Part shown: piece by piece, positions 1 to 64,000 of the stretch
How positions within the stretch are numbered: the stretch's first letter is position 1
How the letters are laid out: each line of letters starts with the position of its first letter
Source: Mycolicibacterium confluentis
Lineage (GTDB): Bacteria > Actinomycetota > Actinomycetes > Mycobacteriales > Mycobacteriaceae
Direction of reading: 5' to 3'
NCBI RefSeq assembly: GCF_010729895.1
Contig: NZ_AP022612.1
Coordinates: 4,092,001 to 4,156,000, forward strand
Length of the DNA stretch: 64,000 nucleotides
Translations under genes and position numbers: made by a program
The notes under the pieces: model-generated
The model's input: the letters and a program-made list of their open reading frames with translations, nothing else
Told to the model about the DNA's origin: nothing
The model's database searches: none

Positions 1-61
1 CTGTGCCGGACGTCGGGACCACCCTCGGAACCACTGCCACAGTGGAGGCGGCCAGGGCCTC

Positions 62-91
62 TTGACGTTTCGTAACAATGTTACGTAACGT
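62..91 (+). promoter_or_regulatory. Promoter with overlapping palindromic operator for the crotonase/TetR pair
   Basis: TTGACG (62-67) and TAACGT (86-91) are spaced 18 bp like a housekeeping promoter. Between them lies the perfect palindrome CGTAACAATGTTACG (71-85), overlapping a second palindrome GTTACGTAAC (80-89). A repressor bound here would block polymerase. The TetR encoded second in the transcript is the obvious candidate. The promoter and operator roles are inferred from position. Confidence 0.55.
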
Positions 92-140
92 CGGTCCCAC
101 CGCTCCGCACAAGCGCGCGGGGCCGATTCGAGGAGCATTG

Positions 141-839
141 ATGAGCGGTCCGGTCACCTATCGCCACGACGATTCCATTGCGGTCATCACCCTCGACGAC
201 GGCAAGGTCAACGCACTGGGACTCACGATGCAGGCCGCGATCAACGATGCCCTGGACAACGCCGAGCGCGACGACGTCGGCGCCGTCGTGATCGCGGGCA
301 ACGACAAGGTGCTCAGCGGCGGGTTCGACCTGAAGGTCTTCCAGTCCGGAGACGCCGAGGCCGCAGTCGCGATGCTCAAGGGCGGGTTCGAACTCTCGCA
401 CCGCCTGCTGTCCTTCCCCACGCCCGTCGTGATGGCCTGCACCGGGCACGCGATCGCCATGGGCGCGTTCTTGTTGAGCAGCGGCGATCACCGGATCGCC
501 GCCCCGGGCTACAACATCCAGGCCAACGAGGTCGCCATCGGCATGGTGCTGCCGTATGCCGCACTCGAGATCATGAAGCTGCGGCTGACACCCTCGGCGT
601 ACCAGCAGTCCGCAGGCCTGGCCAAGGTGTTCTTCGGCGAGTCGGCCCAGGCGGCGGGGTACATCGACGAGATCGTCCTCGCCGAAACCGTTCTGGAGCG
701 CGCCGAGACCGTTGCGCGGGAGTTCGCCAACCTGAACCAGCGGGCCCACCACGCCTGCAAGATGCGCGCCCGCGAAGCGGCACTGGCCGGCATCCGCGCC
801 GGAATCGAGAATATGGCGGCCGAACTCGGGCTGGCCTGA
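141..839 (+). CDS. Crotonase/enoyl-CoA hydratase family protein
   Basis: A 232-residue crotonase-fold protein, probably acting on an acyl-CoA as hydratase or isomerase in the cytosol. The oxyanion-hole segments are visible as SGGFDL (about 59-64) and GHAIAMGA (about 102-109), and a Glu at about 130 sits where a catalytic acid is often found. The start is the ATG preceded by GAGGAG; an upstream ATG at 78 lies inside the operator region and has no ribosome site. It is followed 9 bp later by a TetR gene in the same direction, so the two probably share one transcript. Family assignment is firm; the exact reaction is unknown. Confidence 0.88.
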   Translation: MSGPVTYRHDDSIAVITLDDGKVNALGLTMQAAINDALDNAERDDVGAVVIAGNDKVLSGGFDLKVFQSGDAEAAVAMLKGGFELSHRLLSFPTPVVMACTGHAIAMGAFLLSSGDHRIAAPGYNIQANEVAIGMVLPYAALEIMKLRLTPSAYQQSAGLAKVFFGESAQAAGYIDEIVLAETVLERAETVAREFANLNQRAHHACKMRAREAALAGIRAGIENMAAELGLA

Positions 840-848
840 TCCGCGACC

Positions 849-1457
849 ATGGCCAGGCCCAAGCAGCGCACACCCCAGCTGCGGGACCGGGTCCTCGCGA
901 CCGCGGTCGACGTGCTCAGCCACGACGGCGTGTCCGGCTTCACCACACGCCGCGTCGCCGAGCGCGCCGGCACGTCGGTGCCCGCGGTCTATGAGCTGTT
1001 CACCGACAAGGCCGGCCTGGTCGAAGCCGTGTATTTCGAGGGCTTCCGGCGGCTGGGCCGGGCGCTGGCGCAGGTGCCCGAGACCGACTCACCGCTGACC
1101 GATCTCGAGCAGCTGATCCCGGTGTTCCGCCGGTTCTGCCTGGACCACCCGGCGCTGGCCCGGGTGATGTTCTCGCGCCCCCTCCAGGACTTCGACCCCA
1201 CCCCGGCCGATCTCGGCGTCGGCCAGCCGACGGTGCGCGATGTCCTGCTGGCCAAGGTGCGCCGGTGCGTCGAGACCGGCGCGCTGCGAGGCGATCCCGT
1301 CGACATCGCGCACGTCCTGCTGGCGCTCGCGCAGGGCCTGGCCGTCCAGGAGGGCGGACGCTGGCTCGGCGGTTCCGAGGAGTCTGTCGACCGGCGATGG
1401 CGGGTGGGGGTGCAGGGACTGCTGCGGGGGTTCGCGCCCCAGCTCAGGTGCCCGTGA
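849..1457 (+). CDS. TetR/AcrR family transcriptional regulator
   Basis: A 202-residue regulator with a basic N-terminus and a TetR helix-turn-helix at about residues 28-50 (RRVAERAGTSVPAVYELF), followed by a helical ligand-binding domain containing a hydrophobic LLALAQGLA helix. It sits 9 bp after the crotonase gene. It probably represses the shared promoter through the palindromes at 71-89, with an acyl-CoA or related metabolite as inducer; both points are inference. Length and layout are typical of the family. Confidence 0.88.
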   Translation: MARPKQRTPQLRDRVLATAVDVLSHDGVSGFTTRRVAERAGTSVPAVYELFTDKAGLVEAVYFEGFRRLGRALAQVPETDSPLTDLEQLIPVFRRFCLDHPALARVMFSRPLQDFDPTPADLGVGQPTVRDVLLAKVRRCVETGALRGDPVDIAHVLLALAQGLAVQEGGRWLGGSEESVDRRWRVGVQGLLRGFAPQLRCP

Positions 1458-1529
1458 GATCCCGTGCCCGCCCTGTTTCCGCCCAAAGGCAGCCTTCGGC
1501 GCATCCGTGGGCCGCGCTGACCCCGCCGG

Positions 1530-2000
1530 TCACTCTTCGGGCCGCACGACGTGCCCGCTCATCACCGACACCCGGTTGAACGCGTTGATGGCGGTGGCCA
1601 CCCAGACCACCGCGGACAGCTCGTCGGGAGTCAAAGCCATTGCTGCGCGCGCGTATTCGCGATCGAGAGTGTCGCGGTCGGGCAGCGTCGTGGTGACCTC
1701 GGCGAGTCGCAGCGCGGCCTGCTCACGCTCGTCGAACAGTTCGGTGTCGCGCCACACCGACACGGTGGCCAACTGCTTGTCGGAGACTCCGGCGGCGCTC
1801 GCGCGCCGGTGATGGATCTCCAGACAGGACGCACAGCCGTTCAGCTGGGACACCCGGATATTGACCAACTCGACCAGGCTGCGCGGCAGGCCCGCCTCCT
1901 TGGCCACGGTCGACACGGTGTTGGCGACGCCGACCAGGGCCTTGTAGGCCGTCGGCGACTGCTTGTCGATGTGGATGTGCTCGATGCGCTCGGTGTCCAT
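1530..2000 (-). CDS. Carboxymuconolactone decarboxylase/AhpD-like protein
   Basis: A 156-residue protein with the AhpD-type redox motif CASCLEIHH near residue 52, that is CxxC followed by His, in an all-helical CMD fold. Such proteins act as thiol peroxidase-like reductants or as gamma-carboxymuconolactone decarboxylases; the CxxC favours a redox role. The start is the ATG giving MDTERIEHIH; longer in-frame extensions are arginine-rich and run antisense into the divergent pirin gene. It shares a short divergent intergenic region with the pirin gene, another protein often linked to redox stress. Confidence 0.86.
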   Translation of the reverse strand: MDTERIEHIHIDKQSPTAYKALVGVANTVSTVAKEAGLPRSLVELVNIRVSQLNGCASCLEIHHRRASAAGVSDKQLATVSVWRDTELFDEREQAALRLAEVTTTLPDRDTLDREYARAAMALTPDELSAVVWVATAINAFNRVSVMSGHVVRPEE

Positions 2001-2053
2001 CCTCGGCCTTCGTCGGCGAGTAGTGTCGATTTCGATCGTAGGTGAGGAGTCAG

Positions 2054-3037
2054 GTGAGCAATCTCGAGACCGCGCCGGTCGAATTCGATTGCGCAGCCAC
2101 TCCGTCCGCCACCGTCGAGATTCTGCAGCCACGCGATGTACCGCTGGGCGGGCCACGGGCCATGCGGGTGCAGCGCACCCTGCCGCAGCGGCAACGCTCC
2201 CTGATCGGCGCCTGGTGCTTCGCTGACCACTACGGCCCCGAGGACGTCCGGTCACGGCCGGGGATGGACGTCGCGCCGCACCCACACACGGGGCTGTCGA
2301 CGGTCAGTTGGCTGTTCAGCGGTGAGATCGAGCACCGGGACTCCGCGGGCGTGCATGCCATGGTCCGCCCCGGTGAACTGAACCTGATGACTGCGGGTGC
2401 GGGGATCTGCCATTCGGAGGTTTCGACACCGAACACGACGTTCCTGCACGGACTTCAGCTGTGGGTGGCGCTGCCCGATCAGGCCCGGCACGGCCCCCGC
2501 GACTTCCATCATCATGTCCCGCCTCCGGTCGATCACGAGGGCGCCACGATCCGTGTGTTCCTGGGCGAACTGGCGGGCTCGCGTTCGCCGGTCCCGACCG
2601 CCACGGCGCTGCTGGGCGCCCAACTCAACCTGCCGAGTGGGTCCAGCGTGCAGTTGCGCGTCGACCCGGACTTCGAGCACGGCGTCATCGTCGACAGCGG
2701 CACGTGCGAGGTTGCCGGCGCCCGCGTGCGGCCCCGCGAACTGGCGTATCAGGGCCCGGGCCAGCAGGTCCTGACGCTGGCCACCGTCGGCGACGAACCG
2801 GTCCGCGCGGTGCTGCTCGGCGGCGAACCGTTCACCGAGGATCTGCTCATGTGGTGGAACTTCGTCGGCCGCACCCACGACGAGATCGTCGAGTATCGCG
2901 CCCAGTGGCAGGCCGAGTCCGACCGATTCGGCCGCGTCGAGGGCTACACCGGCCCGCTGGCCCGAATTCCCGCACCACCCCTGCCCGGCACCCGACTTCG
3001 ACCTCGCACTCCCACAATCCGAAAGGACTCGCCATGA
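2054..3037 (+). CDS. Pirin family protein
   Basis: A 327-residue bicupin. The N-terminal cupin carries the metal-binding pattern HPHTGLSTVSWLFSGEIEHRDS and then MTAGAGICHSE, typical of iron-binding pirins, some of which are quercetin 2,3-dioxygenases. The C-terminal cupin is degenerate, as usual. The GTG at 2054 is chosen because GAGGAG lies about six bases upstream; the GTG at 2042 is the alternative. The stop overlaps the next start (ATGA), so the acetyltransferase is translationally coupled. The cellular substrate is unknown. Confidence 0.9.
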   Translation: MSNLETAPVEFDCAATPSATVEILQPRDVPLGGPRAMRVQRTLPQRQRSLIGAWCFADHYGPEDVRSRPGMDVAPHPHTGLSTVSWLFSGEIEHRDSAGVHAMVRPGELNLMTAGAGICHSEVSTPNTTFLHGLQLWVALPDQARHGPRDFHHHVPPPVDHEGATIRVFLGELAGSRSPVPTATALLGAQLNLPSGSSVQLRVDPDFEHGVIVDSGTCEVAGARVRPRELAYQGPGQQVLTLATVGDEPVRAVLLGGEPFTEDLLMWWNFVGRTHDEIVEYRAQWQAESDRFGRVEGYTGPLARIPAPPLPGTRLRPRTPTIRKDSP

Positions 3038-3363
3038 CCCTGGTGGACAAGACCGGAGCCCCCGTCACCGTCACGAAGGAAGCCGACCGCTATCTCGTCG
3101 GCGTGGAGGGCCAGGACGTCGGACTCGCGCAGTTCGCCGAGCGCGACGGTCAGCGGGTGTTCTTCCACACCGAGGTCGACGAGGCGTTCGGCGGGCGCGG
3201 ACTGGCGACGGTCCTGATTGGGGAAGCGCTGGCGGCGACGCGCGCCGACGGGAAACGGATCGTGGCGGTGTGCCCGATGGTGGCGGCCTACGTCGGCAAG
3301 CACCACGAGTTCGACGACATCACCGATCCGGCGACGCCGGAGATCCTGCAGTCTCTGCAGTAG
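3034..3363 (+). CDS. GNAT-family N-acetyltransferase (COG2388/YjdJ-like)
   Basis: A 109-residue minimal GNAT fold. The acetyl-CoA pyrophosphate loop is visible as GGRGLATVL, preceded by FHTEVDEAF and followed by IVAVCPMVAAYVGKHHEF, the pattern of the short COG2388 group. It overlaps the pirin stop by four bases, so the two are made together. The acetyl acceptor is unknown. Confidence 0.85.
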   Translation: MTLVDKTGAPVTVTKEADRYLVGVEGQDVGLAQFAERDGQRVFFHTEVDEAFGGRGLATVLIGEALAATRADGKRIVAVCPMVAAYVGKHHEFDDITDPATPEILQSLQ

Positions 3364-3367
3364 CGGG

Positions 3368-3592
3368 TCAACAGCCGACGCGGCAGAAGAAGGCTCCGGC
3401 GATCAGACCGATGGCGATCGCCAGGGCGGGCTGACCACTGGACACTGCCATGGCCACACCCGTGACCGCAGCGATGCCGATGAAGAACAGAAGAATCCCC
3501 ATCAGGACCCGGACTCCGCTGATGGATCCCCCAGCGGCGTGCGGAACCACCTTCTTCGACTGACCCAGTGGGCCGTCGTTGAGTCCGACCAT
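3368..3592 (-). CDS. Small hydrophobic membrane protein
   Basis: A 74-residue protein with two predicted membrane segments (VLMGILLFFIGIAAVTGVAM and ALAIAIGLIAGAFFC) and a C-terminal CRVGC tail. The start is the ATG giving MVGLNDG, which has AAGGGA upstream; a longer in-frame reading frame reaches 3727 but its extra N-terminus lacks a ribosome site. It converges with the acetyltransferase gene with only a 4-bp gap. I do not recognise a family. Confidence 0.6.
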   Translation of the reverse strand: MVGLNDGPLGQSKKVVPHAAGGSISGVRVLMGILLFFIGIAAVTGVAMAVSSGQPALAIAIGLIAGAFFCRVGC

Positions 3593-3840
3593 TGCGATCC
3601 CTTCCGTTATGGCGTGGAACACAGTGTAGGACATTTTGTGCCGTAGACCACACTGACACCCGCATTGCTGAATGTAAGCCCAACTAACGTGTTTGCGCAG
3701 GTTGATGAGGGTGACTAAGCAACTCATTGCCTTGCTGAAACGATCCGGCTCGGAGCGGCCGGGCCCGCGCGCTGCCCACGAAGCGAAGCGGCATTCACCC
3801 GCCCGTCGGCGGGCGGCCGGCGGGTTCCTCGGAGTCCGCG

Positions 3841-4158
3841 TTACGCGGCGCGCACGTGCGACACGGGGTCGGCGGTCGGATGCTCAGCCATCCACCGCCG
3901 CTCGACGCGCTTGACTCGCTGATGCTCCAAGGTGACCAAACCCGCCCCCGCGGTGACGAGGGCCCCGGCGATCAGCGCCAGGATCAGCGTCAACTCGCGG
4001 TTGCCGTACGCCGTCGCGGCGATCGTGCCCGCGATCAGCGCGGTCCCCAGGCCGATGAGCAGCAGGCCGGGCAGCCACAGAGTGTCGATGAACGACTCAC
4101 CGGCATGCGGTTGGGTGGTTCGGGCGTGATCGACGGGGTCGTGAAACGCACCCTTCAT
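3841..4158 (-). CDS. UsfY-like small membrane protein
   Basis: A 105-residue protein beginning with a soluble stretch containing DPVDHARTTQPHAGESFID, followed by two hydrophobic segments (about 29-50 and 57-77) and a basic tail with EHQRVKRVERRW and AEHP. This pattern matches, from memory, mycobacterial UsfY, encoded beside usfX-sigF in M. tuberculosis. Here no sigF or anti-sigma gene is adjacent, so this would be an orphan paralogue. The function is unknown; the name rests on N-terminal resemblance only. Confidence 0.62.
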   Translation of the reverse strand: MKGAFHDPVDHARTTQPHAGESFIDTLWLPGLLLIGLGTALIAGTIAATAYGNRELTLILALIAGALVTAGAGLVTLEHQRVKRVERRWMAEHPTADPVSHVRAA

Positions 4159-4273
4159 CGCCCCTCCCTTCCTCGCAGAGACCCCTCCAGGCTACGCCGA
4201 TTGTGATACATGCCACAGCCCGCGGTTGCTCGAGGTGCGAGGATCTGACCGTAGCGACGAAGGAGTCGAATAC

Positions 4274-4492
4274 ATGGCGGTCAGCAATCCGTGGCGGTAC
4301 CCGCCCGGCGTTCCGCGTTGTGATCCGCCAAGGGCCGAAGGCCGGTTTCACTCGATCGTCTCGCTCGACGACGCTGCGGCCGCATCGAACCATCTGCCCG
4401 ATGTCGAACTTCTTCTCATGCCCGACGAGAGCCACCTCGGCGGTTTCGCGGCCGCCGACGACGTCCTGTCCTTCATCCACTCGCAACTGTGA
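4274..4492 (+). pseudogene. Alpha/beta-hydrolase remnant (C-terminal piece behind a short N-terminus)
   Basis: A 72-residue frame starting at an ATG with AAGGAG eight bases upstream. Its last 30 residues (LLLMPDESHLGGFAAADDVL and a final helix) look like the C-terminal end of an alpha/beta hydrolase, including the catalytic His and cap of the last strand. The nucleophile elbow and acid regions are missing. The likeliest history is an internal deletion that kept the original start and end. It ends 7 bp before the DUF2855 gene. It could still be translated as a short protein. Confidence 0.42.
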
Positions 4493-4499
4493 GGCCTCA

Positions 4500-5600
4500 G
4501 TGACCAAACGATTCGAAGTCCAGCGCAACGCCATCCGCGAGACACGCTGGGCCGAAACACCTTCCGCGTCACTTGAGGACGGTCAGGTCCGCCTGCACGT
4601 CGACGCGTTCGCGCTGACGTCCAACAACATCACCTATGCGGCGATGGGCGATGCGCTGAACTACTGGGCTTTCTACCCGACCGGCGATCCCACCACGGGC
4701 TGCGTCCCGGTCTGGGGATTCGCCGACGTCGTCGAATCCCACTGCGGCGGAGTCGAACCCGGCGAGCGGTTCTACGGGTACTGGCCGATCGCGGACGAGG
4801 TCGTGTTGGCCCCGACCGACGTCGGCCCCGGCGGCTTTTCCGAAAGCTCTCCGCATCGTCGCGAACTGCCCCCGTTCTACAACCGGTACGTGCGCTGCAG
4901 CGCCGACCCCGGCTACTCAGCCGACGGCGAGGCGCAACAGGCACTGCTGCGCGGGCAATTCGGTACGGGGTTCCTGCTCGACGACTTCTTCGCCGACAGC
5001 GATTTCTTCGGCGCTCGGACCGTGGTGTTGTCCAGCGCCTCAAGCAAGACCGCTTACGGCGCCGCGTTCTGCCTTGCGCAGCGCAGGGATTCGGCCGTCG
5101 GGGTTCGCGTCATCGGCCTGACGTCGCCGGGCAACCTGGACTTCGTCACCTCACTGGGCTGCTACGACCACGCGCTGACCTACGGCGAGGTGGCCACGGC
5201 ACTGCCCGAGGCGCCCTCGGTGTACATCGACTTCAGCGGCAGTTCCGCGGTGCGGGCCGCGGTGCATGAGCGCCTCGCCGACCGCCTGAAGTACAGCTGC
5301 GCGGTCGGTGCCACCCATTGGGACGCTCCTGCCGGCGGCACCGAACCGCTCCCCGGGCCCGCCCCGACGCTCTTCTTCGCCCCGTCTCAGATCGAGAAGC
5401 GCATCGCCGACTGGGGCCCAGCGGGTCTGCAGCAGCGCGTCGCGGCCTCGTGGGCCGCCTTCATCGAACCGGTCACGCGAGCCGAGAACCCGTGGCTCAC
5501 CGTGGTCCGCGGCACCGGGCCCGCGGCCATCGAGGCCACCTACACCGCGCTGCTCGACGGCACCGTGCCGGCGAACGAAGGCCACCTCCTGTCCGTGTAG
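4500..5600 (+). CDS. DUF2855 family protein
   Basis: A 366-residue protein of the DUF2855 family, related to the medium-chain dehydrogenase/quinone oxidoreductase fold. It has a GroES-like N-terminus (VWGFADVVESHCGGVEPGERFYGYWP) and a Rossmann-like middle (TVVLSSASSKTAYGAAFCLA), but no clear GxGxxG and no zinc ligands. The start is the GTG giving MTKRFEVQ; further in-frame sequence upstream is out of character. It lies directly behind the hydrolase remnant and converges with the O-methyltransferase gene. The substrate is unknown. Confidence 0.85.
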   Translation: MTKRFEVQRNAIRETRWAETPSASLEDGQVRLHVDAFALTSNNITYAAMGDALNYWAFYPTGDPTTGCVPVWGFADVVESHCGGVEPGERFYGYWPIADEVVLAPTDVGPGGFSESSPHRRELPPFYNRYVRCSADPGYSADGEAQQALLRGQFGTGFLLDDFFADSDFFGARTVVLSSASSKTAYGAAFCLAQRRDSAVGVRVIGLTSPGNLDFVTSLGCYDHALTYGEVATALPEAPSVYIDFSGSSAVRAAVHERLADRLKYSCAVGATHWDAPAGGTEPLPGPAPTLFFAPSQIEKRIADWGPAGLQQRVAASWAAFIEPVTRAENPWLTVVRGTGPAAIEATYTALLDGTVPANEGHLLSV

Positions 5601-5604
5601 GCCC

Positions 5605-6357
5605 CTAGCCGAGATACTGCGACTCCAGCACCAGGTCGGGCAGCATGCTCTGGTACTCCACGTGAGTCCTGTGCTCGGTGGTGTCCCAGCTGTGGCCCTG
5701 CTGCCTGCGCATATAGGCGCGGTACTTCGGGGCGCCGGGAATGCGGACGTTGTCGGCCACGACGATCGATCCCGGGTGCAGCCACCCGTGGTCGACGATG
5801 CTGTGCAGGTCATCGAGGTAGGCGCTCTTGTCGTGGTCGATGAACACGAAGTCGAGCGCGCCCGGGCCGAAGGGCGGGCTCGCGGCCAGCGCGCCGAGGG
5901 TGGACCCGCCGTCACCGATCGACCCGACCACACAGTGCATCCTCGCGTCGACCCCGGCGTGCGCCCAGATCCGACGGGCGATCTCGGCGTTGGCGGCCGA
6001 CAGTTCCACCGAGTACACCACCGCGTTCGGTGCGGCCCGCGCGATCCGCAACGCGCCGTAGCCGCAGTAGGTGCCCAACTCGAGCGCCAGTCGAGGGTCG
6101 GCCCGCCGCACGGCCGCATCGAGCAGCAGCCCCTTCTCGTCGCCGACATTGACCAGAAACGACTGGTGGTAAGCGAATTCGTCGATGGTGGCGAGCACGT
6201 CGTCGACGTCACCGGCGCGAGCGTGTCTCTCGACGTACTCCGCGACCGCGGCCTCACGCCCATCACCGACCTGACCACCGCGGTTGATCCGGTTGGCGCC
6301 GAGCGCCATTCGCCAGAACGACAGCCGCAACATCGGCACATGGCGTCGCACGTCCAT
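5605..6357 (-). CDS. Class I SAM-dependent O-methyltransferase (COMT-like)
   Basis: A 250-residue catechol-O-methyltransferase-type enzyme. SAM motif I is LELGTYCGYG (about 91-100), the metal-binding segment is FVFIDHDKSAYLDD (about 166-179), and the second metal site is VVADNV. These residues predict Mg-dependent methylation of a catechol-like hydroxyl. The start is the ATG giving MDVRRHVP; the upstream extension is low quality. It is divergent from the membrane methyltransferase gene at 6484, which may share its regulation. Confidence 0.88.
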   Translation of the reverse strand: MDVRRHVPMLRLSFWRMALGANRINRGGQVGDGREAAVAEYVERHARAGDVDDVLATIDEFAYHQSFLVNVGDEKGLLLDAAVRRADPRLALELGTYCGYGALRIARAAPNAVVYSVELSAANAEIARRIWAHAGVDARMHCVVGSIGDGGSTLGALAASPPFGPGALDFVFIDHDKSAYLDDLHSIVDHGWLHPGSIVVADNVRIPGAPKYRAYMRRQQGHSWDTTEHRTHVEYQSMLPDLVLESQYLG

Positions 6358-6483
6358 TCCTCCACGGTACGTCGTGTGCCATTGCGGATGCCCCCGTCCG
6401 GGACGACACTTGGCCAAGGGGGAACCCACGTCCGGGCTGGGGGGTCAGAGACGGTGGAGTCGCACGGCGATCGAACGCGCGCC

Positions 6484-7269
6484 ATGGTTGCGCTCGCATA
6501 CGGCGTGGTGTGCCATGCGTGCTTCGGCGCAGGCGTCGCGGCCATGGTGATCGCGATGTACTTCGGCATGAGCCGCAGCCTGGGGTCGGTGTCACCGCCG
6601 TGGAACTGGCTGGTCAACGCTGCGCTGCTGGCGCAGTTCCCGGTGGCCCACTCGTTGCTGCTGACCGGCCGAGGCCGCGCGGTGCTGGCCCGGTTGGCGC
6701 CGTCGGGCACCGGGCCGACGTTGTCCTCGACCACGTTCGTCGTGATCGCATCGGTGCAGATCCTGGCGCTGTTCGCGCTGTGGTCGCCCACCGGTGTGGT
6801 GTGGTGGCGCGCCGGCGGTGTGGTGCTGGTGGCGATGACGGCGCTGTATGCGTGCGCGTGGCTGCTGCTCGGGAAGGCCATGGCCGACGCGGGCCTGGGC
6901 CTGCAGACGGGGAGCCTGGGTTGGGTGGCGCTGTGGCGCCATCGCGCGGCGCGCTATCCACCGATGCCCGAGCACGGTTTGTTCCGGCTGACGCGCCAAC
7001 CGATCTACGTCGCGTTCGCGTTGACACTGTGGACCGTGCCGACGTGGACGCCGGATCAGCTTGCCGTGGCCGTCGTGTTCACCGCGTACTGCGTTGCCGC
7101 GCCCCGGTTCAAGGAGGCCCGCTACCGGCGCATGTACGGCGCCGCCTTCACCGAGTACGCCCGTGGGGTGCCCTACTGGCTGCCCCGGTTGCGGATGCTT
7201 AACCGCCCTGCGGCACCACGTACGTCGGCTGGTACGGATTCTGACCGGCCTCGATGGCCTGGGCCCTGA
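6484..7269 (+). CDS. Integral membrane methyltransferase (isoprenylcysteine methyltransferase/NnrU/MddA-like)
   Basis: A 261-residue polytopic protein with about five membrane helices. Near the C-terminus it has the pattern of membrane SAM methyltransferases: PEHGLFRLTRQPIYVAF, then RFKEARYRRMYGAAFTEYAR. Actinobacterial relatives include the methanethiol S-methyltransferase MddA; the substrate here is not determined. The ATG at 6484 is used, and an in-frame GTG at 6454 is possible. Its last 71 bases overlap the 3' end of the convergent SPFH lipoprotein gene, an unusually long tail overlap. Confidence 0.72.
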   Translation: MVALAYGVVCHACFGAGVAAMVIAMYFGMSRSLGSVSPPWNWLVNAALLAQFPVAHSLLLTGRGRAVLARLAPSGTGPTLSSTTFVVIASVQILALFALWSPTGVVWWRAGGVVLVAMTALYACAWLLLGKAMADAGLGLQTGSLGWVALWRHRAARYPPMPEHGLFRLTRQPIYVAFALTLWTVPTWTPDQLAVAVVFTAYCVAAPRFKEARYRRMYGAAFTEYARGVPYWLPRLRMLNRPAAPRTSAGTDSDRPRWPGP

Positions 7270-8137
7270 GATAGTCCTCGGCGCTCGGGTAGCCGGCGAT
7301 CTCCGCCTGCTTCTGCAGCGCCTTCTGCCGGGCGAGTTCGGTCTGAGCCTGCGCGGCCGACTTCTCGGCCTCCGCCTTGGCCTTCGCCGCGTTGGCGTCG
7401 GCAACGCCCTTGGCCTCGGCCGCCCTGGCGTCGGCGATCGCCTTCTGCTCGGCGATGATCGCCTCCTTGAGACCGGTGTCCAAGGGGTCCGGCTTCATCA
7501 CCGTCACCTGGAAGTTGGTGAAGAACTCGCGCCCGTCCGTACGGGCCTTCGATGCGCTGGGGAGAGCGTCACGCAGCGCGTTCTGGAACTCGATGCGCAC
7601 CCTCTCGTCGTTCCAGATCTCGCGCCAGGTGTACTTCTGAGCCACGCTGATCAGCACCTGCTCGGCGGGTTGGCCGATCGCGTACCGCAGCAGGTTCACC
7701 CATCCGGTGGTGACCAGACCGTCGTCGTCCAGCCAGCCCTGGTACTTGGTGCCGAAGTCACGATGGAAGTCCATCAGCATGGCGCAGTCGGTGGTGAGGT
7801 CGAACGTGATGACCACCGGCACACGGAGTTCGGCCGGGGCCGTCGCGTTGGAGACGACCGTGGTGGCCTCCGCCTCCGAATCAGGACCACCCGTCGCGTC
7901 CCAGCTGATCTGCCGCGACGGATAGCGGTAGGCGTCGAAGCCGCCCGGCGGGTTGAACTCCGAGGTCTCCGGGTCGATGCACCCCTCGACCTTGGGGTCG
8001 GTGGGAATCAGCAGGTAGTCGTCCACCTTGACCGCCGTCTGCCCCGGCCCCACCTGGGTGGCGCAACTCGACAGAATCAATCCGACGACCACAAGTCCCA
8101 CCGTTGCCGCGGCGACGACCACGGCCCGGCGTTTCAT
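7199..8137 (-). CDS. SPFH/band 7 domain lipoprotein
   Basis: A 312-residue protein with a signal peptide ending in the lipobox LSSC (Cys about 25), so anchored as a lipoprotein on the outer face of the membrane. The body resembles the SPFH/band 7 fold, followed by a long Ala/Lys/Glu/Gln-rich coiled coil (about 225-285) as in stomatin- or prohibitin-type oligomers. Its start overlaps the stop of the upstream PE-PPE-domain gene (ATGA), so the two are coupled. An exported SPFH protein is unusual, since most are anchored with the domain inside. Confidence 0.78.
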   Translation of the reverse strand: MKRRAVVVAAATVGLVVVGLILSSCATQVGPGQTAVKVDDYLLIPTDPKVEGCIDPETSEFNPPGGFDAYRYPSRQISWDATGGPDSEAEATTVVSNATAPAELRVPVVITFDLTTDCAMLMDFHRDFGTKYQGWLDDDGLVTTGWVNLLRYAIGQPAEQVLISVAQKYTWREIWNDERVRIEFQNALRDALPSASKARTDGREFFTNFQVTVMKPDPLDTGLKEAIIAEQKAIADARAAEAKGVADANAAKAKAEAEKSAAQAQTELARQKALQKQAEIAGYPSAEDYLRAQAIEAGQNPYQPTYVVPQGG

Positions 8138-9576
8138 GACTCGTCACCGCCGGTCTGCGATGCGCTGCCCTCGGACGGGCTCGCCGCCCCGCCGCCAGCC
8201 TCAGTGTTCTGGGAACCCTTGCGCGACAGCACCTTCGCGACCCGGTCGGCGATCCTGCTGGTTCGCGGCGCACGGTCGGCCGCGCCGTCCGCGGCGTTGT
8301 CGTTGGCGGCGGCGTTGGCGGCGGCGGCGTTTCGGGTGGTGATCCGGTTGCGTGGGCCCAGAGTGGACTTCCACCGCGCCTTCAACTCCGCCGCGGTCTC
8401 CCCGGTGTCACTCAGCCCCGAAACCTGGCCTTCGTCATCGGTTTTCGGCTCAGAGGGGAGGTTCGAGGTCGTCGGCGACGGGGTGATGCCGAGGTCCTTC
8501 TTCAGGTTGTCGAAGCCCTCACGGATGGCGTCCGGCAGCTTCTTGAGCGCCTTGACCGCCACGTCCGGCGGGGTGAAGAGGCTGGCCGTGATGTAGCGGT
8601 CCGGGTTGGCCACCGGGTCGTTGTCGGGGTAGGACGCGTCGACGATGACCTTGAGCGCGGGTTGCAGGAAGTCGGCGACCATATTGCCGAGCTTTCCGCC
8701 CCAGTCGCGCAGCGGTTGCAGCATCGGCAGACCGTTGGCCCGATAGGTGACATAGGCGGTGTTGGTGTTGCCCTTCGAGTCCAGTGGCACCTTCGTCACG
8801 GTGCCGTCGACCTCGACGATGTAGTGGTAACCCTTCTCCAGGACGGGTTCTCCGGTGATGGGGTCCTTGGCGCCGGGATGTTCCGGATCCTCGGGCAGGC
8901 CCGTGAACGCCTGCGATTTGTACCGGTAGGCGTAGGCGATGATCGAGTTGAGCAGCGCCACCACGTTCGTCACATAGGCGGGGGCGCTCGAGTTCCAGGC
9001 GTATTCGTAGCCGACGTCGACGATGTCGACGCCCTCGTCGGTGGGCGTCGGCCACGGGTACACCCCGAGGATGGTGAACGGGATGTAGCGCGACCCGTAG
9101 CCGCCATTGGGCCGGTTGACGTTGTTGTCCAGGATCCAGCGGGTGTTGAGCACCAGGTCCCGGTCTTCCTGATTGCCGCTGCCCAGCAGCAGGAGCATCG
9201 TGACGGTCGCCGCTCCCGAACCGCGTCCGGACGTCAGCACCAGGTCCGGTTCAGCGTCACCGACGTTGTTGCGCAGCGCGGCTTTGAGGTTGTCGGGGTT
9301 GACGTTGTAGGGGAACAGCGAGAACTTCGACACCACCCTGTCCCCGCCCTCCGGGACATATTTGGCGTACCAGTCCAGGCCGTAGAACTTGTCGATGCCG
9401 TCGGCGTTCCAGTTGGTGGCGCTGCCGTGGGTGATGAGCGCAGTGAGGTCGACACCCCGCGACACCGGCGCCGGCGGGGCCGTCGTCGCGACGGCGCCGA
9501 CCCCGAGCGCAGTGGTCAGGGCGACGCTGCCGACGAAGGCCGGTACGCACGCACGTCGAAATCCGCCGCTGACCAA
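8134..9576 (-). CDS. PE-PPE domain (alpha/beta hydrolase) exported protein without PE or PPE N-terminus
   Basis: About 480 residues: a signal-like hydrophobic N-terminus, then a PE-PPE domain (roughly 60-290; serine-hydrolase fold of the cutinase/lipase type) and a disordered Ala/Asn/Asp-rich C-terminus with basic patches. The segment DLVLTSGRGSGAATVTMLLL fits the nucleophile-elbow position, but GRGSG is not a clean GxSxG. The start is the TTG at 9576, which has GGGGAGG six bases upstream; a GTG at 9606 would add ten residues. It is coupled to the SPFH lipoprotein gene by a 4-bp overlap. Confidence 0.75.
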   Translation of the reverse strand: MVSGGFRRACVPAFVGSVALTTALGVGAVATTAPPAPVSRGVDLTALITHGSATNWNADGIDKFYGLDWYAKYVPEGGDRVVSKFSLFPYNVNPDNLKAALRNNVGDAEPDLVLTSGRGSGAATVTMLLLLGSGNQEDRDLVLNTRWILDNNVNRPNGGYGSRYIPFTILGVYPWPTPTDEGVDIVDVGYEYAWNSSAPAYVTNVVALLNSIIAYAYRYKSQAFTGLPEDPEHPGAKDPITGEPVLEKGYHYIVEVDGTVTKVPLDSKGNTNTAYVTYRANGLPMLQPLRDWGGKLGNMVADFLQPALKVIVDASYPDNDPVANPDRYITASLFTPPDVAVKALKKLPDAIREGFDNLKKDLGITPSPTTSNLPSEPKTDDEGQVSGLSDTGETAAELKARWKSTLGPRNRITTRNAAAANAAANDNAADGAADRAPRTSRIADRVAKVLSRKGSQNTEAGGGAASPSEGSASQTGGDES

Positions 9577-9699
9577 GATTGCCTCCCCGAAGATGATCTC
9601 GGTCACACCGACCGCTGAGCGAAGTGAAGATATCAGCAGATGGGCGTGGGTGCGGGGTCGATACAGTGACGGGCGTCAGTTCGATACGAAAGGTAGGCG

Positions 9700-9933
9700 A
9701 TGGCTGCGATGCCCAAGAAGCGCTGGAGTGAGCTCTCCCCCAAGGCCAAGGTGGCGATTGTCGCGGTGGCGGCCGTCGATGCGGGACTGCGGGCCTGGGC
9801 GCTGCGTGACCTCGCTGGCCGGGATGCCGCGCACGTCAACGGACCGAAGTGGGTGTGGGTCGGGGCCCTCGGAACGCTGAGCACCTCCGGCATCGCGCCC
9901 GCGGCCTACCTGTTGGTCGGCCGCAGATCCTGA
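9700..9933 (+). CDS. Small membrane protein (DUF5652-like)
   Basis: A 77-residue protein with two hydrophobic helices (about 18-36 and 51-71) separated by a loop containing NGPKWVW. The layout resembles DUF5652-type actinobacterial proteins. GAAAGG upstream supports the ATG at 9700; a second ATG three codons later is possible. The gene stands alone and its 3' end faces the arsR gene across a palindromic repeat. Confidence 0.68.
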   Translation: MAAMPKKRWSELSPKAKVAIVAVAAVDAGLRAWALRDLAGRDAAHVNGPKWVWVGALGTLSTSGIAPAAYLLVGRRS

Positions 9934-9940
9934 TGTTCCG

Positions 9941-10003
9941 TTGAGCCCGCACTGAGGGCGGGATTTCCGCGGCGAACTCTCCGCCCTCAGTGCGGTGTCA
10001 ACG
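9941..10003. repeat. Palindromic element, copy 1
   Basis: Perfect 15-bp arms CCGCACTGAGGGCGG (9947-9961) and CCGCCCTCAGTGCGG (9981-9995) enclose a 19-base loop, with partial extension outward (TTGA outside left, TCAA outside right). It lies exactly between two convergent genes and could act as a bidirectional terminator. The same sequence pattern recurs at 11641 and 16069. Confidence 0.7.
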
Positions 10004-10312
10004 TGCGCTGACCTCCCGGTTGGCGCTTCCCACAACGGCTTCCAGAAGCCCTGGCAGCGCGGCGTCGACCTCAGTGTCACGCAACCGCTGAAACGTCAGG
10101 CCGTCGACGACCGAGCGCTCGATGAGTCCGGCCTCGCGCAGGATCTTGAAGTGATGCGTGGCGGTCGACTTGTTGATGTTGTCGTACAGCGCGGCGCACT
10201 TCACGGCCTCACCCGCATTGCGCAGTCGGCGGACCATCTCCAACCGAACGGGATCCTGCAGTGCGGCCAAAACCTGATGCAACGCACCCACCGGATGGTT
10301 GGTCTCCCCCAT
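9998..10312 (-). CDS. ArsR-family winged-helix repressor
   Basis: A 104-residue regulator with a winged helix. The recognition region is NKSTATHHFKILREAGLIE (about 47-65), and CAALYDNI precedes it. No metal-binding CxC is present, so it probably senses a small molecule or another signal. It is divergent from the MFS exporter. The intergenic region holds two palindromes (10343-10360 and 10378-10399) that are natural operators for it, so it likely represses itself and the transporter. Confidence 0.87.
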   Translation of the reverse strand: MGETNHPVGALHQVLAALQDPVRLEMVRRLRNAGEAVKCAALYDNINKSTATHHFKILREAGLIERSVVDGLTFQRLRDTEVDAALPGLLEAVVGSANREVSAR

Positions 10313-10342
10313 GTGCTGTGCCCCTCATCACGCGAAAACTGA

Positions 10343-10360
10343 GTTTGATGCCCATCAAAC
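10343..10360. promoter_or_regulatory. Palindromic operator 1 in the arsR/MFS divergent region
   Basis: A perfect inverted repeat GTTTGATG-CC-CATCAAAC, 30 bp upstream of the arsR start. It shares its half-site CATCAAAC with the second palindrome nearby. The position suggests autoregulation of arsR. Confidence 0.62.
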
Positions 10361-10377
10361 CACGCGTAGGCTCTGAC

Positions 10378-10399
10378 GGGTTCGATGTTCATCAAACCC
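10378..10399. promoter_or_regulatory. Palindromic operator 2 in the arsR/MFS divergent region
   Basis: An inverted repeat with 10-bp arms, GGGTTCGATG (10378-10387) and CATCAAACCC (10390-10399), with one mismatch across a TT centre. It lies 13 bp before the MFS start codon, so a bound repressor would block transcription of the transporter gene. Its centre is about 37 bp from that of operator 1. Confidence 0.62.
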
Positions 10400-10412
10400 G
10401 ACAGGAGAGCCC

Positions 10413-11624
10413 ATGTCGTCGGCCTCGGCGGATGCCACCACCGGGAGTCAGGATCAGCGCTGGGCCTATGCCCTGCTGCTCGTCCTGAGCGGCGTCGCGC
10501 TGGGGGTGTCCGGCATGCCGGCCCCGCTGTACGGCATCTACGAGACGACGTGGCATCTCTCGCCGCTGGCCACCACCATCGTGTTCGGCGTCTATGCGTT
10601 CGCCGCACTGGCCGCCGTGCTGGTGTCGGGACGGATCTCCGACGTCGTGGGCCGCAAGCCCGTGCTGCTGGGGGCGCTCGTCGCGTTGATCGTCGGCCTC
10701 GTGCTGTTCCTGCTGGCGCAGAACATCGTGCTGCTGCTGATCGCCCGCGCCATCCACGGCGCCGCGGTGGGCTCGATCGTCGTGGCCGCCGCCGCGGCAC
10801 TGCTTGATCTGCGACCCGATCACGGCATGCGCTCCGGACAGCTCAGCGGCGTTGCCTTCAACATCGGCATGACGGTGGCCATCGTCGTGTCGGCCGGGCT
10901 TGCCCAGTACGCACCCCATCCCCTGCGCACGCCGTACGCGGCGGTCGCGGTGGTGTGCGCCGTCGTGGGGGCGGGCGTGCTGGCGCTGCGGGAGACGCAC
11001 ACGTCGCGGGCGGCGGGCCCGATCCGGATCTCCAAACCCGCTGTGGCACCGGAGATCAGGCAGGACTTCTGGTTCGCCGCGCTGGGCGCGATGGCGTCGT
11101 GGTCGGTGCTGGGCGTGCTGCTGTCGCTGTATCCGTCACTGGCCGCCCATCAGGCACACATCGACAACCTGCTGTTCGCGGGCGGGGTCGTGGGCACCAC
11201 TGCCTTCGCGGCCGCGCTCGCCCAGATGGCCGCGACCCGAGTGCCCGCGCACCTGGCCGCGATCTTCGGTGACATCGGCATGGCCGTCGCACTTCTGGTG
11301 ACCATCCCGGTGCTGGTGCTGCAGTCCTGGCAGCTGGTCTTCGTCGCCGCGGCCCTGCTCGGTGCGACGTTCGGTCTGGGCTTCGGCGGTTCGCTGCGTC
11401 ACCTGTCGAAGGTGGTGCCGACCGATCAGCGCGGCGAGACGATGTCGGCGTTCTACGTGCTGGCCTACAGCGCGATGGCCGTCCCGACGATCATCGCCGG
11501 ATGGGCCGCCACGCGCTGGACCCTGGCCACGGTGTTCCCGTGGTTCGCGGCGCTCACCGCGCTGGCCTGCGTGGCCGCAGCCGTCGTCGGCGCCGTCACC
11601 ATGCGCAAGCAAGCTTCCCGCTGA
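10413..11624 (+). CDS. Major facilitator superfamily efflux transporter
   Basis: A 403-residue inner-membrane transporter with about 12 helices. The MFS signature between helices 2 and 3 is seen as SGRISDVVGRKPVLLG. It resembles drug/H+ antiporters with 12 segments. AGGAG precedes the ATG. It is divergent from arsR with palindromes between, so probably induced when the ArsR protein releases DNA. The export substrate is unknown. Confidence 0.88.
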   Translation: MSSASADATTGSQDQRWAYALLLVLSGVALGVSGMPAPLYGIYETTWHLSPLATTIVFGVYAFAALAAVLVSGRISDVVGRKPVLLGALVALIVGLVLFLLAQNIVLLLIARAIHGAAVGSIVVAAAAALLDLRPDHGMRSGQLSGVAFNIGMTVAIVVSAGLAQYAPHPLRTPYAAVAVVCAVVGAGVLALRETHTSRAAGPIRISKPAVAPEIRQDFWFAALGAMASWSVLGVLLSLYPSLAAHQAHIDNLLFAGGVVGTTAFAAALAQMAATRVPAHLAAIFGDIGMAVALLVTIPVLVLQSWQLVFVAAALLGATFGLGFGGSLRHLSKVVPTDQRGETMSAFYVLAYSAMAVPTIIAGWAATRWTLATVFPWFAALTALACVAAAVVGAVTMRKQASR

Positions 11625-11640
11625 CACACCGCGCTTCCGC

Positions 11641-11700
11641 TGGCACCGCACTGGGTCGGGCATTACGTAAGTACGCCGGCCCCAGCGCGGTCTCGACGCA
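11641..11700. repeat. Palindromic element, copy 2 (diverged)
   Basis: The segment has CACCGCACTGGGTCGGGC on the left and GCCGGCCCCAGCGCGGTCTC on the right, separated by about 14 bases, and ends GACGCA. It aligns with the copies at 9941 and 16069 but with several mismatches in the arms. It again sits between two convergent genes (MFS and HNH). Confidence 0.52.
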
Positions 11701-11704
11701 CCAG

Positions 11705-13018
11705 CTACAGGTACTCGTCCTTGGGTTGGACGGTGACGATCGCGTCCCGCATCTTGTCCTGCGATGGAGGTTCGTACGCCGTGTACCACCACCAGTCGCA
11801 GCGCTCCCCGGAGGTCCCGGGGTAAGGCCGCACCTGCGGCGGGGGTCCATGCGGTCGCCGCGCCAACGACCCGTCCTGCAGCAGTTGCCCGTCGCAGTCG
11901 AGAACTTTGAGCCGACTGGCCGGGCCCAGGACAGTGATCTCACCCTTGTGGTGCATCCGATGGTGATACGGACACAGCAGCACCAAGTTCTCCAACTCGG
12001 TTTCTCCGCCGTCCTCCCAATGCTGGATGTGATGGGCATGCAAACCCCTCGTAGCCCCGCACCCCGGCACAGCGCACGTGGGGTGGCGATGCTCCAGGGC
12101 GCGGCGCAACCGCCGGCTGATCGTGCGCGTGGTGCGCCCCGACCCGATGACCTGCCCGTCACGTTCAAACCAGACCTCGCAGGTGGCATCACAGGCCAGG
12201 TACCGGCGGTCGGCATCCGACAGAGCCGGCCCCAGATGCAGATTGGCCAGCTTCTCCTCGACATCGACGTGCAGCACCACCGTGGTGCGATGCCCCTGCG
12301 GGCGCGCGGTGGCCTCGGCATCCCAACCTGCCTCCACCAACCGCATGAAACCGTCTGACAACGTCGGAAACGGTGGACGACGCAACTCATCACGATTGTG
12401 CCCAGTGTCGGATTCATCAGCGTTGTGATCACGCTTCCACTCACCGATCATGGCTTCATGGTGCGAGGTCAGTCCGGCCTCGAACTTCGCCGACTCGATC
12501 GCCGGGAGCGTGATGCGCCACGTGACGGTGTCCTCACCCACACTCTTGGACACCGATGCCTGCGGCACCGGCTTGGGTTCCGGCTCTGGGCGCGGCTCCA
12601 GCTTGATCGCCTTCTTGAGCTGGCTGACCGAGGCGTGGGTGGCGAACGCCCTGTAGTGCTCATCGGAACCCTCGCCGGCGCGTCGCGCGATCACCCCGAC
12701 CTGATCGAGTGACAACTGCCCCTCGCGCAGCGCACCCACACAGCGCGGGAACTCCTCAATCCGCTCGGCGATCGCCGCGATGGACTTCGCGTGCTCCGCC
12801 GACGCACCCAGCCGCCAGGCCAACAACCCTGCCAGCGACCGACACCCGGTGTGGCCCCACAACCCGTCCATCCGCGCCGCGATCTCGACGATTCGGCCAT
12901 CGATCGCGTTGCGCTGCCCCGCCAACTCGGACAGTTCGTCGTACAACCTCATCAGACGGTCAGTCCGCAGCTCGCCCGGTTGCTCAGCAACCAAGCCGGG
13001 ACCCGTCATCGAGGACAT
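11705..13018 (-). CDS. 13E12-repeat family (DUF222) HNH-nuclease-domain protein, copy 1
   Basis: A 437-residue member of the mycobacterial 13E12 repeat family: an N-terminal helical DUF222 domain (about 15-290) and a C-terminal HNH motif visible as CAVPGCGATRGLHAHHIQHW then LVLLCPYHHRMHHKG. The zinc-type cysteines and the HH/N/HH residues are intact, so nuclease activity is plausible. The start is the ATG giving MSSMTGPG, with GGGAG upstream. The last 312 bases are nearly identical to the gene at the right end of the window (3 differences). The biological role of the family is not established. Confidence 0.88.
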   Translation of the reverse strand: MSSMTGPGLVAEQPGELRTDRLMRLYDELSELAGQRNAIDGRIVEIAARMDGLWGHTGCRSLAGLLAWRLGASAEHAKSIAAIAERIEEFPRCVGALREGQLSLDQVGVIARRAGEGSDEHYRAFATHASVSQLKKAIKLEPRPEPEPKPVPQASVSKSVGEDTVTWRITLPAIESAKFEAGLTSHHEAMIGEWKRDHNADESDTGHNRDELRRPPFPTLSDGFMRLVEAGWDAEATARPQGHRTTVVLHVDVEEKLANLHLGPALSDADRRYLACDATCEVWFERDGQVIGSGRTTRTISRRLRRALEHRHPTCAVPGCGATRGLHAHHIQHWEDGGETELENLVLLCPYHHRMHHKGEITVLGPASRLKVLDCDGQLLQDGSLARRPHGPPPQVRPYPGTSGERCDWWWYTAYEPPSQDKMRDAIVTVQPKDEYL

Positions 13019-13036
13019 GACCACAGTCTCCCAGCA

Positions 13037-13058
13037 GGGTCCGACAAATTTCGGACCC
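13037..13058. promoter_or_regulatory. Perfect palindrome upstream of the HNH gene
   Basis: Arms GGGTCCGA (13037-13044) and TCGGACCC (13051-13058) flank CAAATT. It lies about 20-40 bp upstream of the HNH start, fitting an operator. It could instead be part of a terminator for the EamA operon read in the same direction. Confidence 0.4.
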
Positions 13059-13106
13059 GAGAGACGCCGCCGCACGCCCTCCCAGCGAGACCGCGCTGAG
13101 GACGGC

Positions 13107-13155
13107 CCGAGACTGCGAATTCCTGCGGGATTTCTCGCAATCGCCACAGTCTCGG
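13107..13155 (-). terminator. Nested inverted repeat after the EamA gene, possible terminator
   Basis: Nine-base arms CCGAGACTG (13107-13115) and CAGTCTCGG (13147-13155) enclose an inner GCGA/TCGC pair. It starts 10 bases after the EamA stop in the direction of transcription. There is no T-run, which is common for mycobacterial terminators. Confidence 0.4.
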
Positions 13156-13164
13156 CGCGAGAGA

Positions 13165-14079
13165 CTACGGGTCAGCTTCGACAACCGTCTCCGGTTCGCG
13201 CGCAGTGGATTTGGCCCGGATCGCGATCAGTCCGCCGCCGATCACCAACACCATGCCCGCATAGGTCAACAGCGTCGGCGAATGGCGCCAGACGACCCAG
13301 TCGATCACAGCGGTGAACACGATCACCGAGTAGATGAACGGGCCGACCTTCTCCGCTGGAGCGTAACGGTACGCCAGCACGATCAACGCCTGCGACAGCA
13401 CCTGCGCGAAACCCAACGCGCCCAACCACATCCACGTTTCCTTGGGGAAGGGCTGCCAGTCCACGACCGCAATCGGCAGTGCCATGACGGTGGACAACAG
13501 GAAGTAATAGAACAACAACCTGGCCATCGGCTCGGTGGCCCCGAGCCAGCGCACCGACATCATCGCGACCGCAAGCAGCACGGCACCCGCCAACGCGGAC
13601 AACTCACCGGCGCCGAAACTCTTCCCCTGGGGTTGAAGCACGAACATCACCCCGATGAAACCGACGCCCGCACCGATCAGCGTCAAGGCCGAAATCCGTT
13701 GCCGCGACACCATCCATGCGATGAGCGGCATCCACAGTGGTGCGCTGTACGTCAGCAGAGTGGCGTTGGCCAGCGGTATCACGGTGATGGCGAAGAAGAG
13801 GCAGTACCAGCAGGCGGTTCCCGCGCCGGCGCGCAGTACGTGTAGACCGAAGCGGTCAGTTCGTACGAATGACCATCCACCTCGCACCGCGACCGGGATC
13901 AGGAACAGCAGTCCGACGAAGTTCTGGAACAGGAGCAGAACCCCGGTCGAGGTGTACTGGCCGGTCACCTTCGCCAGTGCGCCGACCAGGGCCACGCAGA
14001 AGAAGGCGAGAGTGGTCAAACCCGCTCCCAGGAGCAGGTTCTCGGGCCTGCGGCCCGACACTGTCTTCGCCGTGGTCAC
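13165..14079 (-). CDS. EamA/DMT-family transporter
   Basis: A 304-residue inner-membrane protein with ten hydrophobic helices in two EamA repeats. The first repeat includes GAGTACWYCLFFAITVIPLA and the second RYAPAEKVGPFIYSVIVF. Such proteins export amino acids or other metabolites. The GTG start overlaps the stop of the upstream solute-binding gene (GTGA), making it the third cistron of a coupled operon. The N-terminal arm is short and the C-terminus acidic. The substrate is unknown. Confidence 0.87.
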   Translation of the reverse strand: MTTAKTVSGRRPENLLLGAGLTTLAFFCVALVGALAKVTGQYTSTGVLLLFQNFVGLLFLIPVAVRGGWSFVRTDRFGLHVLRAGAGTACWYCLFFAITVIPLANATLLTYSAPLWMPLIAWMVSRQRISALTLIGAGVGFIGVMFVLQPQGKSFGAGELSALAGAVLLAVAMMSVRWLGATEPMARLLFYYFLLSTVMALPIAVVDWQPFPKETWMWLGALGFAQVLSQALIVLAYRYAPAEKVGPFIYSVIVFTAVIDWVVWRHSPTLLTYAGMVLVIGGGLIAIRAKSTAREPETVVEADP

Positions 14080-15047
14080 GACGCTTCGAGAGCGGCTCTG
14101 ACGTCGGCCTGGGTGTCGGCGAGGAACGCCTGAAACTCGTCACCGACCATGAACGTCGTCGTGAAGTGACTGCGCTCGGCGGTCTGCTTCCAGGTGGGCG
14201 TCTCCACCATCTTCGCGAGTGCCTGCTGCCAGAAGTCCACGGCGTACTGCGGCATGTTCGGCGGACCGTACAGTCCGCGCCAGTTCGAGAGGGTCACATC
14301 GAGGCCCTGCTGCCGGGCGGTGGGAACGTCGAGGCCGGGCAGGGGATCCTCGGCCAGCACTCCGAGGGCCTTGAGGTCGCCGGACGTCACTTGGTCGACG
14401 AACTCGCTCACCCCACCGATGGCAACCTCGATCTCACCGTTCGCCAGTGCGGCGATCTGATCGCCACCCCCCTGCTGGGTCACGTAGTGCACCGTGGCGG
14501 GGTGACCGCCCGCAGCGGAGACCAACAGATCGAAGGGTGCCTCGTCGTCGCGCGCGGCACCAACGGCGACGCTGGCCGGGTCGGCTTTGATCGCGGCCAG
14601 CAGATCGGTGAGGTTTGTGAACGGGGAGTCGGGTCGAGTGACGACGACGTAGTACTCGGTCATCAGTCGGGCGATCATCGTGACGTCTTGGTATCCGTAC
14701 CGGGAGTTGCCGCTGAGCTGATTGGCCATCATGGACAGCGACGTGACCGAGACCTGATTGTCAGCACCGTTGTATTCCTCGACCATCGTGGCGAGGAAAT
14801 CGGCGCCGCTGGCACCGGGTCGGTTCTGCACCGGCAGCGGCACATCGACGAGGTGCTCCGCCTGCAGTGCGTCGACAACCGAGCGGATCGTCAGGTCGAA
14901 CCCGCTGCCCGGGTTCGCACCCGCCGTCATCGTCACCGGACCGGTCGGGTACGGCGCGGCGGCAGCGGTCGGTCCGAAGCCGTGGCACGCGGTCAGCAGC
15001 AGCGACACGACCAGTACGGCGCGGGTGGTCACAGTCTTGATGATCAA
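14076..15047 (-). CDS. Tripartite tricarboxylate transporter-type (Bug/TctC) substrate-binding lipoprotein
   Basis: A 323-residue periplasmic-binding-like protein of the Bug/TctC family. The signal peptide ends in lipobox LTAC (Cys about 21). Typical segments follow: NPGSGFDLTIRSVVDALQ near the ligand carboxylate site, and PVQNRPGASG. The start is a TTG overlapping the upstream stop (TTGA). No TctA or TctB membrane subunits are nearby; instead the next gene encodes an EamA transporter. It may deliver ligand to that protein, to distant TctAB, or act as a sensor. Confidence 0.83.
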   Translation of the reverse strand: MIIKTVTTRAVLVVSLLLTACHGFGPTAAAAPYPTGPVTMTAGANPGSGFDLTIRSVVDALQAEHLVDVPLPVQNRPGASGADFLATMVEEYNGADNQVSVTSLSMMANQLSGNSRYGYQDVTMIARLMTEYYVVVTRPDSPFTNLTDLLAAIKADPASVAVGAARDDEAPFDLLVSAAGGHPATVHYVTQQGGGDQIAALANGEIEVAIGGVSEFVDQVTSGDLKALGVLAEDPLPGLDVPTARQQGLDVTLSNWRGLYGPPNMPQYAVDFWQQALAKMVETPTWKQTAERSHFTTTFMVGDEFQAFLADTQADVRAALEAS

Positions 15048-15928
15048 GGTCGCCTGCTCTCTGATTGGGTGGACTGAGGCATCCTGGCGTTCAAGCGGTT
15101 GGTCTCACGCTCCAAGATGCTGTTGAGCATGCGGGGCGCGACGACGTCGAGGGCACGGAGCGCAAGGGCCTTCCTGGGTGCGATGCGGATCGGTCGGGTC
15201 TTGGCGGCGGTCACCATCCAGTCAGCGGCTTCGTCGGAGGTGAGTGCGACGAGGCCGTCGTAGGCGCGAGTGGGGGCGATCATTGGTGTGGCCACCAGCG
15301 GGTAGTACACCGTCGTGGAGTGCACTCCGGAGCGGCCCCACTCGGTGTCGATGACACGGCTCACTGCGCTCAGTGCCGCCTTGGATGCGTTGTAAGCGGC
15401 GAACATTGGCGACGACTCCGGCAGCACGCGCCATGTGGCGACGTTGATGATGTGCCCGTCGCCGCGTTCGAGCATGCCGGGCGCAAACCCTCGGATGAGT
15501 CGCAGTGGCGCGAAGTAGTTCAGCGCGGTGACCCGTTCGACGTCGTGCCAGCGTTCCAGTGACTCGATCAGCGGCCGTCGGATGGATCGAGCGGCGTTGT
15601 TGATCAGGATGTCTACGGAGCCAACCTGATCAACGAGCGCGTCGACCTGGTCGAGGTCGGCGAGGTCGGCACGGATCGCAAGGGCGTCGCCGCCGGTGTC
15701 GGTGATCTCTCGGACGAGGTCGTCCAGCACGTCCTCCCGCCGTGCCACCACGATCATGGTGGCGCCCTCGGCGGCCAACTTGCCTGCGGCGACCGCACCG
15801 ATGCCCGACGATGCTCCGGTCAGCAGGATGCGTTTTCCCCGCAGATCGATGGGCGACCGGGCCGGCCAGCGCGGCATCGGGCGCATACCGGCCAGGCGCA
15901 CGGCCCTCTTGACGTTGTCGGGGATCAC
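15044..15928 (-). CDS. Short-chain dehydrogenase/reductase
   Basis: A 294-residue SDR with the cofactor motif TGASSGIG (about 38-45) and NNAA. The catalytic Tyr-Lys is YNASK (about 181-185), but the usual Ser region reads INVATW, so the catalytic Ser may be replaced. It resembles mycobacterial SDRs with a C-terminal extension ending NARMPQ. The start is the GTG giving MIPDNVKRAV, with GGAG eight bases upstream; a frame open to 16075 adds an arginine-rich stretch that looks non-coding. It is the first cistron of the coupled SDR/binding-protein/EamA operon. Confidence 0.83.
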   Translation of the reverse strand: MIPDNVKRAVRLAGMRPMPRWPARSPIDLRGKRILLTGASSGIGAVAAGKLAAEGATMIVVARREDVLDDLVREITDTGGDALAIRADLADLDQVDALVDQVGSVDILINNAARSIRRPLIESLERWHDVERVTALNYFAPLRLIRGFAPGMLERGDGHIINVATWRVLPESSPMFAAYNASKAALSAVSRVIDTEWGRSGVHSTTVYYPLVATPMIAPTRAYDGLVALTSDEAADWMVTAAKTRPIRIAPRKALALRALDVVAPRMLNSILERETNRLNARMPQSTQSESRRP

Positions 15929-16068
15929 TGGCAGCACTCCGGTCGGGTCGGCGCCCCCGTCATCAAGGCGACGATCAGGGTGTCGTCGCCGGGTTCGGCG
16001 TCGATTAGCAGCGACTTTAAGGGTCCGCTCACGATCACCGATTGCGTTAGCGTGAATTTCGCGTCTGA

Positions 16069-16130
16069 TTGACACCGCTCTGAGGGCGCTGTGTCGCCGA
16101 AATCACCGCCGTGAGTGCGGTCTCAACGCA
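16069..16130. repeat. Palindromic element, copy 3
   Basis: It reads TTGACACCGCTCTGAGGGCG on the left and ends GTGAGTGCGGTCTCAACGCA. The left and right arms pair imperfectly (ACCGC.CTGAGGGCG with CGCCGTGAGTGCGGT). It aligns with the copies at 9941 and 11641. It lies between the tRNA-Tyr terminator and the SDR operon. Confidence 0.6.
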
Positions 16131-16159
16131 ATCAGGCCCCCTCGAAGAGGGGGCCTGAT
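16131..16159 (-). terminator. Strong hairpin terminator after tRNA-Tyr
   Basis: A perfect 13-bp stem, ATCAGGCCCCCTC paired with GAGGGGGCCTGAT, and a GAA loop. It begins 5 bases beyond the 3' end of the tRNA gene in its direction of transcription, as expected for an intrinsic terminator. Confidence 0.8.
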
Positions 16160-16164
16160 CAGTG

Positions 16165-16247
16165 TGGCAGGTACAGGATTCGAACCTGTGTAGGCGTTAG
16201 CCGACGGATTTACAGTCCGCTCCCATTGGCCGCTCGGGCAACCTGCC
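16165..16247 (-). tRNA. tRNA-Tyr (anticodon GTA)
   Basis: An 83-base class II tRNA. The acceptor stem GGCAGGT pairs with ACCTGCC, followed by discriminator A. The anticodon loop CTGTAAA is flanked by GCGGA/TCCGT and gives anticodon GTA. A long variable arm and the T arm AGGTTCGAATCCT are present. CCA is not encoded. A hairpin terminator follows. It diverges from the YajQ gene. No integrase or duplicated tRNA end was seen, so it is not evidently used as an attachment site here. Confidence 0.93.
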
Positions 16248-16371
16248 GGGTCTCGCGCCTCGCTCGGGGAACCAGCCCCGCGTTTGGTGCGAGTAGCAGG
16301 GTACAACGAGGATGTACTGAATACGAAAACGGCACCACACAGCCACCACCGAGCAGAGGGGATGGAATCCA

Positions 16372-16863
16372 ATGGCGGATTCATCGTTCGACGTCGTGAG
16401 CAAGGTCGACCGCCAGGAGGTCGACAACGCGCTCAACCAGGCGGCCAAGGAGCTGTCCACCCGGTTCGACTTCCGCGGTACCGACACCACCATCGCCTGG
16501 AAGGGTGAGGAGTCCATCGAACTGGTCAGCTCGACCGAGGAGCGCCTCAAGGCCGCGGTCGACGTGTTCAAGGAGAAACTGGTCCGCCGCGACATCTCGA
16601 TGAAGGCCTTCGACGCCGGCGATCCGCAGGCCAGCGGCAAGACCTACCGGCTCACCGGCACCCTCAAGCAGGGCATCGACAGCGAGAACGCCAAGAAGAT
16701 CACCAAGATCATCCGTGACGAAGGCCCCAAAGGCGTCAAGGCGCAGATCCAGGGCGACGAGATCCGGGTGAGCTCCAAGAAGCGCGACGACCTGCAGGCC
16801 GTGATCTCCCTGCTGAAGGGCTCCGACCTTGACGTCGCGTTGCAGTTCGTCAACTACCGGTAG
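16372..16863 (+). CDS. YajQ-family nucleotide-binding protein (UPF0234)
   Basis: A 163-residue protein of the YajQ family, full length, with tandem ferredoxin-like folds. Family-typical segments are [15 protein letters not shown] at the N-terminus, [11 protein letters not shown], and the C-terminal [12 protein letters not shown] and ALQFVNYR. Some YajQ proteins bind cyclic di-GMP; binding here is untested. The start is the ATG giving MADSSFD. In M. tuberculosis the equivalent (Rv0566c, from memory) also lies beside the Rv0565c monooxygenase, as here. Confidence 0.92.
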
Positions 16864-16935
16864 GGCTACTGGCCCAACCGGTGGGTTGGTGCCTATCTTG
16901 GGAAGTGACGAACCCCACATCGCGATAGGGCAGGT

Positions 16936-18447
16936 ATGACGGCGATCGAGCACGACCCCACCACGGACACCGGCGACCGCGCAGAGGAGTTCGATGTCCT
17001 CATCGTGGGCGCGGGCATCTCCGGAATCGGAGCGGCCTACCGCATCTCCGAACGCAACCCGGGGATGTCCTACGCGATCCTCGAACGCCGCGAGCGCATC
17101 GGCGGGACGTGGGACCTGTTCCGCTACCCCGGGGTGCGGTCGGACAGTTCGATCTTCGGCCTGAGCCTGCCATACGAACCGTGGACCCGGCGCGAGGGCA
17201 TCGCCGACGGCGACCACATCCGCGAGTACCTCACCGACACCGCGCGCAAGCACGGAATCGACCGCCACATCCGGTTCGGTAACCGCGTCCACACCGCCGA
17301 ATGGGACTCGGACACCGACACCTGGACGCTGCGCGCGGACGAGGGCGGGGCCGAGAAGGTGTACCGGGCCCGCTTCGTGTTCTTCGGCAGCGGCTACTAC
17401 AACTACGACGAACCGCACTCCCCCGACTTCGCGGGCAGCGAGACGTTCGAGGGCCCGATCGTCAACCCGCAGCACTGGCCCGAGGACCTCGACTACGCGG
17501 GCAAGCGCGTCGTCGTGATCGGCAGTGGCGCCACTGCGGTGACGCTGGTGCCCGCACTGTCCCGCACCGCCGAGAAGGTGACGATGCTGCAGCGCTCACC
17601 GACTTACATCGCGCCGGGACCGCGCGTGCACCCACTGTTCGACGTGTTGCGGAAATACCTGCCCCGCAGGGTGTCCCATTCCCTCGCGCGCTGGTACTTC
17701 TCCACCGTCGAGTGGGTCACCTACATGCTGTGCCAGAAGTTCCCCACCATGATGAAGGGGTTCTTCCGGCGCCAGGCGCTCACGAACCTGCCCTCGGGCT
17801 ATCCCATCGACGTGCACTTCAAGCCGACGTACGACCCCTGGGATCAGCGCGCGTGCCTGGACGCCGACGCCGACCTGTTCGAGGCGATCTCGGCCGGTCG
17901 CGTCGAAATGGTGACCGACCGCGTCGACCGGTTCGACGCCACCGGAATCTGGCTGAAATCTGGGCAGCACCTGCCCGCCGACATCATCGTGACCGCGACC
18001 GGCCTGCAGTTGCAGGCCCTCGGCGGCGTCACAATCGTCGTTGACGGCACCGAGATCAAGCCTGCGGAACTGTTCGCCTACAAGGCGCACATGCTCGAGG
18101 GCATCCCCAACCTGGCCTGGTGCATCGGCTACACCAACGCCTCGTGGACCCTGCGCGCCGACATGACCGCGCAGCAGGTCGCAAAACTGTTGGAGTACAT
18201 GACCTCCCACGGGTACACCCACGCCTATCCGCACCGCGGCGACGAACCACTGCAGGAGAAGTTCGCCTGGGACCTCAAGGCCAACTACGTATTGCGCTCC
18301 CCGCACGCGCTGCCCAAATCCAGCACCAAGCGGCCGTGGGTCGTCCGGCAGAACTTCTTCGCCGATGCGATCGACCACCGTTTCGACCGCATCGAGGAGT
18401 CGATGATCTTCGGTCGCGCTCCTCACCGCAGCGCGCTGTCGGCCTGA
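16936..18447 (+). CDS. FAD-dependent Baeyer-Villiger-type monooxygenase
   Basis: A 503-residue flavoprotein of the EthA-like group. The FAD site is LIVGAGISGIGAAY (about 23-36), then ERIGGTWDLFRYPGVRSD, and the NADPH site is VVVIGSGATA (about 195-204). The BVMO fingerprint region reads FAGSETFEGPIVNPQHWPED, where an Asn stands at the position I expect to be His in EthA-type enzymes; another His follows three residues later. It would oxidise ketones or sulphides using NADPH and O2. It lies between YajQ and gpsA, as Rv0565c does in M. tuberculosis. Confidence 0.88.
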   Translation: MTAIEHDPTTDTGDRAEEFDVLIVGAGISGIGAAYRISERNPGMSYAILERRERIGGTWDLFRYPGVRSDSSIFGLSLPYEPWTRREGIADGDHIREYLTDTARKHGIDRHIRFGNRVHTAEWDSDTDTWTLRADEGGAEKVYRARFVFFGSGYYNYDEPHSPDFAGSETFEGPIVNPQHWPEDLDYAGKRVVVIGSGATAVTLVPALSRTAEKVTMLQRSPTYIAPGPRVHPLFDVLRKYLPRRVSHSLARWYFSTVEWVTYMLCQKFPTMMKGFFRRQALTNLPSGYPIDVHFKPTYDPWDQRACLDADADLFEAISAGRVEMVTDRVDRFDATGIWLKSGQHLPADIIVTATGLQLQALGGVTIVVDGTEIKPAELFAYKAHMLEGIPNLAWCIGYTNASWTLRADMTAQQVAKLLEYMTSHGYTHAYPHRGDEPLQEKFAWDLKANYVLRSPHALPKSSTKRPWVVRQNFFADAIDHRFDRIEESMIFGRAPHRSALSA

Positions 18448-18547
18448 CCCGCCGACAGCAGATTCCCAGCCGCAGCGCAGCGTCCTGCCGGGCCCGATCG
18501 CCATGCTGGTCATCAACTACGACCGAGCCGATCGAGGTGACTTCAGT

Positions 18548-18871
18548 ATGGACAGAACTGCAGGGTCCCGTAGAAGAAGACGGGCCGTGGGCGCGATGAC
18601 GGCGGCGGGCACACTGCTGCTCCTGGCGGGCACCGGCCTCGCCGAGGCCTCCAAGGCGTTGCCCGATGTGGACGGGTTGTCGTGGGGTGCAGCCAAGAAG
18701 GTGCTTGAGGACGACGGCTTCAGCCCCAGCGTGGCCTCAACAACCGGCGACCGCGAGAAATGGTCCGACTGCGAGGTGACCGACGTGCGGGAGGCCGCAC
18801 AGATGACGGGGTCCATGAACGACGTCACGGTGGCGTTGAACTGCGACATGCAACCGACCAGGAAGGGATGA
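18548..18871 (+). CDS. Secreted PASTA-like small protein
   Basis: A 107-residue protein with an Arg-rich start and a hydrophobic signal segment (about 15-33, ending near LAEA). A single PASTA-like domain follows: LPDVDGLSWGAAKKVLEDDG, then a TGDREKWSDCEVTD segment and VTVALNCD, with two Cys that could form a disulphide. PASTA modules bind peptidoglycan or muropeptides. The start is the ATG giving MDRTAGS; longer frames begin at 18503. It is inserted between the monooxygenase and gpsA. Confidence 0.66.
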   Translation: MDRTAGSRRRRRAVGAMTAAGTLLLLAGTGLAEASKALPDVDGLSWGAAKKVLEDDGFSPSVASTTGDREKWSDCEVTDVREAAQMTGSMNDVTVALNCDMQPTRKG

Positions 18872-18938
18872 CCAGCGCGACACACGAGTTCGGCTGATCT
18901 GCCGGTCAACCCCCGTCCTGACCAATACGCTGATCGCC

Positions 18939-19964
18939 ATGTCTTCAGCGCAACGCGAACCCAAGGTTGTCGTGCTGGGCGGCGGGTCGTGGGGAACCAC
19001 CGTGGCAGCCATCTGCGCCCGTCGAGTGCCCACGCTGCAGTGGGTGCGATCGGAGCAGACAGCCAAGGACATCAACTCCCATCACCGCAACAGCCAGTAC
19101 CTCGGCGACGCGGTCATACTGCCGGAATCGCTTCGGGCCACCAACGATTTCTCCGAGGCGGCCCACTGCGCGGACGTGATCGTGATGGGCGTGCCCTCGC
19201 ACGGCTTCCGCGCGGTGCTGTCCGAACTCGCCAAGGAACTGCGCCCGTGGGTGCCGGTGGTGTCCCTGGTCAAGGGTCTCGAGCAGGGCACCAACATGCG
19301 GATGAGCCAGATCGTGAACGAGGTGCTGCCGGGCCACCCCGCCGGGATTCTGGCCGGGCCCAACATCGCCCGTGAGGTCGCCGAGGGTTACGCGGCCGCG
19401 GCCGTGCTGGCCATGCCGGACCAGAGCCTGGCCGCCAACCTGGCGAACCTGTTCCGCACCAAGCGTTTTCGCACCTACACCACCGACGACGTGATCGGCG
19501 TCGAGATGGCGGGCGCGTTGAAGAACGTGTACGCCATCGCGGTCGGCATGGGGTATTCGCTGGGTATCGGCGAGAACACCCGCGCCATGGTGATGGCCCG
19601 CGCGGTGAGCGAGATGGCCAAGATGGGTGAGGCCGCGGGCGGTCACCGCGACACCTTCGCGGGCCTGGCGGGCATGGGCGACCTCATCGTCACCTGCACC
19701 TCACAGCGCAGCCGCAACCGCCACGTCGGCGAGCAACTCGGCCAGGGCAAGTCGATCGACGAGATCATCGCGGCCATGAACCAGGTCGCCGAGGGCGTCA
19801 AGGCCGCCAGCGTGATCATGGAGTTCGCCGAGCAGTACGGCCTGAACATGCCGATCGCGCGTGAGGTCGACGGCGTGATCAACCACGGGTCGACGGTCGA
19901 GCAGGCCTACCGCGGCCTGGTCGCGGAGAAGCCCGGCCACGAGGTGCACGGGTCGGGCTTCTAG
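18939..19964 (+). CDS. gpsA: Glycerol-3-phosphate dehydrogenase [NAD(P)+]
   Basis: A 341-residue cytosolic enzyme reducing dihydroxyacetone phosphate to sn-glycerol 3-phosphate for phospholipid synthesis. The dinucleotide motif VVLGGGSWGTTVA is at about 10-22. The substrate-site segment EMAGALKNVYAIAVGMGYSLG carries the catalytic Lys, and GLAGMGDLIVTCTSQRSRN is the family signature. Length is normal. It corresponds to gpdA1 (Rv0564c), which in M. tuberculosis adjoins htpX; here an entire mce operon separates the two. Confidence 0.95.
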   Translation: MSSAQREPKVVVLGGGSWGTTVAAICARRVPTLQWVRSEQTAKDINSHHRNSQYLGDAVILPESLRATNDFSEAAHCADVIVMGVPSHGFRAVLSELAKELRPWVPVVSLVKGLEQGTNMRMSQIVNEVLPGHPAGILAGPNIAREVAEGYAAAAVLAMPDQSLAANLANLFRTKRFRTYTTDDVIGVEMAGALKNVYAIAVGMGYSLGIGENTRAMVMARAVSEMAKMGEAAGGHRDTFAGLAGMGDLIVTCTSQRSRNRHVGEQLGQGKSIDEIIAAMNQVAEGVKAASVIMEFAEQYGLNMPIAREVDGVINHGSTVEQAYRGLVAEKPGHEVHGSGF

Positions 19965-19966
19965 CG

Positions 19967-20509
19967 TCAGTTGGCGTACGGGTTGGTTCCCTCGGGGCGG
20001 TAGAGCAGCGGGTTGACCTCGAGCAGGAAGCTGCCCGCGGGGCTCAGCACAAATCCGGTCTGGTCCTGGGAGTTGACGCAGATCGTGGTGGCGGCGCCGT
20101 CGTTGGTGCAGCTGACGGTCCGGAAGCTCATGCGGGTGTTCGGAGGAAGCTGCTTGACGTCGCCGAAGGCCCCGAAGATCGGCCGGTCCGACGACGTGAA
20201 CGCCGGGGCGCCCGCTGGGCCGGCACTGACCACGTTGGCCCCACCCGGCGCGGCCGGGATGGGCCCGCTGCAGCCGTAGGAGCCGTTGATGCGGTCGAAC
20301 GCACAGATCAGGCCGTCAGGAGTGCCGAACGCGTAGTAGCGGTCGCCCAGCACCGAGTACTCGACCGGACTCACCGGCGGGAACGAGTTGACGTTGGGAA
20401 TGGTGGGCGGGGCGGCCGGATCCGCAGCTGCCGTTGCGGGCAGGGCCAGCGCGCCCGCGGCCACTGCCGCGACCGCCGCGGTACGCACGATGCTCAACAC
20501 CTGGTTCAC
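19967..20509 (-). CDS. Secreted mycobacterial protein of unknown function
   Basis: A 180-residue exported protein. A Sec-type signal peptide (about 1-29, ending ATAAADP) is followed by a Pro-rich linker and a compact domain containing four Cys (LICAFDRINGSYGCSG, then VSCTNDG and TICVNS), probably two disulphides. The start is the GTG giving MNQVLSIV; a longer frame to 20569 has no signal-like start. It converges with gpsA with a 2-bp gap and is divergent from the first mce operon. I do not recognise a function. Confidence 0.72.
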   Translation of the reverse strand: MNQVLSIVRTAAVAAVAAGALALPATAAADPAAPPTIPNVNSFPPVSPVEYSVLGDRYYAFGTPDGLICAFDRINGSYGCSGPIPAAPGGANVVSAGPAGAPAFTSSDRPIFGAFGDVKQLPPNTRMSFRTVSCTNDGAATTICVNSQDQTGFVLSPAGSFLLEVNPLLYRPEGTNPYAN

Positions 20510-20925
20510 ACTAGGTGGTCGTCTTTCACCCTGCACAGCGTTACTCCGCCGGAACGCGCACAACGACACCGATGACGTGACATCATCACGCTACGGCCGA
20601 CGCCAGTCGCCGCCACGGGCGCCGAATGGGGCGATCAGCCCCACGGCCGCCAGAATCATTTCCCCTAGCTAAGTTAACGTTCGTGACAATTCTGACGCAC
20701 CGGTGAAGCTCCCTGGCTGTTCCCGGTTCGACGGCCCATAACCCGTCTTACGTGCGGTTTTGCTGCGGCCATGCGCCATCGGATCGCGGCGCATCATGTT
20801 TACGGGAATTCTGACGAAATCGGTGACACGGCCGCTGCCCGCCGCTACGGTGTCCAAGTTGGTAACACCGGTAGTCAGAAGCCTGGCTCGGATGAGGTGT
20901 CGATCCGGGGAATGGGGAGGATCAT
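20510..20925. promoter_or_regulatory. Intergenic control region before the first mce operon
   Basis: A gap of 416 bases between divergent genes with no convincing reading frame. It contains a direct repeat, AATTCTGACG followed within a few bases by CGGTGA, at 20688-20706 and 20807-20826 (centres about 120 bp apart). The sequence TAAGTTAACG (20670-20679) is a possible -10 region. GGGGAGG seven bases before the TTG start of the first YrbE gene is the ribosome site. The regulator is not identified and none is encoded beside this operon. Confidence 0.4.
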
Positions 20926-21795
20926 TTGGCTGCGCCGGTTGAGAAGGCGACTCCAAGCGGTGCCCCGCAGTCGGGCATCCGCGAGATCGAGGACTGGGGC
21001 GCCGGTTACGTCCGGCGACATCCGCTGGCCTCGCTGGCCACTGTCGGCGATCAGTTCGTCCTCGGTCTGCGCACCCTGCAGTACCTCTTCATCGACCTGG
21101 TGACCGGCCGCTTCCAATGGCGGGAGTTCATCAAGCAGGGCGCGTTCATGGCCGGCACGGCCGTGGTCCCGACAGTGCTGGTGGCACTGCCGATCGGCGT
21201 CACGCTCTCCATCCAGTTCGCTCTTCTTGCCGGTCAGGTCGGAGCCACCTCACTCGCCGGGGCGGCCAGTGGACTCGCGGTGATCCGGCAGGCCGCATCG
21301 TTGACGGCGGCGATCCTGATGGCCGCTGCCGTCGGGTCAGCCATCACCGCAGACCTCGGCTCTCGGAAGATGCGCGAGGAGACCGACGCCATGGAGGTCA
21401 TGGGTGTCTCGGTGATCCGGCGCCTGGTGGTGCCGCGCTTCGCCGCGGCCGTGATGATCGGCGTCGCGCTGACGGGCGTCGTGTGCTTCGTCGGCTTCCT
21501 GGCCAGCTACCTGTTCAACGTCTACTTCCAGAACGGCGCGCCCGGCAGTTTCGTGGCGACCTTCGCGTCGTTCGCGACCACCGGCGACATGGTCGTGGCA
21601 CTGATCAAGGCCGTGATCTTCGGCGCGATCGTGGCGGTGGTGTCCTGTCAGAAGGGGCTGTCCACGGTCGGTGGCCCGACGGGCGTCGCCAACTCCGTGA
21701 ACGCCGCGGTCGTCGAGTCCATCCTCATCCTGATGATCGTCAACGTCGCGATCAGCCAGCTGTACATCATGCTGTTCCCGCGAGTGGGGCTGTGA
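20926..21795 (+). CDS. yrbEA: YrbE/MlaE-family permease A of the first mce operon
   Basis: A 289-residue inner-membrane permease of the MlaE/YrbE family with about five to six helices. The cytosolic coupling-helix region reads DLGSRKMREETDAMEVMGVSVIRRLVVPR, the family's ATPase-contact motif. With the B subunit it forms the channel core of an Mce lipid importer. The start is a TTG with GGGAGG seven bases upstream. It is the first gene of a ten-gene operon. I cannot assign the mce family number from sequence alone. Confidence 0.92.
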   Translation: MAAPVEKATPSGAPQSGIREIEDWGAGYVRRHPLASLATVGDQFVLGLRTLQYLFIDLVTGRFQWREFIKQGAFMAGTAVVPTVLVALPIGVTLSIQFALLAGQVGATSLAGAASGLAVIRQAASLTAAILMAAAVGSAITADLGSRKMREETDAMEVMGVSVIRRLVVPRFAAAVMIGVALTGVVCFVGFLASYLFNVYFQNGAPGSFVATFASFATTGDMVVALIKAVIFGAIVAVVSCQKGLSTVGGPTGVANSVNAAVVESILILMIVNVAISQLYIMLFPRVGL

Positions 21796-21796
21796 C

Positions 21797-22654
21797 ATGA
21801 CGGCGTCCAGTTACACCCCCAAACTCCTCTCACCGTGGATTCGGCTCTACCGGCGGGCCACCGTTCCGATCATCCGCCTCGGCCACATGCTGGTGTTCTT
21901 CGTCCGCGCGATCGCCGCCATCCCCGTCTCGCTGCGCCACTACCGCAAGGAGTTCGTCCGACTGCTGTCCGACATCGCCTGGGGCAACGGGTCGTTGGTG
22001 GTCGGCGGCGGCACCGCGGGCGTGGCGGTGGTCCTGGGCATCACCGTCGGTGCGCTGGTCGGCATCGAGGGCTACAACTTCCTGGACCTGCTCGGCCTCG
22101 GCCCCGCGACCGGCATCATCTCCTCACTGGTCAACACGCGGGAACTGGCGCCCATCGCGGCGTCGCTGGCCTTCGCCACACAGGCCGGATGCAGGTTCAC
22201 CGCGCAACTGGGATCGATGCGCATCGCCGAGGAGATCGACGCCCTCGACGCCGTCGCGATCCGGCCCATCCCCTATCTCGTGACCACGAGGCTGATGGCG
22301 TCGGTGGTCGCGGTGATCCCGCTGTACGTGGCGTGCCTTGCCGTCAGCTACCTGACCACCCAACTGGTGGTGCGGTTGATCAGCGGCGGCGCGACGGGGT
22401 CCTACCTGCACTACTTCACCTTGATGCTGTCCGGTCAGGACATCGTCTACTCGCTGTGCAAGGCCATCATCTTCGTGTGGATCGCCTCGACGATCCAGTG
22501 CTACTACGGCTTCTACGCCGCGGGCGGGCCCGAGGGTGTCGGCGTGGCCGCGGGGCACGCGATGCGGGCCAGCATCACCGTCGTGATCATCGTCAACATG
22601 CTGCTGACCATGGCGTTGTGGTCGGTCGATGCGGGAGCGAGGTTTGGCGGTTAG
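21797..22654 (+). CDS. yrbEB: YrbE/MlaE-family permease B of the first mce operon
   Basis: A 285-residue partner permease. The coupling segment is GSMRIAEEIDALDAVAIRPI, preceded by NTRELAPIAASLAFATQAG, both characteristic of YrbE proteins that bind the shared MceG ATPase. Hydrophobic helices cover most of the chain. The gene starts one base after the A-subunit stop, and mceA begins immediately after its own stop, so translation is continuous. No ATPase gene is present in the window. Confidence 0.92.
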   Translation: MTASSYTPKLLSPWIRLYRRATVPIIRLGHMLVFFVRAIAAIPVSLRHYRKEFVRLLSDIAWGNGSLVVGGGTAGVAVVLGITVGALVGIEGYNFLDLLGLGPATGIISSLVNTRELAPIAASLAFATQAGCRFTAQLGSMRIAEEIDALDAVAIRPIPYLVTTRLMASVVAVIPLYVACLAVSYLTTQLVVRLISGGATGSYLHYFTLMLSGQDIVYSLCKAIIFVWIASTIQCYYGFYAAGGPEGVGVAAGHAMRASITVVIIVNMLLTMALWSVDAGARFGG

Positions 22655-24268
22655 ATGACGTCCAACTCCTGGGAACCCGACGGCCGGGGCGTCGCGGAAC
22701 GCCACCTGCTGCTGTGCGGTCTCGCGGTGCTCCTCGTAGCGACCGTGGTGTCGGTGACGCTCGTGGTGAAGGCCACCGGACGCCTGGACCCCCACGTCCG
22801 CGTCGTCGCCGCGCTGGTCAACGTCGGCGACGGACTGCCGCAGCGCTCCGACGTCAAGTACCACGGCGTCCTGGTCGGCATGGTGAACTCCGTAACGCCT
22901 GCCGCACACGGCAATCCGAACTATGTCGACATCGACCTCAAGCCCGAGTACGCCGGATCGATCCCGGAGACCGTCACGGCACGCGTGGTCCCCAGCAACG
23001 TCTTCGCGGTCTCGTCGGTCCAACTGGTGGACCGCGGTGCCGCACCGGCGATTCAGGCCGGCGCGCAGATCCCCGAGGACACCGAACTGCCGACGGTGCT
23101 GTTCCAGACCACGATCAGCAAGCTGCGCGACATCCTCGCCGCCACCGGACGTGGCCGCGAGGACAAGACCATCGGCCTTCTCGCCGCGATCAACGCCGCC
23201 ACCGAGGGTCGCCGCGGCGAACTGCTGACGTCCGGCGCACAACTGAACCGACTGGTCGACGAACTCGACTCCATTGTCGCTACCGAACCCGGACCCACCA
23301 CGGTCTCGGCCCTGACCGACGCGGCCCGCGGACTGCAGCACACCGCACCCGAACTCGTGGACGCCCTGCATCAGGCCGTGCAGCCCATGCGGACCGTGGT
23401 CGAACAGCAGGCGGAACTGACCGCGCTGATCAACGGCGGCCTGCACACCACGGGCACCACCCACACCGCGCTGAGCAACCACTCCGATCGGCTCGTGAAG
23501 ATCACCGGCGAATTGACCCCGGCCGTGGGCTCCATCGCGGAGATCGCGCATCACTTCCTGCCCGCCTTCGTCAAGCTCAACGGGCTGGCCGACAAGTACT
23601 TCAACGAGGTGTACGTTCCCGAACTCGGCATCGGCAACATGAGGGTCAACGTGTCGTTCACGCCGTCGTACGCCTACACCAGGGCCGACTGCCCGCGGTA
23701 CGGAGAACTGAAGGGCCCCAGCTGTTTCACGGCCCCGCTGGTCCCCGTCCGACCGCAGCTTCCCGACGTGGTGCTGCCGCAGAACTATCAGCCGCCCAAG
23801 GACCTCGCACCGCCGCCGGGAACGGTCCTGGGCGCAAACGGAAATCTGGTCGCGGTCGGACCGCCGTACATCAACCCGAATCCGAGCCTGGCCGACCCCA
23901 ACCCACCGCTACCGCCGGGCATGAACCCGTCGCCGCCGGTTCCGGGTACGGCGAATCCCGCGCTGATCCCCACCCAGCCCCCGCCGGTGCCCTTGTCGCC
24001 GCCGGCCCCGGTGGCACCCAAGCCGGGCAGCCCGCCGCCGGCAGCACCGGCCGCTCCCGCGGCACCCGCGGCACCGCCGGGATTCTCCGCCGAGAGCGCA
24101 TCATTCGGCGGCAACGTCGGCCCGGTCGGCAGTGAACAGGAGCGTCTTGCGCTCGGCGCCGTCACCGGTCAGCCCGTGAACTCGGCCACCCAACTGCTGC
24201 TCGGCCCGGTGGCGCGCGGAACCACCGTCACGCTGGGCAGCCAAGCAGGCGAAGGAGGTTCGCGATGA
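22655..24268 (+). CDS. mceA: MceA-position MCE protein with proline-rich C-terminus, first operon
   Basis: A 537-residue MCE protein: an N-terminal membrane helix (about 19-38), one MCE domain (about 45-125) and a helical tunnel segment. A two-Cys motif (DCPRYGELKGPSC, about 347-359) leads to a long Pro/Ala-rich tail (about 380-480). The last residues read LLLGPVARGTTVTLG, a motif shared with the MceA of the second operon. The MCE hexamer forms the lipid conduit across the cell envelope. The extended tail makes it longer than many MceA proteins. Confidence 0.9.
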   Translation: MTSNSWEPDGRGVAERHLLLCGLAVLLVATVVSVTLVVKATGRLDPHVRVVAALVNVGDGLPQRSDVKYHGVLVGMVNSVTPAAHGNPNYVDIDLKPEYAGSIPETVTARVVPSNVFAVSSVQLVDRGAAPAIQAGAQIPEDTELPTVLFQTTISKLRDILAATGRGREDKTIGLLAAINAATEGRRGELLTSGAQLNRLVDELDSIVATEPGPTTVSALTDAARGLQHTAPELVDALHQAVQPMRTVVEQQAELTALINGGLHTTGTTHTALSNHSDRLVKITGELTPAVGSIAEIAHHFLPAFVKLNGLADKYFNEVYVPELGIGNMRVNVSFTPSYAYTRADCPRYGELKGPSCFTAPLVPVRPQLPDVVLPQNYQPPKDLAPPPGTVLGANGNLVAVGPPYINPNPSLADPNPPLPPGMNPSPPVPGTANPALIPTQPPPVPLSPPAPVAPKPGSPPPAAPAAPAAPAAPPGFSAESASFGGNVGPVGSEQERLALGAVTGQPVNSATQLLLGPVARGTTVTLGSQAGEGGSR

Positions 24269-25320
24269 GGTACCGCGGAGCACTCGTCGGACTGTCGCTG
24301 TTCATGGTCGTGGCACTGACTCTGACCTGGCTGGTCTATGTGACCCTGCGCCGCGACGTCGCGGGGCACACCGTGCCGTACGCCGCGGTCATCTCGGACG
24401 TGTTCGGCCTGCGCGAGGGTGACGACGTCCGCATGGCCGGTGTGCGCGTCGGACGCGTCGAGAAGATCGAGTTGCAGGGCGACGTGGCCAAGGTGTCGTT
24501 CGTGGTGCAGAGCGATCAGCAGGTCCTCGGCACCACCGTGGCCTCGGTGATCTACCAGAACATCGTCGGGCAGCGTTATCTCGGCCTGTCCCTGGGCAAG
24601 CTCGGCGAACCCGGCCCACTGCCGCCGGGAAGCGTGATCCCCCTGGAGCGCACCGATCCGTCGTTCGACGTGGGAACGCTGCTCAACGGCTACGAACCGC
24701 TGTTCTCGGTGCTCAACCCGCGCGACGCCGACAACCTCACCAAGGGAGTGATCGAGTCGCTGCAGGGCGACAACGCGTCGATCGCCTCGTTGGTCGACCA
24801 GACCTCGAAACTCACGGACTCGTTCGCGGGCCGCGACGAGGAACTCGGCCAGGTCATCACCGACCTCAACTCCGTGGTCGGCAATCTGGCGCAGCACAAC
24901 GACACGCTTGACCAGGTGATCGGTGAAACCCGGTCCATGGTCAGCACATTCGAGGCCCGCCGACCCGAATTGGTGGCCTCGATGGGGTCGATCTCGTCGG
25001 TCGTGCGGCAGCTGTCGGCGATCTCCGACGAGGTGTACCCGCCGCTGCGAGAACTCGTGACGAGGGAACCCGGTTTCGCGCAGCACCTGGTCAGCATCGA
25101 ACCGCAGTTGGCCTACACCGGCGCGAACCTGCCACTGCTGCTCAAGGGATTCGCCCGGGTCACGGGAGAGGGCGCCTACATCAACGCCTACATCTGCGAC
25201 CTCAACCTCACCGGGTTCTTCCCCGGTCTCAACGACGTCGTGCCGATCATCGTCGACGCCGCGACCCCGGGTGGCAAGGCCCGATACACCCCGAGATGCA
25301 GGATCACCGAGAATGGCTGA
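24265..25320 (+). CDS. mceB: MceB-position MCE protein, first operon
   Basis: A 351-residue MCE protein with an N-terminal membrane helix (about 7-27), the MCE domain (VFGLREGDDVRMAGVRVGRVEKIEL, about 45-70) and a coiled helical tail. It ends in an apolar segment with two Cys (YICDLNL and PRCRITENG). The start overlaps the mceA stop by four bases, and the end overlaps mceC by eight. It is one of six non-identical subunits expected in the heterohexamer. Confidence 0.9.
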   Translation: MRYRGALVGLSLFMVVALTLTWLVYVTLRRDVAGHTVPYAAVISDVFGLREGDDVRMAGVRVGRVEKIELQGDVAKVSFVVQSDQQVLGTTVASVIYQNIVGQRYLGLSLGKLGEPGPLPPGSVIPLERTDPSFDVGTLLNGYEPLFSVLNPRDADNLTKGVIESLQGDNASIASLVDQTSKLTDSFAGRDEELGQVITDLNSVVGNLAQHNDTLDQVIGETRSMVSTFEARRPELVASMGSISSVVRQLSAISDEVYPPLRELVTREPGFAQHLVSIEPQLAYTGANLPLLLKGFARVTGEGAYINAYICDLNLTGFFPGLNDVVPIIVDAATPGGKARYTPRCRITENG

Positions 25321-26359
25321 GCAGAAGACAAAGCCGCGCGTATGGCAGCGACCGGTGGAGAGCTGGAACCGGACCTGGCTCGGCTTCATCGCGGTGGCGG
25401 TGGTCGCGGCCCTGATCGGCACACTGCTCGCGATCAAGGTCGCCGACGTCGGCTATCGGCACTACACCGCGCGTTTCCTGCAGGCCGCGGCGCTGCGTCC
25501 GGGCAACCCGGTCATGATCGCCGGCATCCCCGTCGGCGAGGTGACCGACATGAAACTCGCGGGTGACCACGTCGAGGCGGCCCTCAAGGTCCGCGGGGAC
25601 ATCACGTTCGGGCAGAACTCCCGCGCCACGATCAAGATCACCACGATCCTGGGTTCCCGGTACCTGTCCCTGCATCCCGCGGGCCCGGGAACACTGCCGG
25701 ACGACACCTTCGACCTCGACCACACCGAGGTGCCGTACGACCTGCAGGAGGCGCTGTCCGACGTCACGACCACCTTCGAGCAGGTCGACTCCGACAAGTT
25801 CGCCGAGACCCTGGGCATTCTGGGCAAGCAGATGGACGCGTTGCCCGCGATCGTGCCGCAGGCCATGCAGAACACCCACACCCTGTCGACCATCGTCGCG
25901 CAGCGCCGCGACCAACTCGGCTCGCTGCTGCAGACCACCGAGATGGTGACCAACACGCTGCGCAGGCAGCAGTCGACGCTGGGCAATCTGGTGAACCAGG
26001 GCAACAGCCTGGTCGGCGAGTTCGTCTCGCGCCGTGACTCTTTCCGGTCGATGATGGCGGGCCTGACCAATCTCGTGGAGACGTTGAGCGGCATCGTGAT
26101 CGACGATCGCCCCGAGTTGGAGGCCCTGCTGCAGAACATCCGCGAGCTGACCGACATGCTCAGCCAGCACGACGACCTTCTGCGCAGCATCCTGCAGTCC
26201 GGGCCCGTCGCGCTGCGCGGCATCACCAACACCACCGGCACCGGCAATGCCGCGGACCTCCACGCCCCCGGCGGCCTGCTGGTGGACTCGTGGATGTGCG
26301 CGATCAGTGGACGGGCCGAGCAGTTCGGCATGATCCCGTACTACAAGGACTGCAAATGA
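25313..26359 (+). CDS. mceC: MceC-position MCE protein, first operon
   Basis: A 348-residue MCE protein. The membrane helix is at about 22-44 and the MCE domain contains ALRPGNPVMIAGIPVGEVTDMKL. A long alpha-helical region follows, with repeated QRRDQLGSLL- and RRDSFRSMM-type heptads. The C-terminus holds two Cys (DSWMC and YYKDCK). The start is the ATG giving MAEQKTKP, inside the end of mceB. No proline-rich tail is present. Confidence 0.9.
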   Translation: MAEQKTKPRVWQRPVESWNRTWLGFIAVAVVAALIGTLLAIKVADVGYRHYTARFLQAAALRPGNPVMIAGIPVGEVTDMKLAGDHVEAALKVRGDITFGQNSRATIKITTILGSRYLSLHPAGPGTLPDDTFDLDHTEVPYDLQEALSDVTTTFEQVDSDKFAETLGILGKQMDALPAIVPQAMQNTHTLSTIVAQRRDQLGSLLQTTEMVTNTLRRQQSTLGNLVNQGNSLVGEFVSRRDSFRSMMAGLTNLVETLSGIVIDDRPELEALLQNIRELTDMLSQHDDLLRSILQSGPVALRGITNTTGTGNAADLHAPGGLLVDSWMCAISGRAEQFGMIPYYKDCK

Positions 26360-27474
26360 CCAGGGGTAGAAGCAGACTCGTCGCCGTGGTCACGACCGTG
26401 GTCGCCTTGACCGTGGTCGTCCTCGCGGCCGGCGGGATGTTCGTGCAGAACAGGCTGAACGCCATCTCGGTGACCGCGCAGTTCGACAGCGCCGCGGGAC
26501 TCTACGAGGGCAACACCGTCGCGGTGCTGGGCATGCCGGTGGGTCAGGTCACCAGGATCACGCCCAAGGGCAGCTACGTCGAGGTCGAGTTCACCGTGGA
26601 CAATGACGTCTCGGTGCCCGCCGACGTGCAGGCCGTCACGATCTCGAACTCGATCCTCACCGACCGGCAGATCGAACTGACTCCGGCCTACACGGGCGGG
26701 CCGAAGTTGGCGAACAAGGCCACCATCGGGCTCAACCGAACCAGGACACCGATCGAATTCGCCCGGGTGCTCGACGTTTTGGACAAGATGGCCGGGTCAC
26801 TGCGCGGCGACGGCAAGGGCAACGGCCCCCTGGCGGATGTGGTCAACGCGAGTGCCGCGATCGCCGACGGCAACGGTCAGATGATGAAGGACGCCCTCGG
26901 CGAACTGTCGAATGCGCTGCGCCTGAGCAGTGAACGCGGTGACGTCACGCGCGACCAGTTGACCACGATCATCCGCAACGTCAGTTCGCTGATGCAGGCA
27001 GCCGCCGACAACGACGGCACACTGCGCGAATTCGGTTCCACGGTGCGGGCTCTGAGCCAGATTCTGGCTGACGAGAACCTGGGTACCGGAACCACGGGCC
27101 GCAAGATCGACGACGTCATCAAGCAGGTCAGCGAGGTGCTCGACAAGCATCGCGACACCGTGAAGCAGATCATCTCCAACAGCGACACCGCGCTGACCAC
27201 GACGGTCGACCACAAGCGGGATCTGGCCGAGTTCCTCGACCTCGCGCCGATGACGCTGGACAACCTCTACAACGTCATCGACCAGAAAAACGGCGCGGCG
27301 CGTGCGCACGTCCTGGTGGACAAGGTGCTGTTCGACACCCAGACCATCAAGGAGGTCTGCAACATGATGGGCCTGCGCCAACTCGGTTGCAGCACCGGAA
27401 CTCTGCAGGACTTCGGCCCCGACTTCGGGCTGGCCTACGTGCTGGATGGCCTCGCGGCGATGGGACAGAAATGA
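26356..27474 (+). CDS. mceD: MceD-position MCE protein, first operon
   Basis: A 372-residue MCE protein with an N-terminal helix (about 9-28) and an MCE domain including LYEGNTVAVLGMPVGQVTRI. The helical tail carries HKRDLAEFLDLAPMTLDNLYN, a segment typical of the D position. The C-terminus has CNMMGLRQLGC. ATGA overlaps join it to mceC and mceE. The same tail motif, in the form RQPELAEFMDLVPLMMQNLSN, appears in the D protein of the second operon. Confidence 0.9.
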   Translation: MTRGRSRLVAVVTTVVALTVVVLAAGGMFVQNRLNAISVTAQFDSAAGLYEGNTVAVLGMPVGQVTRITPKGSYVEVEFTVDNDVSVPADVQAVTISNSILTDRQIELTPAYTGGPKLANKATIGLNRTRTPIEFARVLDVLDKMAGSLRGDGKGNGPLADVVNASAAIADGNGQMMKDALGELSNALRLSSERGDVTRDQLTTIIRNVSSLMQAAADNDGTLREFGSTVRALSQILADENLGTGTTGRKIDDVIKQVSEVLDKHRDTVKQIISNSDTALTTTVDHKRDLAEFLDLAPMTLDNLYNVIDQKNGAARAHVLVDKVLFDTQTIKEVCNMMGLRQLGCSTGTLQDFGPDFGLAYVLDGLAAMGQK

Positions 27475-28775
27475 TGACCCGGGGCAACCGACGAGCCAGA
27501 CTCGTTCTGCCGCTTGCCATGGCCGCATGCCTGAGCGCATCGGCATGCGCGACGGAGGGCCTGGGTTCGTTGCCGCTGCCCGCCCCCGGTGTGGGTTCCG
27601 GCGGGTACACCATCACCGCGGTGTTCTCCAACGCGCTCAACCTCCCCGAGGACGCCAAGGTCAAACTCGCGGGCGCCGATGTGGGCCAGATGGAGTCGAT
27701 GGTCGCCACCAACTACACCGCGGTGGCCACGCTGCGCATCATGGACGGCGTGCGCCTGCCCCACGGCACCACGGCCGAACTGCGGTCGGCCACCCCCTTG
27801 GGCGACGTCTTCGTGTCGGTGCGGCCACCGGCCACCGTCGACCCGAACGCACCACTGCTGACCGACGGCGACACCATCGACCTGGACTCCACGACCTCGG
27901 CGGCCACGGTCGAGTCCGTGCTCGGCTCGGCCGCGATCCTGGTCAACGGTGGGGCCGTACGCAACTTCACCAACATCATCAACGGCCTGGGCAAGGCGAC
28001 CGGCGATCAGGGCCACGCGTTCGGTGCGCTGATCGACAAGACCAACCGGACGCTGGGCAAGCTCAACGCCCGGTCCGGTGACATCGAGACCGCGATGACC
28101 GAGACCAGTCAACTGGTGGCGCAGATCGAGGCGAAGAACGACACCCTCGGCGAGTTGATGAACCAGGCCGGTCCGGCCACCCGGACCCTGGCCGAGAACA
28201 CCACGGGCATCGCGGATCTGGTCAGGACGCTCGGCGACACCGGAGATCAGCTGAAGAAGTTCCCGTCGGTCGCGGGCACCGACACCAGCGGGCGCAGCAT
28301 GATCGCCGACGCCAACCAGATCGCCGGCGCCTGGAACGATCTGGTGCTGGCCCCCGACGCGACGCTGTACTCGCTCAACCGGCTGATGCCGCCACTGATC
28401 AAGGCCACCGCCGGCAACTCGCTGGCGACTCGGGCCAGCATCGACCGGCTGATCCTGGGGTCCATCCCGGACATCGGGTTCGCCGGGGATCCCGGACTGC
28501 ACGGCCCCAAGCGCTACAACTGGGAGCAGCTGGTCGGCTCCTTCAAGTACACGCTGTGGCGCCTGCAGGAGCGGGTCGTGGGCAGGGGTCCGGGAGTTCC
28601 GCAGGTGCCCGTGATCCCCAGCCCGACAGAGCCGGGCCAGATCATCGTGGCCCCCAACGCCGAGGCGCCCCCGCCCGGTCCGGCGCCAGCCGAAACTCCG
28701 CCAGCCGAAACGCCACCCGCGCAGAGCCCGGCGGGACCGCCGCCCGCTCCCCTGCCGGCTGAGGCACCACAGTGA
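27471..28775 (+). CDS. mceE: MceE-position MCE lipoprotein, first operon
   Basis: A 434-residue MCE protein with a lipoprotein-like signal peptide. Candidate lipidated Cys residues lie in LAMAAC and SASAC within the first 24 residues, as usual for the E subunit (LprK-type). The MCE domain contains ALNLPEDAKVKLAGADVGQM. A Pro/Ala-rich tail (about 375-434) ends the chain. Start codons at 27471 and 27474 are both possible; the first overlaps the mceD stop. It contrasts with the second operon, whose E protein has no cysteine. Confidence 0.9.
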   Translation: MMTRGNRRARLVLPLAMAACLSASACATEGLGSLPLPAPGVGSGGYTITAVFSNALNLPEDAKVKLAGADVGQMESMVATNYTAVATLRIMDGVRLPHGTTAELRSATPLGDVFVSVRPPATVDPNAPLLTDGDTIDLDSTTSAATVESVLGSAAILVNGGAVRNFTNIINGLGKATGDQGHAFGALIDKTNRTLGKLNARSGDIETAMTETSQLVAQIEAKNDTLGELMNQAGPATRTLAENTTGIADLVRTLGDTGDQLKKFPSVAGTDTSGRSMIADANQIAGAWNDLVLAPDATLYSLNRLMPPLIKATAGNSLATRASIDRLILGSIPDIGFAGDPGLHGPKRYNWEQLVGSFKYTLWRLQERVVGRGPGVPQVPVIPSPTEPGQIIVAPNAEAPPPGPAPAETPPAETPPAQSPAGPPPAPLPAEAPQ

Positions 28776-30025
28776 TCGGCACCGTCGCCGACGGCATCGT
28801 GGGAGTGGTGCGCGCCGGACACCGCCGCAAGGCATGGTTGTCTGCGGCCGCCCTGATCCTCACGCTCGTCGTGGCCACGGCCTACCTGCTGCTCGGCGCG
28901 CTGCGGGTGAACCCGTTCGCCTCGAGCTACCGAGTCACCGTGGAACTTCCGGAATCCGCGGGCCTGCTGCCGAACCAGGACGTGACGCTGCGCGGCGTCC
29001 CCGTGGGCAAGGTCGAACGCCTCGACATCACCCCGGACGGCGTGAACGCCGTCGTGAACGTGAAATCGTCTGTGCAGATTCCGGTCTCCAGTGATGTCAG
29101 GGTGTCGGGGCTGTCCCCGGCCGGTGAGCAGTACATCGACTTCACGGCCAACTCGGACAGCGGCCCCTTCCTGGCGGACGGCGGTGTCATCGAAAAAGGT
29201 AGGGCGGGAGTGCCGGTCAGCCTCGCCGATCTGCTGGCCAACGCCGACGGGGCCCTGGCCCAGGTCGACACGGAGAAGATCGAGCTGATGAAGCGCGAAC
29301 TGAGCCTGAGTCAGGCCGGGCCGCAGAAGCTTGCCGACATCATCGACGGCGGGACATTCCTGCTGTCGACGCTCGACTCGGTGCTTCCGGAGACCACGAG
29401 CATGCTGCGCTCCAGTCGCGTCGTCCTGACCATGGTCGCCGACAAGAACGCCGGAATCGACGTCGCCTCAGACAATCTGAACCAGACTCTCGGTGGGATC
29501 GCCGAGATGAGCGAGGGATTCAAGCGCCTCACCGATCAGGCCCCAGAGGCGCTGACGAAGGTCGACAACCTCTTCACCGACAACTCCGACACCATGGTCG
29601 GCCTGCTCGGCAACCTCACGACGACCTCGCGTCTGCTCTATCTGCGGGTGCCCGCACTCAACGCGCTGTTCCCGGACTACCGCACCTCGGTGCTCGACGC
29701 CCTGGGAAGCATCATGCACGACAAGGGATTGTGGGCGACGGCCGATATCTACACGCGATATTCGTGCGAGTACGGGACCCCGCGCCGGGCACCGTCGGCG
29801 ATCGATTTCGCCGAACCGTTCATGTACACCTACTGCCGCGACGAGCATCCCGGCGTGCTGGTCCGCGGCGCGAAGAATGCGCCGCGCCCCGCCGAGGAGG
29901 ACAACGGGGCCGGTCCGCCGCCCGGCGCCGACCTGGGCCGCGTCACCGATCCGACGCCCAAGGGGCGGTTCTCGATTCCGACGGAATACGGCGCTCCTGC
30001 GCCGTCCTTCGAGCCACCCCGTTGA
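28772..30025 (+). CDS. mceF: MceF-position MCE protein, first operon
   Basis: A 417-residue MCE protein begun by a GTG that overlaps the mceE stop. The membrane helix is at about 20-42 and the MCE domain includes GLLPNQDVTLRGVPVGKVERLDI. Near the C-terminus the stretch YTYCRDEHPGVLVRGAKNAPRP resembles the equivalent region of the second operon's F protein (RYC, then MRGAVNAPRP). It is the last of six MCE subunits. A Mas gene follows 25 bases later. Confidence 0.9.
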   Translation: MIGTVADGIVGVVRAGHRRKAWLSAAALILTLVVATAYLLLGALRVNPFASSYRVTVELPESAGLLPNQDVTLRGVPVGKVERLDITPDGVNAVVNVKSSVQIPVSSDVRVSGLSPAGEQYIDFTANSDSGPFLADGGVIEKGRAGVPVSLADLLANADGALAQVDTEKIELMKRELSLSQAGPQKLADIIDGGTFLLSTLDSVLPETTSMLRSSRVVLTMVADKNAGIDVASDNLNQTLGGIAEMSEGFKRLTDQAPEALTKVDNLFTDNSDTMVGLLGNLTTTSRLLYLRVPALNALFPDYRTSVLDALGSIMHDKGLWATADIYTRYSCEYGTPRRAPSAIDFAEPFMYTYCRDEHPGVLVRGAKNAPRPAEEDNGAGPPPGADLGRVTDPTPKGRFSIPTEYGAPAPSFEPPR

Positions 30026-30050
30026 CACCCGACCCGTAGAGGAGACATCG

Positions 30051-30737
30051 TTGCCTGTGGCTTCTGACAACAAGTCCGACATCAAACCCGAGAGCGAGTC
30101 CGCGGATAAGGCGGAGGAGCAGGTCGACTCCACCTCGGAATCCGACGCCGACACCGAACTCGTCGACGAGGTGGACGCGGCGTCCGACGCCGAGGCTGAC
30201 ACCGACGAGGACAGCGAGACCGACACCGAATCGGAGGTCGAATCCGAATCCTCGCCGAAGCGCCGGGGCCGCGTAGCCATCGTCGCGGCGGCCGTGGTGC
30301 TGGCCGCGGCACTGGGCGGGGCCGGGTTCCTCGGCTGGAAGGTGTGGGACCTCACGAGCGTCGCCTCCGCGGGTCAACAGGCCCAGGACGCCGCGGTCGC
30401 CTACGCGCAGGTGCTCACCAGCATCGACTCGAACAAGGTCGACGAGAACTTCAACCAGGTGCTCGACGGCGCCACGGGTGAGTTCAAGGACATGTACTCG
30501 CAGTCGAGTGTGCAGTTGCGCCAACTCCTCATCGACAACAAGGCGGCCGCGCACGGCGTCGTCGTCGACTCGGCCGTGCAGTCGGCGTCGCGGGACAAGG
30601 TCGTCGTCCTGCTCTTCGTCGACCAGGCGGTGTCCAACACCAACGTCCCGGACCCGCGCATCGACCGCAGCCGGATCAAGATGACGATGGAAGACGTCGA
30701 CGGCCGTTGGCGGGCAAGCAAAGTCGAACTGCCCTGA
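30051..30737 (+). CDS. Mce-associated (Mas) membrane protein, first operon
   Basis: A 228-residue protein. The first 68 residues are almost entirely Glu, Asp, Ser, Thr and Ala, a disordered acidic cytosolic tail. A basic KRRGR and one membrane helix (about 75-97) follow, then an extracytoplasmic domain of about 130 residues containing AAVAYAQVLTSIDSNKVDENFNQ and ending RWRASKVELP. Mas proteins are thought to stabilise or assist Mce complexes. The TTG at 30051 is chosen because AGAGGAG precedes it; GTG at 30057 is the alternative. Confidence 0.82.
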   Translation: MPVASDNKSDIKPESESADKAEEQVDSTSESDADTELVDEVDAASDAEADTDEDSETDTESEVESESSPKRRGRVAIVAAAVVLAAALGGAGFLGWKVWDLTSVASAGQQAQDAAVAYAQVLTSIDSNKVDENFNQVLDGATGEFKDMYSQSSVQLRQLLIDNKAAAHGVVVDSAVQSASRDKVVVLLFVDQAVSNTNVPDPRIDRSRIKMTMEDVDGRWRASKVELP

Positions 30738-30742
30738 TCGCG

Positions 30743-31540
30743 ATGAACACCGTCGCGATCCGCACCTGCCTGGCCGCGGTGGCCGTCGTCGCGGCCGGCG
30801 TTCTGAACGCACCCTGCGCGGGGGCGGCGGCCGCGTCCTTCTGCGCCGAACTCGACGGACAGTGGGACGGGCTGTACTGCCGCACCGCCGTCACGGCACC
30901 GCGCAATGCGGTCCGTGACATCAAGGTTGCGGTCCCCGCCGAACTGATCGACGACGTGACCGCCGGCCCGGTGATCCGGGACTACCTGACGAATCTGGTG
31001 GGCAACTGGCGGCGGGTGGCCCAGACGATGGTCGCGGACAGTTGGGGTGAGGGGAACTACGAGATCTTCCGCCGCGGTGACACGGTGTCGGCCGTGTTTC
31101 GGGAGACCTATCACGCCGACGGGCCCGACTTCAACAACGCCTATCGGACCTTCACGTTCGATCTGGCGGGCGGTCGCCAACTGAGCCTGGCGGACCTGAC
31201 CAAGCCGGGCACAGACCCGCTGACCGCGATCCCCCCACTTGCGCACCCTTTCGTCGTGCAGGCACTCGATGTGGCACCGCCTGCCCACCAGCCCGGCACG
31301 TATCCCTTTGTGCCGGAGCGCTGGACGCCCGACAAGGTGTACTCGGGCGGGTACAAGGCGTGGGCCCTGACCCCTGACGAACTGATCCTCTACATGCCGG
31401 ACTATCCGGTCGGCCGGGACTCCCCGACCGACTTCACGCCCGGAATCATGCAGTGGAACATGGACGGCGGAACCGTCAAGGCACACATCCCGCTCGCGGC
31501 TTTGGCGCCGGTGCTGAGACCCGAATTCGGCGGCGTCTGA
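30743..31540 (+). CDS. Secreted RsiV/MPT64-like (DUF3298-type) protein
   Basis: A 265-residue exported protein with a signal peptide (about 1-32) and two early Cys (SFCAEL and LYCRTA). The C-terminal half resembles the RsiV/MPT64 fold: AYRTFTFDLAGGRQLSLADL, then WALTPDELILYMPDYPVG and VKAHIPLAALAPVLRP. It starts 5 bases after the Mas stop, so it is the tenth gene of the operon. The function of this family in lipid import is not known; a secreted accessory or substrate-binding role is a guess. Confidence 0.68.
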   Translation: MNTVAIRTCLAAVAVVAAGVLNAPCAGAAAASFCAELDGQWDGLYCRTAVTAPRNAVRDIKVAVPAELIDDVTAGPVIRDYLTNLVGNWRRVAQTMVADSWGEGNYEIFRRGDTVSAVFRETYHADGPDFNNAYRTFTFDLAGGRQLSLADLTKPGTDPLTAIPPLAHPFVVQALDVAPPAHQPGTYPFVPERWTPDKVYSGGYKAWALTPDELILYMPDYPVGRDSPTDFTPGIMQWNMDGGTVKAHIPLAALAPVLRPEFGGV

Positions 31541-31567
31541 GGCGAAGCCGGCGCGGCTGACCCGGCG

Positions 31568-32476
31568 TCAGTAACCGCCGGGCGGACGCGTGCCGTCGCG
31601 GCCCGCCATATCCTCGAGGCGCCGAATCCGGTCCTGGATGGGCGGATGCGTCGAGAACAGCTTGCCGATGCGCTCACCCGAGCGGAACGGGCTCGCGATC
31701 ATCAGGTGCGCCTGATCGGCCAGCTTGGGGTCCGGCGGCAGCGGCGCCTGCTCGACCCCGCCGGAGATCTTGCGCAGGGCCGACGCCAGCGCCAACGGGT
31801 CACCGGTCAACTCGGCACCCGACTGGTCGGCCTGGTACTCACGCGAGCGCGACACCGCCATGCGGACCACGGTGGCGGCAAGGGGGCCGAGAAGCTGGAT
31901 CAGCAGCAGACCCAGGAAGTTCCCGCCGCCCTGGCGGTTGTTGTTGCCGAACATGCCCGCGATCCACGCGACGTTGGCCAGCGCGGTGATCACCGAGGCC
32001 ATGGCGCCGGCCACGCACGAGATCAGGATGTCGCGGTTGTACACGTGGGAGAGCTCATGTCCCAGCACGGCGCGCAGTTCGCGTTCGTTGAGGATCTGAA
32101 GGATCCCGGTGGTGCAGCACACCGCGGCGTTGCGCGGGTTGCGGCCCGTCGCGAACGCGTTCGGGTTGGCGGTGTCCGAGATGTAGAGGCGCGGCATGGG
32201 CTGGTGCGCCGTGGTCGCGAGTTCCCGCACGATGCGGTGCATCTCGGGCGCCTGCAGTTCGGTGACCGGCTGTGCGTGCATGGCCCGCAGGGCCAGCTTG
32301 TCACTGTTGAAGTACGTGTAGGCGTTGGTGCCGAGCGCGAACAGCAGCGCGACCCAGATCCACGTGGTCGAGCCGGTCGACTGGGCGAACAGCGCGCCGA
32401 TGAACATGATCAGCCCGGTGAACCCCAAGAGCAGCACAAAGGTCTTGATGCGGTTACCCGCCGGGTGCCACGTCAT
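31568..32476 (-). CDS. htpX: Membrane zinc metalloprotease HtpX
   Basis: A 302-residue M48 protease for quality control of membrane proteins. Two N-terminal helices, the zinc motif HELSH at 140-144 and the third-ligand region [10 protein letters not shown] (Glu about 213) are all intact. The C-terminus has [14 protein letters not shown], typical of the family. It lies downstream of grcC1 in the same direction with a 72-base gap, matching the M. tuberculosis order Rv0562-Rv0563. It converges with the mce operon end. Confidence 0.95.
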
Positions 32477-32548
32477 CAGCGTCCTCCTGCAATGTCGGTC
32501 TCCTGCGCTGATTAAACGCTCACCTGGGCTCGCAGGTTCCCGTAGGGG

Positions 32549-33556
32549 TTATCCGTGTCGGTTCACGGTGTAGTCGACCAGCGACGCCAGCGCCTGGCGA
32601 CCGGGTGAGTCCGGCAACTGGTCGAGCTCGGCGCGTGCCTTCGCGGCGTATTCGCGCACGGTCTGCTTGGCCTTGGCGATGCCCGAGGAGACCCGCAGCA
32701 GCCCCAGGGCCTCGGCCACCAGTGCGTCGTCCTCGACCGGTTCTTTCAGCAGTTCCCGGAGGCGCTCGGCGTCGGGACCGGTCTCGCGCAGCGCGTAGAG
32801 CACGGGAAGGGTGTGCACGCCTTCGCGCAGGTCGGTGCCGGGGAGTTTGCCGGACTCGTCGGGGTCGCTGTCGATGTCGATGATGTCGTCGGAGATCTGG
32901 AACACCATGCCGACGATGCCGCCGAGGCGCGCGAGGCGCTCGATCTGCTCGGGGTCGGATCCGGAGAATGTCGCACCGAAGCGACCCGACGCGGCGATCA
33001 GGCACGCCGTCTTCTCGTAGACCACCTTGAGGTAGTGGTCGATGGCGTCGACGCTGTCGGCCGCGCCCCGGGTCTCGCGCATCTGCCCTGTCACGAGTTC
33101 GGCGAACGTGTCGGCGATCACCAGGACCGCCTCGGGCCCCAGCCTCGACACCAGACGCGACGCCGTCGCAAACAGGTAGTCACCCGCCAGGATCGCGATG
33201 TTGTTGCTCCACCGGGCATTGGCGCTGGGCGCGCCGCGCCGGACCTGAGCCTCGTCCATGACGTCGTCGTGGTACAGCGTGGCCAGGTGCACCATCTCGA
33301 TGACGGCGCCCGCGATGGTCACCTCGGTGGCCGCCGGGCGAGGGCCAAGGGAGGCCGCCAGCACCGTGAACAGGGGCCGGAAACGCTTTCCACCTGCCAG
33401 GAACAGATGCTGGACGGCCTCTGCCATCAGATCGTCCGCACGACCGAGTTCGGCCTGCATCAACTGCTCGATCTGGGCCACTCCGTCGCGGACGCTCTGC
33501 GCGAATTCGGCGTCCCCGAAGTCCACTCCCGCCACCACGCTCGCCGGTGTCCTCAT
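32549..33556 (-). CDS. grcC1: Long-chain polyprenyl diphosphate synthase (GrcC1 type)
   Basis: A 335-residue trans-prenyltransferase that elongates an allylic diphosphate with isopentenyl diphosphate, most likely supplying the side chain of menaquinone. The first Asp-rich motif DDVMD is at 97-101 and the second is DDIID in QISDDIIDIDSD. The KRFRP segment near residue 57 binds diphosphate. The ATG gives MRTPASVVAG and is only 21 bases from the divergent menJ start. Chain length of the product cannot be read here. Confidence 0.9.
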   Translation of the reverse strand: MRTPASVVAGVDFGDAEFAQSVRDGVAQIEQLMQAELGRADDLMAEAVQHLFLAGGKRFRPLFTVLAASLGPRPAATEVTIAGAVIEMVHLATLYHDDVMDEAQVRRGAPSANARWSNNIAILAGDYLFATASRLVSRLGPEAVLVIADTFAELVTGQMRETRGAADSVDAIDHYLKVVYEKTACLIAASGRFGATFSGSDPEQIERLARLGGIVGMVFQISDDIIDIDSDPDESGKLPGTDLREGVHTLPVLYALRETGPDAERLRELLKEPVEDDALVAEALGLLRVSSGIAKAKQTVREYAAKARAELDQLPDSPGRQALASLVDYTVNRHG

Positions 33557-33577
33557 TGGTCCAACATACTGGGAACC
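33557..33577. promoter_or_regulatory. Compact divergent promoter for grcC1 and menJ
   Basis: Only 21 bases separate the two start codons. On the minus strand TATGTT (33568-33563) ends 6 bases before the grcC1 ATG. On the plus strand CATACT (33565-33570) ends 7 bases before the menJ GTG. Both fit a -10 element placed for leaderless transcripts, and the two elements overlap. There is no room for ribosome sites. Confidence 0.5.
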
Positions 33578-34810
33578 GTGAACAGCTACGTCGCCCATAC
33601 CGCCGAGGTGGTCGTCGTCGGCGCCGGACCGGCGGGTTCGGCGGCCGCGGCCTGGGCCGCCCGCGCGGGCCGGGACGTCATCGTGATCGATTCCGCGACG
33701 TTCCCGCGCGACAAGACCTGCGGCGACGGTCTGACGCCCCGCGCGGTCGCCGAACTTCAGCTTCTGGGGCTGGGCGGTTGGCTCGACGAGCACATCCGGC
33801 ACCTCGGACTGCGCCTGGCGGGTTTCGGCTCGGAGGTCGAAGTCCCTTGGCCGGGCCCGTCCTTCCCGTCCACCGGCTCCGCGGTACCCCGCACCGAACT
33901 CGACGACCGGATCCGCCAGGTCGCCGAGGATTCCGGCGCCAAGATGCTGCTCGGAGTCAAAGCCGTTGACGTCGAACATGATTCGGTGGGTCGAGTGACG
34001 GCGGTGGTGCTGGCAGACGGATCCCGCGTGGAATGCCGCGCGCTGATCGTCGCCGACGGCGTCCGTTCGACGCTGGGCCGCGTCCTGGGCCGAGAGTGGC
34101 ACCAGGAGACCGTGTACGGCGTCGCGGCCCGCGGGTACGTGGCCTCCCCGCGCGCCGACGAACCGTGGATCTCCTCGGACCTGGAACTGCGGTCCACCGA
34201 AGGGGCCGTGCTTCCGGGCTACGGGTGGATCTTCCCGCTGGGAAACGGTGAGGTGAACATCGGCGTCGGCGCGTTGGCCACCGCCAAGCGACCCGCCGAC
34301 GTCGCGCTGAAACCCCTGATCAGGCACTACACCGACCTCAAACGCGCGGACTGGGGTTTTGAGGGCCCACCCCGCGCCGTGGCCTCGGCGCTGCTGCCGA
34401 TGGGCGGCGCGGTCTCGGGTGTCGCGGGCCCGAACTGGATGCTGATCGGCGACGCTGCGGCCTGCGTCAACCCACTCAACGGCGAGGGCATCGACTACGG
34501 CCTCGAAACCGGGCGGTTGGCCGCCGACCTGCTGGACTCCCCCGACGTCTCGGCCGCGTGGCCCGCCCTGCTGCGGGCGCACTACGGCAAGGGGTTCTCG
34601 GTGGCTCGCCGGTTGGCGCTGTTGTTGACCCTGCCGCGGTTCCTGCCGCTGACGGGTCCGATCGCGATGCGTTCGACGGCGCTGATGGGCATCGCGGTGC
34701 GCGTCATGGGCAACCTGGTCACCGACGAGGACGCCGACGCGATCGCTCGGGTGTGGCGGGTCGCCGGGGCGGGTTCGCGGCGCATCGACCGCCGCAAGCC
34801 GTTCACGTGA
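33578..34810 (+). CDS. menJ: Menaquinone side-chain reductase (geranylgeranyl reductase family)
   Basis: A 410-residue FAD-dependent oxidoreductase. The FAD motif VVVGAGPAGSAAAAW (about 12-26) is followed by FPRDKTCGDGLTPRAVAEL, the geranylgeranyl reductase signature. MLIGDAAACVNPLNGEGIDYGLETG binds FAD near the C-terminus. It matches M. tuberculosis MenJ (Rv0561c), which saturates one isoprene unit of menaquinone-9. The start is a GTG without a ribosome site, consistent with a leaderless mRNA. A divergent prenyl synthase supports the menaquinone role. Confidence 0.9.
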   Translation: MNSYVAHTAEVVVVGAGPAGSAAAAWAARAGRDVIVIDSATFPRDKTCGDGLTPRAVAELQLLGLGGWLDEHIRHLGLRLAGFGSEVEVPWPGPSFPSTGSAVPRTELDDRIRQVAEDSGAKMLLGVKAVDVEHDSVGRVTAVVLADGSRVECRALIVADGVRSTLGRVLGREWHQETVYGVAARGYVASPRADEPWISSDLELRSTEGAVLPGYGWIFPLGNGEVNIGVGALATAKRPADVALKPLIRHYTDLKRADWGFEGPPRAVASALLPMGGAVSGVAGPNWMLIGDAAACVNPLNGEGIDYGLETGRLAADLLDSPDVSAAWPALLRAHYGKGFSVARRLALLLTLPRFLPLTGPIAMRSTALMGIAVRVMGNLVTDEDADAIARVWRVAGAGSRRIDRRKPFT

Positions 34811-35328
34811 GCACCGCAGCCGGGGGCGACGCCGACGCCGAGGTGTACCGCGCGCCGTTGCGGTCCCGGCGCGACGACATCGATCCCGGCCTCACTCAGG
34901 CTCGGGCACTCGCCGAAGGGGTGTGTGGATTCGGCGGCGCACTGGACCCCGCGCCCGCCGATCTGGACACCGCCCTGCTCCTGGCCGCCGAGCAGTACGA
35001 CCCCAGGGTGAGTGCGCGCATCGAACGGTTCGCCGGCATCGCGCCGGGGGCGCTGGTGTGGACGCGCGACGCCGACGGCCTGTACCGGCTGGGACGCCTA
35101 GACGGGCCGTGGCGCTACGACTCCTCGGCGGAGGCACAGACCGTGGACCTGGTGCACGTGCGCGACTGCACGTGGCGCGCGACGCCGTTCATCGAGCGCG
35201 ACATCCCCGCGGCCGTGGTCGCCACATTCGCCCGCGGCGGCCGCAACTTCCAGCGAATCCACGATGACGCCGTCGGGCGGGAGTCTCAGCGCCTCTGGCA
35301 GACCCCTCAGTCGTCCTTCGGCGGGTAG
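34807..35328 (+). CDS. Conserved hypothetical protein coupled to menJ
   Basis: A 173-residue soluble protein that I recognise only as a conserved actinobacterial hypothetical. Notable segments are DDIDPGLTQARALAEGVCGF, GALVWTRDADGLYRLGRLDGPWRYD and FARGGRNFQRIHDDAVGRESQRLW. The second looks like a small beta-barrel, the last a conserved C-terminal signature. The GTG start overlaps the menJ stop, so expression is tied to menJ. The 3' end overlaps the convergent LEH-like gene by 22 bases. Confidence 0.66.
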   Translation: MSTAAGGDADAEVYRAPLRSRRDDIDPGLTQARALAEGVCGFGGALDPAPADLDTALLLAAEQYDPRVSARIERFAGIAPGALVWTRDADGLYRLGRLDGPWRYDSSAEAQTVDLVHVRDCTWRATPFIERDIPAAVVATFARGGRNFQRIHDDAVGRESQRLWQTPQSSFGG

Positions 35329-35690
35329 TAGTACTCGCGCCAGGCGCTGATCTTCTCGCCTTGGACCTCATACGCGCCCATGACCGGCCAGCTCTTCTGT
35401 TTGCCGTCCACGATCCAGTGGTCGACGCGCTCCATCAGCACGACGTTGCCGTCGACGGCGAGATACCGGACCTCGAGGTCAACGCACTTCCCCCCGGCGA
35501 AGAACGCCTTCATCATCTCGTGGATGGCTTCGCGCCCAGACAGTTTCGGCCAATCAGGACCGATGTCAAAGGTGGCATCCTCGGCGAAGTGGCTGATGAC
35601 CTCGTCGACATCGTTGCGGCCCCATGCGGCGATCTCGGCACGCACGACCTGTTCGGCCGTCGTCGTTGTCCCGTCGGTTTGTGGTGACAC
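35307..35690 (-). CDS. Limonene-1,2-epoxide hydrolase/SnoaL-like protein
   Basis: A 127-residue NTF2-like cone-fold protein. The segments IAAWGRNDVDEVISHFAEDATFDIGPDWPKLSGREAIHEMM and VDHWIVDGKQKSWPVMGAYEV align in style with LEH-type proteins, where Asp and Arg near these positions activate water. A hydrolase or cyclase-like role on an epoxide or ketone is possible. The start is a GTG. It lies 59 bases downstream of the P450 gene, probably in the same catabolic operon. Confidence 0.78.
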   Translation of the reverse strand: MSPQTDGTTTTAEQVVRAEIAAWGRNDVDEVISHFAEDATFDIGPDWPKLSGREAIHEMMKAFFAGGKCVDLEVRYLAVDGNVVLMERVDHWIVDGKQKSWPVMGAYEVQGEKISAWREYYYPPKDD

Positions 35691-35749
35691 TGTGTGTTGA
35701 CTCCTTTGGTCAGTCGAACGTTCGGACGAAGATTCGCCCGGGTATCTGG

Positions 35750-36958
35750 TTACGGCACCAGCAGAGGCAGCCGCTCCCAGCCCCGCACGGTCGAGGTGGG
35801 AGACAGACTGGCGGCCTCGAGGTCAACCTCCCATTCCGGGAAGCGCGTCAGCATCTCCTCGAGCGCAATTCGGCCCTCGAGTCGTGTCAGCGCCGCGCCC
35901 AGACAGAAGTGCGCGCCGACCCCGAAGGTCAGGGGCGAGGAAACCCTGCGGTGGATGTCGAAGCGGTCGGGATCGCCGTAGACACGATCGTCCCGGTTGG
36001 CCGCGCCTGCGACGAACAGCATCGCGCTGCCCGCCGGCACGACCTGGCCGTGGAACTCCGCGTCGACCGCGACGTACCGCCCAATGTGCGGGGCGGGCGT
36101 CTCGTACCGCAGGATCTCCTCGACGGCGTTCGGGATCAAGGAGAAGTCCGCAACGAGTTCGCGACGCTGGTCGGGGTGTTCGGCCAACACCTTGGCCGTC
36201 CATCCGATCAGCCGCGTGGTGGTCTCGTTGCCTGCTCCTGCGACGACCTGGACGTAGGCGAGGATCTCGTCGCGGGTCAGGCGCCGCTGCGTGCCCGTCT
36301 CGTCCACGAACTCCAGATGCAGCAACTCGCTCATGATGTCATCGGACGGGTTGTCCACCCGCCAGTCGAGGTACTCGGCGAACACGCCACCCCGAACCAG
36401 GGTGTCCTGCTTGAACTTCATGGCTTTGCCGGGCGCCACCCGCAGGTTCGCATCGCTGCGGTCGCGGATCTGCTCTTGATCCTGCTCCGGGATGCCGAGC
36501 AACATGCCGATGACGCGCATCGGCATCTGCGCGGCGAATTCGGCAATCAGGTCGAACCGCTTGGAGCCGACCAGCGGGTCCAAGCAGGCCGCGGAGAACG
36601 CTCGGATCTTCGGCTCCAACGACGCCACCGTCTTGGGCGTGAACATCTTCGACACCAGCTTGCGGTGGATCGGGTGCGTCGGCGCATCCTCGTAGATGAC
36701 CAACCCGGGCGGCATCTCAATGCCCGACTTGATCAGCTCGAGGATGTTGCCGCGGCTGGACTTGAACGTGTCACGGTCCGCCAAGCCCTTTGCGACGTCC
36801 TCGTGTCGGCTGAGCGCGTAGAAGTCGTGCCGCTCGTTGTAATACAACGGTGCCTCGTCGCGCAGCCGCCGGAACGTCGGGTACGGATCCCGGTTGATGT
36901 CCAGGTCATACGGGTCGTAGTACACCTCACTGGCGGGCACCACCTGCTGGGTCGACAC
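35750..36958 (-). CDS. Cytochrome P450, copy 1 of the island
   Basis: A 402-residue bacterial P450. The haem-thiolate loop is FGVGAHFCLGAALTR with the Cys ligand, the ExxR motif is EEILR, and the I-helix oxygen-activation segment is GAGNETTTR. It would hydroxylate a hydrophobic substrate using ferredoxin partners, not encoded here. The GTG at 36958 has GGAGG about seven bases upstream. An ATG at 37003, overlapping the SDR stop, would add 15 residues. It is clearly paralogous to the P450 at 46747. Confidence 0.93.
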   Translation of the reverse strand: MSTQQVVPASEVYYDPYDLDINRDPYPTFRRLRDEAPLYYNERHDFYALSRHEDVAKGLADRDTFKSSRGNILELIKSGIEMPPGLVIYEDAPTHPIHRKLVSKMFTPKTVASLEPKIRAFSAACLDPLVGSKRFDLIAEFAAQMPMRVIGMLLGIPEQDQEQIRDRSDANLRVAPGKAMKFKQDTLVRGGVFAEYLDWRVDNPSDDIMSELLHLEFVDETGTQRRLTRDEILAYVQVVAGAGNETTTRLIGWTAKVLAEHPDQRRELVADFSLIPNAVEEILRYETPAPHIGRYVAVDAEFHGQVVPAGSAMLFVAGAANRDDRVYGDPDRFDIHRRVSSPLTFGVGAHFCLGAALTRLEGRIALEEMLTRFPEWEVDLEAASLSPTSTVRGWERLPLLVP

Positions 36959-36999
36959 TTGTCCGCCTCCTTCACTGAGTTCCACCGGGTCTGAACGGG

Positions 37000-37752
37000 T
37001 CATGCCCCCATACCGCCGTCCACCGCAATCGCCTGGCCCGTAAGGAAACCCGGCGCATCGTCACAGAGCCACACCGCGATGTCGGCGATCTCGCCCGCCT
37101 CGGCAAGCCGGCCGATCGGCGCCGCCGAGAGCAGGGTCTCGATGACCTCGGGCGACATCGACTGGCGGAACATCGGGGTGTCGACGGTGCCGGGACACAC
37201 GGCATTGATGCGTATCCCCTGGCTCGCATACTCGCGCGCGGCGACCCGGGTCAGTCCGACGACTCCGTGTTTGGCCGCCGTGTAGGCCGGCACGGTGGGC
37301 GCAGCCCGAAGCCCGGCCACCGAAGCACAATTGACGATCGCCCCGCCACCCGACTCGATGATCGCAGGGATTTGATGACGCATGCACGACCACGTCCCGG
37401 TCAGGTCGACCGCGATCACGCGGTTCCAGTTCTCCATGGTGCACTCGGCGGTCGGCTTCCCGTGTTCGCCGTCGATCCCCGCGGAATTGAACGCGGCGTC
37501 CAGCCTGCCGTACATCGCCACGGTCTGGGCAACCGCATCGGCGACCGCCGCGTCGTCGACCACGTCGCAGGGTACGAAAGTACATGTGCCCAAAGAACTC
37601 AGCTCGGCCTCAACCTTGGCGCCGGCCTCCTCGTCGACGTCGGCCAATGCCACCGCATAGCCGCGCCGCACGAACGCCTCGGCCGCGGCACGTCCGATAC
37701 CCGAGCCCGCGCCGGTGACGAAGACGACCTTCTGATGCTGCGCTATGGGCAC
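37000..37752 (-). CDS. Short-chain dehydrogenase/reductase
   Basis: A 250-residue classical SDR with TGAGSGIGRAA (about 14-24), NSAG, the catalytic Ser in VNCASVAG and YTAAK (about 158-162), and the C-terminal AIAVDGGMGA. It would interconvert an alcohol and ketone with NAD(H), a natural partner for the P450 product. It is directly upstream of the P450 gene and downstream of the amidohydrolase gene in one run of minus-strand genes. Confidence 0.9.
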   Translation of the reverse strand: MPIAQHQKVVFVTGAGSGIGRAAAEAFVRRGYAVALADVDEEAGAKVEAELSSLGTCTFVPCDVVDDAAVADAVAQTVAMYGRLDAAFNSAGIDGEHGKPTAECTMENWNRVIAVDLTGTWSCMRHQIPAIIESGGGAIVNCASVAGLRAAPTVPAYTAAKHGVVGLTRVAAREYASQGIRINAVCPGTVDTPMFRQSMSPEVIETLLSAAPIGRLAEAGEIADIAVWLCDDAPGFLTGQAIAVDGGMGA

Positions 37753-37783
37753 TGTTCCTCATTCCTGGGGGGACGCATCGCTT

Positions 37784-39088
37784 CTACCGGACCAGCACGC
37801 CGCTGAGTTCGGTGTGTCGCCTTTCGGCCGTGCGCTCCCCCAACCGGTCGATCACCAACGCCCCGTCCCGGACGACGGCCCGCAGCGCTTCGTCGGGACG
37901 TGCGAGCAACGACAGGTCCGCCACCGGGTCTCCGTCCACGATGATCAGATCCGCCAGGGCCCCCGGTTCGATCACTCCGACCCGGGCCGGCGGATCCACC
38001 AGCAGCTCACCGGCATTGGCGGTGCCCCAGCTGAGCACCTGTTCCGGGGAGAGGCCGTCGATCTGGCCGTAGTAGGCGAACTCACGACCATAGTTGCCCA
38101 CCTGATGGTCCAGCGGGTCATCGTCCATGAGGTCGCGGAACACCCCGCTGTAGTCATCGCCGATCAGGATGCGCACCCCGGCGGCCTGCGCCGCCGGCAG
38201 CATGGCGCGGACGTGTTCGTACTGCTCCCGTCGCACACCCATACTTTCGCCATAACCGAGGTCGAGCACGCTGCGAAGGAAGATCAGACTCGGCACCCAG
38301 AAGGTGCCTGCTTCGGCCATCGCGGCGATGACTTCGTCGTCCACCTCATCGCCGTGGTCGACGACATCGAGTCCGAGTTCGATGCATTCCATGATCATCG
38401 CCTTGTCGGCGACATGGGCACGGACCTTGGCGCCACGTTCGTGCGCGGTGCTGATGATCGCGGCGATCTCGGTGCGAGACATGTTGCGGATCGTGCGATT
38501 CGGCTGACCGTGACCGGCGCTGGCGAAGATCTTGATGGTCTCGGCGCCGCGGTTGATCTCCTGGCGGACCAGTGTGCGCAGGGCATCCGGGCCATCGGCG
38601 CACACGTCTGTCCCTGGCGTTTCATAGGCTTTCCACCAACGACCGCCGTTGTTCATGTCGCCTGTGGTGCCGAGATGATGCCCGCACGCGCGGATTCTCG
38701 GTCCACAGATGATGTCCTCTTCGATGGCCATCTTCAGTTGCGCATCGATGTCATTGGAGCAGGAGGCGCCCGAGAAGCCGGTGAACCCGCTCTCGAGCAG
38801 CACCCGGCAGGTGCGGACCCCGATCGCCATCAAGACGCCCGGTGGGCGTTCCTTGCCCAGCCGATCGCTGTCGGCGATGTTGAACTTGTAGAAGTCCGAA
38901 TGCAGATGACTGGTGATCAGACCAGGCATCAGCGTCATGCCGCCGGCGTCGATGACCTCAGCCGGTGGCACCGGCGACGCATCGTCGATCGCCGTGATTG
39001 TGTTCCCGTCGAGCGTGACACTGTGTCTGCCGGGCAGCAGCTTTCGGCCGTCGAAGACCTTGGCGTTGGTGATCACCAGCATGGTCAT
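37784..39088 (-). CDS. Amidohydrolase family metal-dependent hydrolase (imidazolonepropionase-like)
   Basis: A 434-residue TIM-barrel amidohydrolase. Metal ligands are visible as HLH in GLITSHLHSDF (about 61-63), a Lys in TIKIFASAGH (likely carbamylated), the His in VRAHVADKA and VVDHGDE, and an Asp in LIGDDYSG. It would hydrolyse a C-N or related bond, perhaps a cyclic amide or lactone. It sits between the crotonase and SDR genes. The substrate is unknown. Confidence 0.86.
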   Translation of the reverse strand: MTMLVITNAKVFDGRKLLPGRHSVTLDGNTITAIDDASPVPPAEVIDAGGMTLMPGLITSHLHSDFYKFNIADSDRLGKERPPGVLMAIGVRTCRVLLESGFTGFSGASCSNDIDAQLKMAIEEDIICGPRIRACGHHLGTTGDMNNGGRWWKAYETPGTDVCADGPDALRTLVRQEINRGAETIKIFASAGHGQPNRTIRNMSRTEIAAIISTAHERGAKVRAHVADKAMIMECIELGLDVVDHGDEVDDEVIAAMAEAGTFWVPSLIFLRSVLDLGYGESMGVRREQYEHVRAMLPAAQAAGVRILIGDDYSGVFRDLMDDDPLDHQVGNYGREFAYYGQIDGLSPEQVLSWGTANAGELLVDPPARVGVIEPGALADLIIVDGDPVADLSLLARPDEALRAVVRDGALVIDRLGERTAERRHTELSGVLVR

Positions 39089-39098
39089 AACCTCCGAA

Positions 39099-40085
39099 CT
39101 AGTTCGCGGCCCGACCCCGCCGGCTCAGTCGCCAGTCGGGGGGAAATTGGCTGTCGTTGTCCTTGACGGTGTCGGTCAGGTTGCCCAGCGTGTCCTCGTC
39201 CAGTTCCATGCCCGCGGTATTTGGATCGGGCATCAGTTGGTCGAGGGTGGACTCCAGCAGGCCCGCGACGATGCTGCCCATGTACTCGCCTTGGTGCTGT
39301 TTGTAGATCTCGAAGAAGGTCTTCTGCGCGAACACGGTGTCGGTGGGTCGGCTGCGCGAACAGGCCAGCGCATACTTGTCGGTCATCGCCTCGAGGTCCT
39401 CGAAGGGCACCACCGCGTTGACGAAGTTGCAGTCGTACATCTCCTTGGCGGTGAACGGCCGGCCGGTGAACACCATCTCCATGAACTTGCGCGCGCCCAT
39501 CGTGTTGCACCACTGCCACTGTCGCGCGGCGAAACCCGCGTAACGCCATGCGGCGTGCCCGAACAGTGAGTCTTCGGAGGCGACGACGATGTCGGCGTCG
39601 GCGGCCTGGTAGAAGTGCCACCCGTAGCAGTAGCCACGAACCTCGAGAATGCTGATCTTCTTGAAGTCCTGCAGGCTGCGCATTCCGGCGCTGGGGTCGG
39701 TGTAGAACTGCACGGTCGACGCGCGCCGGCGGTAGGTGCCCACCGGCGGGTAGGTCACGTCGGCGTCGTCGGGAACTCGCACCGCCTGATTCATGCTGCC
39801 CTCACCGCGGCCCGCCATGGTGTCGAGCAGTTCGGCGAGGTCGGCACCACTGCCCAGGTTGGGGCCATTGGCCCGGATGACGAGAACCTTCACGTCGTCG
39901 TCGATGCTGGCGTTGTGCACCAGGTCGGCGTAGCGGTGCTGGGCCCCGATCGTCATCGCATTGAGCTCGTTGGCACGGTCGAGCGTGATCGTCGCGATCT
40001 TGGTCTTGGGGTCCTTCTCGTAGAGCACGATCTGCTCCGGTGCAGGGCGGTCGTCGCGTTCCGTGCGCTGTGCCTGTTCGGTCAT
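39099..40085 (-). CDS. Enoyl-CoA hydratase/isomerase family protein (extended)
   Basis: A 328-residue crotonase, longer than the usual 260. The oxyanion segments are ANGPNLGSGADLAEL and RGYCYGWHFYQAADADIV, separated by an insertion of about 50 residues containing TYRRRASTVQFYTDP. The middle part has the usual FGHAAWRYAG. The ATG giving MTEQAQ has AAGGAG upstream; an extra in-frame 13 residues are possible. It probably acts on a CoA ester made by the neighbouring ligase. Confidence 0.86.
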   Translation of the reverse strand: MTEQAQRTERDDRPAPEQIVLYEKDPKTKIATITLDRANELNAMTIGAQHRYADLVHNASIDDDVKVLVIRANGPNLGSGADLAELLDTMAGRGEGSMNQAVRVPDDADVTYPPVGTYRRRASTVQFYTDPSAGMRSLQDFKKISILEVRGYCYGWHFYQAADADIVVASEDSLFGHAAWRYAGFAARQWQWCNTMGARKFMEMVFTGRPFTAKEMYDCNFVNAVVPFEDLEAMTDKYALACSRSRPTDTVFAQKTFFEIYKQHQGEYMGSIVAGLLESTLDQLMPDPNTAGMELDEDTLGNLTDTVKDNDSQFPPDWRLSRRGRAAN

Positions 40086-40110
40086 CTGCCAAGCTCCTTG
40101 TGGGTGTTGG

Positions 40111-41772
40111 TCAACCTGCGCCAATGGCTGTGTCCATGCAATGGGCTGTCGGTTCTGGGCTCACGTGGGCTGCGACCATCTCAGTCAGTTCGAACAGCCG
40201 CACCTTGCCGGTCGGCGTCCTGGGTATGTCGTCGTGGGTGACGAACACGATCCGGCGCGGCACCTTGAAGCTGGACAGTGTTTGGCGCAGCGCCGACCTC
40301 AGGTCGGCCTCGGACGGGGCGTGGCCGGCCGCCGGCACCACCGCCGCGGCGACGAGCTCGCCGATCTCGGCGTCCGGCAACCCCGTGACGAGCGCGAGTT
40401 CCACCTCGGGGAGCGCGTTGAGTGCCGCCTCGACCTCCAGCCGGGATACGTTGGCGGAGTTCGTCTTGATCATGTCACTGATCCGCCCGACGAAGAATGC
40501 GTAGCCGTCGGCATCGATACGCACAAGGTCCTTGGTCGGGAAGAAGCCGTCTGTGGTGAACACCTCGTCGCGGGGCACCTTGTAGAGGCCCGTCATCAAG
40601 GCGCCGCCCCGCAGGTGCAGTTCGCCGACCTCACCGGGGGCGACCTCGAGGCCGGTCTCCGGGTCGACCACCCGCCGTTCGATCCCGTTCACCGCGCGGC
40701 CGGCGGCGCCGGCCTTCGACTCCGGGAGCCGTCGCGTGACCGGCTCCGCGCTGTGCGGTGCGAAACTCTCCGACATCCCGAGCATTCGGGTCTGCAGGTG
40801 TCGCGGGATGGATTCGCCGTTCTCGTCGCGGGTCGGCCCCGTGGTGATCTTGATGTTTTCGAGGTTGCTGCCGCGGGCCTTGGCCGCCGCCTGCAGCCTT
40901 GCCAGCATGTGCCAGATGACGATGTTGGTGATCCCGTGTGCCTCGATGGTGTCGAGCACGACGTCGACGTCGGGACTGGTGGGATACACCAACGTGCTTC
41001 CGGTGCTCAAGACCTGCAGCGCGGCTGATATGCCGCCCATCCAGAAGGCCGGCAGTAAGGACAGGGTGCGATCCTCCGGTTGCACATCGAAGTAGGTCGC
41101 CAGGACCGGAGGCTGGCGGGCGACCGCCCACTGGCCGTGCACGACCGCCTTCGGAGCGGCCGTGCTGCCCGAGGTGTAGACCACGAACGCGTCGTCACCG
41201 GGCACCACCTCGTCCTCGACGGCGGCCAGCAGCGTGGTATCCGGCGCGTCGGGTCCGTCGGCGCGCACCAGGAGGTCCTCGATCGAACGCGCCCAGGGCA
41301 GACCGGCGCAGTCGTCGAGCCACACCGACCGCAGATAGGGCGCCGCGGGCAGGCGTAACGCCGCGGGGTTCGCGGAGTCCAGCCCCGGCAGGGCCGCCTC
41401 GATGTTGCGCCCGAAGTCACGGGACAGAAAGCGACGCAGACCGATCAGGATCTGCGCGTCGCTGGTACGGACGATGTGCGCCAGCTCTGTTGGCGTGGTC
41501 AGTGTGCTGATCGGGGTGACCAGCGCACCGATGCGCAGCGCGGCGTAGAACGCGGTGAGCAGCAGCGCGCTGTCCGGAGCGAGGATGGCGATCCGGGTGC
41601 CCTTTCCGGCACCGCTGGCCAGGAATGCGCGAGCCATCCTGGCGCAGCGCTGGTCCAGATCACGGTAGGTCTGCGTCTCTCCGGCATGGATGAGCGCGGC
41701 GTGGTCCGCGCGCGCGGCGACGACCTCGGCGAACAGTCTCGGGAACGTCGATGCGGGTTCGGTGCGGTTCAT
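40111..41772 (-). CDS. Acyl-CoA synthetase (AMP-forming, FadD type)
   Basis: A 553-residue adenylate-forming ligase. The P-loop is VVYTSGSTAAPKAVVHG (about 197-213). The C-terminal hinge is FFVGRISDMIKTNSANVSRLEVE, and the catalytic Lys lies in IPRTPTGKVRLFEL. It activates a carboxylic acid to its CoA ester for beta-oxidation, matching the crotonase next to it. The family member's acid substrate cannot be told from sequence. Confidence 0.9.
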   Translation of the reverse strand: MNRTEPASTFPRLFAEVVAARADHAALIHAGETQTYRDLDQRCARMARAFLASGAGKGTRIAILAPDSALLLTAFYAALRIGALVTPISTLTTPTELAHIVRTSDAQILIGLRRFLSRDFGRNIEAALPGLDSANPAALRLPAAPYLRSVWLDDCAGLPWARSIEDLLVRADGPDAPDTTLLAAVEDEVVPGDDAFVVYTSGSTAAPKAVVHGQWAVARQPPVLATYFDVQPEDRTLSLLPAFWMGGISAALQVLSTGSTLVYPTSPDVDVVLDTIEAHGITNIVIWHMLARLQAAAKARGSNLENIKITTGPTRDENGESIPRHLQTRMLGMSESFAPHSAEPVTRRLPESKAGAAGRAVNGIERRVVDPETGLEVAPGEVGELHLRGGALMTGLYKVPRDEVFTTDGFFPTKDLVRIDADGYAFFVGRISDMIKTNSANVSRLEVEAALNALPEVELALVTGLPDAEIGELVAAAVVPAAGHAPSEADLRSALRQTLSSFKVPRRIVFVTHDDIPRTPTGKVRLFELTEMVAAHVSPEPTAHCMDTAIGAG

Positions 41773-41787
41773 CGGTTCGGGTCCGGC

Positions 41788-42321
41788 TCAGAACCGGGTG
41801 ATCGGGTTGACGCCGTCCCACGCCTGTGCTGCGGCGCGCATCGCGGCGAACCCCGCCTCCCGCACCGGACTCGGTTCAAGCAACTCGACCATGAATCCGA
41901 GCGTGGGCGTGGTGTCCACCCAACACGTTCGACTGTTGCCGATGCGAGCCTCGAACGCGAGCTCTGCTCCGCCGGCGATGTAGGCGTCGCGCTCGGCCTC
42001 GTAGTCGGTACAGACCAGTGCCATGTGATGCAGGCCGGACTCTCCCCTGCCGAACACGTCCCGGAACACTCCCGGTTCGTCGTTGTCCTGGCAGACCAGT
42101 TCGACCTGCAGGTCGCCCGCATACGCGATGGCCGCGGTCACCGTCGGGAAATCGGCGGGGGCTCCGCGATGCCTGCCGTCCACGCAGTCCACGCCGTCGA
42201 ACCAGAAGAACGGTCCGACGCCGGCACTGCGCGACCAGGATTCGATGGCCTTGTTCAGGTCGGGAACCAACCAGCACACCTGCATGAAGTTCCGGTTGGG
42301 GAATGGCAGCCCATTCGTCAA
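41788..42321 (-). CDS. VOC (glyoxalase/dioxygenase) family protein
   Basis: A 177-residue vicinal-oxygen-chelate protein. Metal-ligand candidates lie in NFMQVCWLVPDLN, GLHHMALVC and LGFMVELLEPS. The first position is Gln or Cys rather than His, so metal binding may differ from glyoxalase. The start is a TTG with AAGGA upstream, just after the dioxygenase stop; a longer frame reads into that upstream gene. It probably belongs to the same minus-strand operon. Confidence 0.8.
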   Translation of the reverse strand: MTNGLPFPNRNFMQVCWLVPDLNKAIESWSRSAGVGPFFWFDGVDCVDGRHRGAPADFPTVTAAIAYAGDLQVELVCQDNDEPGVFRDVFGRGESGLHHMALVCTDYEAERDAYIAGGAELAFEARIGNSRTCWVDTTPTLGFMVELLEPSPVREAGFAAMRAAAQAWDGVNPITRF

Positions 42322-42332
42322 GGAAATGTCCT

Positions 42333-43187
42333 TCAGCCGATCAGCGGGAAGCGCTCGTCGTTGAGCGCCTCCCACGGCGCCATGTCTGTGGTGTCGAAGT
42401 TCGGGCACGGCGAACCGTTCCAGCAGATGTCTTCGGGCTGAACCACCAGCAGGTAACCCCAGCGGGGCCGGTCCATCATGTTGGCGCCTGCACCGTGGAT
42501 GGTCAGGTGCGTGTGCACGGTGATGTCGCCCAGCTCGTAGGTCATCTGTTCGCTCATCTCCAGATCACGCAGCTCCGGGAAGACGGCCAGCGCATCACTT
42601 CCGCCGTAGGTCGTGTAGTCACCGAGGACTCCAAGTCGATGCGATCCACTGACGAACGACATCGTGCCTGCGTCGGGACCGTACGGCTCCAAGGGAATCC
42701 AGAACGTCATGCCGCCGGTACGGTCCACCGCGAACGTGATGTAGTCCTGGTGGAACGCCGTGGCGCCGTTGCCACCGTGCCGAGAGGACTTGGTCGACGG
42801 CAGCTTTGGCACGAAGAAGTCGTTGTAGTACCTGATCCCGACGGGCGCTCCGGCATTGTTGCGCCGACCCAGCAGCTTCGTCGCACTCTTGCCGATCTCG
42901 TCGATCAGGGGCCGCAGGACGGGATTGGAGAGCCCACCACTTCGCTCGGCGTTGAAGTACGCCAGCGCTCCTTTGGCCGCACCGTCTGAACCCACCGTCA
43001 TGCCCGCCTTCAGCGGGTTGCTGTCGGCGTCCTCCCCCATCTTGGCCTGAGCGAGCTCCAGCATTCTGGCCAGCACATCGGGGTCGACAAACCGCTTCAG
43101 CTTCACCCAGCCGTGCTCGTGGAGGTGTTCGACCTCCTCGGCAGTGACCAGGCGGCATGGTGACTTCAGACCGGTGGAATCATCCAT
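42333..43187 (-). CDS. Phytanoyl-CoA dioxygenase (PhyH) family protein
   Basis: A 284-residue non-haem Fe(II)/2-oxoglutarate oxygenase. The facial triad is visible as HxD in FHQDYITF (His 146, Asp 148) and a distal His in the segment HTHLTIHGAGANM. The 2-oxoglutarate-binding Arg is probably in MMDRPRWGYLL. It would hydroxylate an acyl-CoA or terpenoid. The start is the ATG giving MDDSTGLK; the longer frame upstream is arginine-rich. It lies between the VOC and amidohydrolase genes. Confidence 0.88.
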   Translation of the reverse strand: MDDSTGLKSPCRLVTAEEVEHLHEHGWVKLKRFVDPDVLARMLELAQAKMGEDADSNPLKAGMTVGSDGAAKGALAYFNAERSGGLSNPVLRPLIDEIGKSATKLLGRRNNAGAPVGIRYYNDFFVPKLPSTKSSRHGGNGATAFHQDYITFAVDRTGGMTFWIPLEPYGPDAGTMSFVSGSHRLGVLGDYTTYGGSDALAVFPELRDLEMSEQMTYELGDITVHTHLTIHGAGANMMDRPRWGYLLVVQPEDICWNGSPCPNFDTTDMAPWEALNDERFPLIG

Positions 43188-43252
43188 GGTGGGCAGTGAT
43201 CTCCTCGCAGACAGGGGGTTTCGCACGGCGTGCCGGTCCGGCCGGCACCCGA

Positions 43253-44662
43253 TCAGATGAAGATGCCGGGCCCGGTGCGGAAGGCGTAGAGACCCACCAC
43301 GGCATCCTCGGGCAGAACGTAAGGGGTGGCGACCTCGGCCACCGTCGGGCCGATCCGTTCGGCCACCTTGGCCAACTTGTCGCGGTCGAGGCCGTACAGG
43401 TCGATCGCGGTCTCGCCCAGAAACTTCTGCGTGTACTTCGGGTCGATGTCGGAGAAGGTGAACCGCATCGCCTCGCGCGTATCGGGAAAGGTCCCCTCGG
43501 CATGCGGGTAGTCGTCGCCCCACATGACGTTGTCGACCAGGTCGTGTTCAACGGAGAGCTTGGCTTCCCCATTGGACATGAAACTCGCACCGATGTAACA
43601 GTTCTGGCGGAAGTACTCCGACGGCGGCTTGGGCAGCTTGGCGCGGATGGCGGCGCCGGTGGGACCGTGGTAGAGCCCGTCCATGTCGGCCATGGCGGCG
43701 GGCGCCCAATCCACCCATTGCTCGGTGAGCACCAGCTTGAGGTTGGGATAGCGCTCGAAAACGCCACTGAAGATCATCACCCACAGCCCGCGACGGGTCC
43801 GGAACGGCGTCTCCATCATGTACATCATCTGTGCGCCCTGCCCCTCGTAGGGGTAGTGCTCTCCGCCGCCACCATGAGTGTTGACGGACATGCCGGTGTC
43901 GTTACAGGCTGCCCAAAGCGGTTCCCACGCAGGGTCGTTGAGCATCGGGAAGTCGCCCCGCGGCGCTGGAAGATTGATTCCCTTCAGGCCGGCCTCAGCC
44001 GCCCACTCCACCTCCTTGGCACATGCACTCAAATCCGAGATCGGGATGTGGGCGATGCCGGCGTGCCGTTCCGGCGCCAGCGACACGAAGTCCGCCAGCC
44101 ACCGGTTGTAGATCCGCACTCCGACCTGTTCGAGATAGTCGTAGGCGGTGTCGCCCCAACTGATGAGCCCGGTGGTCGAGAACGGGATGGACTGGCCGTT
44201 GAGCCCACCGTGGAAGATGACGTCCGCGGCCACACCCTGCTCGTCCATGTCGGCGATACGCGCGTCGTGGTCCTGCAATCCGGGCGCCAGGCTGTGCTCG
44301 TAACTGCGTTGCAGGAACCGGGCACCGACCTGATCGGCATTGCGAATGCCTGCCTGCTTGCCGAACTTCTCCGCTTCGGCCTCGCCGAGCTTCTTGACTT
44401 GATCTTTGCCCCGCTCGGCCTGCGACTTGCCCAGTGACCAGCTCTGCTTCCCACCGGATTTGGCTTCGGAGGACCGCCAGCTCAACAGACCCTGACTCTC
44501 CATCTCCGCCACGAAGCGGTCGAAGTCATCGAGGTGTTTGGCGTCGCAGTACGGGCGCAACTGGTCCTTCACGGACGGGCCGACGTGGCTGTCGATCGAC
44601 ATCACCACGTAGCGCTGGTGATCGGTTTCCCTTCCGACAGAACCGGACTGATCGCGCGACAT
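43253..44662 (-). CDS. Amidohydrolase-2 family (COG2159/ACMSD-like) protein
   Basis: A 469-residue TIM-barrel protein. Its N-terminal metal segment is SIDSHVGPS rather than HxH, and later sites are VNTHGGGGEHYPYEG, LTEQWVDWAP and MWGDDYPHAEGTFPDTR. An inserted, Lys/Glu/Gln-rich helical region lies near residues 75-100. Relatives are often found in aromatic or terpenoid degradation gene sets. GGGGGAAGG precedes the ATG giving MSRDQSG. It is the first gene of the minus-strand operon and diverges from a TetR gene. Confidence 0.84.
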   Translation of the reverse strand: MSRDQSGSVGRETDHQRYVVMSIDSHVGPSVKDQLRPYCDAKHLDDFDRFVAEMESQGLLSWRSSEAKSGGKQSWSLGKSQAERGKDQVKKLGEAEAEKFGKQAGIRNADQVGARFLQRSYEHSLAPGLQDHDARIADMDEQGVAADVIFHGGLNGQSIPFSTTGLISWGDTAYDYLEQVGVRIYNRWLADFVSLAPERHAGIAHIPISDLSACAKEVEWAAEAGLKGINLPAPRGDFPMLNDPAWEPLWAACNDTGMSVNTHGGGGEHYPYEGQGAQMMYMMETPFRTRRGLWVMIFSGVFERYPNLKLVLTEQWVDWAPAAMADMDGLYHGPTGAAIRAKLPKPPSEYFRQNCYIGASFMSNGEAKLSVEHDLVDNVMWGDDYPHAEGTFPDTREAMRFTFSDIDPKYTQKFLGETAIDLYGLDRDKLAKVAERIGPTVAEVATPYVLPEDAVVGLYAFRTGPGIFI

Positions 44663-44772
44663 GACCTTCCCCCTTGAATCTGTTGCGTCACTGTGGGCCG
44701 TCGCGCCGCACAACGTGGCTGACGCTCGGGCGATCCCCTGAGGCGATGTTAGGCACGCTACCGCGCTTTTTG

Positions 44773-44783
44773 CAACAGTGTTG
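44773..44783. promoter_or_regulatory. Candidate operator in the amidohydrolase/TetR divergent region
   Basis: The short perfect inverted repeat CAACAGTGTTG lies 71 bases before the TetR start, between divergent genes. A position between two promoters is typical for a TetR operator, but the arms are only five bases. Confidence 0.33.
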
Positions 44784-44853
44784 TACTTTTGCACCGATGT
44801 GGCAAAAGCGGCCCGCAGGCAGCGAGGCAAGCCCATTGACTAGGGTTTTCGTT

Positions 44854-45498
44854 ATGGGGTCCAGGGTTCAAGAGCGGACGAGTCGACATGTGCTCGACGC
44901 CGCGCGGACCTTCATTGAGGCTCACGGCGTGGAGCAGCTTTCGATGCGCCGACTGGCGAGTGAGGCGGGCGTCAGCGTCCGCACGCTCTACAACCATTTC
45001 GGCGACAAGGACGGCCTGCTGACCGCGCTGGTCCAACGCTCATTGGACTCGATTGACGTCGCCGTTCACCACCTGACCGCCACTGATCCGATCGAACGGA
45101 TCTGGGAGGCGATCGCCGTCTCGATCGACAAGACGGTGGCCGAAGTGCCCAAAGCTGTGGTCAGGGCCGTCGTGATGGACGATCGCCTGGTTGACCTGGT
45201 GAATGTCCGCTGGACCGGGTGGGACCTGATCGTCGCCGAGATCGGCGCGGCCACCAGAGCGGGGGCACTGCGGGCCGATATCGAACCGGCACTGCTGGCC
45301 GAGCATGCCGCGATGGTGCTGTTCCATCTGCAGCGTCGGTGGACCGCCGGCGACCTCGACGATGCCGAACTACGCGCAGGTGCGCTGCATGCCTTCGACA
45401 TCTGCCTGCTCGCCGTCGCAAAACCGCAGGCGCGCGGACGAATCCTCGAGCACGCTCAGTCCCTCACCGCCGACCGCCCGCGGCTCACCGGAGCCTGA
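44854..45498 (+). CDS. TetR/AcrR family transcriptional regulator
   Basis: A 214-residue regulator. The helix-turn-helix is SMRRLASEAGVSVRTLYNHFGDKDGLL (about 30-56), followed by a helical regulatory domain. It diverges from the first amidohydrolase gene of the catabolic operon, so probably controls that operon. The ATG at 44854 has AGGG upstream; a TTG at 44836 would add six residues. Confidence 0.86.
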   Translation: MGSRVQERTSRHVLDAARTFIEAHGVEQLSMRRLASEAGVSVRTLYNHFGDKDGLLTALVQRSLDSIDVAVHHLTATDPIERIWEAIAVSIDKTVAEVPKAVVRAVVMDDRLVDLVNVRWTGWDLIVAEIGAATRAGALRADIEPALLAEHAAMVLFHLQRRWTAGDLDDAELRAGALHAFDICLLAVAKPQARGRILEHAQSLTADRPRLTGA

Positions 45499-45530
45499 AA
45501 ATTCTTCGCGCGACCATGCCGGGCCGCTCG

Positions 45531-46457
45531 TCACTGTGAGCGCAGCGCACTGAACTTGTCGTCGGTCGACGGAACCTCGGCACCATCGACGTCCAGCACC
45601 GCTTCCATGTTCTCCGCAATGGTCTCCGCCGTCAGCGCGGAGCGACGCAGGCCCTTCGCCGCGACGAAGGCCAGTCGTGCCACACCGCCCATTCCGACCT
45701 GCAGCACCTCCCCGTTCAGACGGCACACCTCATGCGCCAGATATGCCACGGCCGGTGCACACAATTCGGGCGGCATACTGGCGTTGACCTGTGCGATCTT
45801 CTCCGGCGACATCCCGTACAGCGACGAGAGACTGTCGCAGTGGTCGGCCGAGAGACGCGTGTAAGCGCGCGGCGCGACGGCATTGACCCGGATGCCGTCG
45901 GCCAGTCCTTCGGTCGCCAGATTTCGGGTCAGTCCGTACACGGCGCCTTTTGCTGACGCGTAGCTGGTCAGCCCGGACACTCCGCCAAGCATGGCCTCGG
46001 AGACGGTGTTGACGATCCGGCCGTAGCCGGCCGACCGGAAGTGTGGCCACGCCGCCCTGATGACGTAGAGGGTTCCGAAGAAGTGCACGTCAAGCATGCT
46101 GCGAAACTGGTCGAGCGACAGCGCCTCGAAGTCCGCGGGGTCGTGGATACCGGCGTTGTTGACCACTATGTCGAGCCGGCCGAAGGTGTCCAGTGCCGAA
46201 TCGACGATCGAGGTCGCCTCACGCTCGTCTGCCACCGACACACAACATGCGATGGCCTCGCCGCCGAGTTCCCGGATCTCTCGGGCCACTTCGTCCGCAG
46301 GGACCGACGACCTACCGTTCCCCTCGGGGTCGACGCCATAATCCGCAACGACGACGCGCGCACCCTTCTGCGCCAACAGGAGTGCGTGACCGCGGCCAAT
46401 CCCACGACCTGCGCCGGTGACGATCGCAACCCTGTCATCAAAACGTAACTCAGACAC
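45531..46457 (-). CDS. Short-chain dehydrogenase/reductase (peroxisomal MFE-type)
   Basis: A 308-residue SDR with TGAGRGIGRGHALLLA (about 14-29), NNAGIHDP and YASAK (about 166-170), similar in style to the 3-hydroxyacyl-CoA dehydrogenase part of multifunctional enzyme 2. The Ser of the triad is in IVNTVSEAM. A C-terminal extension of about 50 residues follows VGMGGVARLAFVAAKG in place of the usual short end. The start is a GTG. It converges with the TetR gene. Confidence 0.87.
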   Translation of the reverse strand: MSELRFDDRVAIVTGAGRGIGRGHALLLAQKGARVVVADYGVDPEGNGRSSVPADEVAREIRELGGEAIACCVSVADEREATSIVDSALDTFGRLDIVVNNAGIHDPADFEALSLDQFRSMLDVHFFGTLYVIRAAWPHFRSAGYGRIVNTVSEAMLGGVSGLTSYASAKGAVYGLTRNLATEGLADGIRVNAVAPRAYTRLSADHCDSLSSLYGMSPEKIAQVNASMPPELCAPAVAYLAHEVCRLNGEVLQVGMGGVARLAFVAAKGLRRSALTAETIAENMEAVLDVDGAEVPSTDDKFSALRSQ

Positions 46458-46660
46458 GCCTTTTCCCTCCGCCGCCGACAGGACTGGTTCGCGACCCTAC
46501 CCCTCTTGGAACCCCGGAAAACAGGCGATTCGCGAACGTCTCACGGAAAGCGTTGTGCACCAGTCAGTTTTATGCCCGATTGCGCCGACATCCTTGACCG
46601 GGGATCCACCGGTCTGCTAAGCAGGTGCTCAGCACCTTTCATGCGTTCAGGAGATCACCT

Positions 46661-46750
46661 GTGCCCACTTCACGTCCCGCCGCGCCCGGTTCGACCACCG
46701 ACCCGACGCGTCGCCAGCGGCAAAACCACGTTCAAGTGAGGTGCGCATGA
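46661..46750 (+). CDS. Possible 29-residue leader peptide before the second P450
   Basis: A GTG start with AGGAG seven bases upstream opens a 29-codon frame rich in Pro, Thr and Arg. Its TGA overlaps the ATG of the P450 gene (ATGA). The strong ribosome site and the coupling are the only support; composition is undistinguished. It may serve to load ribosomes onto the P450 message. The region from 46458 to 46660 holds no other convincing feature. Confidence 0.3.
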   Translation: MPTSRPAAPGSTTDPTRRQRQNHVQVRCA

Positions 46751-47931
46751 CCGCCGCGCCCACCGATGCCGCGCTGTACTACGACCCGTATAACGTCGAC
46801 CTGAACATCAATCCCCACGCGGTGTTCGCTCGGATCAGGGAAGAGGCGCCGCTCTACTACAACGAGCAGCACGACTTCTATGCCCTGAGCCGCTACGCCG
46901 ATGTGAACGCCGCGGTCATCGACCATGAGACGTTCATCTCCGGCCGCGGGGCCGTGCTCGAGATCATCAAGTCCGGTATGGAGATCCCGCCGGGCACCCT
47001 GATTTTCGAGGACCCACCGATCCACAACATCCATCGCAATCTGCTGTCGCGGATGTTCACACCCCGCAAGGTGCTCGCGCTCGAACCCCAGATCCGCGAG
47101 TTCACGGCGCGCTGCCTCGATCCACTCGTCGGATCGGATCGCTTCGACTTCGTCAACGACCTCGGCGAGCAGATGCCGATGCGCGTCATCGGCATGCTGC
47201 TCGGCATTCCCGAAGACCGGCAACGCCAGATCACCGATCACGGTGAAGAGATCCTGCAGGGACAGAAGGTCCAAGGACTGGCCACCGGTGAGGTTTTCGC
47301 AGAGTTCATCGACTGGCGTACCGAACACCCGTCTGACGACATCATGACTGATCTCCTCAACGCCGAGTTCGAGGATGAGACCGGCACTGTTCGTAAACTG
47401 CGCCGCGACGAACTCCTCCTGTACCTCACGGTCATCGCCACCGCCGGCTCGGAAACCACCACCCGACTGATCGGCTGGGCCGGCAAGACGCTGGCCGAGC
47501 ACCCGGATCAGCGCCGCGATCTCGTGGAGAATCCCGCGTTGATTCCCCAGGCGATCGAAGAGATTCTCCGCTGGGAGCCTCCGGCACTGCAGATCGCCCG
47601 CTACGTCACCCGCGATGTCGAGTACTACGGCCAGACCGTACCGGAGGGTTCGGCGATGCTCATGCTCGTCGGCGCCGCCAACCGGGATCACCGCCGGTTC
47701 GCCCCCAACGGGGACGTCTTCGACATCCACCGAGAACAGCACTCCCACATGACTTTCGGTGCCGGCACACATTTCTGCATGGGTAATGCACTGGCCCGAC
47801 TCGAGGGCCGCATCGCACTCGAGGAGATCCTCAAACGTTTCCCCGAATGGGAGGTCGACTGGCCCAACGCCGTGGCCTCGGAGACCGCCGCGGTACGCGG
47901 ATGGGCCGCCATGCCCACCCTGCTGCCCTGA
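46747..47931 (+). CDS. Cytochrome P450, copy 2 of the island
   Basis: A 394-residue P450. The haem loop is FGAGTHFCMGNALAR, the ExxR motif EEILR, and the I-helix ATAGSETTTR. It aligns end to end with the P450 at 35750: both start with YYDPY, share LYYNEQHDFYALSR-type text and end with the same VRGW pattern. The two differ enough to suggest different substrates or positions of attack. The ATG is preferred; GTG two codons earlier is possible. No ferredoxin gene is adjacent. Confidence 0.93.
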   Translation: MTAAPTDAALYYDPYNVDLNINPHAVFARIREEAPLYYNEQHDFYALSRYADVNAAVIDHETFISGRGAVLEIIKSGMEIPPGTLIFEDPPIHNIHRNLLSRMFTPRKVLALEPQIREFTARCLDPLVGSDRFDFVNDLGEQMPMRVIGMLLGIPEDRQRQITDHGEEILQGQKVQGLATGEVFAEFIDWRTEHPSDDIMTDLLNAEFEDETGTVRKLRRDELLLYLTVIATAGSETTTRLIGWAGKTLAEHPDQRRDLVENPALIPQAIEEILRWEPPALQIARYVTRDVEYYGQTVPEGSAMLMLVGAANRDHRRFAPNGDVFDIHREQHSHMTFGAGTHFCMGNALARLEGRIALEEILKRFPEWEVDWPNAVASETAAVRGWAAMPTLLP

Positions 47932-47984
47932 CCGGAGAACATCGGCAACTGGTGGGACCCTCCCACGCACATCGGAGGCACCGA

Positions 47985-48401
47985 ATGCACCGAATTCTGC
48001 TCAGTACGTTCATCATCGACGCCCCCTCGGACGTCCACGAGGAGACGGCTCGATTCTGGGCGGGCGCCCTCGATGCCGAGGTGGTGCAGCCCCGAGGTGG
48101 CCGCGACTACCGCATCCTCGAAGGCGCCTCCGACGATCTCCGCATCGTGGTTCAGAACGTGCATTCCGACCGCCCCGGGGTGCACTTCGACATCCACACC
48201 GATGACCTCGCTGCCGAGATCGAACGCCTCGTGGGACTCGGCGCGAAAATGGTCGATGATTCGTTCGCCACACATCCCGGACAATGGGTCATCATGTCCG
48301 ATCCGTCAGGCAAGCAGTTCTGCGTGGTCTACGCCCTCAACCCTTTGCGTCCGCAGGCAGACCGCGACGCATTCGAAAGAAAAGCCAAGCAGGTCAGCTG
48401 A
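47985..48401 (+). CDS. VOC family protein
   Basis: A 138-residue VOC/glyoxalase-fold protein with two beta-alpha-beta modules. Conserved segments are STFIIDAPSDVHEETARFWAGALDAE, VHFDIHTDDLAAEIERLVGLGA and PSGKQFCVVYA. GGAGG seven bases before the ATG giving MHRILLS sets the start. It follows the P450 gene by 53 bases and is probably cotranscribed. Its reaction is unknown. Confidence 0.8.
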   Translation: MHRILLSTFIIDAPSDVHEETARFWAGALDAEVVQPRGGRDYRILEGASDDLRIVVQNVHSDRPGVHFDIHTDDLAAEIERLVGLGAKMVDDSFATHPGQWVIMSDPSGKQFCVVYALNPLRPQADRDAFERKAKQVS

Positions 48402-48458
48402 TCTGTTCACCGGCACGGTCGGCAGAGGACGTGCCACTTTCGTTCGCCCACGACCCTG

Positions 48459-49694
48459 TCATGCCGACAAGTCCACCGCTATGCCGTCGTCGTCAGGGAT
48501 GTCGATCGACGTGTCGCTCTGTCCGATCAGGGTTGTCGTGACAAGCGACCGCACGCGCGCCCGGGTGTCGTCGGAGTCCTGGTGCCCGACCAACCGCCCG
48601 AGGTCGACGACGAGCGCGAACGCCGCGTGCACCACGCATCGCGCCTCGGCCACGTCGTACTCGGGTTGGACCGCGGCGACCAGGGTCGCCCACGCCTCGA
48701 CGGTCGCACGTTGAATGTTGCGCAGCACGCGCTTCTCCGAGGCGGGCAGGTTGGTGCGTTCGGTGTGGTAGACCTGCGCCAGTTCGGGATTCTCGAACGA
48801 TCTGGCGATGTAGGCGTCCACCAGCAGGGACAACGCACGTACCGGATCAGGCTCTGCGGCAAGGATTCTCGACACGTCTGCCGAAACTCGGTCGGCGACG
48901 CGACGGAAGGCCGCGGCCAGGATGTCGGACTTGCCGGTGAAGTACCGATAGATGCCCGAGGCCGTCATGCCGACCGCCCCCGCGATGTCCTCCATGCTGG
49001 TCTGGTGATAGCCGCGGTCATGGAACAGATGCAGTGACTGCTGCAGCACCGCCTCGTACTTGCCCGCGGCCACCGGCCCGCGCTCGTGGGCCCGCGCATG
49101 CGAATTCTCCGGCGGCAGAGGCACGTCGAGCAGGTCGGCGGTACGACTGGTCAACAGGGCGCGGATCTGGCCGGCACCAAGTTGGGTGTGGTGGTCCGAG
49201 ATCGACCCGATGACACTGAGCGCGGCCGAGGACAGGGTCCACCGATCGCGGCCCGAAAGGTCCGGCCGCAGTTGGCGAAGCGGCACCTGCAGGCGCCGGT
49301 TTACGAGCTTCAACTGGTCCACCAGTTCGACCTGATCGTCGTCGTTGAGATAGCGCGCCTGACGGCGATACAACCCACCGGTGCCACGGTTGGCGAGCGT
49401 CGCCTCGATCAACGCGGCCAGGATCTGGTCGCGCAGGTCGACCGGATCAACGTCCTCGGCGTCGTCGACAAACGCGGTGCAGTCACTCAGGTGGCCCCCG
49501 AGCGCCATCACGGCGTCCCGGAACAGGTGGTACTTGCTGGGCGAATGGCGGTACAGTGCCGCCGCCGAGATGCCGACTCGCCCCGCGATGTCCTCCATGC
49601 TCACGGCGTGGAAGCCGGACTCGCCAAAGGCGTCCGCCGCGGCCCGCGCGATCTGGGCTTTGCGGTCGCGAGGACGCCTGCGCACCGAGGACAT
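48459..49694 (-). CDS. Double TetR regulator (two TetR modules in one chain)
   Basis: A 411-residue protein consisting of two TetR modules in tandem. HTH 1 is SMEDIAGRVGISAAALYRHS (about 32-51) and HTH 2 is SMEDIAGAVGMTASGIYRYF (about 236-255); each is followed by its own helical domain. One chain could therefore act as a pseudo-dimer, or two as a four-headed complex. It diverges from the second mce operon and is the likely regulator. The ATG giving MSSVRRR is used; a GTG three codons earlier is possible. The intergenic region holds three related half-sites. Confidence 0.85.
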   Translation of the reverse strand: MSSVRRRPRDRKAQIARAAADAFGESGFHAVSMEDIAGRVGISAAALYRHSPSKYHLFRDAVMALGGHLSDCTAFVDDAEDVDPVDLRDQILAALIEATLANRGTGGLYRRQARYLNDDDQVELVDQLKLVNRRLQVPLRQLRPDLSGRDRWTLSSAALSVIGSISDHHTQLGAGQIRALLTSRTADLLDVPLPPENSHARAHERGPVAAGKYEAVLQQSLHLFHDRGYHQTSMEDIAGAVGMTASGIYRYFTGKSDILAAAFRRVADRVSADVSRILAAEPDPVRALSLLVDAYIARSFENPELAQVYHTERTNLPASEKRVLRNIQRATVEAWATLVAAVQPEYDVAEARCVVHAAFALVVDLGRLVGHQDSDDTRARVRSLVTTTLIGQSDTSIDIPDDDGIAVDLSA

Positions 49695-49976
49695 GGCCGC
49701 CACCGTAACCTACGTAGCCCCCACATACGAAGCGGAATTTGGTACAACATCCGGTGACGGGGACAAAGGCGCGATTCCTCCCAAGAATGCGCCTGAACAG
49801 GGAACCAAGGCGCTCATTCCCTCGCCAAGGGGCCGTGACAGCCACGTAACCGGTGGATGAATTGTCATTAACTTATGGCTTGCGCGGGCCCTCGTTGCTG
49901 TGACATGCTCCACACGACCGGGGGGTCGGAGCGGCTGCACCCACGGGCGCAGTGGAGCTTTTTCGGGAAGGACGTC
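49695..49976. promoter_or_regulatory. Divergent control region for the double TetR and second mce operon
   Basis: A 282-base gap with three copies of a motif AGGCGC plus ATTC: AGGCGCGATTCC (49767-49778, direct), AAGAATGCGCCT (49783-49794, inverted) and AGGCGCTCATTCCC (49808-49821, direct). TACGTA lies at 49709-49714. TAACTT (49869-49874) is a candidate -10 element for the mce operon, giving a leader of about 95 bases. GGAAGG precedes the first ATG by five bases. Confidence 0.5.
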
Positions 49977-50789
49977 ATGACGTACGAGCTGCCGGCATCG
50001 AAGGGGCCGGTCCGTGACCTCATGGTCCAGGGCGGCTACGTGCTCGGGTTCTCCGTGCAGGCGCTGGCCAGTGTCGTCGTCGCGATCGCCCGCCGCCGTC
50101 TGGCGCTCGAAGAGCTTGTGGCACAGACCCTGTTCATCGGCCGCGTCTGCACCGGACCCGCACTGCTGCTGATGATGCCGATCGGGGTCTTCATCGCGGT
50201 CTCGGTCGGCGAACTGGCGGGCCGGATCGGGGCCGGCGGATACTCCGGTGCCGTCGTCGCGTTCATCGTCGTGGGCCAGGCCGCGGCGCTGGTCTGCGCG
50301 CTGATGATGGCGGGCGTGGCCGGTTCGGCGATCTGCACCGACCTCGGTTCCCGCAAGATCCGCGAAGAGGTCGACGCCATGGAGGTGATGGGCCTCGACG
50401 TGATCGAGCGCCTGGTGGCCCCGCGTCTGATCGCCGCTGTCATCGTGTCGATCGCGCTGTGTTCGATGGTCACCTTCGGCGGCGTGTTGGCGTGCTACCT
50501 GTACCACATCGGCGTCCAACACCTGCCTGCCGGAACGTTTCTCGCGACCTTCAGCCAGTACGGCCGGGTCTCCGACTTCGGCATGGCGCTGGTCAAGGCC
50601 GCGGTCTTCGGCCTCACCGCGACACTGGTCGCGACCTTCAAGGGCCTGCATGCCAAGGGCGGTCCCCGCGGGGTCGCCGACTCCGTGAATGAGGCCGTGG
50701 TGCTCGCGTTCGCGCTGGTGTTCATCCTCAACACGATCCTGTCCGCGCTGTACACCGTGGTGGTGCCTGCGGTGGGGAGCTACCGATGA
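49977..50789 (+). CDS. yrbEA: YrbE/MlaE-family permease A of the second mce operon
   Basis: A 270-residue membrane permease. The family coupling motif reads DLGSRKIREEVDAMEVMGLDVIERLVAPR. Polytopic hydrophobic helices cover the rest, and FKGLHAKGGPRGVADSVNEAV is the conserved segment near the C-terminus. The ATG giving MTYELPAS has GGAAGG upstream. A four-base overlap links it to the B subunit. It begins an operon of eleven genes that ends with the MpaB pair. Confidence 0.92.
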   Translation: MTYELPASKGPVRDLMVQGGYVLGFSVQALASVVVAIARRRLALEELVAQTLFIGRVCTGPALLLMMPIGVFIAVSVGELAGRIGAGGYSGAVVAFIVVGQAAALVCALMMAGVAGSAICTDLGSRKIREEVDAMEVMGLDVIERLVAPRLIAAVIVSIALCSMVTFGGVLACYLYHIGVQHLPAGTFLATFSQYGRVSDFGMALVKAAVFGLTATLVATFKGLHAKGGPRGVADSVNEAVVLAFALVFILNTILSALYTVVVPAVGSYR

Positions 50790-51652
50790 CCGCTCTGGCG
50801 TATGTGAAGAACACGGCCGCGGTGCACCGGGTCACCAAACCCGCGAGCGCGGGATACGAGGCGCTCGCGACTGTCGGCCAGCACGTCAGCTTCTACTTCA
50901 AGGTGCTCGTCACGTTGCCGTATGCGTTGGTGCGGTACCGCAAACACACCCTGGGCCAGGTCGGCGAGGTCACCTTCGGCACCAGTTCACTGCTGTCCGG
51001 TGGTGGCACCATCGGCATCGTCTTCGCGATGTCGCTCGCGGCGGCCATGATGCTGGGCGTCGAAACCCAACGCGGCCTTGACCTCGTCGGCATGAACACG
51101 ATGGCCGGCATGCTGGCCGCGATCGCCAACACCCGCGAACTGGCTCCCGTCGTGGTCGCGATCGCCCTGGCCGCCAAGGTCGGAACGGGCTTTACGGCGC
51201 AGATCGGCGCCATGCGCATCTCCGACGAGATCGATGCGCTGGACGCGATGGCCCTGCGATCGGTGCCGTTCCTCGTGGGCACCCGCGTGATCGCGGCCGT
51301 CATCTGCGTCATCCCCATCTACATGATCGGCCTGCTCGCCAGCTATCTGTCCACGCGCACGGTCGTGGTGTTCTTCAACGGTGCCTCCCCCGGCACCTAC
51401 GACTACTTCTTCCATCTGGCACTGAGCCCGCAGGACCTGCTGTACTCCGGCATCAAGGCCATCGTGTTCGCGATTGTGGTGGCCCTGGTGCACTGCACCT
51501 ACGGCTATTTCGCGTCCGGCGGTCCCGAGGGCGTCGGCCAGGCCGCCGGTCGCGCGCTGCGCACCGCCATCCTGGCGATCGGGGTGCTCGACGTCCTGCT
51601 CACGTTCGCACTGTGGGGCCTGGTCCCCGAGATCCCCGGGATGGGTGTGTGA
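50786..51652 (+). CDS. yrbEB: YrbE/MlaE-family permease B of the second mce operon
   Basis: A 288-residue partner permease. NTRELAPVVVAIALAAKVG and GAMRISDEIDALDAMALRSV are the YrbE signatures that contact the ATPase. GPEGVGQAAGRALR is the conserved C-terminal segment. It ends with TGATG so that mceA starts on the last base of its stop codon. Together with the A subunit it should form the inner-membrane core below the MCE hexamer. Confidence 0.92.
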   Translation: MTALAYVKNTAAVHRVTKPASAGYEALATVGQHVSFYFKVLVTLPYALVRYRKHTLGQVGEVTFGTSSLLSGGGTIGIVFAMSLAAAMMLGVETQRGLDLVGMNTMAGMLAAIANTRELAPVVVAIALAAKVGTGFTAQIGAMRISDEIDALDAMALRSVPFLVGTRVIAAVICVIPIYMIGLLASYLSTRTVVVFFNGASPGTYDYFFHLALSPQDLLYSGIKAIVFAIVVALVHCTYGYFASGGPEGVGQAAGRALRTAILAIGVLDVLLTFALWGLVPEIPGMGV

Positions 51653-53130
51653 TGGCCGGGCGCAGAGCGTTTCTCCCCAGCCGGCCCTGGCTCGCGGTGC
51701 GCGGCGTGCTGGCGGTCGCGGTCGCCGGATGCGTTGCGGCACTTCTGGTCGGCCGCGCCACCGGCAATCTGGACCCCACCGAGGACGTGTACGTCGGCGT
51801 CCCCGTCTCGGCGGGCCTGATCACCACCTCGGCTCCCGTGCGCTACCGCGGCGTCAATGTCGGCCGGATCGCCGAGATCGAGTCCGGCACCCAGACCTCG
51901 CGGGTGCGGTTGACCATCGACCGCGAATCGATGCCGCTGATCCCGGATTCGGTGGTGGCCCGCATCGTGCCCCGCACATTCTTCGGCGACATCTACCTGC
52001 AGTTGGCCGACGGACCGCACGGTGTCAGCGGCCAACCGCTGGCCCCCGATGCCACCATCGCGATCGACGACAGCGCCGACGCCCTGGCGCTCTACGACGT
52101 GTTCAAGAAGATCGTCGACGTCTTCTCGACCATCAAACCCGAGAAGATGCAGTCCGCGTTGACGGCCGTGAGTCAGGCGCTGCGCAACCGCGGCGGTCAG
52201 ATCGGCTCCACGATCGACAACCTCAGCGCCGTCTCCGCGACGCTGACCCCGACGATGACCCAGTTCCTGGACGCCACACCGCAGTTCCGCGAAGTGATGT
52301 CGTCACTGCACACCGCGACCCCCGACATCCTGACCACCCTGTCGGCCGCCACCGAGGTCTCCAACCGGATGGTCGACGACAGCGCGGGGTTCGGTACCGC
52401 ACTCTCGAGCATGTCCGACCTCGCTGCGGTGCTCACACCGTTCGTCGCCGACCACCATGAGTCGCTGATCCGGATCGTCGACTCCGCGGGCCGGATCATG
52501 GCGACGACGGCGGGTTCCCCCGGAGCACTGGCCGAAACCCTGTCCGGGGTCAAGACCTTCGGCGACGCCGGGTCGCGTGCGTTCGGCACCGGCAAGTTCA
52601 ACATCACCGCGGTCGCGACGTTCGCCGGGCCCATGCCCTACTCAGCCGCCGACTGCCCGGTCTACGGCACCACCTACGGTGCGCACTGCGCCGACTCCGA
52701 CCCGTTCAACCCGGTTCCGACGAGCCCGCTGCACATCCCGGTGCCCGAGGACTTCGACATGAAGTCCCAAGCGCCCGTGGCATTCCTGCCCGAGGGCCAG
52801 CGTCGCGGCGGCGTGCCGCCCCCGCCCCCAGCGGCGCCCCCGGTCCCGCCGCCTGCTGAGGCTCCGCCCGCCGGCGCCCCGCCGGTCGAGGCGCCCGTCG
52901 CTCCCCTGCCTGGCCCCGCCCCCGGTCCCGGCGCTGGGTTCCCGGCCGAGGCCGCGCCGGCATCGGTGATCGTCGGCGGCGACCGCGAGGCACACGCGCT
53001 GTCGGTGCTGGAAAGCGAAGTCCTCAACCACCGCGATACGAGCGGCCACACGCCGCCGGGCACGCCCAATATCGCGACCGTGGTCATGCTCGGTCCGCTG
53101 GTCCGGGGTACGGAGGTGCGGGTCGGATGA
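51652..53130 (+). CDS. mceA: MceA-position MCE protein with proline-rich C-terminus, second operon
   Basis: A 492-residue MCE protein with a membrane helix (about 11-31), an MCE domain containing TSAPVRYRGVNVGRIAEIES and a helical segment. A two-Cys motif (DCPVYGTTYGAHC) is followed by a Pro/Ala-rich tail (about 385-440) and a terminal VVMLGPLVRGTEVRVG. The last motif and the Cys pair parallel the MceA of the first operon, so the two operons share an architecture. It is the first MCE subunit of the complex. Confidence 0.9.
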   Translation: MAGRRAFLPSRPWLAVRGVLAVAVAGCVAALLVGRATGNLDPTEDVYVGVPVSAGLITTSAPVRYRGVNVGRIAEIESGTQTSRVRLTIDRESMPLIPDSVVARIVPRTFFGDIYLQLADGPHGVSGQPLAPDATIAIDDSADALALYDVFKKIVDVFSTIKPEKMQSALTAVSQALRNRGGQIGSTIDNLSAVSATLTPTMTQFLDATPQFREVMSSLHTATPDILTTLSAATEVSNRMVDDSAGFGTALSSMSDLAAVLTPFVADHHESLIRIVDSAGRIMATTAGSPGALAETLSGVKTFGDAGSRAFGTGKFNITAVATFAGPMPYSAADCPVYGTTYGAHCADSDPFNPVPTSPLHIPVPEDFDMKSQAPVAFLPEGQRRGGVPPPPPAAPPVPPPAEAPPAGAPPVEAPVAPLPGPAPGPGAGFPAEAAPASVIVGGDREAHALSVLESEVLNHRDTSGHTPPGTPNIATVVMLGPLVRGTEVRVG

Positions 53131-54173
53131 CGATTCGTTGGCAGGCCTGGACCAAGGTCGGCGCGTTCTGCGCGGCCGGTGCCGCGAGCGCGGTGCTCGT
53201 GGTCAACACGCTGTCGGTTCCCGTGCGCGGCAGCACCTACACCTACACCGCGCAGTTCAGCAGCGTCGAGGGTCTCAGCGTCGGAAACCCGGTCACCATG
53301 AACGGCATTCGCATCGGCCGGGTCGACTCGATCCGGTTCGCGAACAACGGTCAGGGCACAGCGCGCGCCGACGTCGAACTCGAGGTCAAATCGCAGTACA
53401 CGCTGACCTCCGACGTCACCGCGGCGGTCCGCTACGGCGACATGCTGGGCGCGCGTTACATCGCGCTGGCGAATCCGGGCGGCTCGATCATGTCGGTCTC
53501 CACCGATGAGGCGCCCACCCTGCTGGCCGACGGCGGCGTGATCCCGTTGGCCCAGACCACCCCGGCGGTGGATCTGACGGCGCTGCTCAACGGGTTCAAG
53601 CCATTGTTCGACGCGCTCGAACCCGCGCAGGTGAACACCCTGACCCGCGGCTTCGTCGAGACGTTCAGCGGCCAGGCGCAGACCGTGACGGCGCTGCTGA
53701 CGCAGATCGCCACCATGACCTCGTCGATGGAGCACAACGAGCAGATCTTCACGACGCTCATCTCCAACGTCTCGTCGCTCATGCAGTCGGTGAACGTGCG
53801 CCAACCCCAACTCGAGGAGATGCTCGGCGGCCTGCAGCGGTTGACCGACACAGTGACCGGCCCCGACGGACAGTTGGAACTGCTGCTCGACCAGAGCAAC
53901 TCGGTGCTCGCGACGCTGGCCGCCACCGTGACCCAGTCGGGCGCCGCCTACGGCGAGGCCATCACGGATCTGAAGTCGATGCTGGGCGTCTGGGAGACCA
54001 CCACGCCGGAGTTCGAGGGCCTGCTGGGCAGGCTGCCGGGATTCGCGGACGCCATCAACCGGGCCAGCAGCTACGGCGGGTTCATGAGCCTGTACCTGTG
54101 CAACTTCACGATCAAGATCGCCCGGCATGAGGCCAACATCTTCGGAAGCCGACACACCGAGGGGTGCCTCTAG
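53127..54173 (+). CDS. mceB: MceB-position MCE protein, second operon
   Basis: A 348-residue MCE protein with an N-terminal helix (about 9-27) and an MCE domain including EGLSVGNPVTMNGIRIGRVDSIRF. The helical part contains NISSL-type and RQPQLEEMLGGLQRLTDTV-type heptads. The end has SLYLCNFTIK and TEGCL, a Cys pair also seen in the first operon's B protein. The gene overlaps mceA by four bases; mceC follows without a gap. Confidence 0.9.
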   Translation: MTIRWQAWTKVGAFCAAGAASAVLVVNTLSVPVRGSTYTYTAQFSSVEGLSVGNPVTMNGIRIGRVDSIRFANNGQGTARADVELEVKSQYTLTSDVTAAVRYGDMLGARYIALANPGGSIMSVSTDEAPTLLADGGVIPLAQTTPAVDLTALLNGFKPLFDALEPAQVNTLTRGFVETFSGQAQTVTALLTQIATMTSSMEHNEQIFTTLISNVSSLMQSVNVRQPQLEEMLGGLQRLTDTVTGPDGQLELLLDQSNSVLATLAATVTQSGAAYGEAITDLKSMLGVWETTTPEFEGLLGRLPGFADAINRASSYGGFMSLYLCNFTIKIARHEANIFGSRHTEGCL

Positions 54174-55229
54174 ATGATGTTCCTGGTCAAGCTCATCGAC
54201 CTGTTCGTCGGCGCGGTCATGTTCCTTCTCAAGAAGGACCGTGGCCACAACCCCACGGTCCCCTACGCGTTGGGCGCACTGGGCAGCATCGGCCTCGTGG
54301 TGCTCATGCTCATCACGATCGGTCTGCCCCGACTCACCTACCAGATGCGCACCGACGCCTTCACTGCCGAGATGGCCAACGCCAGCGGGCTGACGACGGG
54401 TGACCCCGTCTACGTCGCCGGTGTGCCCGCCGGTCGCGTCGAGAACGTCGAACTGGCCGGTGACCACGTCCGCGTCGGGTTCCGCCTGGACGACGGTCAG
54501 CCCCTGGGCAACCAGACCACCGCGACCGTCCGGTTGCGCACCGTGCTGGGCAAGCGGTTCCTCGACGTGATGCCGGCCGGCACCGTCAATCCCGAAGACG
54601 GCAACGTGATTCCGCTGGCGCGCACCACGGTGCCGTACAGCCTGGACGAGGTCGGCCGCAAGGCCGAGGACGCCGCGGTGGGTGTCGACCAGGCCATGCT
54701 CACCGAGGCCATGCGCACGGTCAACGACTCGATTCCAGCCGACAACACCGACCTGAGTGCGGCGCTGGCCGGAATCAGCAGCGCCAGTGCGGTCTTCGCG
54801 CGCAACGGCGACAAGTTCGACGAGCTGCTGCGCATCTCGCGGTCGCTGTCGGATCTGATGGTCAAGCAGAACGACGCGGTGACCGGTACCGCCGCCAGCG
54901 CGGCCCGCATCATCTCGGCGCTCACCGCCCGCCGCGACGCACTGGGGCAGATCGTCACGAATCTGCGTGCCGTGGTGCGGGAACTGGCGGCGGTGTACTC
55001 CGCCAAACAGCAGGACTTCAGCGAGGTGATCGGTCAGTTGCAGCGTGTGACAGCCACTTTGAAGGCCGGAGCAGACCGCATCGACGCGACGCTGCAGAAC
55101 ATGCCGCCGGCCCTGCGGGCCGTCACCAACTCCACCGGCAACGGCAACTGGGCCGACGTCAACTCGCCGTCGGTGATCATGCCGGACAACCTGCTGTGTG
55201 CCCTCAACGTGCAGAGGACGTGCCGATGA
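54174..55229 (+). CDS. mceC: MceC-position MCE protein, second operon
   Basis: A 351-residue MCE protein with a longer N-terminal cytosolic stretch and a membrane helix at about 35-54. The MCE domain includes GLTTGDPVYVAGVPAGRVENVEL. The C-terminus NSTGNGNWADVNSPSVIMPDNLLCALNVQRTC corresponds to NTTGTGNAADLHAPGGLLVDSWMC of the first operon's C protein, supporting the positional match. It is joined to mceD by an ATGA overlap. Confidence 0.9.
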   Translation: MMFLVKLIDLFVGAVMFLLKKDRGHNPTVPYALGALGSIGLVVLMLITIGLPRLTYQMRTDAFTAEMANASGLTTGDPVYVAGVPAGRVENVELAGDHVRVGFRLDDGQPLGNQTTATVRLRTVLGKRFLDVMPAGTVNPEDGNVIPLARTTVPYSLDEVGRKAEDAAVGVDQAMLTEAMRTVNDSIPADNTDLSAALAGISSASAVFARNGDKFDELLRISRSLSDLMVKQNDAVTGTAASAARIISALTARRDALGQIVTNLRAVVRELAAVYSAKQQDFSEVIGQLQRVTATLKAGADRIDATLQNMPPALRAVTNSTGNGNWADVNSPSVIMPDNLLCALNVQRTCR

Positions 55230-56332
55230 CCAGGCGGGCCGCAGTCTTCGCGGCGGTGCTGATCGCGTTCATCGGCGGCGCCGGGTGGTATGTGTTCGCG
55301 CGCACCGACAACGCCCGCACGCTGCACGCCGACTTCACCTACATCAACGGCATCTACGCCGGAAGCAAGGTCACGGTGCTCGGCGTGCCGATCGGACGCG
55401 TCACCGCGGTGACACCGCAGGGCACCACGGTGCGGGTGTCGATGTCGCTGCCCTCCGACGTCTCGCTGCCCGAGGACGTCAACGCCTACATCATGAGCCC
55501 GGCCCTGATCAGCGACCGCAGCGTCGACCTCGGACCGGCCTACACCGGCACAGGCCCGGCCCTTGTTGAGGGCCAGGTGATCCCGGTCGAGCGCTCGCAT
55601 GCACCGATCACGTTCGACTCCATGCTGGGCAGCCTGAGCACGCTGACCGAATCGCTGGGCCCCGACCAGGGTGACCTCGGCCAACTGCTGTCCCGGGGCG
55701 CCGACCAGTGGCGCGGTCAGGGCAAGCAGTTCAACGCCGCGGTGCGCAACCTCAGTTCGGCGACCGGCGTCCTCGGTGCCCGCGCCGAGGACATCGATGC
55801 CGTCGTCGGCAACCTGAACACCATGATGACGGCCTTCAACCAGCGTCAGGTCTCCCTCAACGACCTGGTGAACTCCCTTGGCGCGCTCGGTGACTCGTGG
55901 GCCGACCAGGACCTGGACATCACCGGCACCATGACCGACCTGCGCACCGTGCTCGACTCGGTCAGCGCCGTGGTCAACGAGCACAGCGAAGACCTCGGCG
56001 CGGTCGCCGAGAACCTCAACGCCGTCGGCGACATCCTCACCCACAGGCAACCCGAACTCGCCGAGTTCATGGACCTGGTGCCGCTGATGATGCAGAACCT
56101 GTCGAACACCATCGGCCCCGATCGCCGCGGCCGCATCCGTCTCAACGTGTCCTCGGTGCTGACGCAGTTCGCCGACGCACACAACTTCTGCGAGCGCACC
56201 CAGTGGCCGATCTGCTCGGGAATCGGCCTGGTCAACCCCATCGAGTTCCCGATCAGTCGCTCCGATCCACTGGGCATCGTCAGCGCCGTCACCGGCGTGA
56301 TCCCGCCCCCGAACCCGAACCATCCGAGGTGA
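55226..56332 (+). CDS. mceD: MceD-position MCE protein, second operon
   Basis: A 368-residue MCE protein with a membrane helix (about 5-24) and an MCE domain including IYAGSKVTVLGVPIGRVTAV. The D-specific tail segment RQPELAEFMDLVPLMMQNLSN is present, followed by FCERTQWPICSGIGLVNP with two Cys. The ATG giving MTRRAAVF overlaps the mceC stop. Six bases separate its stop from mceE, the only gap in the MCE run. Confidence 0.9.
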   Translation: MTRRAAVFAAVLIAFIGGAGWYVFARTDNARTLHADFTYINGIYAGSKVTVLGVPIGRVTAVTPQGTTVRVSMSLPSDVSLPEDVNAYIMSPALISDRSVDLGPAYTGTGPALVEGQVIPVERSHAPITFDSMLGSLSTLTESLGPDQGDLGQLLSRGADQWRGQGKQFNAAVRNLSSATGVLGARAEDIDAVVGNLNTMMTAFNQRQVSLNDLVNSLGALGDSWADQDLDITGTMTDLRTVLDSVSAVVNEHSEDLGAVAENLNAVGDILTHRQPELAEFMDLVPLMMQNLSNTIGPDRRGRIRLNVSSVLTQFADAHNFCERTQWPICSGIGLVNPIEFPISRSDPLGIVSAVTGVIPPPNPNHPR

Positions 56333-56338
56333 GCGCCC

Positions 56339-57397
56339 ATGCGTAAACCATCGTCGACCGCGGTCGCGTTGACGGCCATCGGCGCGCTGAGCGCGACCGC
56401 GTTGTGGGCCGCCTCCGACCTCGGCATCCAGGATCTTCCATTGGGCCGCAGCACCGCCGGAGAGAGCATGACGGTGACCGTGGTGCTGCCCACGGCGGAC
56501 GGCATCGCGATCGGCGCCGACGTGCGTGACGGGCAGAAGGTCGTCGGCCGGGTCAGCTCACTGCATCTCGCGACCTCGGGCGCGTCGGTCCAACTCAGCG
56601 TGCGCGCCGACAGCAATCTGCCGAGCAACACCATCGCGAGCGTGGAACTGCCCTCGGCGCTGGGCAATCCGTTCGTCCGACTGTCCGCACCGGCCCAACC
56701 GACCGCCGCGATCCTGCGTGACGGCGACGTCATCCCGCCCAGCCAGACCGAACTGGGTCCGCAGATCGAGACCGCGCTGGCGACGTTCGGGGCGTTGATG
56801 TCGCGCAGTGGTGTCGACCAGTTGACCACGATCGTCGCCGAACTCGACAAGGCGTTCGGCGGGCGTTCGGAGAAGATCCGCGGCCTGATCGACGCGATGT
56901 CGGTGCTGGCCGCCAAGACTCAGGAGCACCAGGGCGAATTCGACCAGGCCCTGACCCTGGCCGCCGACATCAGCACGCAGTTCGAACGCGAACAGCACAC
57001 TGTCGACCGCTATCTCGACGCGCTTCCCCGGGTGGTGGCGATGCTCGACATCCAGCGCGCCAAGATCGCCACGCTGTTCGCCTCGACCACCGCGCTCGCG
57101 TCGACCGCCAACGCGGTCTTCGCCCAGGCCGACACCGCGGCGTTGGTGCAGGACGCGGGCGCCGTGGTCAAGGAGTTGGGCAGCTACAACGACCGCCTCA
57201 ACGACACGCTCGCCACCATGAACAACTTCCTCGACAAGTTCGGTTCGTCGGTCAAGGGCGACTACCTGATGTTCGACGGGGCCCTGGACATTCCGGGCAC
57301 CATCGACAAACTGCTCACGGGCGGCCTGATCGTCAACGGCACCCCGATCACCGGCCAGGAGGCACTGGACGGATTCCTCTCGGGGGGCCTGCATTGA
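56339..57397 (+). CDS. mceE: MceE-position MCE protein lacking a lipobox, second operon
   Basis: A 352-residue MCE protein in the position normally held by a lipoprotein. The N-terminal hydrophobic segment is SSTAVALTAIGALSATALWA, with no cysteine, and I find no cysteine anywhere in the chain. It therefore cannot be lipidated in the usual way and must be held by a membrane helix or by its partners. The MCE domain contains ADGIAIGADVRDGQKVVGRVSS. It lacks the Pro-rich tail seen in the first operon's E protein. Confidence 0.88.
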   Translation: MRKPSSTAVALTAIGALSATALWAASDLGIQDLPLGRSTAGESMTVTVVLPTADGIAIGADVRDGQKVVGRVSSLHLATSGASVQLSVRADSNLPSNTIASVELPSALGNPFVRLSAPAQPTAAILRDGDVIPPSQTELGPQIETALATFGALMSRSGVDQLTTIVAELDKAFGGRSEKIRGLIDAMSVLAAKTQEHQGEFDQALTLAADISTQFEREQHTVDRYLDALPRVVAMLDIQRAKIATLFASTTALASTANAVFAQADTAALVQDAGAVVKELGSYNDRLNDTLATMNNFLDKFGSSVKGDYLMFDGALDIPGTIDKLLTGGLIVNGTPITGQEALDGFLSGGLH

Positions 57398-58608
57398 GAA
57401 GACTCGTCGTCGTCCAGGTCGCCATCTTCGCGGTGATCGCCGCGATCGTGGTGCCCTTCGGCATCCGATTCGTCGCGGGCTCACAGGGTTTCCGCACTCC
57501 CCTGCTGCTGAACGCCACGATGACCGACGCGTTCGGGCTCACCGCGGGCACCAGTGTGACCGTGCGCGGCGTCGAGGTCGGCACCGTCGACGACGTCCGA
57601 CTGGGTCCCGACGGCACCGCCCGGATTCGGCTGGCCGTCGACCCGGACACCCGCATCCCGCGGGACGCCATCATGACCGTCGGCATGGGCACCGCGGCCG
57701 GCATCCAGAGCGTCGACCTGCTGCCGCAGTCCAATGACGGGCCGTACCTGGCGTCCGGCGACACCGTCGCCGCCCCCGCCGATCGGCAGCCCGTCCAGAT
57801 GGATCAGGTCATGGCCGAGGCGGGTCGTCTGGCCAAGAAGATCGACGCCAAGGCCGTCGGCGACGTCTCGACCGAACTGTCCGACTCGTTCAGCGGTTTG
57901 GGCCCGAGCCTGGCCGCGCTGATCGACAACGGTGCGGACATCTCGCAGCGAATCCATGCTCGTTTCGGAGAACTCGAACCGCTGATCGCCGGCACCGTCA
58001 ACCTGGTGACCACGATGGCCGGTCAGGGCAACAGCTTTGTGCGCGGCATGAACGCCAGTGCCCGGTTCACGACACAACTCGACGACAGCGGACCGGTGTT
58101 CCTCTACCTGACCGACCACGCGCCCGAGACGCTGACGTCGGTGCAGAAGGTCATGGACACCTACCGCGACACGTTCGGCGCCACGCTGGCCAACCTCGCG
58201 ACCGTCGCGCCGATCATCGGTGACCGCACCGAGTCGCTGCAGACCGGCCTGCAGGCGATCCCACAGGGGCTCTATGACCTGTCGTCGATCGTGAAGAAGG
58301 ACCGCGCGGACTTCGCGCTGATCGCCACGCAGGGTCCGGTGTGTGTGCACGACGTCGACCGGCGCGCGATCGGCGACCTCAGCCCGGTGCAGCCCAACCT
58401 GGTGCGGTACTGTCCGCCGTCGCCGGACATGCAGATGCGCGGCGCGGTCAACGCCCCGCGGCCCAACGACCTGGGCATGCAGAATTCCCAGATCCCCGGC
58501 GGCGTGATCGGCCCACCCGTGGCCCGCGACCCGATGAAGATCCCGACGCTGGCCGAGCTCGTCTACAAGTGGCGAATGATGTTGAGAGGTAACGATGTCC
58601 CGCGATGA
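57394..58608 (+). CDS. mceF: MceF-position MCE protein, second operon
   Basis: A 404-residue MCE protein. The TTG start overlaps the mceE stop. A membrane helix is at about 5-25 and the MCE domain includes GLTAGTSVTVRGVEVGTVDDVRL. The C-terminus has VCVHDVDRR, LVRYCPPSPD and MRGAVNAPRP, matching the F protein of the first operon. Its last 14 bases overlap the Mas gene. Confidence 0.9.
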   Translation: MRRLVVVQVAIFAVIAAIVVPFGIRFVAGSQGFRTPLLLNATMTDAFGLTAGTSVTVRGVEVGTVDDVRLGPDGTARIRLAVDPDTRIPRDAIMTVGMGTAAGIQSVDLLPQSNDGPYLASGDTVAAPADRQPVQMDQVMAEAGRLAKKIDAKAVGDVSTELSDSFSGLGPSLAALIDNGADISQRIHARFGELEPLIAGTVNLVTTMAGQGNSFVRGMNASARFTTQLDDSGPVFLYLTDHAPETLTSVQKVMDTYRDTFGATLANLATVAPIIGDRTESLQTGLQAIPQGLYDLSSIVKKDRADFALIATQGPVCVHDVDRRAIGDLSPVQPNLVRYCPPSPDMQMRGAVNAPRPNDLGMQNSQIPGGVIGPPVARDPMKIPTLAELVYKWRMMLRGNDVPR

Positions 58609-59167
58609 GGTAGACACCCTGGACGAAACGGTCGACGTGGATGCCACCGATTCGGCCGAGACCGGGGCCGCCGACGAGGGCTCGCGACCCGCACGCGCCT
58701 GGCCGCGCCGCGTGCTCGCCGGTACGATCGTGGCCGCGTTCGTCGCCCTGGCCGGCGCACTGGGCTACACGCTGTATCAGCAGAGCGAACTGCAGCGCCT
58801 GCAGAGCGAGGCCACCGCGACCACACGCGACTACCTCACCGCGATGGCGTCGTTCGACTATCAGAACCTGGCCGCCAACAAGGGCACCATCACACAGCGT
58901 TCCACACCCGAGTTCGCCAAGAAGTACGACGAGATGGTGGCGGCCCTGCGCGACATCGTCGTCACCAGCAAGGGCGTGGCGGCCGCGACCGCCGAACACG
59001 TCGCGGTCGAGCAGTTCGACGGCGAGCGCGCCACCGTGGTCGGGTTCGTTGATCAACAGGTCACGAATGTGACTGCCCCGCAGGGGAACAAGCAGCGCTA
59101 CCGAATGGTGGTGTCGCTGGTCCGCGATGGCGACCGGTGGCTCGTCGACGACGTCAAGACCCTCTGA
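58595..59167 (+). CDS. Mce-associated (Mas) membrane protein, second operon
   Basis: A 190-residue Mas protein: an acidic N-terminus rich in Asp, Glu and Thr (about 1-30), basic residues, one membrane helix (about 41-62) and an extracytoplasmic domain of about 125 residues ending RDGDRWLVDDVKTL. The acidic tail is about half the length of that in the first operon. The ATG lies within the end of mceF. It probably assists Mce complex assembly. Confidence 0.83.
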   Translation: MSRDEVDTLDETVDVDATDSAETGAADEGSRPARAWPRRVLAGTIVAAFVALAGALGYTLYQQSELQRLQSEATATTRDYLTAMASFDYQNLAANKGTITQRSTPEFAKKYDEMVAALRDIVVTSKGVAAATAEHVAVEQFDGERATVVGFVDQQVTNVTAPQGNKQRYRMVVSLVRDGDRWLVDDVKTL

Positions 59168-59188
59168 TCCACCTCGAAAGGACACGCG

Positions 59189-60094
59189 ATGCCAGCTCAG
59201 TACGCCACCGCCGATGCAGCGCCCCGACTGACCTGCGAGCAGACGCGGATCCAGATCACCCAGCGCACCCCGCGCTGGGAACGCAAGAAGGAACTCGACC
59301 TCACCGACGCGCTCGACTTCTGGTCCGCGGCAGGCTCGGCGGCCAACGTCGCGATGCAGATGAGCTGGCCCGAGGTCGGCTACGGCGTCGCGGAGAGCCG
59401 CGTGGAGTCGGGGTCACTGATGCACCACCCGTGGAAGCGCCTGCGCACGACGGCCCAGTACCTGGCGGTCGCGATCCTGGGCACTCAGGAGGAGCGCGAC
59501 GCCTACCGCGAGGCGGTCAATGTCGCCCATCGGCAGGTGCGCTCCACCGAGGACAGCCCGGTGAAGTACAACGCGTTCAACCGTGAGCTCCAATTGTGGG
59601 TTGCGGCCTGCCTGTTCATCTTCTACGAGGACACCCACCAGCTTCTGCACGGCGCGATGACCGAGGAGCAGGCCGAGACCTTCTACCAGAGCGCCATCAC
59701 GATCGGCACCACGCTGCAGGTGCTCGAAGACCAATGGCCGGCCACCCGCAAGGATTTCGACGCTTACTGGAACACCGCGTGCGAACGCATCGAGATGGAC
59801 GACTTCGTCCGCAACTACATCCTGCACCTGCTCGACCTGAAGATGATCAACGTGATCCCGCGCCTGATCCTCGCGCCGCTGTTGAAGTTCCTCACCAACG
59901 GCTTTCTGGCACCGGTGTTCCGCGAGCAGATGGGCCTGGAGTGGAGCGATGAGGACCGGCGCCGGTTCGAGCATCTGTTCCTGTTCGTCTCGTTCGTCAA
60001 CCGATTCATCCCGCGGTTCATCCGCACGTACAACTACACCGTGCTGATGAAGGACCTGCGTCGCCGCATCAAGCGCAACAAGAGCATCCTCTGA
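59189..60094 (+). CDS. Oxygenase MpaB family (DUF2236) protein 1
   Basis: A 301-residue DUF2236/MpaB-type protein. Relatives (latex-clearing protein, MpaB) are haem-b oxygenases that cleave isoprenoid chains. Visible motifs are RLRTTAQYL (RxxxT type), a His 27 residues later in NVAHRQVRS that is a candidate axial ligand, and KYNAFNRELQLWVAA. The usual WVHA is here WVAA, missing a His. C-terminal basic residues follow a hydrophobic stretch (about 220-245). It is placed 21 bases after the Mas gene, as part of the mce operon. Confidence 0.78.
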   Translation: MPAQYATADAAPRLTCEQTRIQITQRTPRWERKKELDLTDALDFWSAAGSAANVAMQMSWPEVGYGVAESRVESGSLMHHPWKRLRTTAQYLAVAILGTQEERDAYREAVNVAHRQVRSTEDSPVKYNAFNRELQLWVAACLFIFYEDTHQLLHGAMTEEQAETFYQSAITIGTTLQVLEDQWPATRKDFDAYWNTACERIEMDDFVRNYILHLLDLKMINVIPRLILAPLLKFLTNGFLAPVFREQMGLEWSDEDRRRFEHLFLFVSFVNRFIPRFIRTYNYTVLMKDLRRRIKRNKSIL

Positions 60095-60098
60095 ACGC

Positions 60099-60833
60099 GT
60101 GACCGGCGAACTGCTGCGGCGTCACCTCGGTGACCGCCGTTTCCTGTTGATGCTCCCGCGCGCGGTGTGCCTGCAACTGCTGCACCCGACCATCGCGCGC
60201 GGCATCCTGGAGCACGCCTTGATGCGCGAGCGAATCTGGTTGCACAAGAAGCGAACTGTGCCCGCCTTGATCCGCATCGCCTACACCGATCGGGAGATGC
60301 GGCGGTTCATCCAGTTCGCGCACGAACACGTCAAGGGCACCGACGAGCAGGGTCGGCCCTATCACGCGCTCAATCCCGACGTGTTCCACTTCCAGCACGC
60401 GACGTTCGTCGAGACGCTGGTGACGATGGTCAACACGTTCATCGGCCCTTTGGACGCCGACGAACATGAACGGTTGTACCAGGACTGCTGCGAGTGGTAC
60501 CGCCGCTACGGGATCTCCGACCGCCCGATGCCGGGAAGCTGGGCCGACTTCACCGAGTGGTTCTCCCATGAGTGCAACACGGTGCTGTCGGCCGGTCCGC
60601 ACTTCGAACCGTTCCGCGACCAGATCTTCGAACCGACCGACTGGTGGCCACGTGTGGTGCCACGCGGCGCGATTCGCGCCATGCAGCACCCTTGGGCCGT
60701 CGAGCTCACGGGGGTCACACCGTCTGCGTCAGATCGCCTGTCGCTGCGGATGTTCGCCGGCGTCTGCCGGGCCGGCGCGGGAGTTGCGGCGCTGCGCGCG
60801 CCAGCGGCGCTGAGGGAGCCGGTCAGTTCTTGA
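60099..60833 (+). CDS. Oxygenase MpaB family (DUF2236) protein 2
   Basis: A 244-residue DUF2236 protein. It has LLMLPRAVCLQLLHPTIARGILEHAL, KKRTVPAL, the candidate axial His in FAHEHVKGTDEQGRPYHALNPD, and FHFQHATFVETL with the second His kept, unlike its partner. The start is a GTG 4 bases after the first gene's stop. The pair may work as two subunits or on successive steps. The stop lies inside a short tandem repeat. Confidence 0.78.
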   Translation: MTGELLRRHLGDRRFLLMLPRAVCLQLLHPTIARGILEHALMRERIWLHKKRTVPALIRIAYTDREMRRFIQFAHEHVKGTDEQGRPYHALNPDVFHFQHATFVETLVTMVNTFIGPLDADEHERLYQDCCEWYRRYGISDRPMPGSWADFTEWFSHECNTVLSAGPHFEPFRDQIFEPTDWWPRVVPRGAIRAMQHPWAVELTGVTPSASDRLSLRMFAGVCRAGAGVAALRAPAALREPVSS

Positions 60834-60864
60834 CGAGTGAGTTCTTGACGAGTCAGTTCTTCAC
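60824..60864. repeat. 15-bp tandem repeat carrying both stop codons
   Basis: Two units of (C/G)AGTTCTTGACGAGT (60824-60838, 60839-60853) and a partial third (60854-60864) lie between the convergent MpaB and menG genes. On the minus strand the unit encodes the last codons of menG (Lys-Asn-stop), so the menG end is present in duplicate. On the plus strand it supplies the MpaB stop. Confidence 0.7.
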
Positions 60865-61539
60865 AGCGGCGTGCAACGCCACGATCCCGCCAGTCAGGTT
60901 GCGCCACCGCACATTCGACCATCCGGCGTCCGCGATCTGGCGGGCCAGTGTCTGCTGGTCCGGCCACGCCCGGATCGATTCGGCAAGGTACTCATAGGAT
61001 TCCGGGTCACTGGAGACCACCCGGGCCATCGCGGGCAGGGCCCGCATCAGGTACTCCTTGTAGACATAGGAGAACACCGGCACCGTCGGCGTGGAGAACT
61101 CGGACACCACCAAACGGCCACCGGGCTTGGTGACCCGCGCCATCTCCCGTAGGCCCCCGACGTGGTCGACGACATTGCGCAGCCCGAAGCTGATGGTCAC
61201 GGCGTCGAACACCGCGTCGTCGAACGGCAGGTGGGTCGCGTCGCCGGCCACCTTGGGCACGGGCCGACCCGCGCCTGCGGTGAGCATGCCCACCGAGAAG
61301 TCACAGGCCACGCACCAGGCGCCCGACTTGGCCAGTTCCACAGTGGACACCGCGGTGCCCGCCGCGAGGTCGAGCACGTTGTCGCCGGGACCGATCCGCA
61401 ACGCCGCACGGGTGGCCCGCCGCCAGGCGCGGTCCTGGCCGAGTGACAGCACGGTGTTGGTCAGGTCATAGCGGCGGGCGACGGCGTCGAACATCGACGC
61501 CACCTCGCGAGGGTCCTTGTCCAACGATGCGCGGCTCAC
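60853..61539 (-). CDS. menG: Demethylmenaquinone methyltransferase
   Basis: A 228-residue UbiE/MenG-type SAM-dependent C-methyltransferase making menaquinone from demethylmenaquinone. Signature segments are [25 protein letters not shown] at the N-terminus, SAM motif [23 protein letters not shown], and [19 protein letters not shown] at the end. It matches M. tuberculosis Rv0558 next to mgtA. It is separated from menJ by the 25-kb catabolic/mce insertion. It diverges from the SDR gene. Confidence 0.93.
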
Positions 61540-61634
61540 TCGGTTAAAGCTACCTGTGAACTTTTCCCTGTCGGGAATGGGCGTATGCCCTCAGAGTTTG
61601 TACCCGGGTAGAAGCGCACAGGGGAAGAGGAGAC

Positions 61635-62459
61635 ATGGCAGACAAGGTTTGGTTCATCACCGGGACATCACGTGGATTCGGCCGTGAGTGGGCGATCGCG
61701 GCGCTGGAGCGCGGCGACAGGGTGGCCGCGACGGCCCGTGACACCGCGACACTGGACGATCTCGTGGCCAAATACGGCGACGCACTGCTGCCGATCACAC
61801 TCGACGTGACCGACCGCGCGGCCGACTTCGAGGCGGTGAAAACCGCGCACGAGCACTTCGGCCGCCTCGACATCGTGGTCAACAACGCCGGCTACGGGCA
61901 GTTCGGGTTCATCGAGGAACTGTCCGAGGCCGAGGCACGCGATCAGATCGAGACCAACGTGTTCGGCGCACTGTGGATCACGCAGGCCGCGCTGCCGTAT
62001 CTGCGGGCCCAGCGCAGCGGGCACATCATCCAGGTGTCGTCGATCGGCGGCATCTCGGCGTTCCAGAACGTCGGCATCTACAACGCCTCGAAGTTCGCGC
62101 TGGAAGGTTTCTCACAGGCCCTGGCGCAGGAGGTCGAGTCGTTCGGGATCCGCGTGACTCTGGTGGAACCGGGCGGCTTCGACACCGACTGGGCCGGGCC
62201 GTCGGCCAAGCACGCCACCCGGTTGCCGGACTACGAGGAGATCCACGAGGCGGCTGAACTGGCGCGCGCCGAGCGCCTCGGCAAACGCGGTGATCCCGAG
62301 GCGTCGGCGAGGGCGATCCTGAAGGTGGTCGACGCCCCCGAACCTCCCCTGCGGGTGTTCTTCGGCGCGCAACCGCTGCAGGTGGCCAAGGCCGACTACG
62401 AGCAGCGGATCAAGACGTGGGAGGAATGGCAGCCCGTCGCGGAGTTGGCGCAGGGTTAG
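61635..62459 (+). CDS. Short-chain dehydrogenase/reductase
   Basis: A 274-residue SDR with [12 protein letters not shown] (about 9-20), NNAGYGQFG, Ser in IQVSSIGG and YNASK (about 152-156). The GTSRGFGR variant and C-terminal [18 protein letters not shown] identify the cryptic SDR5-like group common in actinobacteria. GAGGAG precedes the ATG. It overlaps mgtA tail to tail by four bases. Its substrate is unknown. Confidence 0.9.
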
Positions 62460-63610
62460 GCGGGCTTGCGCTGCTGTCCTGCGGGGCGCCCAGCGATCGC
62501 CTGTTCGTGGAGGACCTGCTCGTAGTGGCCGAGCAGTTCCTCGCAGAGCACCGGCCAGGTGCGGCCCAGGACACTGCGCCGTGCGGCCGTCGCATAACGC
62601 GGCCGCTCGGCCAGCAGGTGGTCGACCACGAGTGGCAGGCGCTGTTCGAACTCGCCGACCGGCAGCAGCAGCCCCGTCTGCATCGGCGTGACGAGGTCGC
62701 GCGGGCCGCCGGCATCGGGGGCCACCACGGGCAGGCCCGAGGCCATGGCCTCCTGGACGGCCTGGCAGAACGTCTCGTGTTCGCCGGGGTGGACGAAGAC
62801 GTCCATGCTGGCGTAGGCCGCGGACAGCGCCTCGCCGTGCAGTTCCCCGGTGAACACCGCCGAGGGCAGCGTGGCGGCCAGTTTCGCGCGGTCGATCCCG
62901 TCGCCGACGATCACGAGTTGCAGGTCGTCGCGGTGCGCCAGCGCTGCCAGGCGTTCGACGTGCTTCTCGGGGGCCAGTCGTCCGACGAACCCCACTATCG
63001 GTCGTCCTTCGGGTGACCACTGTTCGCGGAGTGCCGTGCTGCGTGCCGACGGCGCGAAGCCGGTGACATCGACACCGCGGGCCCACTTGTGCACCCGTGG
63101 GATTCGATGTGCCTTGAGGCTTTCGATCGCCGACGTGGACGGCGCCAGGGTGCGGTCGGCCTTCGCGTGCACCTGCCTTGTCCACGCCCAGGCCATCTTC
63201 GCGGCGATCGGAACGCCGTAACTCTCGGCGAACCCCGCCACGTCCGTCTGGAACACCGCCACCGCGGGCACTGTGAGATCACGCGCCGCGCGCACGCCGC
63301 CCCAGCCGAGCAGGGCCGGGGACGCGAGGTGGATGACGTCGGGGTCGAAGCCGCGCAGCACCTGCCGCATCCGCGGCCACGGGATGCCCAGCGGCAGTGA
63401 CGTGACCTTGGGGAACATCCGCGACGGCACCCGGTGCACCCGGACGCCGTCGTGCAGGCGGTCGGCGGGTGGTTGCCCGGGCGGGTTGTCGGGGGCGATC
63501 ACCAACGCTTCATGTCCGGTGCGGCGCAGGTGCTCGAGCACCCGAAGCACCGAGTTGCTGACGCCGTTGACGTTCGGGAGGAAACTCTCGGCCACGATTG
63601 CGACGCGCAC
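62456..63610 (-). CDS. mgtA: GDP-mannose-dependent alpha-mannosyltransferase MgtA
   Basis: A 384-residue GT4-type glycosyltransferase with two Rossmann-like domains. N-terminal [22 protein letters not shown] binds acceptor, [16 protein letters not shown] follows, and the EX7E motif ETFCQAVQE is intact. It matches M. tuberculosis Rv0557 (MgtA, once called PimB), which adds mannose to a glucuronosyl-diacylglycerol acceptor in lipomannan-like lipid synthesis. Its place beside menG is the same as in M. tuberculosis. Confidence 0.88.
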
Positions 63611-63688
63611 GTCTGCGACGGTGCCAGCACGGTCTTTCCGGAAGGTTGCCGTCAGGCAGACACGACACGAACGTGTGAGGCGGGTTGG

Positions 63689-64000
63689 CTACAGGTACTC
63701 GTCCTTGGGTTGGACGGTGACGATCGCGTCCCGCATCTTGTCCTGCGATGGAGGTTCGTACGCCGTGTACCACCACCAGTCGCAGCGCTCCCCGGAGGTC
63801 CCGGGGTAAGGCCGCACCCGCGGCGGGGGTCCATGCGGTCGCCGCGCCAACGACCCGTCCTGCAGCAGTTGCCCGTCGCAGTCGAGAACTTTGAGCCGAC
63901 TGGCCGGGCCCAGGACAGTGATCTCACCCTTGTGGTGCATCCGGTGGTGATACGGACACAGCAGCACCAGGTTCTCCAACTCGGTTTCTCCGCCGTCCTC
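63689..64000 (-). CDS. 13E12-repeat family HNH-nuclease-domain protein, copy 2 (partial, cut by window end)
   Basis: The 3' 312 bases of a second 13E12 gene; the start lies beyond the window. It encodes the last 103 residues, from the HNH histidines (LVLLCPYHHRMHHKG) to the same QPKDEYL end. Compared with the gene at 11705 only three bases differ in the visible part, at 63828, 63942 and 63969, and similarity stops abruptly just past the stop codon. Both copies have the same orientation. Confidence 0.88.
   Translation of the reverse strand, partial: EDGGETELENLVLLCPYHHRMHHKGEITVLGPASRLKVLDCDGQLLQDGSLARRPHGPPPRVRPYPGTSGERCDWWWYTAYEPPSQDKMRDAIVTVQPKDEYL

Follow-up and report, generated by a model that had tools for sequence, protein, structure and literature searches.

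A probably composite locus between menJ and menG of Mycolicibacterium confluentis: an mce importer operon and a mobile catabolic cassette

Gene content of the menJ-menG interval

The window analysed, 64,000 nucleotides of the M. confluentis genome, contains an interval reaching from the end of menJ (34810) to menG (60853). Pfam and NCBIfam matches confirmed the genes that an initial annotation had listed there, except that two SDR genes, not three, lie inside; a further SDR gene (61635-62459) is located beyond menG, outside the interval. The left flank, menJ (33596..34810, plus strand, start approximate), codes for menaquinone reductase and matches the NCBIfam model MkRedMenJ (NF045655) with 805.7 bits at a cut-off of 700. 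A tRNA-Arg called by ARAGORN at 34140-34228 was rejected as spurious, since it lies inside menJ. The right flank, menG (60853..61539, minus strand), encodes a UbiE/MenG-type methyltransferase (PF01209, 3e-61). The equivalents of these two genes in M. tuberculosis are, we presume, only a short distance apart. Directly after menJ is a small ORF, hypA (34807..35328, plus strand), with 64-68% identity in genomes G634 and G652.

The block that follows contains an operon on the minus strand, the first gene of which codes for AH2 (43253..44662), a putative diiron oxygenase of the Amidohydro_2 fold (PF04909; PtmU3, E 3.6e-41). It continues with the Fe(II)/2-oxoglutarate dioxygenase PhyH (42333..43187; PF05721, 3.2e-15), the glyoxalase-fold protein VOC1 (41788..42291, start uncertain; PF13669), the AMP-binding acyl-CoA ligase FadD (40111..41772; PF00501, 2.1e-55), the atypical crotonase ECH (39099..40085; PF00378, 3e-17), the Amidohydro_1 hydrolase AH1 of the prolidase/ochratoxinase-like superfamily (37784..39088; PF01979; 3feq, E 3.9e-35), SDR1 (37000..37752; PF13561, 4.9e-67), P450a (35750..37003; PF00067), whose nearest solved chains are bacterial P450s (e.g. 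6gmf, CYP130), and, as the last gene, a SnoaL or limonene-epoxide-hydrolase-like protein (35307..35690; PF07858, 5.8e-16, and PF12680). The regulator TetR (44854..45498, plus strand, start uncertain; PF00440, 8.1e-15) is divergent from AH2. Beyond it are SDR2 (45531..46457, minus strand; PF00106, 1e-44), P450b (46741..47931, plus strand; PF00067; CYP130, E 6.1e-62) and VOC2 (47985..48401, plus strand; PF18029, 6.4e-20), the last gene before the mce unit.

The mce operon (49875..58608, plus strand) comprises yrbEA, yrbEB and mceA-F. Its two MlaE permease matches (yrbEA and yrbEB) and the MlaD domains of all six mce genes in series represent the actinobacterial mce operon layout; only mceA and mceF gave matches to Mce families as whole proteins. 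The genome as a whole contains 73 MlaD matches, arranged as 12 series of six and one single, so that the mere presence of an mce operon is nothing unusual here. Three further genes (58595..60833, plus strand) code for a Mam-like protein, a name that we assign from position, and for MpaB1 and MpaB2, both with MPAB_Lcp_cat domains (PF09995, 1.8e-62 and 2.2e-47); a PDB search with MpaB1 gave no match.

Adjoining the operon and divergent from yrbEA, a regulator gene (48459..49703, minus strand) encodes two TetR units in one polypeptide, recognised as two TetR_N stretches. Paralogues are found in the genus at 51-56% identity. The genes next to the regulator presumably differ from the Mce3R regulon. 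The best solved match is Mce3R (9b7y, E 8.7e-40), which, according to an excerpt of PMC11667970, is likewise a double TetR repressor, divergent from and next to yrbE/mce genes. The same excerpt gives mce3R orthologues as confined to some of the pathogenic mycobacteria and the M. tuberculosis Mce3R regulon as induced by cholesterol. Unlike Mce3R, which it resembles only distantly at that E value, the regulator described here has a second double-TetR gene in its genome, located away from mce genes.

Separate inheritance of the mce operon and the cassette

The yrbE/mce operon, together with the Mam and MpaB genes, is located between menJ and menG in all ten other genus members for which a stretch spanning both genes was available, a count that leaves out G193, where the contig stops before menG, and G166, where it breaks in mceA. 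The partners of the operon are MpaB1 in 11/11 and MpaB2 in 8/11 other loci. The 13-gene block was not found at the mce locus in the 11 other genomes examined there, nor at that of G166, G634 and G652. In G166, a near relative, the site is empty: the coding matches of menJ and of the regulator end about 20 bp apart. The sole AH2 match in this genome at 1e-20 is a 30% paralogue, and the absence of the cassette places the insertion most simply after the split from G166. In G634, menJ, hypA and the regulator are contiguous and the cassette is 0.8 Mb away. Because G634 and G652 likewise have hypA between menJ and the regulator, this ORF is taken as ancestral at the locus; its assignment to the insert was ruled out, as these genomes carry it there without the cassette.

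The cassette is present in 14/396 genomes of the genus, including that of the window. G297 and G308, with 46-47% AH2 identity and no PhyH match, were left out of this count, and L001-L005 were taken from their matching coordinates as G762, G696, G128, G672 and G765 and counted once. Only in the window's genome do the cassette and this mce operon share one locus. In 11 of the 13 other cassette genomes, menJ, menG and this mce operon were not found in the cassette flanks examined; the contigs of the remaining two (G662 and G765; 19.6 and 13.0 kb) are too short for linkage to be judged, and neither genome has a match to this mceA.

Pairwise comparisons in seven genomes revealed that the identity of the mce operon tracks host divergence, whereas that of the cassette is flat, 86-92% in 20/21 pairs whatever the host distance, and amounts to 86-90% between hosts that are 78-80% alike by HtpX and MenJ. 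Such flat identity, regardless of host distance, points to horizontal transfer. One cassette copy is carried by the M. branderi plasmid pJCM12687; no integrase or transposase genes are among the Pfam matches of the cassette block. The order of a seven-gene core is kept in 18/20 copies (18 genomes), four of the copies being in another family, and this core is common to mycobacteria and Frankiaceae-like actinomycetes. Next to the four other-family copies are a Rieske oxygenase and a second FadD (4/4) and an acyl-CoA dehydrogenase pair (3/4). A gene for an AveC-like spirocyclase, a family that presumably takes its name from natural-product biosynthesis, is located near two cassette copies. Two of the four other-family loci have an ABC-type periplasmic-binding-protein gene nearby.

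The interval had been described as one linked, co-regulated island of mce and catabolic genes; a single co-inherited island was rejected in view of the empty site and the unlinked cassette copies. On these comparisons, menJ-[regulator, yrbE/mce, Mam, MpaB]-menG reads as a vertically inherited importer locus, and the block at 35307-48401 as a separate catabolic cassette placed between hypA and the mce regulator. The interval is thus probably composite, a vertically inherited mce importer locus joined by a horizontally mobile 13-gene cassette that would act by the oxygenolytic mechanism proposed below.

Regulation and the relation of the mce operon to the cassette

An operator-like element with the core CAACaccGTTG lies between AH2 and TetR (44766..44795, minus strand). 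It is conserved and can be recognised by eye in 12/13 aligned TetR-AH2 regions, the exception being G124, in which the two genes are 1.4 kb apart and only the last part was aligned. A PWM of this operator matches the window best at the same position (48.8 bits), the next non-overlapping match having 4.9 bits, and the scan did not reveal the operator at the mce promoter. The latter has an element of its own, CATTAACTTAnnnCTTGCGC (49866..49885, plus strand), which is conserved in 5/6 aligned regions, window included, and has no second match in the window when up to 3 mismatches are allowed; the true yrbEA start is probably downstream of 49885. Co-regulation through the cassette TetR was rejected because its operator was not seen at the mce promoter, and co-regulation through the mce promoter element because that element is unique in the window. 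The cassette TetR would repress the cassette at the CAACaccGTTG operator and would probably be released by a CoA ester of the pathway.

Co-occurrence, by which the initial annotation had proposed to judge its island, was found within genomes but not as linkage elsewhere. Seven cassette genomes remained after G039, whose match of 33% identity was not regarded as an orthologue, was dropped from eight PhyH genomes. This mce operon is present in 5/7 cassette genomes vs 13/198 genomes overall (Fisher p about 1e-5, kinship ignored), on the assumption, suggested by shared handles, that both searches covered the same 198 genomes. In the larger sample, 8/14 cassette genomes have this operon and 6/14 have no match to this mceA; conversely, 8/13 genomes with the operon are without the cassette. 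In Mycobacterium sp. OTB74 a different mce operon lies about 1.5 kb away from the cassette. This adjacency, together with the enrichment, indicates that a functional tie between mce and the cassette may exist.

The model underlying the initial annotation could accordingly be kept in a looser form, in which uptake and catabolism are functionally mce-linked, the genes being scattered elsewhere, and this mce operon imports the cassette substrate. Both samples and the adjacency here and in OTB74 speak for it. We nevertheless consider it unlikely, given the cassette genomes without this mceA, the mce genomes without the cassette and the unshared operator and promoter element; moreover, the stretches examined around the four other-family loci contain no mce gene, two of them having the periplasmic-binding-protein gene instead, and the enrichment ignores kinship, the mce-positive cassette genomes compared amounting to three host groups. 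A related proposal, in which a bulky terpenoid-like carboxylic acid is broken down by a new oxygenolytic route (AH2 and PhyH hydroxylating the CoA ester, the glutamate-less crotonase cleaving it) whose preferred importer, normally unlinked but retained in the same genomes, is the menJ-menG mce system, seems to us similarly doubtful. As part of the composite locus, the mce operon would probably import a lipid on its own.

The mce4 region of M. tuberculosis and R. jostii serves the uptake and catabolism of cholesterol, and here, as there, an mce operon is near CoA-dependent catabolic genes and P450s. The differences are that no steroid-ring genes were matched in the interval, that mce and catabolic genes are unlinked in relatives, and that the two parts are inherited differently and have separate regulatory elements. 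The Pfam scan of the interval indeed gave no match to the KstD- and Hsa-type families, initially reported as absent. This, with the restriction of the cassette to 14/396 genomes of the genus, makes sterol catabolism of the mce4 kind the least probable and a disfavoured reading, even if P450s, FadD and SDRs adjoin the mce operon and, in the excerpt of PMC11667970, cholesterol induces the M. tuberculosis Mce3R regulon. Gene neighbours are the usual clue to mce cargo, and to our knowledge several mce operons have no known cargo. At this locus the clue is misleading, for it is Mam and MpaB, not the P450 and PhyH genes, that regularly accompany the mce operon.

Predicted chemistry of the cassette

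Judging from its gene families and conserved residues, the cassette likely degrades a bulky carboxylic acid oxygenolytically, in the form of its CoA ester. FadD would convert the acid, probably a cyclic one, to the CoA thioester, which AH2 and PhyH would hydroxylate near the carboxyl end. Oxidation of the ring skeleton may fall to the P450s and SDRs, and its opening or cleavage to the atypical crotonase together with the hydrolase AH1; general beta-oxidation would then complete the degradation. The seven-gene core contains PhyH, a crotonase without the usual glutamates and the putative diiron oxygenase, whose fold has few characterised oxygenases. It is a defined candidate for acyl-CoA chemistry that has not been described, and one that can be tested.

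In an alignment of AH2 with the best 120 of 1361 hits, the iron ligands D-x-H, H, E and D-x-x-H-x-(E/D) are each present in 112-120 of the 121 sequences, the rest being mostly gaps. An excerpt of PMC7782822 gives the same ligand set for AibH2 and PtmU3, the latter acting on CoA-ligated substrates in diterpenoid biosynthesis. AH2 shares with PtmU3 (PDB 6omp) the amidohydrolase fold and these iron-ligand residues, but PtmU3 is biosynthetic, whereas the operon of AH2 looks catabolic; AH2 is also longer by about 60 residues ahead of the aligned part. The Aib monooxygenase AibH1H2 is, according to the excerpt, also an amidohydrolase-fold diiron oxygenase and part of an actinobacterial catabolic pathway; it differs in its amino-acid substrate, two subunits and adjacent ferredoxin and reductase genes, none of which are among the Pfam matches of the cassette.

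It had been suggested that the locus degrades another hydrophobic compound, possibly a terpenoid or cyclic lipid. The catabolic, CoA-dependent look of the cassette and the PtmU3 match agree with this; however, an Amidohydro_2 paralogue encoded nearby on the M. branderi plasmid, used as a control, also has PtmU3 as its best hit (E 1.6e-32), and a firm diterpenoid assignment was dropped for this reason. A terpenoid-like substrate class is therefore weakly supported. A literature search on diterpenoid catabolism in mycobacteria with mce returned no work evidently on such a cassette; no paper was found joining PhyH, amidohydrolase, mce and mycobacteria, platencin and phytanoyl-CoA, or mce operon and menaquinone with further terms, and among the papers listed for DitZ none was about an enzyme.

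PhyH, aligned with the best 120 of 545 hits, has H-x-D, H and R in 121/121 sequences; the H-x-D...H facial triad with the 2-oxoglutarate-binding R is the motif of PhyH dioxygenases. Its weak solved matches are natural-product enzymes, for example SnoN, EvdO2 and SnoK, and its structural model, of low confidence (pLDDT 65), has fold matches mostly among natural-product and other 2-oxoglutarate dioxygenases. These matches, the biosynthetic role of PtmU3 and the AveC-like spirocyclase would fit a cassette that tailors a natural product of the terpenoid or polyketide type. Such a role is very unlikely: neither the interval nor the 29 neighbour proteins scanned from two relatives (9 of G652 and 20 of G518) gave a match to a terpene cyclase or polyketide synthase family, and FadD, the crotonase, the VOC proteins and the flanking acyl-CoA dehydrogenases fit the catabolic function preferred here. 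In ECH, at what we take to be the catalytic positions of enoyl-CoA hydratases, the two glutamates were not seen in 16 sequences aligned and inspected by eye, a set with no canonical hydratase included, and the motifs GW(H/Q)FYQA and FGHAA(W/F)RY are present instead.

Gene content between menJ and menG

The window (G000:C1:4092001-4156000) was taken from G000, a single-contig genome of 5.88 Mb. Between menJ, which ends at 34810, and menG (60853-61539, minus strand), the first gene is hypA, a small plus-strand ORF directly after menJ, and it is followed by a tight minus-strand operon which, from 44662 down to 35307, encodes AH2 (a putative diiron oxygenase of the Amidohydro_2 fold), PhyH, VOC1, FadD, an atypical crotonase (ECH), the Amidohydro_1 hydrolase AH1, SDR1, P450a and SnoaL. 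The genes for TetR (plus), SDR2 (minus), P450b (plus) and VOC2 (plus), in this order, complete a 13-gene catabolic cassette (35307-48401). Next come a Mce3R-like double-TetR regulator (48459-49703, minus) and, on the plus strand, yrbEA, yrbEB and mceA-F (49875-58608), a Mam-like gene, MpaB1 and MpaB2. The gene list of the initial annotation was correct, except that two SDRs, not three, lie inside the interval. A tRNA-Arg called by ARAGORN at 34140-34228, within the menJ reading frame, is probably a false positive. A second complete yrbE/mce operon is located at 20926-30025, to the left of htpX-grcC1-menJ, and mce genes related to it also occur beside htpX in the relatives G012, G166, G634 and G652.

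The mce operon and the empty site

The mceA gene of the operon at 49875-58608 was matched in 13 of 198 genus genomes (E ≤ 1e-120), and the surrounding stretches were fetched for 11 of the 12 positive genomes besides G000. The operon lies between menJ and menG in all ten stretches that contain both genes, while in the eleventh, from G193, the contig ends short of menG. MpaB1 is found downstream of it in 11/11 fetched loci and MpaB2 in 8/11, and the cassette is absent from the locus in all 11 genomes. In the twelfth genome, G166, menJ, the regulator, yrbE and the beginning of mceA are collinear. The regulator adjoins mce in a subset only (G012, G045, G166, G634 and G652). Judging from gene order, the mce part is native to the menJ-menG locus, and the catabolic part is not.

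G166 is a near relative, with identities to the window's proteins of 95.5% for MenJ, 95.4% for the regulator and 99.3% for YrbEA, and the ends of its menJ and regulator coding matches are about 20 bp apart. AH2 finds a single counterpart in it at 1e-20, a paralogue with 30% identity, and the genome is absent from the PhyH matches of the 198-genome search. Since hypA is kept between menJ and the regulator in G634 and G652, the inserted block most simply begins after hypA, and the insert would most simply extend from SnoaL to VOC2, about 13.1 kb. By parsimony, the cassette insertion is most simply the later state. The G+C content of the menJ-to-regulator stretch is 65.2%, compared with flanking values of 68.4% and 67.2%.

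Elsewhere in G000 (locus L036, G000:C1:4317275-4318477), another double-TetR gene, at 51-52% identity, adjoins an MpaB1 paralogue (61%), and no mce match was found in the stretch fetched around it; the pairing of double-TetR and MpaB genes is possibly recurrent.

Distribution and integrity of the cassette

Orthologues of AH2 were found in 14 of 396 genus genomes, including G000, and those of PhyH in 7 of 198, leaving out one 33% match. For 11 of the 13 other cassette genomes, about 10 to 40 kb of flanking sequence was retrieved, and none of these cassette flanks contains menJ, menG or the window's menJ-menG mce operon; the cassettes of G662 and G765 sit on short contigs (19.6 and 13.0 kb), which do not allow their surroundings to be judged. 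OTB74 has a different mce operon (42-69% to the first one of the window), whose end is about 1.5 kb away from its cassette, and the fetched flanks of the other genus copies contain no mce operon, with the same reservation for the two short contigs. Cassette and mce loci are located apart in G012, G020, G124, G128, G634 and G652, and on separate contigs in M. setense. In six of the 14 cassette genomes (G093, G117, G662, G696, G762 and G765), nothing matched the window's menJ-menG mceA at 1e-60.

The catabolic and mce genes do co-occur in the same genomes: the operon is present in 5 of 7 cassette genomes versus 13 of 198 overall (one-sided Fisher p = 1.0e-5 over 198 genomes, ignoring kinship), but usually at unlinked loci. 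The mce-positive genomes compared represent three host groups (G000; G012/G634/G652; G020/G124/G128). The initial annotation had proposed one 25-kb Mce-linked uptake and catabolism island, a gene set that is genuine but was misread as a single system. The insertion beside mce in G000 is best read as a later, incidental event; a weaker functional link between cassette and operon may exist.

Identities were compared in 21 pairs from seven genomes, using HtpX+MenJ for the host and segments located by probing with proteins of the window, from four genes each of the cassette and the mce operon. The mce identity (75-95%) tracks that of the host (78-96%), while the cassette identity is 86-92% in 20 pairs and 98.8% in the other, a pair of close hosts. 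For G000-G020 the cassette, host and mce values are 89.1, 79.4 and 75.7%, and for G012-G634 they are 87.7, 94.5 and 93.1%. This pattern points to horizontal transfer of the cassette.

The interesting part is the cassette itself, on which a literature search, with most subscription journals outside its scope, found no evident publication. Twenty copies were examined, 16 from 14 genus genomes and four from a second family of the same class, labelled Frankiaceae-like by inference and found by searching 394 genomes. Eighteen of the 20 retain the order AH2-PhyH-VOC1-FadD-ECH-AH1-SDR1; the second copies in G128 and G672 comprise AH2-PhyH-VOC1-AH1 only. These shorter copies (G128:C11 and G672:C16) lie about 60 kb from the first, with FadD, crotonase and SDR1 missing in their places. 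A Rieske oxygenase and a second FadD adjoin all four outside copies, a pair of acyl-CoA dehydrogenases lies beside three, and a periplasmic-binding-protein gene is near two; no mce gene was present in the stretches fetched around the four. One copy is carried by M. branderi plasmid pJCM12687. On this 864-kb plasmid (L060, NZ_AP022607.1), nine places match the amidohydrolase-fold oxygenase, and AveC-like, epoxide hydrolase and acyl-CoA dehydrogenase genes adjoin the cassette.

Predicted chemistry and promoter elements

The best solved relative of AH2 is PtmU3 (E 3.6e-41), which PMC7782822 describes as an amidohydrolase-fold diiron hydroxylase that acts on CoA-ligated substrates in diterpenoid biosynthesis. 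The ligand residues named in that paper are conserved in 112-120 of 121 sequences per position, the rest being mostly gaps, in an alignment of the window's protein with the best 120 of 1361 matches. PtmU3 is likewise the best match (E 1.6e-32) of a control, a different Amidohydro_2 protein encoded close to the M. branderi copy, and therefore the enzyme class is supported, but the substrate is not. In PhyH, the H-x-D, H and R residues occur in 121/121 aligned sequences (the window's and the best 120 of 545 matches). The two hydratase glutamates, at what we take to be their positions, were not seen in the crotonase alignment. FadD, the SDRs and the P450s could be assigned to broad families, the NCBIfam matches listed for them all falling below their curated cut-offs. 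We infer that the cassette may degrade a bulky, perhaps terpenoid, acid via its CoA ester.

The TetR/AH2 intergenic regions of 13 copies were aligned, and in 12 of them a shared element, its core reading CAACaccGTTG, can be made out by eye. A weight matrix built from 11 relatives, with the window left out, scores 48.8 bits at 44766-44795 and 4.9 at the next non-overlapping site in the window; its best score in the mce promoter region is -15.3. The bare 15-base pattern with three mismatches gave one match versus 0.82 expected, no better than chance, and the weight of the element rests on conservation and position. The mce promoter carries an element of its own, CATTAACTTAnnnCTTGCGC, which 5 of the 6 aligned regions contain and which occurs nowhere else in the window. 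As the two promoters bear separate elements, both putative operators, there is no sequence sign of one common regulator. The first ATG of the yrbEA ORF (49875) falls within a conserved promoter-like element (49866-49885), and therefore the true start of yrbEA is probably further downstream.
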